This document shows, piece after piece, positions 1 to 35,276 of a stretch of DNA of 35,276 nucleotides. Under the pieces are notes generated by a model. The model was given only the letters and a program-made list of their open reading frames with translations, was not told where the DNA came from and made no database searches. Origin of the DNA: Croceicoccus sp. (GTDB lineage Bacteria; Pseudomonadota; Alphaproteobacteria; Sphingomonadales; Sphingomonadaceae); the NCBI GenBank assembly GCA_029936705.1, contig JAPYSD010000003.1, positions 1-35,276 on the forward strand, given 5' to 3'. How positions within the stretch are numbered: position 1 is the stretch's first letter; each line of letters begins with the position of its first letter. The position numbers and the translations under genes are program-made.

Positions 1-1023
1 GCGCAAGCTCGGTGCCGGTCATCCACACCTGCGCGCCGCTCGCCTCCAGCCGTTCGAACAGCGCTGCGCGGCGCACGGGGTCGAGGTGGGCCGCCACTTC
101 GTCCAGCAGCAGGACCAGCGGCCGGCCACCGTCCGCGGCGTGATCCTTCGACAGCGTCGCATGCGCCAGCGTGATCGCGATCAGCAGGGCCTTCTGCTCT
201 CCGGTCGAGCAATCCGCCGCAGGGCGGCCCGTGCCCGCCATCACCACGGCCAGATCGTCGCGGTGCGGGCCCGACAGCGTGCGGCCCGCGCCGCGTTCGG
301 CGGCGCGTGACCGGCGCCACTTGTCCGCCAGCGCGTCGGCATCCGCGGGGGAGGCGGGGTCGACCGCGATCTCGGGCCGGGCAAACGGCGCTTCGGGCAA
401 TACCGCCAGCCGCGCGGCCAGTTCCTGGACCACCGCGGTGCGATTGGCGGAAATGGCCGCGCCTGCCTCCGCCATCTCCTTTTCCAGTGCTTCCAGCCAC
501 GACGGGTCGGGCGCGCGATCGGCGGACAGCAGCCGGTTGCGTTCCCGCAGCGCCTTTTCATAGCGGCCCGAATGCATCGCGTGTTCGGGGCGGATTGCCA
601 TGACCATCCGGTCGAGAAAGCGGCGGCGGCCCGAGGCGCTGTCGGTGAACAAGCGGTCCATCGCAGGGGTCAGCCATGCGACCGAAAGCCATTCCGCCAG
701 CCGCGCGGCGGGCAGGGGGGCGCCGCTGGCCTGCACGATCCTGCGTCCGGGCGCCTCCGCCTGAACCGCCGTGCCCAGCCGCACGGGCGTGACCCCGCTG
801 ATCAGATCGGCGCCGATCGCGAAACCCTCCGCGTCGTCGCGCGTCATCTCTGCCAGTTGAGCGCGGCGCAGGCCCCGCCCGGGCGTGAACAGCGATAGCG
901 CTTCCAGCACGTTCGTCTTGCCCGCACCGTTCGCACCCACCAGCAGGTTGAAGCGCGCCGCCCCGTCGAGCCGGGTGGCACGATGGTTCCGAAAATCGGC
1001 AAGCTGGATGCGGTCGAACGCCA
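1..1023 (-). CDS. recF: DNA replication and repair protein RecF (partial, C-terminus beyond window start)
   Basis: Minus-strand translation from ATG at 1023: MAFDRIQLADFRNHRATRLDGAARFNLLVGANGAGKTNVLEAL... with P-loop GANGAGKTN and downstream STGEQKALLIA / LLLDEVAAHLD signature and Walker B; open to the window edge, so absent from the ORF track. Confidence 0.93.
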
Positions 1024-1171
1024 TGTCTGCGCGCTAGCTTTGGATAGGGCGTGCCGCCAAGCGAAATCCCGATCCCAAAGCTTGGTGAAAAATCCCGAAT
1101 TGTGGCAAGCGTTCATCTGCCCGCAAGATTTGAAAAAATGCAAACCATTGAAATATAGCGATATTCGAAAT

Positions 1172-1187
1172 TGGCACGGTGTCTGCA
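1172..1187 (+). promoter_or_regulatory. Putative sigma-54 (RpoN) -24/-12 promoter
   Basis: TGGCAC-GGTGT-CTGCA; GG (1173-1174) and GC (1185-1186) are 12 bp apart as in the sigma-54 consensus TGGCAC-N5-TTGCA (one mismatch). AT-rich inverted repeat AATATAGCGATATT lies just upstream. Confidence 0.6.
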
Positions 1188-1247
1188 AAGTATCTGGCAT
1201 GGATGGCCAACGGGGCCAACCGGAACCAGATCGAAAGGAAATACACC

Positions 1248-1385
1248 ATGTCGAACACCAATGTCGCCACCCAGGCTTTCGCATTCGCCCTCGCGCTGAT
1301 CGTCTCCGTCGCCGGCTTCGGCGTTACCGTCGCACCCGACCACAGCAACGATGTCGCTCCCGTTTCCGCCGAACTGATCGCCTGA
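1248..1385 (+). CDS. 45-aa single-TM small protein, tandem paralog 1
   Basis: MSNTNVATQAFAFALALIVSVAGFGVTVAPDHSNDVAPVSAELIA; SD-like aaagga upstream; strongly similar to the next ORF. Confidence 0.75.
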   Translation: MSNTNVATQAFAFALALIVSVAGFGVTVAPDHSNDVAPVSAELIA

Positions 1386-1417
1386 TCGATCCCTCCAAAC
1401 GAAAGGATAACGAACCC

Positions 1418-1558
1418 ATGACCACGAATTCCAATTTCGCCGCGCAGGCCTTCGCCTTCGCCCTTGCCCTTGTCCTGTCCGTCGGTGCCTTCGGCGTGAC
1501 CGTCGCCCCCGACCATTCGGATGCCGGTACTGCCCCCGCCGCGGAGATGGTGGCATGA
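1418..1558 (+). CDS. 46-aa single-TM small protein, tandem paralog 2
   Basis: MTTNSNFAAQAFAFALALVLSVGAFGVTVAPDHSDAGTAPAAEMVA; gaaagga SD; stop overlaps the PspC start (ATGA). Confidence 0.75.
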   Translation: MTTNSNFAAQAFAFALALVLSVGAFGVTVAPDHSDAGTAPAAEMVA

Positions 1559-1764
1559 GCGACCTGATGAACCGTAACGACAATTCCCCGCGCAAGTTTC
1601 GCCTGGACAAGCAGCGCGGCAAGCTGATGGGCGTCAGCGCGGGGATGGCCGACTACTTCGGCGTCGATGTCACGCTGGTCCGGATCGCCTGGGTGCTGGG
1701 TACCCTGCTGGGCTTTGGCTCGCTGATCCTGATCTACATCGCCATCGGCCTGATCGCGGACTAG
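1555..1764 (+). CDS. PspC domain-containing protein
   Basis: FRLDKQRGKLMGVSAGMADYFGVDVTLVRIAWVLGTLLGFGSLILIYIAIGLIAD is a typical PspC domain (KLxGVCAGLAxYFxxDxTLVRxxWV). Confidence 0.9.
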   Translation: MSDLMNRNDNSPRKFRLDKQRGKLMGVSAGMADYFGVDVTLVRIAWVLGTLLGFGSLILIYIAIGLIAD

Positions 1765-1785
1765 GGGGCGCGCTAACCGCGCCCC
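1765..1785. terminator. Bidirectional hairpin terminator between convergent genes
   Basis: GGGGCGCG-CTAAC-CGCGCCCC, 8-bp perfect stem at the junction of the convergent PspC and VUT genes; no long U tract. Confidence 0.5.
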
Positions 1786-2099
1786 TTGGCCGCACCGCTT
1801 CCACGACCATGCGCGAAAGGTGAGAAATCGGTGTCCGTGTCGAATACATCAACGCCCTCGCGCCGCTTCAGCCAGCCAATGATGACATAGGTCACCGGCG
1901 TCAGCACCGCTTCCCAACTCGTCTTCAGGACCCACTGGGTCAGGGCCACCCAGAACACCAGGTCGCTCGTCCAGCCCGCCGCGCCCAGGAACGCCAGCGG
2001 ATAGAAGATGGCACTGTCCACGCCCTGTCCCACCACCGTAGATCCGATCGTCCGCGTCCACAGCATGCGGCCGCCGGTCCAGATCTTCATCTTGGCCAT
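1773..2099 (-). pseudogene. VUT/YhhQ family queuosine precursor transporter, C-terminal half; N-terminal half missing, apparently disrupted by prophage integration
   Basis: TANACVMAKMKIWTGGRMLWTRTIGSTVVGQGVDSAIFYPLAFLGAAGW...LKTSWEAVLTPVTYVIIGWLKRREGVDVFDTDTDFSPF matches the conserved C-terminal half of YhhQ; in-frame homology continues only to ~2117, with an in-frame stop at 2169-2171. Confidence 0.8.
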
Positions 2100-2297
2100 G
2101 ACGCAGGCATTAGCGGTATGCAGTTTCCGCTTTGTCTGCTTGCATGTCCGAAAGAGATGGGCTGAATGTCAGAAAAGGCATGGCTCGACGCCGTTGCCAC
2201 TTTGTCTGTCAATGCTGGCCAGCCAAGTCGGAGGGTAGCTCGCCGTCTACGTGCGATGACTTCCGGCTCGACTACCCTCCCTTCAACCGGTGGCTGC

Positions 2298-3023
2298 CTA
2301 TCTTGCCTCTTCTAATTTCAGGAGGCCTTTCGCCCGCTTCAGCTCTGCGATCTGCTCGCCAATCTCAGCGGCAAAAAGATTTATGTAGGCGTCGCTCAGC
2401 CCCATGCTCCCGCTGGGATGCGGTAGTGCAATCACCGAAAGATCTCGGAACGATTGGAAAGCGACACGAAATTTCTTGCCTTCAAACTCATCTTTGCGGG
2501 TAAAGCGAAGTGGCGAAGTTTCGGGACCGAAGAGTTCCTCAACCGAACTTTTGACGGTCGGATCCTGCATGTATTCGATTTGCTTGATGCCCATAAAAAT
2601 TAGGAGGGCCGGTCGGTACTCGTTCATAATCGACAGGAAATTGGATCGATTATGTTCGGAGAGAAATTTCTGATAGTCGGTGACATGGTTCCCTATGTCA
2701 TCGCACCAGTTGGTCTGCAGTACGCATTTGTCGAAATCGGAAAAGCCATCGCTCTCTCCGAGCGGGTGGCCGAACATAGCGAACCATTTGTGAATTCGGC
2801 GGTCATAGGGTGAATCCCAACCCTTCGTGTGGAACGTTTGAATTGCGGCCAAACGTTCTTGCATTGCCGCGTTTCGGACGGGATCGTTTTCAATTTCTCT
2901 GTCGTTAGCGCTGTAGCCCCACTCATAGCCACAAATGACCAACCCACCTTGCTCGTTGAGCCCTGGGAAGATCGAGTGGCCGACATTGAATTCGCTGGTG
3001 TTATAAGGCTGGTTCATCATCAC
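2298..3023 (-). CDS. Hypothetical protein with possible uracil-DNA-glycosylase-like fold
   Basis: 241-aa ORF; GLVICGYEWGYS near the N-terminus and VIALPHPSGSMGLSDAYINLF near the C-terminus recall UDG superfamily motifs 1 and 2 (HPS). Fold assignment is tentative; the CDS is well supported by length and context. Confidence 0.6.
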   Translation of the reverse strand: MMMNQPYNTSEFNVGHSIFPGLNEQGGLVICGYEWGYSANDREIENDPVRNAAMQERLAAIQTFHTKGWDSPYDRRIHKWFAMFGHPLGESDGFSDFDKCVLQTNWCDDIGNHVTDYQKFLSEHNRSNFLSIMNEYRPALLIFMGIKQIEYMQDPTVKSSVEELFGPETSPLRFTRKDEFEGKKFRVAFQSFRDLSVIALPHPSGSMGLSDAYINLFAAEIGEQIAELKRAKGLLKLEEAR

Positions 3024-3384
3024 TTTCCTTCGTTTCGCCGCACGGCGTAGGCTCCACAGGCTTTAGGCTTTGCTAAGCGCTCAAATCTTTTTTGACATGC
3101 GGCAATTTGTTGGAAAGTGGCGCCGGCATTCGCCACTCGCTCGATGAAAGGCGCTCCACCCAAGGTTTGAAGGCAGCCGTGCAAAACTGCTAAAACAGGT
3201 CACGCAGTCTTCAGTGGTTAGCAGTTTTCACCCTATCAGCTTTCAGAGAGCCGGAGGAAATAGGCTGAATGCCCGAACACTTTCCAAAAGTCGGAAACCC
3301 GAAATTGATAAAAGTGATAAAGATAAAGTTCTCACTTCAATAAATTTAGGGTTATGGTAGCCTCGAGTCGGAAGGAGATTCGTC

Positions 3385-3732
3385 ATGTCCATCGATCCTC
3401 ACTCATTTGCATCAACGCTACAGTCTTTGAGGAGTCAGCGGCGTCTCTCAAAGAGCGCGCTAGCTCGGATGGTAGGCGTCACCACAACATGCGTTTGGAA
3501 TTGGGAAGAGGGGAACACAGAGCCTCGGGATGATAACCTGTTAGCTTTAAGCAAAGCACTGGATGTGCCAGCGGCGTATTTGCAGTTTGGCGCGAGAGAG
3601 CCGGAAATGGGTGAATGCGACCCTGCTAAGCTCCCCAACGCTCTTCATGAAGTTATTGCGTCCGCGAAAGTCCAAATTGCAAAGATCGCAGGGATCGATC
3701 CGTCGAAAGTGAAAGTGTCCCTCGACTATTGA
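3385..3732 (+). CDS. XRE-family HTH transcriptional regulator
   Basis: LQSLRSQRRLSKSALARMVGVTTTCVWNWEEGNTEPRDDNLLALSKALDVPAAYLQFG is a classic HTH_3; ggaagga SD. Confidence 0.88.
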   Translation: MSIDPHSFASTLQSLRSQRRLSKSALARMVGVTTTCVWNWEEGNTEPRDDNLLALSKALDVPAAYLQFGAREPEMGECDPAKLPNALHEVIASAKVQIAKIAGIDPSKVKVSLDY

Positions 3733-3886
3733 CGAAGTAGACTTTCCCCGGAAGGCCGTCGTATTGATAAACGCCGCGATCGGCACGTGATCGTGGACAG
3801 GCTGTCTTGTCAGCTTGCTACAAATCCGCAGCGGAAGGTGTACTTTCGTATCAATAGTCGCTGAGAGTGCTTTGCCGGGGAAGAGA

Positions 3887-4612
3887 ATGGACAACGCTAA
3901 AAAGAAGTGGGTCGGTGTCGCATGTTTCGTCGGTTTCTTGGCTTCGTTGCAGGGAGTTAGCATAACCGGAGATGTGGCTACGCAAATTGTCATGTTTCCA
4001 TTTTATTCCATCATTTTTGGTGGCTTCGTGGTTCTCATTGGCCTGGCGCTAAGCAAGGCCATTCCTTCAAAGACGGGCAACGACCAACATCCAATTAGTT
4101 CAAACCCCCAAAGAGTCTCCGTCCCTTCCAGTAAGACATTTAGGCCAGTTCCAGCGGCAGGTGGTTTAGACAGAGGTGCAGAGCCCCATGATTTCTACCA
4201 TACAGCGGGAAAGGAGTTGTTAGATGGAGCAATGGAGCCGAGTAGCTGGGCACGAGCGCTAGTTGAGACCGAGGGTGATGAAAGCTCAATTAAGGCGGTG
4301 TATGTTCGCCTCAGAGTCGAACAACTCAAAGCGCAGGCGGATGCCTCGATGTCAGACGCAGAAGAATCAGATTTCTTGTACGATCAAGAAGTTCGGCTAT
4401 GCTGTAGCGAGTTTGATTGTTATGATGAGGATAGATTGAAGCACGAACTCGCGAAGATCGAGACTCTCATAAGCTCTGGCGATGCTGCTTCTATGGCTAA
4501 GTTTCGTCAGGCTAAAAATCTAAAAATCGGTCGAGTACCACCGAGCGACGACCCTAAGGGTTTCCTACTCGCCGTTCAGCGTCGCATTCGGTCTCAGCTA
4601 GAGCTTTTCTGA
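3887..4612 (+). CDS. Hypothetical membrane protein, about two TM segments plus soluble C-terminal domain
   Basis: Start reassigned to ATG 3887 (MDNAKKKWVGVACFVGFLASLQG...VMFPFYSIIFGGFVVLIGLALSK...); hydrophobic N-terminus. Confidence 0.6.
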   Translation: MDNAKKKWVGVACFVGFLASLQGVSITGDVATQIVMFPFYSIIFGGFVVLIGLALSKAIPSKTGNDQHPISSNPQRVSVPSSKTFRPVPAAGGLDRGAEPHDFYHTAGKELLDGAMEPSSWARALVETEGDESSIKAVYVRLRVEQLKAQADASMSDAEESDFLYDQEVRLCCSEFDCYDEDRLKHELAKIETLISSGDAASMAKFRQAKNLKIGRVPPSDDPKGFLLAVQRRIRSQLELF

Positions 4613-4661
4613 AGTAGCGACATCCCTAATTAAATTCGAATAAAATCCTATGGCGACCCTT

Positions 4662-5249
4662 CTAATAAACGCAGATTGGATTCGCCTGCGCGTACTCTGG
4701 CCAAATGAGTGCGGTTCCTGACTCGACCATTGCGCAATTTATCTCGACATTATCCTCGTTGATACAGATGGCGGCTTTGCGACCATAGGTAGTCCCCGTT
4801 TGCCGACATTGAAGAGTGTGTCCATGGGCTAACTCAGCCAGCTTATCGGTTGCCATTTCAGCGGACGCAGTAGGGCAGGGATGGCCTGCACTACAAGTGC
4901 CATCTCTTTCACGGGCAGCAACCGCATTCAGGCGAACGCGGGTGCCATCGGAACATCTCAAGGTATCACCATCTGTTATGCTGGACACGCGACATTCGAA
5001 GACATCTGGTCCTGCCAATTTAACAACCCGATCGTTCGTCTCGCGGACTGGCGACGTGTGATAAAGATAAACGCCTCCCACTCCGATGGCAGTCAGTCCG
5101 GCAACGGCGATCAAGGCTGGTACGAGAGGCAACTCGCTTCTCCGTTTTTCAAAGCGCAGTACCTTATTGGCGGCGGCCTGTGTGCGCTTGCGTCGATGAC
5201 GCAGTCGTCTGACCGGTTTGCTTGGAGTAGGCTTCTTGGATGACATCAA
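4662..5249 (-). CDS. Membrane-anchored staphylococcal-nuclease-like (thermonuclease) protein
   Basis: ECRVSSITDGDTLRCSDGTRVRLNAVAARERDGTCSAGHPCPTASAEMATDKL...TYGRKAAICINEDNVEINCAMVESGTALIWPEY; DGDT and RLNAVxAxE-type SNase motifs; N-terminal basic stretch and TM. Confidence 0.8.
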   Translation of the reverse strand: MMSSKKPTPSKPVRRLRHRRKRTQAAANKVLRFEKRRSELPLVPALIAVAGLTAIGVGGVYLYHTSPVRETNDRVVKLAGPDVFECRVSSITDGDTLRCSDGTRVRLNAVAARERDGTCSAGHPCPTASAEMATDKLAELAHGHTLQCRQTGTTYGRKAAICINEDNVEINCAMVESGTALIWPEYAQANPICVY

Positions 5250-5770
5250 CTGAGACTTTTTATGAGTGCGTCTACGCCTTCTTCAACGCCACGATACATG
5301 TCTCTTTGTTGGAAATGCGGTAACATCGATTGCTTGATGATTTCCGAACATCGCTCATCAGTTAGCGTGCTTTCCAACCCGTAGCCTACGGCTATCCTTA
5401 TCTTCCGTTCATTTGGCGCGAGAAGGACAACCACGCCATCATCGTGATCCTTTCGACCGACCCCCCAAGCGTTTGCTAAGTCTGTTGTGAACGGCTCGAT
5501 TTCTTTGCCCCCCAATGAGGCAACAGTAACGACCACCATTTGGTGCTTAGTGTCGCGTTCCAGCTGTTCGAGTTTTGTCGAAAGAGCTACTCTCTGGGCA
5601 GGTGTAAAGACACCGGCGTGGTCTGTAACACGACCAGTAAGTCTAACCGCTGGCGACGATAGAGCCGCTTGGCCATCGGCCGACTGCGCCCTGTCGTCCG
5701 GTTGTTCGAAACATCCGACCAGAAAGAGCGACGCAATCAATGTTGTCAGGATTGGGAAACGCATGGCCAA
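5246..5770 (-). CDS. TPM-domain (YgcG family) lipoprotein
   Basis: Lipobox LFLVGC; VTDHAGVFTPAQRVALSTKLEQLERDTKHQMVVVTVASLGGKEIEPFTTDLANAWGVGRKDHDDGVVVLLAPNERKIRIAVGYGLE is a TPM domain. Confidence 0.85.
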   Translation of the reverse strand: MAMRFPILTTLIASLFLVGCFEQPDDRAQSADGQAALSSPAVRLTGRVTDHAGVFTPAQRVALSTKLEQLERDTKHQMVVVTVASLGGKEIEPFTTDLANAWGVGRKDHDDGVVVLLAPNERKIRIAVGYGLESTLTDERCSEIIKQSMLPHFQQRDMYRGVEEGVDALIKSLS

Positions 5771-5915
5771 GATTGATTGTAAAACGGGCGTCGGTCAATC
5801 GCGGTAAAATTGCTAGGTATGGCGTTCCTGCTGCACGGCCTCAGCCAAGTTAATCAAATTGGACCAACGCCTATTTTAGGTTTGCAGTTTTGGAAAGCGG
5901 CATTAAGCGAATGGC

Positions 5916-7628
5916 ATGAACCAAGCCATTCTATACGCACGCTTTTCAACTCCTTCGCAGGAGAAGGGTGACAGTCTCAACCGACAGCTTTCAGACTGTA
6001 GAGCGTTCTGTGAGCGGAACGGGCTAGTCGTTGTTGATGAGGTCACAGACTTAGGCAGAAGCGCCTACAAGGGCGACCACCTGAGTATCGGTAACTTGGG
6101 AAAGCTAACCTCGCGCATCCAAGCGGGTGAGATTCCCAAGGGCACAACACTTGTCTTTGAAAAGTTCGACCGCCTCAGCCGCCAAAAGCCCCGTATCGTA
6201 CAGCGCTGGATCGAAGACGTTTGCGACCATGGGTTGCGGATCGCCGTTCTAGACGGCGAGAAATTTATCGACGCCCGGTTCCTTGATGAAGGGTCCAACA
6301 TGCTCGCCCTGTTGGACATTCTCATGAACAGCCATGCTAGCAACATTTTCTCGAAGAACCTGAGCGACCGCATTGGCAAAGTTTGGCGCACCAAGAAAGA
6401 GGCTGCTCGAAAGGAACTGATTCCGCCGACCAGAACGCTGCCTGCGTGGCTCTACATGGACGACGAGGGTAAGGTGCAACTGGATGGGCAGCGTAAAGCC
6501 ATCTTGCAGCGCATCTTTGAGATGACCGCCGAAGGCATAGGTGCATGGACAATCGCAAATACCTTCAATGACGAGGGGATCCCGAGTTGGGGGGCCAATC
6601 GGAAGCAGAAGGCAGCGAAAGTGCGCGGCTGGAACAACACGTACATTCGCATGGTCATCAACCACCCAGCCGTTGAAGGCGATCATCATTTCACGGTGCC
6701 GAAAGGCAAGGGAAGGGTGCGCAGCAATGATGTCGTCCGAGGTCTGTTCCCAAGGGCAATCGATGCGGACTTAGTTGCCAGAGCGCGCAAGGCGGTCGAA
6801 CGGCGAGGGGCTAAGTCAGGGGGCCGCTTCGCTAGCTATGGCCGTAATCTGTTCGCCGGAATTGCGCATTGCAATGATTGTGGAAGCAAGATGGTGCTCA
6901 CTGGCCGTGGTCTGAATAGCGACAAGCCTGCCTATCTGCAGTGTGATTCAGCGAAGAGACGGAAAGGCTGCACCAACCGCTCTTGCTTCGACTACAAGAC
7001 GCTTGAGCCTGTCGTGCTTGAGAAAGTTCTGCACGTAGCCTTGGATGACAGGTTTTTCCAAAGCGATAATGAACACATTCGCGACCTAGCGGAAGCCGTG
7101 GCCCAAGCCGAGAAAGCCCTTACCGATGCGGACGCATTGCGGCAGGGCTACGGAAAGCTGTTCGCGCTAAGACCCGATGATACCCGCCTGCAAAGCGATT
7201 ATGAGCAGGCCAGTCTAGAGTGCGACAAGCTGGAGCGAGCAGTAGGCCATGCGAAGCAGAAGCTAGTGGCAGCGAAAGGTTCAACGTCACCGCAGGAACA
7301 CGTAGCGAGGGTGAGGGAGGTGCAACGCGCCATCCAGAGCGAAGATGAGGAAGTCATGCAAACTGCACGGCGCAGGGTTCATGCTTCGCTTCAAGAGGTT
7401 ATCACCCACATGCGGTGCTGTACAAGGCCAGTCGAAGGAAGAAAGCTGGCTTACAAGTTTACGCAGATAGCACTTGCAGACGGGCTCATCACATTCACGG
7501 TAGATCAGGCGGGTAAGATCACGCAGGCACAGGATCTGACCAATAGCCCAGAGCATGTACACGGACTGACTACAGGGCCTGTAAGTTACAACAAGCCAGT
7601 CGTCGAAGCTATCCAGCAGCGCGCATAA
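5916..7628 (+). CDS. Large serine recombinase / phage integrase
   Basis: YARFSTPSQEKGDSLNRQLSDCRAFCERNGL N-terminal resolvase domain, FEKFDRLSRQ, recombinase domain, zinc ribbon (HCNDCGSKMVLTG...CDSAKRRKGCTNRSC), coiled-coil; 570 aa. Confidence 0.93.
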   Translation: MNQAILYARFSTPSQEKGDSLNRQLSDCRAFCERNGLVVVDEVTDLGRSAYKGDHLSIGNLGKLTSRIQAGEIPKGTTLVFEKFDRLSRQKPRIVQRWIEDVCDHGLRIAVLDGEKFIDARFLDEGSNMLALLDILMNSHASNIFSKNLSDRIGKVWRTKKEAARKELIPPTRTLPAWLYMDDEGKVQLDGQRKAILQRIFEMTAEGIGAWTIANTFNDEGIPSWGANRKQKAAKVRGWNNTYIRMVINHPAVEGDHHFTVPKGKGRVRSNDVVRGLFPRAIDADLVARARKAVERRGAKSGGRFASYGRNLFAGIAHCNDCGSKMVLTGRGLNSDKPAYLQCDSAKRRKGCTNRSCFDYKTLEPVVLEKVLHVALDDRFFQSDNEHIRDLAEAVAQAEKALTDADALRQGYGKLFALRPDDTRLQSDYEQASLECDKLERAVGHAKQKLVAAKGSTSPQEHVARVREVQRAIQSEDEEVMQTARRRVHASLQEVITHMRCCTRPVEGRKLAYKFTQIALADGLITFTVDQAGKITQAQDLTNSPEHVHGLTTGPVSYNKPVVEAIQQRA

Positions 7629-7707
7629 GCTGACGCATAGTCCGCGCTGTCCGGTGGAAGGGAAGTATCTAGACCACCCACAGACGCTCAGGATGATAGG
7701 CAAAAAG

Positions 7708-7735
7708 AAAGGGCGCTAGTAAGAGCGCCCTTTCC
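7708..7735. terminator. Bidirectional rho-independent terminator
   Basis: AAAGGGCGCT-AGTAAG-AGCGCCCTTT between convergent genes, followed by a T-rich tract. Confidence 0.8.
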
Positions 7736-7767
7736 TATTTCGGTGTCATCTGGCGCGTTTTAAGCGC

Positions 7768-8742
7768 TCAGTTATCGGGAGAAAATTCAATCTCCGTCAC
7801 ACTAGCAGACACCTTGCCGCTTTCCCATTCATCGGGAACGCTCTTGGCAGCGTAAAACTGACCTCTCTCTTGTTGCCAAATGTAGCCGGGACGCAATGGC
7901 GGATCATCACTGTAATCGCTGACCAGTACAGGGTAAAATGTGTGTTCAGCAATCGCATTGCCTTCCGCATCGTAGAAGACCACGGTGACATCGACACCGT
8001 CCAGCGAACGGTTTCCTTTGTTTTTCACCTTAAAGTCGAAACCGGGAACTCGGCCTTCGAACATAGAATCTCGATAGCTAGCCGATAGATCGTAGACTTT
8101 GACATTCTCGGCCATGTAGCGTTGGGCTTCTGCGTCCGTCTCAGGCTCTGCTTCCGCGACAGGCGACATCAACGGGCTTTCTGCCGCTGCGGTATTAGCA
8201 ACGCTCGATTCGTCTGATTTGAAAACGTCCGACTTGTAGATCAGCCAGCCGATACCGATGGCGAGCAGGACGAAGCTGCCGATTTTCGCCAGCTTTTCGA
8301 CTTCAGACGCCCCTTTGCCAGCTTTGCGCTCCTGCACCGCCCCGTAGAGCATGAGCGCAACAGCGGCGGCGAGAACGATCCATCCCCACTGCAACTGGAT
8401 CGCTTCCATCATGCCGGACGCGAGCCCTCCAAATGGATTGCCCTCCATGCTCTCAGCGAGGTTCGCCTTCATCCGGTTGATGCTGATTTGGAAGTCGACG
8501 AACAGCACGATCACCAACGCGGCAGCACAAGCACCGGGCCAGATGGCGTCCTGTGTCTGATCCTTGGACGCCGTGAACGCTGCTAGCCCTGCGAGCGCGA
8601 GCAACGCGTATGCAAAAAGATTAGTGCCATCAGCAAAGATGCTGACGCTACCAATAATCGGCAATTGCACGATGGGCACGAACAGCCCCAACACGAGCAG
8701 GGCGCTACCTGCGAAGACGAACATTCGATTATTCAATTTCAT
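7768..8742 (-). CDS. Multi-TM membrane protein with C-terminal extracytoplasmic beta-rich domain
   Basis: Start chosen at 8742 (aagggggaATG); MKLNNRMFVFAGSALLVLGLFVPIVQLP... about 5 TM; C-terminus GFDFKVKNKGNRSLDGVDVTVVFYDAEGNAIAEHTFYPV looks like an Ig/FxLYD-type domain. Confidence 0.65.
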   Translation of the reverse strand: MKLNNRMFVFAGSALLVLGLFVPIVQLPIIGSVSIFADGTNLFAYALLALAGLAAFTASKDQTQDAIWPGACAAALVIVLFVDFQISINRMKANLAESMEGNPFGGLASGMMEAIQLQWGWIVLAAAVALMLYGAVQERKAGKGASEVEKLAKIGSFVLLAIGIGWLIYKSDVFKSDESSVANTAAAESPLMSPVAEAEPETDAEAQRYMAENVKVYDLSASYRDSMFEGRVPGFDFKVKNKGNRSLDGVDVTVVFYDAEGNAIAEHTFYPVLVSDYSDDPPLRPGYIWQQERGQFYAAKSVPDEWESGKVSASVTEIEFSPDN

Positions 8743-8918
8743 TCCCCCTTTGAGCAACTTCCGCTGCATTGGACCTGTTCCATCGCTGCGGTAGCGGGCA
8801 GCCATAGCGCCGTGATCGTGAGATGCGACCTATGATTTCACCCCGCTAAAACATCGTTAATTTCACTCAGAAAGGAGGCGCTAGCCAAGCCAGCGCCTCT
8901 TCTGCATCGAATAGTTCG

Positions 8919-9104
8919 TCAGAGGCGCGGGATCGCTAATTCGCCACCATCTATTTCGAGCAGGAAGTGGTCATCGAACCGCTTGTAGAAGACCGGGATG
9001 CCATCGAAGTGAATACAACCTTCATCACTGTTCCAATGTACGGGGTCAGTGTCCGCAAAGGTCTGAAACTGGTTAGCTACAAACTCAAGATCGATGAACT
9101 GCAT
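8919..9104 (-). CDS. Small hypothetical protein (61 aa from ATG 9104)
   Basis: SD aggagg 10 nt upstream of ATG 9104; MQFIDLEFVANQFQTFADTDPVHWNSDEGCIHFDGIPVFYKRFDDHFLLEIDGGELAIPRL. Confidence 0.5.
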   Translation of the reverse strand: MQFIDLEFVANQFQTFADTDPVHWNSDEGCIHFDGIPVFYKRFDDHFLLEIDGGELAIPRL

Positions 9105-9248
9105 GTCTGTGTACCTCCTGCTAGTTGGTACACGGTCATCAATAGCCAGACTGACGGCCAATCAACCTAAAAATAGACAGGCAGGAGATAGGTCATCGAT
9201 AAGCTGAACTACGACCCAAGTAGTCTCGCCAGTCGAGACATCTACTAA

Positions 9249-9707
9249 ATGCTACGCGGAAAACCTCCTTACGTTCGATTTTGCTATCGCTTTCCCGGCA
9301 AAATGGTGTTCGATGTTCTGGCTCCAACAACATGGAGCAATGACATGAACTGGTACAACGTCCTCAAAGGCGACACTCGTAATAGGCTGGAAGCTAACTG
9401 GCGAGAGCAAGAGCCGTTGAAAGGCACCCGCAACGAGATCGACTTCAAACCTGTCTGTAAGCTGTTTCTTCCATGGACCACTGGCACTTGGCTGCTCACG
9501 GAACTTGAGCCGAACAGTTCAATCGCGTTCGGCTTATGTGACCTTGGATTTGGAACACCGGAGATAGGCAACGTATGCCTGAGGGAGTTGTTCAGCGGAA
9601 CTGGCCCCGGCAATCTCTGGGTTGAGCAGGACATACATTTCAGGGCCACAAAAACGTTGAGCGAGTACGCAGCAGAAGCCATGCGGATCGGCTGCATTCG
9701 CGTCTAA
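9249..9707 (+). CDS. DUF2958-like protein (start could be ATG 9345)
   Basis: DFKPVCKLFLPWTTGTWLLTELEPNSSIAFGLCDLGFGTPEIGNVCLREL...WVEQDIHFRATKTLSEYAAEA resembles the DUF2958 core (VVKLFTP..ATWLLTEL...AFGLCDLG.G.PE.G.V...ERDLHF). Confidence 0.65.
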   Translation: MLRGKPPYVRFCYRFPGKMVFDVLAPTTWSNDMNWYNVLKGDTRNRLEANWREQEPLKGTRNEIDFKPVCKLFLPWTTGTWLLTELEPNSSIAFGLCDLGFGTPEIGNVCLRELFSGTGPGNLWVEQDIHFRATKTLSEYAAEAMRIGCIRV

Positions 9708-9760
9708 GAACACGATGGAGCGAGAGTGTTTGCGCGCTCTCGCTCAATCCATGACTGCCG

Positions 9761-10063
9761 TTAGTCCTCGTGGGCTAGGTATACAGCATCCACTTTGAAC
9801 GCTTGTTGGAAGCTACGCATGTCACGCAGGCTTGAGAACTGGAACACGATTTCCATACAGTCCTGCGTCGCGAAGGCATTGTATGTGGCTTCGAAACCAC
9901 CTTCGATGTTCTCATTCAGCCAATCGCCAAACTCGACTTCGGCGTAAATCGCTTGGGCGCGAGTTACGAATTCGATGGGATCGCCGGAATGATCCAGTTC
10001 AGGCCATTGCGCGAGCGTATCCCATGCAGCTTCCGGTATCGTGATCCAAAGAACGTGCTTCAA
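9761..10063 (-). CDS. Hypothetical protein (100 aa)
   Basis: SD ggaga upstream of ATG at 10063; no family recognised. Confidence 0.5.
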   Translation of the reverse strand: MKHVLWITIPEAAWDTLAQWPELDHSGDPIEFVTRAQAIYAEVEFGDWLNENIEGGFEATYNAFATQDCMEIVFQFSSLRDMRSFQQAFKVDAVYLAHED

Positions 10064-10284
10064 TCCATGTCTCCTTTTGATGGAGATTGGATGCTCTCAC
10101 GGATCGCCGTTTTGTCTATTAAAATCATTTCGGTAGACAGATGGCAAACCTGCGATAGCCTCGCCCGCCCATTGCATTCAGGAACACCCTAGAAGGCATC
10201 GTACAGCGAGGCACCAGACCTCTTGCTAGCCAAGTGCGCAAACGGCGATGCCGTTCCTCCTGAGCGTCTATGAGGCGGATACAG

Positions 10285-10311
10285 AAAACCCCCAAGCCAG
10301 AGGCTCAGGGG
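10285..10311 (-). terminator. Rho-independent terminator downstream of the 10334-10933 gene
   Basis: Minus strand: CCCCTGAGCC-TCT-GGCTTGGGGGTTTTCT, GC-rich stem followed by TTTT. Confidence 0.7.
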
Positions 10312-10333
10312 CTTGCTGTAGGTCGAGGGTAAA

Positions 10334-10933
10334 TTAGCCTTTGAAGTGCTTCTTCCACCAGCCTTCCGACCAGCCGCTCGGAAGGTCCGTGTCCTTCTTG
10401 CTCTCAAAGTCCTTCTTCACTGCCGCGAAGTCACTTCCGAACTTCTTCTCGCCAAGCTCGTTTGCGCGATCCAGCCCATAGCGCCCGATGTTGCGGCGGT
10501 AGGTCTTCCACGGCTCAATGTCGCGAACAACATCTGAACGAGCGCGCATCGCAGTCTGAGCGCTGGACTTGGGGGCATTTTCGACGGCCTGACGGATCAT
10601 GTCGTCCATTTCGCCACTCTCAATTGCCGCCTTGGCATCAGTGAAGAACGCTACCGCATTGGCCTTGATAATCTCCTCATTATCCGTGCGACCGGTGGTG
10701 TTGCCCACTACGGACACAGAACCGATGTTGAGGCCGACAGATGCACCGCTCTTACCCTCTTTGACCTTGTACCAGCGAGCAATGCTTTTGCCGGGTTCCT
10801 TCTTCACCGATGCTAGAACGTCATCCAGCTTCTTCAGCAGTTGCTTCCTCTTAGCCGGAACGGGGTCTGCTGGGGGAGCAGCGTGGAAGTCCTTGGCGAC
10901 ATCCTTGTCGGACTTGAGAAAATCGAGAGCCAT
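10334..10933 (-). CDS. Hypothetical protein (199 aa from ATG 10933)
   Basis: MALDFLKSDKDVAKDFHAAPPADPVPAKRKQLLKKLDDVLASVKKEPGKSIARWYKV...; aggtaggtttt leader; followed by terminator. Confidence 0.6.
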   Translation of the reverse strand: MALDFLKSDKDVAKDFHAAPPADPVPAKRKQLLKKLDDVLASVKKEPGKSIARWYKVKEGKSGASVGLNIGSVSVVGNTTGRTDNEEIIKANAVAFFTDAKAAIESGEMDDMIRQAVENAPKSSAQTAMRARSDVVRDIEPWKTYRRNIGRYGLDRANELGEKKFGSDFAAVKKDFESKKDTDLPSGWSEGWWKKHFKG

Positions 10934-11044
10934 AAAACCTACCTCTGTTGTACGTTGTACCGAGTGCGATGTGTTCGCCTGATACCCTAGACGCATCTAA
11001 CTGAGTACATTGCAACCAGAAAATCCAATCCGGTAAGTAAGAGC

Positions 11045-11263
11045 ATGGGACAAGAACGCGAACGCATCTACAAAGTGAACCTTCCACTCCAAGACATCGA
11101 GAGCGTATTCGCTTTCCGCAAGACAGCAGCCGAGGGGTTGAACTGGCTCAAAGATCGTGGCCGTGAGGATGTTTTAATCAATGTCTACATGGGGAAAGAC
11201 CGTGCGACATTCGTGCTGACAGACCTCGAAACGGCGCTGCTAATGAGGCTCAGCTTACAATGA
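11045..11263 (+). CDS. Small hypothetical protein (72 aa)
   Basis: Overlaps the next ORF by 4 nt (translationally coupled pair). Confidence 0.5.
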   Translation: MGQERERIYKVNLPLQDIESVFAFRKTAAEGLNWLKDRGREDVLINVYMGKDRATFVLTDLETALLMRLSLQ

Positions 11264-11646
11264 CAATCAGACACGAAGAGGCAGAATTTGCCTTCCCAAA
11301 CCACCTCGTCCCTATCGCTTGCTGGATTTCATACAAAACGGACATCGACGCGAGGACGCGCCTCCTAGAAATTGCTGACTCTGCTCAGAAGTCTCATTGT
11401 CGGAGAAACGCATTGGTCGCGCTAGCGAAGATGGATTGGGCAGAAATGCACATGGGCAAGAAAGACTATCAGATTTGTGTCTACGTAACGCCGCTGGCCG
11501 AAATGTATGAAGCAGACGAACTATGGCTGGCAAACAGATACGCGCAAGGATGCAAGCCAACGGACAGCCTCTATCAGGTATGTATCGCCTTCAATGACGC
11601 CTTCGACCTAATGCAGTTTAAGGAGGGTGTGCGGGAAATCTATTAG
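11260..11646 (+). CDS. Hypothetical protein (128 aa)
   Basis: ATGA overlap with upstream ORF. Confidence 0.5.
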   Translation: MTIRHEEAEFAFPNHLVPIACWISYKTDIDARTRLLEIADSAQKSHCRRNALVALAKMDWAEMHMGKKDYQICVYVTPLAEMYEADELWLANRYAQGCKPTDSLYQVCIAFNDAFDLMQFKEGVREIY

Positions 11647-11744
11647 GTGGCCATTCGGCAATGCGTATTCGGTCACTATCTCTCCCGATAAAACGTTCAG
11701 AGAACAACTTGTAGCAATGCTGCTCGTCATACCCCCATGAACGC

Positions 11745-12188
11745 TTAGAACTTTGTTTCACTCTCTTCCGGCTCCGGAGCCGTTTCGCAGTCCCCGTTCC
11801 AGTATTCTTCTGGATTCAAACTATTCCAATAAGCTGTCTGGGAAATGCGACCCGTCGTACGGTTAATCTCAGTGATAACCTTCGATTGACCGACTGTTCC
11901 GACCTCAGAGATGAATCGAGGCCCAACGGTGAGCTCGCAAGTCGAGAATTTTGACTCACAGTCCGATGTCCATCGCTTCTCATCAAAGTTAAAATAATGA
12001 ATTGAGTTTTGGTACGGGTTATTTGGATAGATCCGTAATGTGCTGTAATAGCCTTCTTGATCGGTGCCTTTATCCTTATCGTCATAGCAATTGAGAACTA
12101 TCGGCTCTGGTTCACTAAACTCTTCTTCACTATCACAGCCGCTGAGAAGAGGTACGAAAAATAACATGCAGCCTATTGAGAACTTCAT
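11745..12188 (-). CDS. Putative lipoprotein (147 aa)
   Basis: MKFSIGCMLFFVPLLSGCDSEEEFSEPEP: signal peptide with lipobox LLSGC. Confidence 0.65.
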   Translation of the reverse strand: MKFSIGCMLFFVPLLSGCDSEEEFSEPEPIVLNCYDDKDKGTDQEGYYSTLRIYPNNPYQNSIHYFNFDEKRWTSDCESKFSTCELTVGPRFISEVGTVGQSKVITEINRTTGRISQTAYWNSLNPEEYWNGDCETAPEPEESETKF

Positions 12189-12395
12189 TCTGCCCCCAGA
12201 TCGATCACTTCCAATTCTCGCTAAACTCAGATGAGAAAGCCACCTGCTGCTGGTCTATCTTTATGCTGATTTCAAGACTTATTCATGCTTGATGGCAGGT
12301 AGGTGTAAGCACGGCCTTAATTTCGCCAGTGAGAACCAATCAGCACGGCTCTGCCTGCAGATCGACCCATTTTTCGCTCATGAAACCTGCCGTGT

Positions 12396-12401
12396 TAAAT
12401 A
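12396..12401 (+). promoter_or_regulatory. TAAATA putative phage late promoter, terS
   Basis: TAAATA-GCGGC-ATG (N5 to start). Confidence 0.5.
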
Positions 12402-12406
12402 GCGGC

Positions 12407-12925
12407 ATGGCCAAATCCACACAAACACCGTCGAGCACCATTGGTGACCTACAGCCAAAGCTAGCAAAGGGTGCGAAAGCCCTACAGGCAACCGCTAAGA
12501 AGGAAGCTCGTAAGCGCAAGCCACACGGCAACAGCAAGTTCAGCGAGGCAAAATGGACAGCCATTTTAGAATGCGTTGCGACCTATGGCGATCTGATTGA
12601 AGCCTGCGACAAACCCGACATGCCAAGCGTTACCACAATCTATCGCTGGATAAGCAACGACCCCAATCTAAAGGACGACATGCGCCAAGCGTGGGACATG
12701 TTCACGATGATCGGCAACAGCGTGAACAATAACATCCTAAGGGGCGGCAAACTATCAACGGGGGACTTCCGCAGGGACGAAGCCCTAGCAGCACAAAACC
12801 GCTGGTTCATGTCAAAGACGAACCGCAGGGACTTCGGCGACAAGCAACAGATAGATGTCGTACACCACGAACCCGTTATCCTAGATGGTATCATCATCGA
12901 CGGGGATGGTGGGGATGGCGTCTAA
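12407..12925 (+). CDS. Phage terminase small subunit
   Basis: MAKSTQTPSSTIGDL...FSEAKWTAILECVATYGDLIEACDKPDMPSVTTIYRWISNDPNLKDDMRQAWD...AALAAQNRWFMSKTNRRDFGDKQQIDV: HTH plus terS-like C-terminus; same direction as terL downstream. Confidence 0.75.
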   Translation: MAKSTQTPSSTIGDLQPKLAKGAKALQATAKKEARKRKPHGNSKFSEAKWTAILECVATYGDLIEACDKPDMPSVTTIYRWISNDPNLKDDMRQAWDMFTMIGNSVNNNILRGGKLSTGDFRRDEALAAQNRWFMSKTNRRDFGDKQQIDVVHHEPVILDGIIIDGDGGDGV

Positions 12926-13572
12926 GCGCAAATTCGCGCCACGCTAGCAGCACGCCAACGGCCACCCCTAGCGGTCTTGATGTGGCGATCATTCAGGTAG
13001 TCAGCGATGCTTTGCAGTGTGGTGCAGCCATTAGCCCTTGCGAGCGCCAGATAGGGTTCAACGAGGGCCTTCCACTCCCTGCTGCGCTCAACACGCGCAA
13101 TGGCGCTTGCCTGTCTTCCTAGGGCGCCTACGGCCCTTATGTTGCCCCGATCCCCTCCCAGCTTGGTGCCCCGTGCCTTTGCTGCCTTCAATGCCTCCTT
13201 GGTGCGCTTGCTAATTGTCTCGGCTTCCCACTGCGCAACCTGCGCCATGATGCCGATGGTAAAGCGGTCGGCAAAGGGCATGTCAGCGAAGCGAACCTCC
13301 TGCCCACTGTCGAACAGAGTATTGAGAAACGCGGCATTGCGGCTGAGCCTATCCAGCTTCGCAACGACGAGAACGGCACCCGTTAGCTTGGACAGGGCAA
13401 GGGCTTCCAGCAGCTTGGGGCGAGTGTTGGACTTGCCGGACTCGACTTCGACAAACTCTGCGATGGGTTGCTCGCCAATAGACCGTGCCACAGCCTCACG
13501 CTGCGCTTCCAATCCCAACCCACTATCACCCTGTTTGCGGGTGGATACACGGTAGTAGGCGACAAACTGCAT
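12922..13572 (-). CDS. Small serine recombinase / resolvase
   Basis: MQFVAYYRVSTRKQGDSGLGLEAQREAVARSIGEQ...VVAKLDRLSRN...RTKEALKAAKARGTKLGG; start at ATG 13572; its stop overlaps the terS stop tail-to-tail. Confidence 0.9.
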   Translation of the reverse strand: MQFVAYYRVSTRKQGDSGLGLEAQREAVARSIGEQPIAEFVEVESGKSNTRPKLLEALALSKLTGAVLVVAKLDRLSRNAAFLNTLFDSGQEVRFADMPFADRFTIGIMAQVAQWEAETISKRTKEALKAAKARGTKLGGDRGNIRAVGALGRQASAIARVERSREWKALVEPYLALARANGCTTLQSIADYLNDRHIKTARGGRWRAASVARICA

Positions 13573-13576
13573 GGTG

Positions 13577-13631
13577 GCTCCTGTTGCAACGGACATTGCA
13601 TCAGTCGTTAAAGCCGTTGAGCAGTAGGAGC
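13577..13631. repeat. Imperfect inverted repeat upstream of the resolvase (candidate res/operator site)
   Basis: GCTCCTGTTGCAACGG (13577-13592) versus CCGTTGAGCAGTAGGAGC (13614-13631), reverse-complementary with few mismatches. Confidence 0.4.
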
Positions 13632-13978
13632 GACCGAAGACAAGGGAGGGTAGTATACACCCCTTAGCGGCTTGGATCAGGACAGGCCGATCCCAGTCAT
13701 TCTGCCTACCTGAAACCACGCAACGCAGACCTGAGAATTTCCTTCACTCTGCTCAAAACCTAAACGCCTTTTCTCTAATCATGAAAGGCTGAGCGGCATT
13801 TGAGCATGTGACGCTTGGAGAGCGTCGTTAAGCTGTCAAAAGTGGCGGAAAGAAACTGGCAGATTTTGGAACCAGAATTCAACAAAGATAAGGTTCGGGT
13901 GGTGACGCATTTTGAAATTGGCGATACGGGAGCTGATGGTCTGTAACCGAGCGACGGTACGCCCTAGGGGGAATTTTC

Positions 13979-16387
13979 GTGACAATTGAGCTTGACCGGC
14001 TGGTCCAGAATTTGGACCCAACCCGTACGATTCTCTTTTTTGGCGCAGGATCATCAATTCCCTCCGGCTCGCCGTCTGCACCCGATTTGGCAAAAGCCAT
14101 TTCCGAGCGCTTCGAAATCGACGCTAATGGGTTCAGTCTCGCAGAGATCGCCGAGCTAGCTGAACTGAACGCCGACCGAGCGAAACTGATAACTTTCGTC
14201 CGAGAACAATTCCCCCGTCCCAACCCGACCGGGGGTTTGATGAACATCCCGCTCTTCGGGTGGAAGGGCGTCTACACCACCAATTACGATGAACTACTGG
14301 AGCGGACCTATCAAATACGAAAGGTGCCCTTCACGGCCATTACGACCAACTACGACTTCTCGAAGCTTACCGGTCCTCTAGCACAGCCAATTTATAAGAT
14401 TCATGGCACGATAGGTCAGGACGTTAGCGACGGTAACAAAAGCCGTATGATCCTGACACAGGGAGACTATGACAAAGCAATCGAATACCGAGAGTTCCTG
14501 TACACTCGCCTTGCTTCGGACATGGCCGGGGCAGACCTTGTGATCATTGGCTTCTCGCTTTCCGACCCGGACATCAAACAGGTAGTGGACCGGGTACTGA
14601 CCATTCAGGCGAAGATGGGTGGCGCTGGCGGTCAAGTCTACCTTCTGCTGTACCAGAAGGATGAAAACCGCGCACGCTTATTCGAGGCTCGGGGTGTTCG
14701 CGTATCTTTCGGGGGCATCGACGAGTTTTCGGAAGCACTGGCACGCAAGGGACCGGCGGCGAGCATTATCTACTCAAGCTCGAACGACCCGGTTCAACAA
14801 TCAAACATTCTTAGCGCGACAACGGTTGACGTGAAGCACTCGATTGAGAATTTCGCTTCGAACGCCAGCGCAATGTTCAATGGGTGGCCAGCGACCTACG
14901 CGGATGTTGCCGCCGACCTCACTTTTGGTCGGACCCTTTCCAGCAGCATTTTTAGCGCTTTCAAAGCTACTACCTATCAGTATGCCTCAATCGTAGGTGC
15001 GAGCGGCGTCGGGAAGACAACGGCTGCGCGCCAGATTGCGGTTCAAGCGGAAGCGGATGGGTGGTTGTGTTGGGAGCACAAGGTCGATTTCTCACTTTCG
15101 GTACATGATTGGACCACCGCAGCCGAGACACTTCAGTCTGCCGGTCTAGACGGTCTCTTGGTCATCGACGAGGCAAATTTCCACATAGGCGAAATCAATC
15201 GTCTGGTTGAAGCGCTGACCACAAAAGGTCTGACAAGTCTTCGTTTGGTGCTAACTTCCGGCCGCGCCCAATGGCAGTACCGCACCAAGTCAGTTTTCCT
15301 TACCAAGAACGGTAAGGAGCACCAACTCAGCAAACTGAACTCCCAAGAGATTGATCGCCTCATCATGCTGGTGTCCGCACCCAATGATGTTCGTCCTCTT
15401 GTTGAGGCAACATTCTCTGGATTCTCACTTCAGGAGAAGCGCAGACGCTTGGTCGAGCGGTGTGAGGCTGACGCCTTCGTCTGCCTCCGCAACATCTTCG
15501 CGACCGAGAAGTTCGACGACATCATCCTGCGCGAATACGCACAGATGAGCGTTGCCGATCAGGAAATCTACCGGTTGGTCTCCGCCATGCAGAATGCAGG
15601 CATTCGGGTACACCGGCAGCTTGTCATTCGGCTTACAAACATTGCAGCCGACATGGTCGAAACCGCCCTCCGCAATCTTGTGGACGTGATTTCGGAGTAC
15701 GACATTTCGGATCGGTTTGGAGTCTACGGCTGGAAGGTGCGCCACAGCGTCATCGCGGGCATCGTTGCGAAGTACAAGTACGCTGATCCGGCGGCGATGC
15801 TTGATTTGTTTGAGCGCGTGATCGCTAACATTTCACCGACATACGAGATCGAGCGACGCACAATTAATGAGATGTGTAACGTCGAAACTGGTCTACCGAG
15901 CATCGCTGATAAAGATACGCAGAACCGGCTTCTGCGCACACTTATCTCAATTGCTCCCGGCGAGCCTATCCCGCGCCACAGGCTCATTCGCAATCTCATC
16001 TCGCTGGAAAAATTCGATCTTGCCGAGACCGAGATAAGAGTATTCAAACACGACATTGGTGTTGATGGCCCTGTCGCGCGCTATCAAGTGGTTTTGCTGC
16101 TAGCCCGCGTGATGTACACACCGGGACTTATGGATGAAGATCGCCTCGTGATTTTGCGACAGGCGGAATCACAGGCTGCGGCATCGGCCGAAAAGTACAG
16201 CAACAATCGACACGTTTTGACAGCCTTCTGCGATGTCGGCATCGAGCTTATTAGGCGCGCTAATGACGAGACGTGTTTTGACGCGGCGATGAAAGCTCTT
16301 AAGGAAGCTGAGGTTCGGACAAGTGATGAGGAGATAACCAAGTCCATTCGCCATTACGAGCGCCGGAGGTTTGAAATCGGACTTTAA
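13979..16387 (+). CDS. SIR2-domain STAND-type NTPase (Avs/NLR-like anti-phage defense protein)
   Basis: N-terminal SIR2-like motifs ILFFGAGSSIPSGSPSAPDLAKAI, VYTTNYDELLE, IYKIHGTIG, DLVIIGFSLSDPDI; central P-loop IVGASGVGKTTAARQIA, Walker B GLLVIDEANF, sensor-like LRLVLTSGRAQW; long helical C-terminal region. GTG start at 13979. Confidence 0.85.
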   Translation: MTIELDRLVQNLDPTRTILFFGAGSSIPSGSPSAPDLAKAISERFEIDANGFSLAEIAELAELNADRAKLITFVREQFPRPNPTGGLMNIPLFGWKGVYTTNYDELLERTYQIRKVPFTAITTNYDFSKLTGPLAQPIYKIHGTIGQDVSDGNKSRMILTQGDYDKAIEYREFLYTRLASDMAGADLVIIGFSLSDPDIKQVVDRVLTIQAKMGGAGGQVYLLLYQKDENRARLFEARGVRVSFGGIDEFSEALARKGPAASIIYSSSNDPVQQSNILSATTVDVKHSIENFASNASAMFNGWPATYADVAADLTFGRTLSSSIFSAFKATTYQYASIVGASGVGKTTAARQIAVQAEADGWLCWEHKVDFSLSVHDWTTAAETLQSAGLDGLLVIDEANFHIGEINRLVEALTTKGLTSLRLVLTSGRAQWQYRTKSVFLTKNGKEHQLSKLNSQEIDRLIMLVSAPNDVRPLVEATFSGFSLQEKRRRLVERCEADAFVCLRNIFATEKFDDIILREYAQMSVADQEIYRLVSAMQNAGIRVHRQLVIRLTNIAADMVETALRNLVDVISEYDISDRFGVYGWKVRHSVIAGIVAKYKYADPAAMLDLFERVIANISPTYEIERRTINEMCNVETGLPSIADKDTQNRLLRTLISIAPGEPIPRHRLIRNLISLEKFDLAETEIRVFKHDIGVDGPVARYQVVLLLARVMYTPGLMDEDRLVILRQAESQAAASAEKYSNNRHVLTAFCDVGIELIRRANDETCFDAAMKALKEAEVRTSDEEITKSIRHYERRRFEIGL

Positions 16388-16526
16388 GTCACCGCCTGTC
16401 GGCCGCAAAAGTCGAGTTCCCATTCCTTTCTTAGCATTCAGCCCCCTGCGGCCTTTTGCTAAAGGCCAACATAACAGCTTTGGCGCATTACCGCGCAATA
16501 GACATTGGCCCGAACTCGGCATCTAG

Positions 16527-16532
16527 TAAATA
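16527..16532 (+). promoter_or_regulatory. TAAATA putative phage late promoter, terL
   Basis: TAAATA-CATGG-ATG (N5 to ATG 16538). Confidence 0.5.
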
Positions 16533-16537
16533 CATGG

Positions 16538-17977
16538 ATGGCGGGTACATCCAGTAAGACAAAAACTAAGGGCATCATACCCAACTTCGAGGGGTTCAAT
16601 GACGATCAGCGCGCCGCCTATGCGCTCGCAACTTCCAATAACAATAAATTCCACCTCTTTTATGGAGGTGCAGGGTCCGGCAAATCGTGGCTGATTATGT
16701 TCATCGTGATTTTGCGGGCATTGCGCGCTCCAAACTCACGCCATGCGATCTTCCGCTTAACCCGTACATCATGTGAGCGGACGCTCTTCGAGAAGACATT
16801 GATCGAGGTGTTAGAAGCAGGGTTCCCCGGCCTTTACCAGCAGTTGTTAGAGCGCAAAGCGTTTAACCACACAGACATGACCGTCACCCTGTCGAATGGC
16901 TCCATGCTGTTCTTCAACGGCTTGGATGAAAACCGTTTGACGAAGGTACTCGGTGACGAATTCAACACGGTCTGGGTCAACGAGTGCAATGAGGATGGGC
17001 TTTCCTACGCCACCGTAAACGTTCTGCTCAACCGTCTCCGTGCCGTTCGCAGGACCGTCGATGGCAAGACGCTCAAGAATAAGATGTTCTTCGACTGCAA
17101 CCCGCGCTTTTACAGCGATTGGGAATACAAGGTGTTTATGCAGGGTATCAACCCTGAGGATGGCGATGCAATTCCTCGTCCTGAGCAGTGGGTAAACTGC
17201 AAACTCAGGACCTTCTCCAACCAAGCAAATCTCTCTGAGGACTACTTGGAGAACCTAGAACTGATGGGCGCTAAGGATCGTAGGCGCTACATGGAGGGTG
17301 AGTGGTCGGATGAAAACCAGCACGCCCTGTTCACCGAGAAAATGTTCGTGCAAGGGCGCATTCCAAAGCCCACGCACATTCTTGATGCACACGACACGCT
17401 CAAGCATCTTGCCGAGGAAGGCATCCAGTTGGACCGTATCACGGTTGCCGCTGACCCCGCCGTTACCGCCGATTCCAAGAGCGACTTAACTGGTATCACG
17501 GTGCAGGGTATCTGCCAGCACGACGATGGGATTGAACATGCCTACGTCTTGGAGGACTTGTCGGGCCGCTACACACCAGACGCAGCCTGCAAGGTGATCG
17601 CAGACGCCTACAAGGAATGGGGATGCAGCCGCGTCATCATGGAAAAGAACCAAGGCGGTCTGTGGCTGGAAAGCACCCTGCGAAAGCACTTCCCTAGCGT
17701 TCCGCTCAAGTTCGTTTCCGCCACTACGACAACAGGCGGCAAAGCCAGCCGCGCTGAACCCGTTGCCGCGCAGTATGAGCGCGGTGTCGTCCACCACGTA
17801 GGAAGCTTCAAAGAACTCGAAACCCAAATGTGCGACTTCGGCAGTCCAGCATCTCGCCGCAAGTCACCTGACCGCATGGACGCTGTTGTCTGGGGTCTGA
17901 CGGAACTCTTCGACCTTGGTGCCGAGAAGAAGCCCATTCCCGGTAGCCGCGTAACTCGTCGCGGCTATCGGCGCTAA
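16538..17977 (+). CDS. terL: Phage terminase large subunit
   Basis: FHLFYGGAGSGKSW (Walker A), VWVNECNE (Walker B-like), MFFDCNPRFYSDWEYKVF, nuclease motifs AADPAVTADSKSDLTGI and MDAVVWGLTELF. ATG at 16538 preferred over track TTG at 16505. Confidence 0.92.
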   Translation: MAGTSSKTKTKGIIPNFEGFNDDQRAAYALATSNNNKFHLFYGGAGSGKSWLIMFIVILRALRAPNSRHAIFRLTRTSCERTLFEKTLIEVLEAGFPGLYQQLLERKAFNHTDMTVTLSNGSMLFFNGLDENRLTKVLGDEFNTVWVNECNEDGLSYATVNVLLNRLRAVRRTVDGKTLKNKMFFDCNPRFYSDWEYKVFMQGINPEDGDAIPRPEQWVNCKLRTFSNQANLSEDYLENLELMGAKDRRRYMEGEWSDENQHALFTEKMFVQGRIPKPTHILDAHDTLKHLAEEGIQLDRITVAADPAVTADSKSDLTGITVQGICQHDDGIEHAYVLEDLSGRYTPDAACKVIADAYKEWGCSRVIMEKNQGGLWLESTLRKHFPSVPLKFVSATTTTGGKASRAEPVAAQYERGVVHHVGSFKELETQMCDFGSPASRRKSPDRMDAVVWGLTELFDLGAEKKPIPGSRVTRRGYRR

Positions 17978-18053
17978 CCCAATCCCTTGCCGGAATAAGT
18001 ATTAAGTCAGGGGCGCCCCTCTGGCCGAAGTAACTTATGGGCAGAGGGATAAC

Positions 18054-19457
18054 TTGGCACAGGAAATCAACCAACCGACACTAGAGATTTCGAAGTGGCA
18101 TAATCGCTGGCAGCGCAACCGAGACTTTGTTGACGGTGAGGAAGCGGTAAAGGCGAAGGGCGAACTCTACCTCCCCAAAGTACGGGTTACTGATAGCGCG
18201 GCTGAGTACACAGCTCATCTACAACGTACAGGCTTCTTTCCAGCCGCGTTCAAGATCGCACAGGGCTGGATGGGGCTGATCTTCCGGAAAGACCCTGACC
18301 TGCAAGCTGGTGCCCGCACCAAACTGCTAGCTGGCCTCGCTACCCGCGACGGCCTGACACTGGACGACTTATCTGCATGGTTCGTCCGCGAGACGCTGAT
18401 TACCAACTTCACTGGCGCGCTTGTCGATCACCCACCTCGCAACGCTTTCCCTGCGAGCATGAGCGCAGCCGATGAACTGCGCTTGGGTTTCCGCCCCTAT
18501 CTCGCCCGCTACACTGCCGAGAACATCCTAGAGGTCACACGCGGCTTCATCGGTATGCAGGTTGGCATTGTCCGCGTCCGTTTGCTGGAGGATGCAGGCA
18601 AGCAGGTGCGCGAACTGCTCATCAATGGCGCTGGACAATACGAGGTTCGCGTCCATCGCGACACAGGCAATGGCGGCTTCCAGCAGGTAGAGCGCTACAT
18701 TCCTGAGCAGGATGGCAAGCCGCTATCAAAGATCCCGTTCGTCCTCCTGAACACAGAGGACAGCATCACGCCCACTCCGAGCCTGCTGGAAAATGCCGTT
18801 GGTCTGAACCATCAGCACTATCTGCAGGAGAGCGCGCTTGCCGCTGCCATTCATCTCACTCAAGCGCCTCGTGCTGTCATCACAGGCTACGTACCGGCGA
18901 AGGACGAGGATGGAAACGACATCATCACCGAATGGGCAATCGAACCCGGCGCGGTATGGGAGTTTCCAGACAAGGAGGTAAAGGTCGATTGGCACACTTA
19001 TGCGCCGGAGGGCCAAGAACTCGTCATCAACAAGATGCGCGATTTGAAGGATGCGTTGAGCGCGATCGGTCACTCCATCCTTGCCCCTGAGAAGCCAGCG
19101 CCGGAAGCTGCCGAGACACAGCTAATCCGCCGCGCCGCTGAAAACGCCATGCTCGCTGATTTCACTAAGCGCATCGCCAGTCGCTTAGAGCGTACCTATT
19201 CCAAATGGGGTCAGTGGATTGACGGCCAGCCAGTTCGCTACGCACTCAATCTAGATTTTGTGCCGCAGCCTATGGCAGCGCAACAAGCGACGCTTCTGTC
19301 CAACATGGTAACGGCTGGACAGCTTTCGCTTCGCACTCTGCACGAAGCACTCAAGCAAGGCGAGTTGATGCCGCTGGACTTCGACCCTGAGGTGGAGGCG
19401 CAGCGCATCGCAGAAGAGCAAATTGACCTCCCGCCAATCGCACCGCCGGGTGAATAA
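18054..19457 (+). CDS. Phage portal protein (DUF4055-like)
   Basis: Position directly after terL; YTAHLQRTGFFPAAFKIAQGWMGLIFRKDPDL ... TQAPRAVITGYVPAKDEDG... typical of DUF4055 portal proteins; TTG start. Confidence 0.8.
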   Translation: MAQEINQPTLEISKWHNRWQRNRDFVDGEEAVKAKGELYLPKVRVTDSAAEYTAHLQRTGFFPAAFKIAQGWMGLIFRKDPDLQAGARTKLLAGLATRDGLTLDDLSAWFVRETLITNFTGALVDHPPRNAFPASMSAADELRLGFRPYLARYTAENILEVTRGFIGMQVGIVRVRLLEDAGKQVRELLINGAGQYEVRVHRDTGNGGFQQVERYIPEQDGKPLSKIPFVLLNTEDSITPTPSLLENAVGLNHQHYLQESALAAAIHLTQAPRAVITGYVPAKDEDGNDIITEWAIEPGAVWEFPDKEVKVDWHTYAPEGQELVINKMRDLKDALSAIGHSILAPEKPAPEAAETQLIRRAAENAMLADFTKRIASRLERTYSKWGQWIDGQPVRYALNLDFVPQPMAAQQATLLSNMVTAGQLSLRTLHEALKQGELMPLDFDPEVEAQRIAEEQIDLPPIAPPGE

Positions 19458-20530
19458 TGGCCAGCGTCAATGAGCAGCTACAAGACCGTGCCATCCGACA
19501 CGCGATTGCCCTGCAACGCTATGGCAAGGGTCTGTCTGACAAGCTGGTAAGACTGCTCAACAGCGCAGACGCAGACATCGTCGAAACCCTCGCCAAGCGG
19601 CTTGTCGCGATTGACGAAGGAGGGTTCGACACCGGCCCCGCTACCACCAAGCGATTGCAGAAGGTGTTAGAGGAAGTCCGCGCCCTGAACAGCGCAGTCT
19701 ACAAGTCCCTTCACGTTGAATTGGAGGGTGAGCTGGTCAAGTTCGCGGCAGCAGAAGCGGCCGCGCAAAAGGCAGCGCTGGAAACCGCCCTGGTGGTGGA
19801 ATTGGGCACCAAGCTACCAGCACCAGCCAGACTTGCCGCTATCGTCTCTGAGACGCCCATACAGGGCTATTTGCTCAAGCTGTGGGTCGACGGCATGGAG
19901 AAGGCCCGCATGGACCGCATTGAGCAGCAAATCCGCATCGGACTGCTCGAAGGCGAAGGCACGGACAAGATCGTCCGTCGCATCCGTGGAACCAAAGCGG
20001 CTGGCTATCGCGATGGCATCTTGGACAAGAGCCGCCGTTCCACACAGAGCCTAGTTCGTACTGCCGTGACGCAGGTGAGCAATGTCGCGGCTCAGGAAAC
20101 GTGGAAGGCCAATTCCCGATACGTGAAGGGCTGGCAATTCCTCGCCACACTCGACAGCCGCACGACTGTCACCTGTGCTGGTTTGTCGGGGCAGACGTTC
20201 CAGATTGGGGAAGGCCCAATGCCACCTCGCCACGTTGCTTGCCGTTCCATTAGCGTCCCCGTCACCAAGTCCTTCCGCGAATTGGGATTGGACAAGGACG
20301 AACTACCTAAGGGCACCCGCGCTAGCATGGATGGGCAGGTAGCTGGCGATACCACCTTCAAGGATTGGTTGCTGCGCAAAGGCGACACCATGCAGTACAA
20401 GGTACTCGGCAAGACCCGCGCTCAATTGTTCCGCTCGGGTAAGCTGGACCTAGACCAATTCATCAAGGCAGATGGCACTGTCCTTACATTGGACGAACTG
20501 GAAGCTCTATACCCTTCGCTGCTCAAGTAG
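19457..20530 (+). CDS. Phage head morphogenesis (SPP1 gp7-like) minor capsid protein
   Basis: C-terminal LATLDSRTTVTCAGLSGQTFQIGEGPMPPRHVACRSISVPV is the gp7/Mu-F-like signature. Confidence 0.88.
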   Translation: MASVNEQLQDRAIRHAIALQRYGKGLSDKLVRLLNSADADIVETLAKRLVAIDEGGFDTGPATTKRLQKVLEEVRALNSAVYKSLHVELEGELVKFAAAEAAAQKAALETALVVELGTKLPAPARLAAIVSETPIQGYLLKLWVDGMEKARMDRIEQQIRIGLLEGEGTDKIVRRIRGTKAAGYRDGILDKSRRSTQSLVRTAVTQVSNVAAQETWKANSRYVKGWQFLATLDSRTTVTCAGLSGQTFQIGEGPMPPRHVACRSISVPVTKSFRELGLDKDELPKGTRASMDGQVAGDTTFKDWLLRKGDTMQYKVLGKTRAQLFRSGKLDLDQFIKADGTVLTLDELEALYPSLLK

Positions 20531-21004
20531 GTCGTCCAATTCAGCCAAACTCTGGTCTAGATTTCCGGCCATCCCCCTGCAAATCAGCCTGACTACCGAG
20601 GGGCTAGAAATTGTCGGGTCTGGATAGCTATTATGAAGAATGGAGCCAACTTCGCTGAACAAGCGGGGGTAGTCAGTAGCCAGCGATTGCAAAGATCTTA
20701 TCCTGACACGGAGTCGTTCGGCATTGTTCCAATTATCGGCAGTGAACGATTGTAACCCACCCAAATCACCTAAGGTCGCAAGTCTCGCGAACTCATCTCG
20801 CAATTGTTCAGTGACGCGAATAACCTCGTTGATGAGGCTCTGGTGTCTCTGGCGTTCCGCTCTTTCAGCCTCATCCTTCTGCCACCGTGCAAACCGCTTT
20901 TGGCCATCGGCGATCCACACCGCCGCGATAACGGCGACGATGCTGCCTATGGCAGCAGCCCAGTCCGCTGCATTCCCCCATGTGACTTCCAACGCACAGA
21001 ACAT
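20507..21004 (-). CDS. Small membrane-anchored coiled-coil protein, antisense moron in the head operon
   Basis: MFCALEVTWGNAADWAAAIGSIVAVIAAVWIADGQKRFARWQKDEAERAERQR...: N-terminal TM and helix; fills a gap between structural genes on the opposite strand. Confidence 0.65.
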   Translation of the reverse strand: MFCALEVTWGNAADWAAAIGSIVAVIAAVWIADGQKRFARWQKDEAERAERQRHQSLINEVIRVTEQLRDEFARLATLGDLGGLQSFTADNWNNAERLRVRIRSLQSLATDYPRLFSEVGSILHNSYPDPTISSPSVVRLICRGMAGNLDQSLAELDDLLEQRRV

Positions 21005-21016
21005 CGGCCCTCCAAA

Positions 21017-21022
21017 TAAATA
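21017..21022 (+). promoter_or_regulatory. TAAATA putative phage late promoter, scaffold
   Basis: TAAATA-AGATT-then hairpin GAAGCCGA/TCGGCTTC starting at 21028. Confidence 0.5.
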
Positions 21023-21085
21023 AGATTGAAGCCGACAGTCTCGGCTTCCTGAGAGTCCAGTCGGCTCCTGAGAGGAAGACCTATA

Positions 21086-21730
21086 ATGTCCGATACACCT
21101 TCAATCGAAGACCTACAGGCTCAGATTGAGAGCCTTATCACCGAAAAAACTACCCTAGCCGAGAACAACAGCAAGCTGGTCAAAGAGAAGCGTGATGCGC
21201 TTTCTAAGGTTGAGCAAGCCGAAGCAGCCGCAGAGGCAGCTAAGGACGAGGCCGCTACCGCAGCAGGCGACGAGCTATCACAGCTAAAGCGTCAAGTTGC
21301 GAAGCTGGAACGCGATAACGCTGCACTGTTAGGAGAGCGTGACACACTATCTGGCGACCTCCGTACAATCCGCATCGACAACGAAATCAGCAAGGCATTG
21401 GACGAGAACAAGGTACTCGACCACATGAGGCCTGTCCTCGCCTCACATTACAAGCTGATGGCAAAGTACGAAGATGGACAGGGTAACATCGACGGTAGGG
21501 CTATTTCGGACTTCATCAAGTCCCATCTAGCTAGCAACGAAGGCGCACACTACCGTAAAGCTAGTGACAACACTGGTGGCAATGCCAACGATAGTACAGG
21601 CACGGTCACTAATCCGAAGCTAACCAAGCGTCCTACAACACAAGCGGAATGGGATTACTTGGATAGTCTACCTGATGCAGAACGTAACGCGCTTTGTGAT
21701 CAAATCGGCGAGCCGGGTCTCAAAGTCTAA
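21086..21730 (+). CDS. Phage scaffolding / capsid assembly protein
   Basis: Coiled-coil, Glu/Lys/Ala-rich protein immediately before the capsid gene. Confidence 0.7.
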   Translation: MSDTPSIEDLQAQIESLITEKTTLAENNSKLVKEKRDALSKVEQAEAAAEAAKDEAATAAGDELSQLKRQVAKLERDNAALLGERDTLSGDLRTIRIDNEISKALDENKVLDHMRPVLASHYKLMAKYEDGQGNIDGRAISDFIKSHLASNEGAHYRKASDNTGGNANDSTGTVTNPKLTKRPTTQAEWDYLDSLPDAERNALCDQIGEPGLKV

Positions 21731-21747
21731 GCCCAGAACCTACAGCA

Positions 21748-21753
21748 TAAATA
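21748..21753 (+). promoter_or_regulatory. TAAATA putative phage late promoter, capsid
   Basis: gcaTAAATAgcc abutting the 11-bp leader hairpin. Confidence 0.5.
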
Positions 21754-21782
21754 GCCGGTCAGGAGAAGCTACCTGACCGGCT
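21753..21782 (+). promoter_or_regulatory. Strong hairpin in the capsid gene leader
   Basis: AGCCGGTCAGG-AGAAGCTA-CCTGACCGGCT, 11-bp perfect stem, no U tract. Confidence 0.65.
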
Positions 21783-21827
21783 CCAACTTGCGAGCCGAAC
21801 TAACTACGCAAAGTTGGAGAAAACTTT

Positions 21828-22784
21828 ATGACAATTACCAATGCTACTATCGCTGGCATGGCTGGTTCGGAGCGTAAGATGCAGATCGCAGTTGATCGCA
21901 TCCGCAATGAAACAAACGAACTAGTTGGTTCGGGCCTTGCTGCTACCACCGCCGAAGTTCAAGCGCTCGCAAACGGCGGACCTCGCAAGGTATCGCTGGA
22001 CTACGTGAAGCCACTATCGGCTGACGTTTTCAACGTCTCGAATGACGACATCAACGACGAAGGCGACGTTGGCGGCATGGAAGGCGCTAGCTTCAACGCC
22101 ATGCGTCTGGACCTAAACTACGCTTTCGGGACCACCGACCTAACGCAGATCGTCACTGGCTACGCCAAGGACGGTGACATTCGCGCCGGTCTTGCTGGCT
22201 ATCAGAATGCCGTTACCAAGGGCCTTGTAGGTTCCGCGCTGGTTGGCGTGAAGGCTGCACTTGCTGCTAACGCTGTCATCACCCACGATGTTGCAACCGA
22301 TTTTGAATGGCAGGCAATCTACGACGCCGCTGCAACCGCAGAAGAGTGGTCGAGCCTGTTCAACGTGCTGATCGTTTCGCACGGCCGTTACGCCAAAATG
22401 CAGGGCGCACAGAACGGGTTCGTTGCTCCTTCGGAATCGAACACCCGTTTCGGTGAAGCGCAGGGCTACACCCTCATCAAAAGCAACACCCTCACGGACG
22501 ACCAGCTAATCATGGGCCGTACAGGCGCGTTGGCATACGGCGAAGGCACTGCGCAGCAGGCTTTCGAAGTTGAGCGCAAGGCAAACGGCGGTAACGGCGG
22601 TGGCGCAGACATCCTGCACACTCGTTTCAGCCGCGTAGCGCAGCCAGTTGGCATGTCGTACGAAGGCGCGATTCCAACTTCGCAGGCAGCGGTTAAGGCT
22701 GCGCTGGAAGCTGCCGCAAGCTGGAGCCTAGTTGCTCCAGAAGCGCAGTTCGGCTTCCGCTTCATCAACTTCAACGTCGTCTAA
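21828..22784 (+). CDS. Major capsid protein
   Basis: 318-aa protein after the scaffold; MTITNATIAGMAGSERKM...; followed by a strong terminator; order portal-scaffold-capsid is canonical. Confidence 0.78.
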   Translation: MTITNATIAGMAGSERKMQIAVDRIRNETNELVGSGLAATTAEVQALANGGPRKVSLDYVKPLSADVFNVSNDDINDEGDVGGMEGASFNAMRLDLNYAFGTTDLTQIVTGYAKDGDIRAGLAGYQNAVTKGLVGSALVGVKAALAANAVITHDVATDFEWQAIYDAAATAEEWSSLFNVLIVSHGRYAKMQGAQNGFVAPSESNTRFGEAQGYTLIKSNTLTDDQLIMGRTGALAYGEGTAQQAFEVERKANGGNGGGADILHTRFSRVAQPVGMSYEGAIPTSQAAVKAALEAAASWSLVAPEAQFGFRFINFNVV

Positions 22785-22804
22785 TAGGCAACGCTAGCGA
22801 TTGG

Positions 22805-22831
22805 GGCCGCTCCGCAAGGGGCGGCCTTTTT
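22805..22831 (+). terminator. Rho-independent terminator after capsid gene
   Basis: GGCCGCTCC-GCAA-GGGGCGGCC-TTTTTC with GNRA loop and U tract. Confidence 0.85.
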
Positions 22832-22841
22832 CGTCTGAGGT

Positions 22842-22847
22842 TAAATA
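22842..22847 (+). promoter_or_regulatory. TAAATA putative phage late promoter, connector operon
   Basis: TAAATAccgcgA just downstream of the capsid terminator. Confidence 0.55.
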
Positions 22848-22872
22848 CCGCGACACAAACAACGGGGCGAAC

Positions 22873-23268
22873 ATGGACCTAGCAGCATCAAGAACCTACG
22901 CCGCAGAGCGTCAGCTAGAACAATGGGACTTGGAAGCGGATGACGTTCTCCAAGCGAAGTTGCTGCTAGCATCAGACTACATCGCGGAACGCTATCAACT
23001 AAAGGCGGAACTAAGCGCCTCTGAGCAAGCGAAGCTAGATGTCGCGCAATTCAAGATTGCCTATGACTTCCTTGTCAACGGCGATCCAGCCAGCCGTGAG
23101 GAACGCATCACCACCAAGGAGAAGAGCGAACTGAGTGGCTTGGGTAAAGAGGAAAAGGAGTTCGCAGATGTCGAATACGATCCTTATCCCGGCGTAACGA
23201 GGCTCTTGGCGCCCCTGTGCGTCTCCACATCGCCCGCAAGCGTTAGCTTCGGCAAGTTGGTGCGCTAA
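22873..23268 (+). CDS. Head-tail connector / adaptor-like protein
   Basis: 131-aa ORF from ATG 22873, directly after the capsid gene, overlapping next ORF. Confidence 0.6.
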   Translation: MDLAASRTYAAERQLEQWDLEADDVLQAKLLLASDYIAERYQLKAELSASEQAKLDVAQFKIAYDFLVNGDPASREERITTKEKSELSGLGKEEKEFADVEYDPYPGVTRLLAPLCVSTSPASVSFGKLVR

Positions 23269-23603
23269 TGTCGTTCTACGCCAACATGGCCCTTCTAGCG
23301 GCTTCCCTGCTCGCCAAGTTCGGCGCTTCTGCAACGCTGACCTCCAATAGCCGCACCTTCAACAAACAGACCAACCGGATGGAGGGCGAGACCGCAGAGG
23401 CAACACAATGCCGCGCAGTTGTTCGCCCTGTGGAGATTATCGACGAAGATGGCCGCGAGGTCACCTACACGCAGGCAGTCTTGAACGTCGAACCCGTTGA
23501 AGGCGGCAAGCTAACCCTTGGCAGCGATACCTACAACATCGGCAAGGTAACAGTTGTCAAGCCTATCGGCAGTCCAATCATCTACTTCGCGGAGGTCAGC
23601 TAA
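23268..23603 (+). CDS. Head closure / head-tail joining protein candidate
   Basis: 111 aa, position and beta-rich sequence; 1-nt overlaps on both sides. Confidence 0.55.
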   Translation: MSFYANMALLAASLLAKFGASATLTSNSRTFNKQTNRMEGETAEATQCRAVVRPVEIIDEDGREVTYTQAVLNVEPVEGGKLTLGSDTYNIGKVTVVKPIGSPIIYFAEVS

Positions 23604-23899
23604 TGCGCATCGACCTTAGCGATCTGATGGATGGCAGCATCGAAAAACTAGTGGATGAAGCAGTCCTAGACGTAACCGCAAAGGTAACGCTGGATGCTCA
23701 CCGCAACTTGGTCGAGGCAAGCCCCGTTAAATCTGGTGCCTTTCGTGGCGCGTGGACCGTCGAAACTCCGAACAAAGCCTATGACGATGGCATGATCGAG
23801 AACGACAAAGAATACGCGGCAGCGCTCGCTAAGGGACATTCCCCTCAAGCACCTTCCGGATGGGTGGAGAACAGTATTGAGGCGGCAACCCGCCTGTAA
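23603..23899 (+). CDS. HK97 gp10-like tail completion protein
   Basis: VTLDAHRNLVEASPVKSGAFRGAWTVETP...AAALAKGHSPQAPSGWVENSIEAA: typical SPVxTGxxRxSW...G.S.QAPxG pattern. Confidence 0.7.
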   Translation: MRIDLSDLMDGSIEKLVDEAVLDVTAKVTLDAHRNLVEASPVKSGAFRGAWTVETPNKAYDDGMIENDKEYAAALAKGHSPQAPSGWVENSIEAATRL

Positions 23900-23908
23900 G
23901 GAGACACA

Positions 23909-24340
23909 ATGAAAATCTACATGGACATTGATACGCTAAATGCGAAGTTTTGGGCAACTGCGCTTACCTACGACGAAGGCGCAAAGACAATTCCAGAAAG
24001 CCAAATCCTCACTGAGAATGGCCCTGTGCAGGAAGTGGACGAGGCTCAGCCTTGGGTCCGCTGGACAATCAACCCCGGCGCAAGCCAGCGCGTCACACAG
24101 GGCGAAACGGCCCTCTTCAAGAACCTAGGCACTGCCTTTCTGGAAGTCTTGGTTCCGAAGGGCACAGGCACCGCCACAGGTGAGGAAATTCGTGATGCTC
24201 TCATTGCTGCACTGGCAGATTGGAAGAGCGACGATAAGGCGCTGCACATCTACAAGCACAACGCATCCAAAGGACAAGGTACTAAGGAAAGCCATCAACT
24301 GAACGCGGTCTTCTACTACGAGTCCAAGCGCGAAGCCTAA
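23909..24340 (+). CDS. Tail terminator protein candidate
   Basis: Position; WVRWTINPGASQRVTQGETALFKNLGTAFLEVLVPKGTGTATGEEIRDALIAAL resembles minor tail/tail terminator proteins. Confidence 0.65.
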   Translation: MKIYMDIDTLNAKFWATALTYDEGAKTIPESQILTENGPVQEVDEAQPWVRWTINPGASQRVTQGETALFKNLGTAFLEVLVPKGTGTATGEEIRDALIAALADWKSDDKALHIYKHNASKGQGTKESHQLNAVFYYESKREA

Positions 24341-24355
24341 TTGCGGATAGGCGCA

Positions 24356-24361
24356 TAAATA
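24356..24361 (+). promoter_or_regulatory. TAAATA putative phage late promoter, tail tube
   Basis: TAAATA-CCGCG-GAGCCGAATGCGGCTC hairpin at predicted +1. Confidence 0.55.
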
Positions 24362-24410
24362 CCGCGGAGCCGAATGCGGCTCCCCTAGTCTATAGATACA
24401 GGAGAACCGC

Positions 24411-25316
24411 ATGGCACTCGTTAATGCATCCGATCTCTTTCACTCAATTGTGAAGGAAACCACTTTCGGGGAGACGCCTACCACTGGCGCTACCCGCTAT
24501 GAACTACCCGTAGCAGCAGACCAAGAACCCCTTGCTGCTAGCGCGACTGTAATTGCAAGCAACACAAAGCGCCCGATGCGTTCGAGCAACGGCCAGCGCC
24601 GTGGTGCTGAAGTAGTGGAAGGCTCAGTTTCCACCCGCTTCGTGAAGGCTGACTTCATGGACCTTCTGCTTGAGAACGCGCTCTGCAACAGCTTCACAAC
24701 GAACGTCCTAAAGGCTGGCGACACCGATCAATCGTTCTCGATGATTACCAAGTTCGCTGACGACATGTACAAGATCAACGCTGGCTGCGCAGTCACCGGC
24801 TTCTCGATCACGGCTAAGGGCAACGAGGAAGTTGCGATCAGCTTCGACATCATGGGCAGCAAGCAGACCCGCTCTGCAACTGACAATGCTCTCGCCGTTA
24901 CCAATGCAACCGGCCTTGTCGAATTCATCGGATCGGAAGTCGGCACCATCACGGTAGCTGGTCAGACCCTACAGGTTGCAGACCTCACTTTCTCGACCAA
25001 GCTGGACAAGACCCGCCGCTTCGCGCTCGGCAGCAATAACAGCCTAGCTTATGGCGTGAATGGAGTTCGTGAGACGATCCTGACTGTGAAGGCTTACCGC
25101 GAGAGCTTCGCAATCGACACCGCGATCACCGGCCTAGAGCAGGCTTGCTCGTTCCAGATTGGTGGCAATGGCACCGGCTACAGCTTCGAAATGCCCGCCG
25201 CTTATGGCGACATTCCGAAGGACACGCTGAGCGACGGTAGCGCGTTCGCGGAAATCAACTTCTCGGCTGCATACGACGACACAGCAGATACCAGCCTAGT
25301 CATCACCAAACTCTAA
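24411..25316 (+). CDS. Major tail (tube) protein
   Basis: 301-aa SSD-type tail tube-like protein after tail terminator; SD aggaga. Confidence 0.75.
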   Translation: MALVNASDLFHSIVKETTFGETPTTGATRYELPVAADQEPLAASATVIASNTKRPMRSSNGQRRGAEVVEGSVSTRFVKADFMDLLLENALCNSFTTNVLKAGDTDQSFSMITKFADDMYKINAGCAVTGFSITAKGNEEVAISFDIMGSKQTRSATDNALAVTNATGLVEFIGSEVGTITVAGQTLQVADLTFSTKLDKTRRFALGSNNSLAYGVNGVRETILTVKAYRESFAIDTAITGLEQACSFQIGGNGTGYSFEMPAAYGDIPKDTLSDGSAFAEINFSAAYDDTADTSLVITKL

Positions 25317-25398
25317 TTTAGAACGGGACGCTCTCCTCCCTTAACCGTTCTAATGGGTGGCTCGTTGCTCTGGCAGCGGGCCATTCCCATGAACTGCA

Positions 25399-25404
25399 TA
25401 AATA
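25399..25404 (+). promoter_or_regulatory. TAAATA putative phage late promoter, tail chaperone
   Basis: gcaTAAATACttgg upstream of SD and ATG 25433. Confidence 0.5.
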
Positions 25405-25432
25405 CTTGGCCAATTTATGTGAGGAGATTCCA

Positions 25433-25891
25433 ATGGCCAAAATCAATTTCGACATTCCAACTCGTTTTGACGAAGAGCAGGCACGCGAAGGTGTCTGGTT
25501 CTCGATTGAAGACGAGCATGACCAGCTTTGGGGCGAGTTCAAGCTAGCTTACTTGGATGGCGATGCACCTGAGATTAAGAAGCTGCGCACCAAGCTGAAA
25601 GCCAAGTATGCGAAGGACATTCGCCTAGGCAAGCTGGATCAAGACAAGGTAGCGATGGAAGTCTTCCTGTCGTTCGTCCTGCTCGATTGGCGTAAGGTCA
25701 AAGCAAATGGCAAGGACGTAACGTTCAGCCGCGAAGCAGCAGAGGCCTATTTTGCCATTCCTAAAGTAGCATCCTTCGCATGGCCAAGGCTACTACAGTA
25801 CGCCAGTGACGTTCGCCACTACAACGATAAGGCAGCAGAACAAGGTGTCGATCCTGTAATTGATAAGGACGAAACTCTGGGAAACTCCTAA
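25433..25891 (+). CDS. Tail assembly chaperone (G-like)
   Basis: SD gaggaga; MAKINFDIPTRFDEEQAREGVWFSIEDEHDQLWGEFKLAYLDGD...; located between tail tube and tape measure. Confidence 0.75.
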   Translation: MAKINFDIPTRFDEEQAREGVWFSIEDEHDQLWGEFKLAYLDGDAPEIKKLRTKLKAKYAKDIRLGKLDQDKVAMEVFLSFVLLDWRKVKANGKDVTFSREAAEAYFAIPKVASFAWPRLLQYASDVRHYNDKAAEQGVDPVIDKDETLGNS

Positions 25892-26217
25892 GCCAACTCA
25901 AATGGACACTCCGCGAAGACTTGGAAACCCTACAGGACGAAGCCGACGCGGGTGTCCCCTATGCCATTGAGGCGCTGGACAAAGCATCCACCGAGTACAA
26001 CGAGTTCTACTGGTGGGCGTTCAGCGAATTAGCAACCGAGCGACAAATAGGAATGGCCGTTGGCGCGATTCCATGTAGTGCTATCCATGCCTTCTGCGAC
26101 GAGCATCGTATCACAGGCTATGAGCGCTATGTGTTTCATCATTGTATGCGCGAACTAGACATCGTCCAACGCAAGCACATCAAGAAGAAGAGCGATAGCG
26201 CGGCGAAGGCCAAGTAA
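25867..26217 (+). CDS. Tail assembly chaperone T part (expressed as GT fusion by -1 frameshift)
   Basis: Open -1 frame relative to G from 25867; no credible own SD/ATG (track start is TTG); GGGAAAC heptamer at 25879-25885. Confidence 0.75.
   Translation, partial: GRNSGKLLSQLKWTLREDLETLQDEADAGVPYAIEALDKASTEYNEFYWWAFSELATERQIGMAVGAIPCSAIHAFCDEHRITGYERYVFHHCMRELDIVQRKHIKKKSDSAAKAK
25879..25885 (+). promoter_or_regulatory. Programmed -1 ribosomal frameshift slippery site GGGAAAC
   Basis: In the zero frame reads ctG GGA AAC tcc taa, exact X XXY YYZ form, two codons before the G stop. Confidence 0.8.
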
Positions 26218-26226
26218 CCCACGGAG

Positions 26227-26232
26227 TAAATA
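26227..26232 (+). promoter_or_regulatory. TAAATA putative phage late promoter, tape measure
   Basis: gagTAAATACgggcA upstream of the tape measure gene. Confidence 0.5.
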
Positions 26233-26256
26233 CGGGCACAGACTTATGAGGTGCCC

Positions 26257-29200
26257 ATGGCGGAAGCTGAGAAAGTAATTAGAATCCGTATCGACGCGTC
26301 GGGTGCCCAAACAGGTGCCCGACAAGTTGGCGGCGCGATTGATAACGTAAAAGCAAAAGCCGCGGGCCTAGTCGGTGCTAACGACAACGCGGCGGGTTCG
26401 TTCAATCGCTTAGGCTCGGCCATGGGCGGCGCATCCAAACATGGCGCTGCGATGCAGGGCATCTTAGGCGGCATTCAGGGCCGTGCAGCTTCCACCGTTC
26501 CCGTTATCGGCAATCTGGTAAGCACACTCGCTGGCATGGGGCCGCAAGCTGCCGTGGTTGCGGCAGTGGGTGCAGCATTTGCCATCGTGGCAGCAAAGGC
26601 GGTCCAAGCGGCTGCGCAGGTGCAAAGCTGGAAAGCCTCGCTCCAGACAGTCACGGGAAGCGCAGAGGCTGCTGACTCCGCCTATCGCGGTCTAGTCCAG
26701 TTTGCAGCCAATACACCATTCACGCTGGACCAGTCGATTGAAGGCTTCACGAAGCTGCGCTCGCTTGGCCTGTCCACCAGCGAAGAAATCATGACCAGCT
26801 ACGGCAACACCTCGGCTGCGATGGGCAAGTCCATGACGCAAATGGTCGAGGCTGTTGCGGACGCCACCACTGGCGAGTTTGAACGTCTTAAGGAGTTCGG
26901 CATCAAGGCCAAGTCCGAAGGCGACAACGTGGCTTTCACCTTCCAAGGCGTCACCAAAACCGTTGGCAAGAACGCGAAGGAAATTGAAAAGTATCTCATC
27001 GACATTGGCAACACCAAGTTCGCTTCCGCGATGGCGTTGCAGATGCAAACGCTCAATGCCGCATTCTCCAACTTGGAGGATAGCATCTTCCAGATGTTCG
27101 CTCGCATGGGAGAGGGCGAACTAGGCGATCTTGTCAAAGACATCGTCCAGATAATCTCGGCAGGCGTTTCGTCCATCACCCCGCTCCTAGGCGGCATCAT
27201 GGACTTCTTCGGCGGCATACTGCGCGCTGTCTGGGAGGTGACGAAGGGCGTTGCTCAGTTCTTCACCGTCGGCTTCGGCGGTGCAGAGGGCGCAGGTAAT
27301 GTGCTCGACACTTTGGGTGTCGCGTTCTCCGTTGTCGGTCAGGTGGCTTCCATCGTCGGCAAGGTCATTGGCAGCGTCTTCGGCGTCATCGCGCAAACTG
27401 CCGGAATGGTGGTCGGTCTAATCCAGTCGGCATTTCAAAAGCTGTTCGGCTGGATGCTACCTAGCTTCGACCTAACCGGACAATCGGCCGGCGAAAGTCT
27501 CATGGGCATCCTGCGCGCTGGTGAGTTCATCGCGAACACCCTGCCAGATGTGTTTGCGACTGCGCTTAAAGAGATCAAGTCCATGTTCGTCAGCGCGGGT
27601 CAGGCGCTTGCTGCGAGCCTAACAGGCGACTTCTCGCTTTGGGATAACGTGGACCTCTCGTTCTCCAAAACGAAGGCGGCATCCGCAGCCATGCGGACCG
27701 AAGCTGGCAAGATCTTCGCAGACCAGAAAGCCAACCGCGCCATGCTGGATGATCTGCGCGGCGACTTTGGCGGCGGCAACATCGACTATGACGCACTAGG
27801 TGGAACGCCAAGCGGTGCGCAGGGCGGCGGCAGCGCTGGCAAGAACGCAGAGGCCGAGAAGAAGCGGCTAGCGGACGAGTTCTGGGAAACCCTCAAAAAC
27901 CAAGCCGCTACCGCTGCACTCCTACCAATCGAAGCCGAAAACCTCACGAAGCAGCAAGAACTACAGAAAATCCTAGGCCGCGATCTGGCCAAGGATGAGC
28001 AAGATCGCGTGAACGCTGCAATGCAGCTCATCCGCACAAATGAGTTCCTGACCAGTGCGAAGGAGGCCAGCGCGGCAGCCAACCGCAAAGCTGGAATCGA
28101 GGAAGAACTTACCCGCAAGCGGATAGCGGGAATGAGCGAAGAGCAGCTTGAGGTTGAGCGCGCTGTTCTCGAATTCCGCACCGACGCATTGGCCGAGGGA
28201 TTGGACCTAGAGGACGAGCGATACAGAAAGGCAGAAGAGCAGCTTCGCATTGATGAGCAGCGCCTAGCGATACAAGAAAAGATCAACGCTCAGTTGTCTC
28301 GCGCTACCGGCCTCGCTGACCAGTACAGCCAGACCTATCGAACGGCGCAGGAAACCATTGGCTTTGCCAAGGATCGTGAAGCTGCCCGCGTTGCCTACAA
28401 CAGTGGAGAGTATGGCACTGGCGAGGTTGCAGAGCGAACCTACAGGGAAGTCCTAGAGGGCATTGACGACGCTTCGAAGGAAGGCGGTCGCCGCATGAAG
28501 GAAGAACTGGGCTTCGCAATCGAAGACCTAGGCTCCATGATTAAGGGCAGTTGGGGCAAAGCGATCAGCGGTCTTGGCTACCTCATCCAAGACATGGTTG
28601 CAGCATCACGCGGCGATGTGGCTAGCGGCGGATTGATGGGCGGCATTGCTGGCGTGCTCAGCAGCGCGCTTGGCGACGAGAAGGGCTCCATAGCCAAGGG
28701 CTACGCCGAAGCTACCGAGAAGACCCTCACAGGGCTGTTCAAGGGCGAAACATGGACGAAGCCCCTATCCAGCATGACGAGCAGCTTTGCTGACTTCAAA
28801 GGGAGCTTGGGCAGCATCTTCGGCAAGGGCGGCGACTTCATGAAGGGCATGGGCAATGTCCTCGGCACCCTAGGCGCTGGCGCGCAAATGGGCGGAATGG
28901 TCGCAGGCGTTGGCAAAGCCCTGTGGGGCAAGTTCAGCACCACTGGCGCGCAGGTCGGCGGTGCAATTGGAAACATCTTTGGTCCGATCGGTGGCATGAT
29001 TGGTTCGACGCTTGGCGGCATCGTGGGCGGTGCTTTCAAGAAGACCAAATGGGGCGCCGCTGACATCACGGCAAACGGCGTCACGACGAGGGGCAACAAT
29101 GGAACGTCCATTGACGGCGCAGTGGCGGCGAGCGGGAACATCACGGACAGCCTAGCGCGGATCGCAGACACGCTTGGCGGCAACGTGGGCGACTTCGGCA

Positions 29201-30069
29201 GGATCGTAATTGGCCAGCGACACGACGACTGGCGCGTCAATGCAACGGGTACCAGCCTGAAAAAGAAAAAGGGCGCGACCGAGTTTGACGACGATCAGGA
29301 AGGCGCAATTCGCTATGCCCTCAGCCTCGCAATCGAGCGCGGCGCTATCACCGGCATCCGCGCTTCCACCAACCGACTTTTAAAGGCCGGTAGTGACATC
29401 GAGGCGCAGCTAGAAAAGGCCCTGCAATTCGAAGGTGTGTTCAAAAGTCTGGATGCGCTGAAAGACCCTGTGCAGGCAGCAATTAGCGGCCTCAACACTG
29501 AGTTTGAGCAGCTAACCGGCTTGTTCAAGGAGGCAGGTGCTAGCGCAGCAGAATGGGCCAATCTTGAGGAATACCGCAGTCTAAAGATGCAGGAGTTGAT
29601 GAAGCAGGAAACTTCCACTCTGCGTGATCTTCTCAAGGATTTGAACGGCGAGGCAGGCGGCGCAAGTCCACTGTCATTGCTGACACGCGACATGGCTGAT
29701 TTGGCCAAGTTCCAGACCGACATTGCGGCTGGAAAGTCCGTCGATCAGGGCGAGTATTCCGACCTTGTAGGAAGCATCCTGGACAATGCTTCGATCTACG
29801 GCGCGAACTCCACTGAGTATCAGGCCATCATTGAGAAGCTACGCGGTGCAACCGAAGGGGCGATTGAAAACATCGAAAGCCGTTTCGAGAACGATCCGAC
29901 GACGAACGCGATCATGGATGGCACGAACGCGACCGTAAGCGCAATCGGACAGACCAACGACATCCTGTCGCGCATAGAGGAAAGGCTGGCGGCCACAAAC
30001 ACGAACACAAATTCCAGCGGCCCTTGGGCAAGAGCAGCGGCCCGCAATGGCAAGCTGCTAGCCTACTGA
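26257..30069 (+). CDS. Tail tape measure protein
   Basis: ~1270 aa; LQTVTGSAEAADSAYRGLVQFAANTPFTLDQSIEGFTKLRSLGLS...SYGNTSAAMGKSMTQMVEAVADATTGEFERLKEFGIKAK, glycine/alanine-rich hydrophobic stretches. ATG 26257 or GTG 26251. Confidence 0.92.
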   Translation: MAEAEKVIRIRIDASGAQTGARQVGGAIDNVKAKAAGLVGANDNAAGSFNRLGSAMGGASKHGAAMQGILGGIQGRAASTVPVIGNLVSTLAGMGPQAAVVAAVGAAFAIVAAKAVQAAAQVQSWKASLQTVTGSAEAADSAYRGLVQFAANTPFTLDQSIEGFTKLRSLGLSTSEEIMTSYGNTSAAMGKSMTQMVEAVADATTGEFERLKEFGIKAKSEGDNVAFTFQGVTKTVGKNAKEIEKYLIDIGNTKFASAMALQMQTLNAAFSNLEDSIFQMFARMGEGELGDLVKDIVQIISAGVSSITPLLGGIMDFFGGILRAVWEVTKGVAQFFTVGFGGAEGAGNVLDTLGVAFSVVGQVASIVGKVIGSVFGVIAQTAGMVVGLIQSAFQKLFGWMLPSFDLTGQSAGESLMGILRAGEFIANTLPDVFATALKEIKSMFVSAGQALAASLTGDFSLWDNVDLSFSKTKAASAAMRTEAGKIFADQKANRAMLDDLRGDFGGGNIDYDALGGTPSGAQGGGSAGKNAEAEKKRLADEFWETLKNQAATAALLPIEAENLTKQQELQKILGRDLAKDEQDRVNAAMQLIRTNEFLTSAKEASAAANRKAGIEEELTRKRIAGMSEEQLEVERAVLEFRTDALAEGLDLEDERYRKAEEQLRIDEQRLAIQEKINAQLSRATGLADQYSQTYRTAQETIGFAKDREAARVAYNSGEYGTGEVAERTYREVLEGIDDASKEGGRRMKEELGFAIEDLGSMIKGSWGKAISGLGYLIQDMVAASRGDVASGGLMGGIAGVLSSALGDEKGSIAKGYAEATEKTLTGLFKGETWTKPLSSMTSSFADFKGSLGSIFGKGGDFMKGMGNVLGTLGAGAQMGGMVAGVGKALWGKFSTTGAQVGGAIGNIFGPIGGMIGSTLGGIVGGAFKKTKWGAADITANGVTTRGNNGTSIDGAVAASGNITDSLARIADTLGGNVGDFGRIVIGQRHDDWRVNATGTSLKKKKGATEFDDDQEGAIRYALSLAIERGAITGIRASTNRLLKAGSDIEAQLEKALQFEGVFKSLDALKDPVQAAISGLNTEFEQLTGLFKEAGASAAEWANLEEYRSLKMQELMKQETSTLRDLLKDLNGEAGGASPLSLLTRDMADLAKFQTDIAAGKSVDQGEYSDLVGSILDNASIYGANSTEYQAIIEKLRGATEGAIENIESRFENDPTTNAIMDGTNATVSAIGQTNDILSRIEERLAATNTNTNSSGPWARAAARNGKLLAY

Positions 30070-30074
30070 GGGGG

Positions 30075-30080
30075 TAAATA
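30075..30080 (+). promoter_or_regulatory. TAAATA putative phage late promoter, 30086 gene
   Basis: TAAATA-CGAGC-ATG (N5 to start). Confidence 0.5.
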
Positions 30081-30085
30081 CGAGC

Positions 30086-30439
30086 ATGGCACTTGATCCC
30101 CTCAGAGCAGCTTTCATCAAGCAGGAATACCGCTACGCCATCGCGAAGGATGCCGCGCTCCTAGGAGCAGACAAATCCGCGAGGTCGATAGAGGTTGCGG
30201 CCAATGTGGATGCGGCAACCGCTTCCAATCTCGCTGCTACCATCCTCGCTCAGAACGCTGCCGCCAAAGTCTACAGTGTCGAGATTGAGGGCTTGCTCAC
30301 GCTTGATAGCTTCCTTGGCGGTGTCCCTCGTTACATTCCCGAAATTGCAGAGCTTTCTACGGATGGCAGGACATGCCTTGTCCTCTCATTCGAGAGCGAT
30401 CTTGAGACGGGGAAGACTACTGCAAAGGTGTTTGGCTAA
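30086..30439 (+). CDS. Hypothetical tail-associated protein (117 aa)
   Basis: Between tape measure and distal tail genes; tight packing with downstream gene. Confidence 0.6.
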   Translation: MALDPLRAAFIKQEYRYAIAKDAALLGADKSARSIEVAANVDAATASNLAATILAQNAAAKVYSVEIEGLLTLDSFLGGVPRYIPEIAELSTDGRTCLVLSFESDLETGKTTAKVFG

Positions 30440-31203
30440 TGAGCATTGGAACCTATCTCGTCCGCCCCTACAATCTCACGGTTACAGGGTCGCAAAGCGC
30501 AGCAAGCGCACCAGCCAGCAACCTGAATGTCGATTATCCGAACATGGTTTGGAGAAGCACAGGCACAACGGGCGCTTATGTCGCCATCGCCCTTGATGCT
30601 TCGCTTTCGTGGGACTTCGTAGGGCTGGTGGGCGCTAGTCTCTTTGGCGCAGACACCATTCGCATCCGGGCGGCTGGAAGTGCAGCAAACGTCACAGCTT
30701 CACCGGCCTATGACCAGACATTCAACGTCACTGGCACGGAGAACGCGGACTTTAATCTCGCCTACCACTTGCCCGAGACCGCGATGTCGCACCGCTACAT
30801 TCGACTGGACTTCACGCTCTCAGGCAATCCAAACGCCTTCGTGCAGGTACAGCGTCTTGTCATTGGAAAGCGCCTAGAGGGCGAAGGTATCGACGTTGGC
30901 GCGGACTTCAATTTCGAGGACACAAGCCGCATCACCGAATACCGTGGCATCCAGATTTCAGACCCATTTGACGCGAAGCAGTCGTGGAAGTTCAGCATCA
31001 GCAATGTGAAGGCCACCGATTACAACAGCAAGTGGAAGTCCTTCCTGAAAGCATCCAGCGGTAATGCGGTGCTGTTTATCCCTGACACATTCACTGGCGC
31101 ACATAGTCAGGAGGGAGTGTTCGGACGCATCCAAGGCCAAACAAACGGCAGTCTGGAATCCGGTGATACTTACAAGGTGAACCTCTACATAAGGGAGGTC
31201 TAA
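30439..31203 (+). CDS. Distal tail-like protein with possible discoidin/galactose-binding-like N-terminal domain
   Basis: MSIGTYLVRPYNLTVTGSQSAASAPASNLNVDYPNMVWRSTGT...YIRLDFTLSGNPNAFVQVQRLVIGKRLE. Confidence 0.55.
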   Translation: MSIGTYLVRPYNLTVTGSQSAASAPASNLNVDYPNMVWRSTGTTGAYVAIALDASLSWDFVGLVGASLFGADTIRIRAAGSAANVTASPAYDQTFNVTGTENADFNLAYHLPETAMSHRYIRLDFTLSGNPNAFVQVQRLVIGKRLEGEGIDVGADFNFEDTSRITEYRGIQISDPFDAKQSWKFSISNVKATDYNSKWKSFLKASSGNAVLFIPDTFTGAHSQEGVFGRIQGQTNGSLESGDTYKVNLYIREV

Positions 31204-31212
31204 GCCAAAGCT

Positions 31213-31218
31213 TAAATA
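31213..31218 (+). promoter_or_regulatory. TAAATA putative phage late promoter, large tail protein
   Basis: TAAATA-AGCGGT-ATG (N6 to start). Confidence 0.5.
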
Positions 31219-31224
31219 AGCGGT

Positions 31225-34200
31225 ATGGCAACACCTCTTAACATCCTAGTCGAAGTAAGCCCGCTCAACGGCATCACCCCCGTTACATTGCGTCTCGCGA
31301 GCATAGACGCCGATCCCATTGCGGTAACGGCAAACGGTCTGAGCTGGCTTCCCTGCATCAATGTCCTGCCCAAGCAGAGCGTCACGCTGTCGAAGGACGG
31401 CACACTCGACAACATGGAAATCAGCCGCGGTGAAGTTGGCTTTGTCGTCTCGTCGGACTTCGCGAACAGCGCATGGATGACCTACAAATGGTCGGGAGCG
31501 TTCTGCCAAATCTGGGTCGGTGAGAGAGGCGCACCGTTCTCCGATTACATCAAATACTTTCAGGGCAAGGTAAGCGCGCTCAGTCGCGAGGGCATCGAAG
31601 CAACCTTTGCGCTGCTAGGCCCTGAGGCAGACCTCACCAGCACGGTCCTCACGCTAGAGTATGCGGGCACAGGTGACGCGGAAGGCCCTGCCTCATTGAA
31701 GGGCAAAGCCAAGCCGCGCTGCTACGGATCGCCTCGCTCGGTCGAACCCGTCGAAATTGACCCTATCCATCTTGTCTATCAGGTCCACGCTTACGGCCCT
31801 GTGCAGAGCGTCGTGCCCTATGAGTACGGCGCTCCGCTGACCTCAGCGCAGAACAAGGGTAACGCAGCCAACTACGCGACCCTTTGCGACATGACGCTCG
31901 CCGCCGGCGAGTACGCGACTTGCTTGGCGGAAGGCATGTTCCGCTTTGGCGGCACTCCAACCCCGAAGGTATCTGCAGATGTCGTGATGGCCAGCGGTAG
32001 CAGCCTGTCTGACATCGCTGAAGCGGTGCTGCTGGATGCGAGCGTTCCGGTAAGCGCGATTGGCGACTTTGGCGCGTTCAGCGCAGTGGAAACGGATCTC
32101 TACATCACAGAGGAAACGGAGGCTCTGGACCTCCTGTTCGACCTTTTCAAGCAGGCCGGTGGCTACATCTTCCCCGACAGCGAAGGCGTCTGGCAATGTG
32201 GCAAGTTCTACCAGTCATCCAAACCGGCTGTTGCTCTCAAGAGCGACCGCTCAGCCTTTCCGATGCTGCTAAACTGGAAAGAGGATGCAACGCAGGCACC
32301 CGTATGGCGGGTCAAATACGGCTATGAGCGCTGTTGGGGCGTCCATGCGGATTCGGATGCTTCTCCGCTCATCAACGAGCTTGCCGGTGATGTGGCGGCA
32401 GCGAAGAATGCAGCCGAGAACGCCGAGAACACCGCTCTAGCTGCAAAGATCGCCGCAGACGTTGCTACGGCGGCAATCAACAGCTTTACCAGCGATAGCA
32501 AGCTGGACCCTAGCGAGAAGAAGCGCATCGTCGCGCTGATGGCTGAGTACGCGGCGAACAAGCCGCTCTATGAAGCACAGGCTAACCAATTCAGCATCAC
32601 GGCGGAAAAGACCGCCTACCAGAACGCCTACACGATCCTGCTGGCGTATTTGGGTGGGCTAACTCCTGCGTATGACGACCTCTCGACCAGCACAACGATT
32701 GACCGCGCTGTCTTTAGGCAGAAGTTCGCAGACTACCACACTGCGCAGACTAACTTGCTGCTCAAGTGGGCGAAGCTGTCCAAGACCGATTGGAAAGGTG
32801 CGTGGAGTAGTTCGACGACCTACAACAGAGGCGACAGTGTAACCTACAGCGGACGTTCATTTGTCAGCGCAACTGATAACAACACCGGAAACACACCTCC
32901 ATCAACCGCGACATCGAACACCCACTGGACGCTCATCGCAGACAAGGGCGCAGACGGCCCGACACTTTCAATCACGCCAAGCAAAGCGGGATTCACCTTT
33001 TTAGATGGGAAGGCAAATCCTACCGCTCAGACCATTACCTTTACCGCAAAGGTAGAGGGGCAAACGGTAGCGGTGGATTGGACTACCGCACCAAACATCA
33101 AGGTACAAAGCAACTCTTCCACATTCTCTGTGACGCTGGCGGAACTAGGAGCAAATGAAAGTGTCGTCGTTACAGCGATTTACAAGGGGCCAGTTGCTCA
33201 GGCTTATTCGCTTACCAAAATAGCAGATAGCAGCGCGACCGTTGGCGCGCCAGTCGGCACCCCTGTTGCTGGCAGACCGGCTGAACAAGTCATCTTTGAT
33301 CTTGATGAGATCGTTGTTCGGACCGGCGATCTAGAGGACATTTACGGCGACACTGCAAGCGCAGCGCAAAGCGCAGCAGACGCGGCAAAAGCGCTGGCGA
33401 TGGCCAAGGCAGCGAGGGGCAACAACCTCGTCGTCAACGGCGACTTCTCGGCTGGTAAGCAGGGCTGGGCCGATGCCTATAATGGCGACATCGGCGCTCA
33501 CAACGAAACGACAATGACAGCGAAGGCATTTCAGGGCGCGACTAACGCACTCGTGAACGACAGTCTGTCTCGCAAAGACACCCGAATGACTGCGCCGTTC
33601 CGTGTGGTGAAGGATCGCACCTACCGTGTGACGTTCGAGTATTTTGCATCTGGTGGCCGCATCGTCCTAGCGTATGTCCGCCACAATCTGGATGGGACAT
33701 ACCATAGCTGGAACTCATTCCACGACGAGACCGGCTCTACTACCGGTTGGAAGCCCGTAACCTACGATTACAAAGCTGCCGCAGACCACTTTGTGAGTCC
33801 CGGTGCCATTACGAATTTCAGCAGCAACGGGGTCAATCAAGCGTTCCGCTTCGTTTCCATCGTAGACGTTACGGAGAGCTTGGATGCCAAGGCTCAGGCT
33901 ACAGCGGCACTAGTTGCCAAAGGCGACGCGCAGACAGCGGCTACGACTGCACAGGGCGCAGCTTCAAGCGCAACCGAGCAGGCAGCGGCAGCAACGCAGC
34001 AAGCGCAGCTTACCGCTAGCTACCGGGAAGCCATCAAGAAGAACAATTTGGTTCTTCAGCCTACCGGCAATCTCGTCGGCAACCTACCATGGCAGTGGTC
34101 TAACTCCTCGCGCTCAAGCTCGACTATACCATCGGTTGCACCAAGTGGTGACTTGTCCATCGAGGTTTACGGTGATGGTGTCGCGCACAACGGCAACACT

Positions 34201-35276
34201 TATACCGGCAACATCAAAGGTAGAAAGTATCGCTTCTCCGCTTGGGTAAACACCCTAGCTGCGAACTCGCGCTTCCGCTTGCTTTTCCGAAACGCAGGAG
34301 GCGGTTTCATTACCGGTCTAGAAGTCCCGACCATCGACATTGGTAAGGATTGGCATTTCGTTGAGTTTGATCTCGATGTCCAGACCGAAACGACGACCTA
34401 CACTCCAGCGACCGACATGATGGACAATGACGTATCCCCGTTTGGCTCTGTCTACATCTATGACTTCCGCGTTGAGGACATTACCGACCTCTACGAGTTA
34501 ACCTCTGACGTTAAACAGATGGCCGGTGCGCTAGCTTCCGCATCCGGCAGACAGACCGCGTACTGGCAGGTTGAGACTAATACCAACTCAGGAAGCCAAA
34601 CTTTTATTTCCGCAAGGTCGGACAGCCAGACGGACAGTGCCACTGTAACTTGGTTGTCTGGCCTTCGGTCTGAGGGTTTGAGCGCATCGTCTGCCGGAAT
34701 GACAGTGAGTATGACGTCTAGCGGTGGCAACGTACACAAGGGGCTTTGGTCGAAGGAAAGCTATACCGGATCGGCCTACATTTCGTGGCAGGTCAAAATA
34801 GGGACGAATGAGCGCGTTTTGGTCGGACTGACCAACAAGCTCTATAACGGCGTATCGAATGAAGACCCGACCGCCATCGACAGCGTGCCCTATCGAACCT
34901 GTCCATTTGCGCTGACCACTTGGACGGATGGCTACTATCGTATCTTTGAAAACGGCACCACGGCGCAAACGCTGACGGAAAAGCCTCGCTCCACTGATGT
35001 CATTTCGATCAGCTACGAGAGCGGCAATCAGATAGTCTATCGCATCAATGACCGCGAGGTCAGGCGTTCGACAACGACGAGCGGACAAAAACTTTGGGCA
35101 TTTGCTGCGCCATACTCACCGGGCGGTGCTGCGCGAAACATCCGCTTCCTGCCACAGACGACAGGCTCAACCTCGTCCGTGTCAATTGGTGCACGTGAGT
35201 TTGCAGTCTATAATCCTGCTGGCGGCGGCTGGGTCAAGGCCCTCACGATTGCGAACGGCAATGCGCTGTTCAGCGG
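31225..35276 (+). CDS. Large modular tail/host-specificity protein (runs past window end; missing from ORF track)
   Basis: ATG 31225 opens an uninterrupted frame to the window end (~1350 aa): MATPLNILVEVSPLNGITPVTLRLASIDADPIAVTANGLSWLPCI...; contains coiled-coil linkers, CBM-like WSSSTTYNRGDSVTYSGRSFVSATDNNTGNTPPST...HWTLIADKG, and two NLV-type carbohydrate-binding-like modules. Confidence 0.88.
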   Translation, partial: MATPLNILVEVSPLNGITPVTLRLASIDADPIAVTANGLSWLPCINVLPKQSVTLSKDGTLDNMEISRGEVGFVVSSDFANSAWMTYKWSGAFCQIWVGERGAPFSDYIKYFQGKVSALSREGIEATFALLGPEADLTSTVLTLEYAGTGDAEGPASLKGKAKPRCYGSPRSVEPVEIDPIHLVYQVHAYGPVQSVVPYEYGAPLTSAQNKGNAANYATLCDMTLAAGEYATCLAEGMFRFGGTPTPKVSADVVMASGSSLSDIAEAVLLDASVPVSAIGDFGAFSAVETDLYITEETEALDLLFDLFKQAGGYIFPDSEGVWQCGKFYQSSKPAVALKSDRSAFPMLLNWKEDATQAPVWRVKYGYERCWGVHADSDASPLINELAGDVAAAKNAAENAENTALAAKIAADVATAAINSFTSDSKLDPSEKKRIVALMAEYAANKPLYEAQANQFSITAEKTAYQNAYTILLAYLGGLTPAYDDLSTSTTIDRAVFRQKFADYHTAQTNLLLKWAKLSKTDWKGAWSSSTTYNRGDSVTYSGRSFVSATDNNTGNTPPSTATSNTHWTLIADKGADGPTLSITPSKAGFTFLDGKANPTAQTITFTAKVEGQTVAVDWTTAPNIKVQSNSSTFSVTLAELGANESVVVTAIYKGPVAQAYSLTKIADSSATVGAPVGTPVAGRPAEQVIFDLDEIVVRTGDLEDIYGDTASAAQSAADAAKALAMAKAARGNNLVVNGDFSAGKQGWADAYNGDIGAHNETTMTAKAFQGATNALVNDSLSRKDTRMTAPFRVVKDRTYRVTFEYFASGGRIVLAYVRHNLDGTYHSWNSFHDETGSTTGWKPVTYDYKAAADHFVSPGAITNFSSNGVNQAFRFVSIVDVTESLDAKAQATAALVAKGDAQTAATTAQGAASSATEQAAAATQQAQLTASYREAIKKNNLVLQPTGNLVGNLPWQWSNSSRSSSTIPSVAPSGDLSIEVYGDGVAHNGNTYTGNIKGRKYRFSAWVNTLAANSRFRLLFRNAGGGFITGLEVPTIDIGKDWHFVEFDLDVQTETTTYTPATDMMDNDVSPFGSVYIYDFRVEDITDLYELTSDVKQMAGALASASGRQTAYWQVETNTNSGSQTFISARSDSQTDSATVTWLSGLRSEGLSASSAGMTVSMTSSGGNVHKGLWSKESYTGSAYISWQVKIGTNERVLVGLTNKLYNGVSNEDPTAIDSVPYRTCPFALTTWTDGYYRIFENGTTAQTLTEKPRSTDVISISYESGNQIVYRINDREVRRSTTTSGQKLWAFAAPYSPGGAARNIRFLPQTTGSTSSVSIGAREFAVYNPAGGGWVKALTIANGNALFS

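Follow-up and report, generated by a model that had tools for sequence, protein, structure and literature searches.

TAARTA, a candidate single-element promoter at the heads of late operons in temperate Sphingomonadaceae phages

Late operons of a Croceicoccus prophage and its relatives are headed by a short conserved box, TAA(A/G)TA, which we read (probability about 0.8) as a promoter made of this single element, with RNA predicted to start about 5 nt downstream. The box had been noticed earlier as TAAATA and proposed to define a late promoter regulon lacking a -35 element and resembling the T4 late core. That observation is real and stronger than originally stated: synteny in 16 relatives, a pronounced strand bias and the restriction to operon heads strongly support such a regulon, with further support from the spacing of start codons and from an unrelated prophage carrying the same signal.

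The TAARTA box in the prophage window

The window, the whole stretch of 35,276 nucleotides that was analysed, encodes an Sf6-like small terminase, a large terminase, a DUF4055 portal, a MuF-like head protein, a scaffold, a major capsid protein, a connector and tail proteins, and this gene set identifies it as the late module of a siphovirus-like prophage. As the contig ends within a long tail gene, the remainder of the prophage lies outside the window. An exact search of both strands found ten copies of TAAATA, all on the plus strand and none on the minus strand, at the positions given in the earlier note; all ten sit in gaps between late-region genes (Table 1). These gaps amount to 1,320 bases, in which base composition predicts 0.32 copies per strand, an enrichment over chance that bears out the original impression. 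The plus strand of the late region also holds a single TAAGTA, likewise within a gap, the variant previously described for the portal leader. The signal is best written TAARTA.

Boxes are absent, as had been claimed, from the overlapping or abutting genes at 19457, 23268, 23603 and 30439, and the genes at 23909 and 25921 join this list. Distances from box to start codon range from 5 to 74 nt, in line with the earlier estimate of 5 to about 75 nt. Two details needed correction. The base following TAAATA is C in six of the ten copies rather than seven, and the left accessory arm, said to contain no further exact copies, is indeed free of TAAATA but does carry one TAAGTA (at 11034).

Table 1. Boxes and leader hairpins in the window; positions count from its first base, and stem offsets from the first T of the box (0).
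Feature	Position	Strand	Remark
TAAGTA variant	11034..11039	+	5 nt before ATG of ORF 11045-11263 (72 aa)
TAAATA	12396..12401	+	5 nt before ATG 12407, Sf6-type small terminase; predicted leaderless
TAAATA	16527..16532	+	5 nt before ATG 16538, large terminase; predicted leaderless
TAAGTA variant, head of portal gene (18054)	17996..18001	+	hairpin from +10
TAAATA, head of scaffold gene (21086)	21017..21022	+	
Scaffold-leader 5' hairpin, 8-bp stem from +11	21028..21048	+	equalled by 0 of 100 shuffles
TAAATA, head of major capsid gene (21828)	21748..21753	+	
Capsid-leader 10-bp hairpin, directly 3' of box	21754..21781	+	
TAAATA	22842..22847	+	25 nt before ATG 22873
TAAATA, head of tail tube gene (24411)	24356..24361	+	gene matches Phage_tube_2
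Tail-tube-leader 5' hairpin, 7-bp stem from +10	24366..24383	+	
TAAATA	25399..25404	+	28 nt before ATG 25433
TAAATA, head of tape measure gene (ATG 26257)	26227..26232	+	
Tape measure leader stem GGGCAC/GTGCCC	26234..26256	+	Shine-Dalgarno region paired within stem
TAAATA	30075..30080	+	5 nt before ATG 30086; predicted leaderless
TAAATA	31213..31218	+	6 nt before ATG 31225, long tail protein running off contig; predicted leaderless

Several genes of the window interrupt or flank the late module. A small serine recombinase gene (12922-13671, minus strand) follows the small terminase gene, and one does so in 17 of 17 related contigs (type-1 phages), in either orientation and in two kinds (~180 and 216-238 aa). 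Between the terminase genes lies a cargo gene for an 802-aa SIR2-STAND protein (13979-16387, plus strand), which is likely an anti-phage defence gene. An opposite-strand ORF of 165 aa (20507-21004, minus strand) is inserted between the head and scaffold genes and has relatives in genomes G401 and G410. A small, putatively DUF2958-like gene at 9249-9707 (plus strand) has relatives in G401, G403, G410 and G088, in each case within the left arm.

Conservation in related and unrelated phages

Terminase searches recovered relatives with 49-83% identity, both among viral contigs and in genomes that include Sphingobium and Sphingomonas. Across 16 phage contigs TAARTA occurs 119 times on the late strand versus 5 times on the opposite strand, against a dinucleotide-shuffle expectation of 28.7 per strand, although these counts are not independent because the relatives share ancestry. 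A gene-by-gene comparison shows the box kept at the same operon heads: TAAATA or TAAGTA precedes the small and large terminase, portal, scaffold and capsid genes, and also heads the counterparts of the gene at 22873, the tube gene, the gene at 25433, the tape measure gene, the gene at 30086 and the long tail gene, while the relatives' coupled genes are never box-headed. Some genes scored as lacking a box have a longest ORF that begins upstream of the true start, or a site beyond the scanned stretch, and the sites behind such entries were mostly recovered in other site listings of the same phages. The form at operon heads is TAAATA or, as almost the sole alternative, TAAGTA; since the relatives' sites were collected by exact matching, this constancy partly reflects how the sites were picked and the syntenic comparison is the fairer test. 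Prophages of the same bacterial family with more distant terminases (37-39% identity) did not show the box.

Synteny already refutes the reading of the boxes as chance AT-rich hexamers in AT-richer gaps, whose probability we regard as negligible. Although the motif is short, and 2 of 100 whole-window shuffles reach ten or more TAAATA on both strands combined, chance would have to account for the excess in the gaps, for conservation at this level of terminase divergence and for the strand bias among the relatives.

Sphingomonas sp. Leaf242 has two prophages with the box, one of which (contig C9, ~168-208 kb; L088-L091) is of a second, unrelated type, with an HK97-type terminase, portal, protease and capsid. 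Here some 20 boxes lie on the late strand and head most late genes, and 13 genes, including an opposite-strand endolysin, begin with ATG or GTG 4-5 nt past the box. What this prophage has in common with the first phage type is chiefly a large serine integrase, an SF3-type helicase (in one relative) and a protein family termed family X; part of a tail fibre and a small protein encoded close to one end are shared as well. A third contig, L096, carries the box too. A literature search found no paper that deals with Sphingomonas phage late promoters or with leaderless late mRNAs in prophages of this kind.

Predicted transcription start and leaders

In an alignment of 113 sites, numbered from the first T of the box as 0, information content does not exceed 0.10 bit between -55 and -14, and no -35 signal is seen, in agreement with the earlier remark that no conserved -35 is visible. 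The two bases preceding TAARTA vary, leaving TAARTA as the only conserved block; there is a weak preference for C at -5/-4, no TG at -3/-2, and the last base of the box is A in every site collected. Downstream, G is favoured at +6 (57%), +8 (45%) and +9 (69%), and +11 is a purine in 70% of sites. Where a start codon follows within 16 nt, it mostly lies close behind the box: 5 nt after it in 24 cases, 4 nt in 9 and 6 nt in 4, with single cases at 2 and 7 nt; none lie at 8-10 nt, and a few are found at 11-15 nt, some with an intervening Shine-Dalgarno sequence.

Hairpins in the longer leaders mark a similar position. Of 26 scaffold, portal and tube leaders, 23 have a hairpin whose first base lies at +9 to +12. 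As start codons and hairpins thus mark one point ~5 nt past the box, we take that point as the transcription start, which probably lies at +10/+11, and several late mRNAs are then probably leaderless. Shine-Dalgarno pairing in the long-leader genes sampled has a median of -6.4 kcal/mol versus 0.2 for the close-start genes, whose poor score is partly forced because the box fills that position. Capsid leaders fit this start less well and count against it: in 11 of 11 phages their hairpin sets in at +6 to +8, formed by several different stem sequences and weakest in G402; as these hairpins start upstream of the predicted RNA start, only their inner half would be transcribed.

We posit that TAARTA acts as a stand-alone -10-type promoter element. 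In the lytic phase, the host multi-subunit RNA polymerase together with a small phage-controlled specificity factor would bind the box, the factor contacting the -10 region only, with no use of a -35 box. RNA would start ~5 nt (4-6) past the box, giving a leaderless mRNA where the start codon lies exactly at the RNA start and elsewhere a short leader with a Shine-Dalgarno sequence, often capped by a 5' hairpin. One copy of the box would serve each late operon. The motif itself, where it lies, its conservation, strand bias and spacing are observed, whereas promoter activity, the start site and the kind of factor are inferred from sequence.

The same 5'-end anatomy would be expected if TAARTA were an RNA signal at which an endonuclease cut one long late transcript ~5 nt after UAARUA, yielding leaderless and hairpin-capped ends, and cleavage would also account for boxes at operon heads only. 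We consider it distinctly unlikely, because the box also heads the small terminase gene, with which the late block opens, stands before lone genes on the opposite strand (the second prophage's endolysin is one), and is followed by a G-rich stretch that looks like a promoter discriminator. Still less probable, to the point of being very improbable, is a single-subunit phage RNA polymerase (T7-, N4- or mitochondrial-like) that would read the box and start right after it. Such polymerases can use very short promoters, and the capsid-leader hairpins do start right at the end of the box, but the spacing and the remaining hairpins indicate +10/+11, and the two prophages that look complete contain no non-structural gene of the size of such a polymerase. 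A search with the single-subunit polymerase profile (PF00940) gave no match, but neither did the controls, so that this result is not evidence.

If TAARTA is a promoter as proposed, the tape measure leader may be regulated as well. In the window and in G132 the Shine-Dalgarno region falls within its stem, whose 5' arm would largely be missing from an RNA that starts at +11. In T4, hairpins of genes e and I-TevI hide the ribosome site in read-through RNA, which in gene e silences it, and RNA from the late promoter lacks the 5' part of the hairpin (PMC3014915, PMC2988020). The tape measure leader may work like these T4 leaders, a parallel drawn from sequence.

The factor reading the box and known promoter systems

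The earlier note expected a phage-encoded sigma factor or RNA polymerase-modifying protein, and none was found. Searches with the gp55 family (phrog_234, E<=10) in seven genomes or records gave no match, with the window's own prophage covered only partly; Sigma70_r2 (PF04542, E<=10) matched solely outside the two complete-looking prophages; and PHROG scans of further non-structural proteins of these two were likewise free of sigma matches. The second prophage encodes a 49-aa HTH protein with a weak resemblance to late activators (E 0.009). Family X, a leftward gene in many of these phages (10334-10933 on the minus strand of the window, ~180 aa) and in plasmid-like loci, has no Pfam match, only weak PHROG matches and a poor AlphaFold model (pLDDT 58). 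It was rejected as a candidate regulator: plasmid-like loci of G136 encode it but have no TAARTA clusters, and no copy came to light in the box-carrying L011.

A phage-controlled factor acting on the -10 alone is nevertheless the most economical reading, and we consider it somewhat more probable than not, though less certain than the promoter itself, that the factor is both phage-controlled and sigma-like. Its main rival is a host-encoded sigma, which a phage coactivator or anti-sigma might redirect; with a host sigma the phages would need no specificity factor of their own. The failure to find a phage-encoded sigma fits this rival, as do the sharing of the box by phages with unrelated structural modules within one bacterial family and the lack of any non-structural protein found in every box-carrying phage. 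Against it stands the host genome G132, where TAARTA followed 5 nt later by ATG has 4 matches outside the prophage and a reversed-pattern control has 6; this near-background frequency argues against routine host use. The other prophages of the same family without the box also weigh against a host sigma, and TAARTA lacks the T that the housekeeping -10 element has at -7. On balance we judge a host-encoded sigma unlikely. Wider genome surveys add little: the leaderless pattern, sought in hundreds of genomes from the order and the class, turned up mainly isolated single hits that were not informative, and TAARTAGNGG had few matches in host genomes, where codon bias makes the reversed control an unfair comparison.

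The best-known late promoters that consist of one box and have a dedicated factor come from lytic phages, T4 and phiEco32 among them. In the present case the single-box design spans temperate phages with unrelated structural genes, often with predicted leaderless mRNAs for packaging and tail proteins, and despite that design no known sigma was found in the two complete-looking prophages. As a tentative generalization, modular temperate phages of Sphingomonadaceae may use an undescribed minimal promoter, TAARTA, read by a phage- or host-encoded factor outside the known sigma families, with leaderless late mRNAs as a general strategy. Under the promoter model, dozens of start sites are predicted to the base, and the TAARTA regulon opens a clean hunt for the promoter-specificity factor behind it.

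The likeness to T4 late promoters holds for architecture and fails for sequence. T4 late promoters (TATAAATA; gp55, gp33, gp45) share with the present boxes a single element that precedes the start (predicted here) by roughly one helical turn, the lack of a -35 and one box per late operon. The 8-bp TATAAATA box is not completed here, as the 5' TA is absent before TAAATA, and G is tolerated at box position 4, unlike in T4. AT pairs predominate downstream of the T4 box (PMC2988020), whereas the corresponding stretch here is G-rich. The many predicted leaderless starts and the setting in temperate phages of ~35-40 kb also differ from T4, and the gp55 search found no homologue of its sigma. Middle and late promoters of phiEco32 likewise consist of a single element without a -35, with a start 6-8 bp downstream and a sigma lacking region 4 (PMC8948821), but the box (tAATGTAtA) differs from TAARTA and phiEco32 encodes a recognisable sigma, gp36. 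The TAARTA promoters would thus work in a similar way, but because box sequence and downstream composition differ and no matching factor was found, we do not class them as members of the T4 or phiEco32 type. The late promoters of AR9 (AACA-6N-TA/G) and phiKZ (TATG) are similar in being very short elements before many late genes; they are read by phage multi-subunit polymerases, of which none was seen here, and their RNA begins within the element or at its last bases, with AR9 leaders of 26-491 nt (PMC5312081). Housekeeping sigma-70 promoters are set apart by their -35 or TGn extended -10 and a T at the last -10 position, in contrast to the TAARTA box, which has neither -35 nor TG and ends in A.
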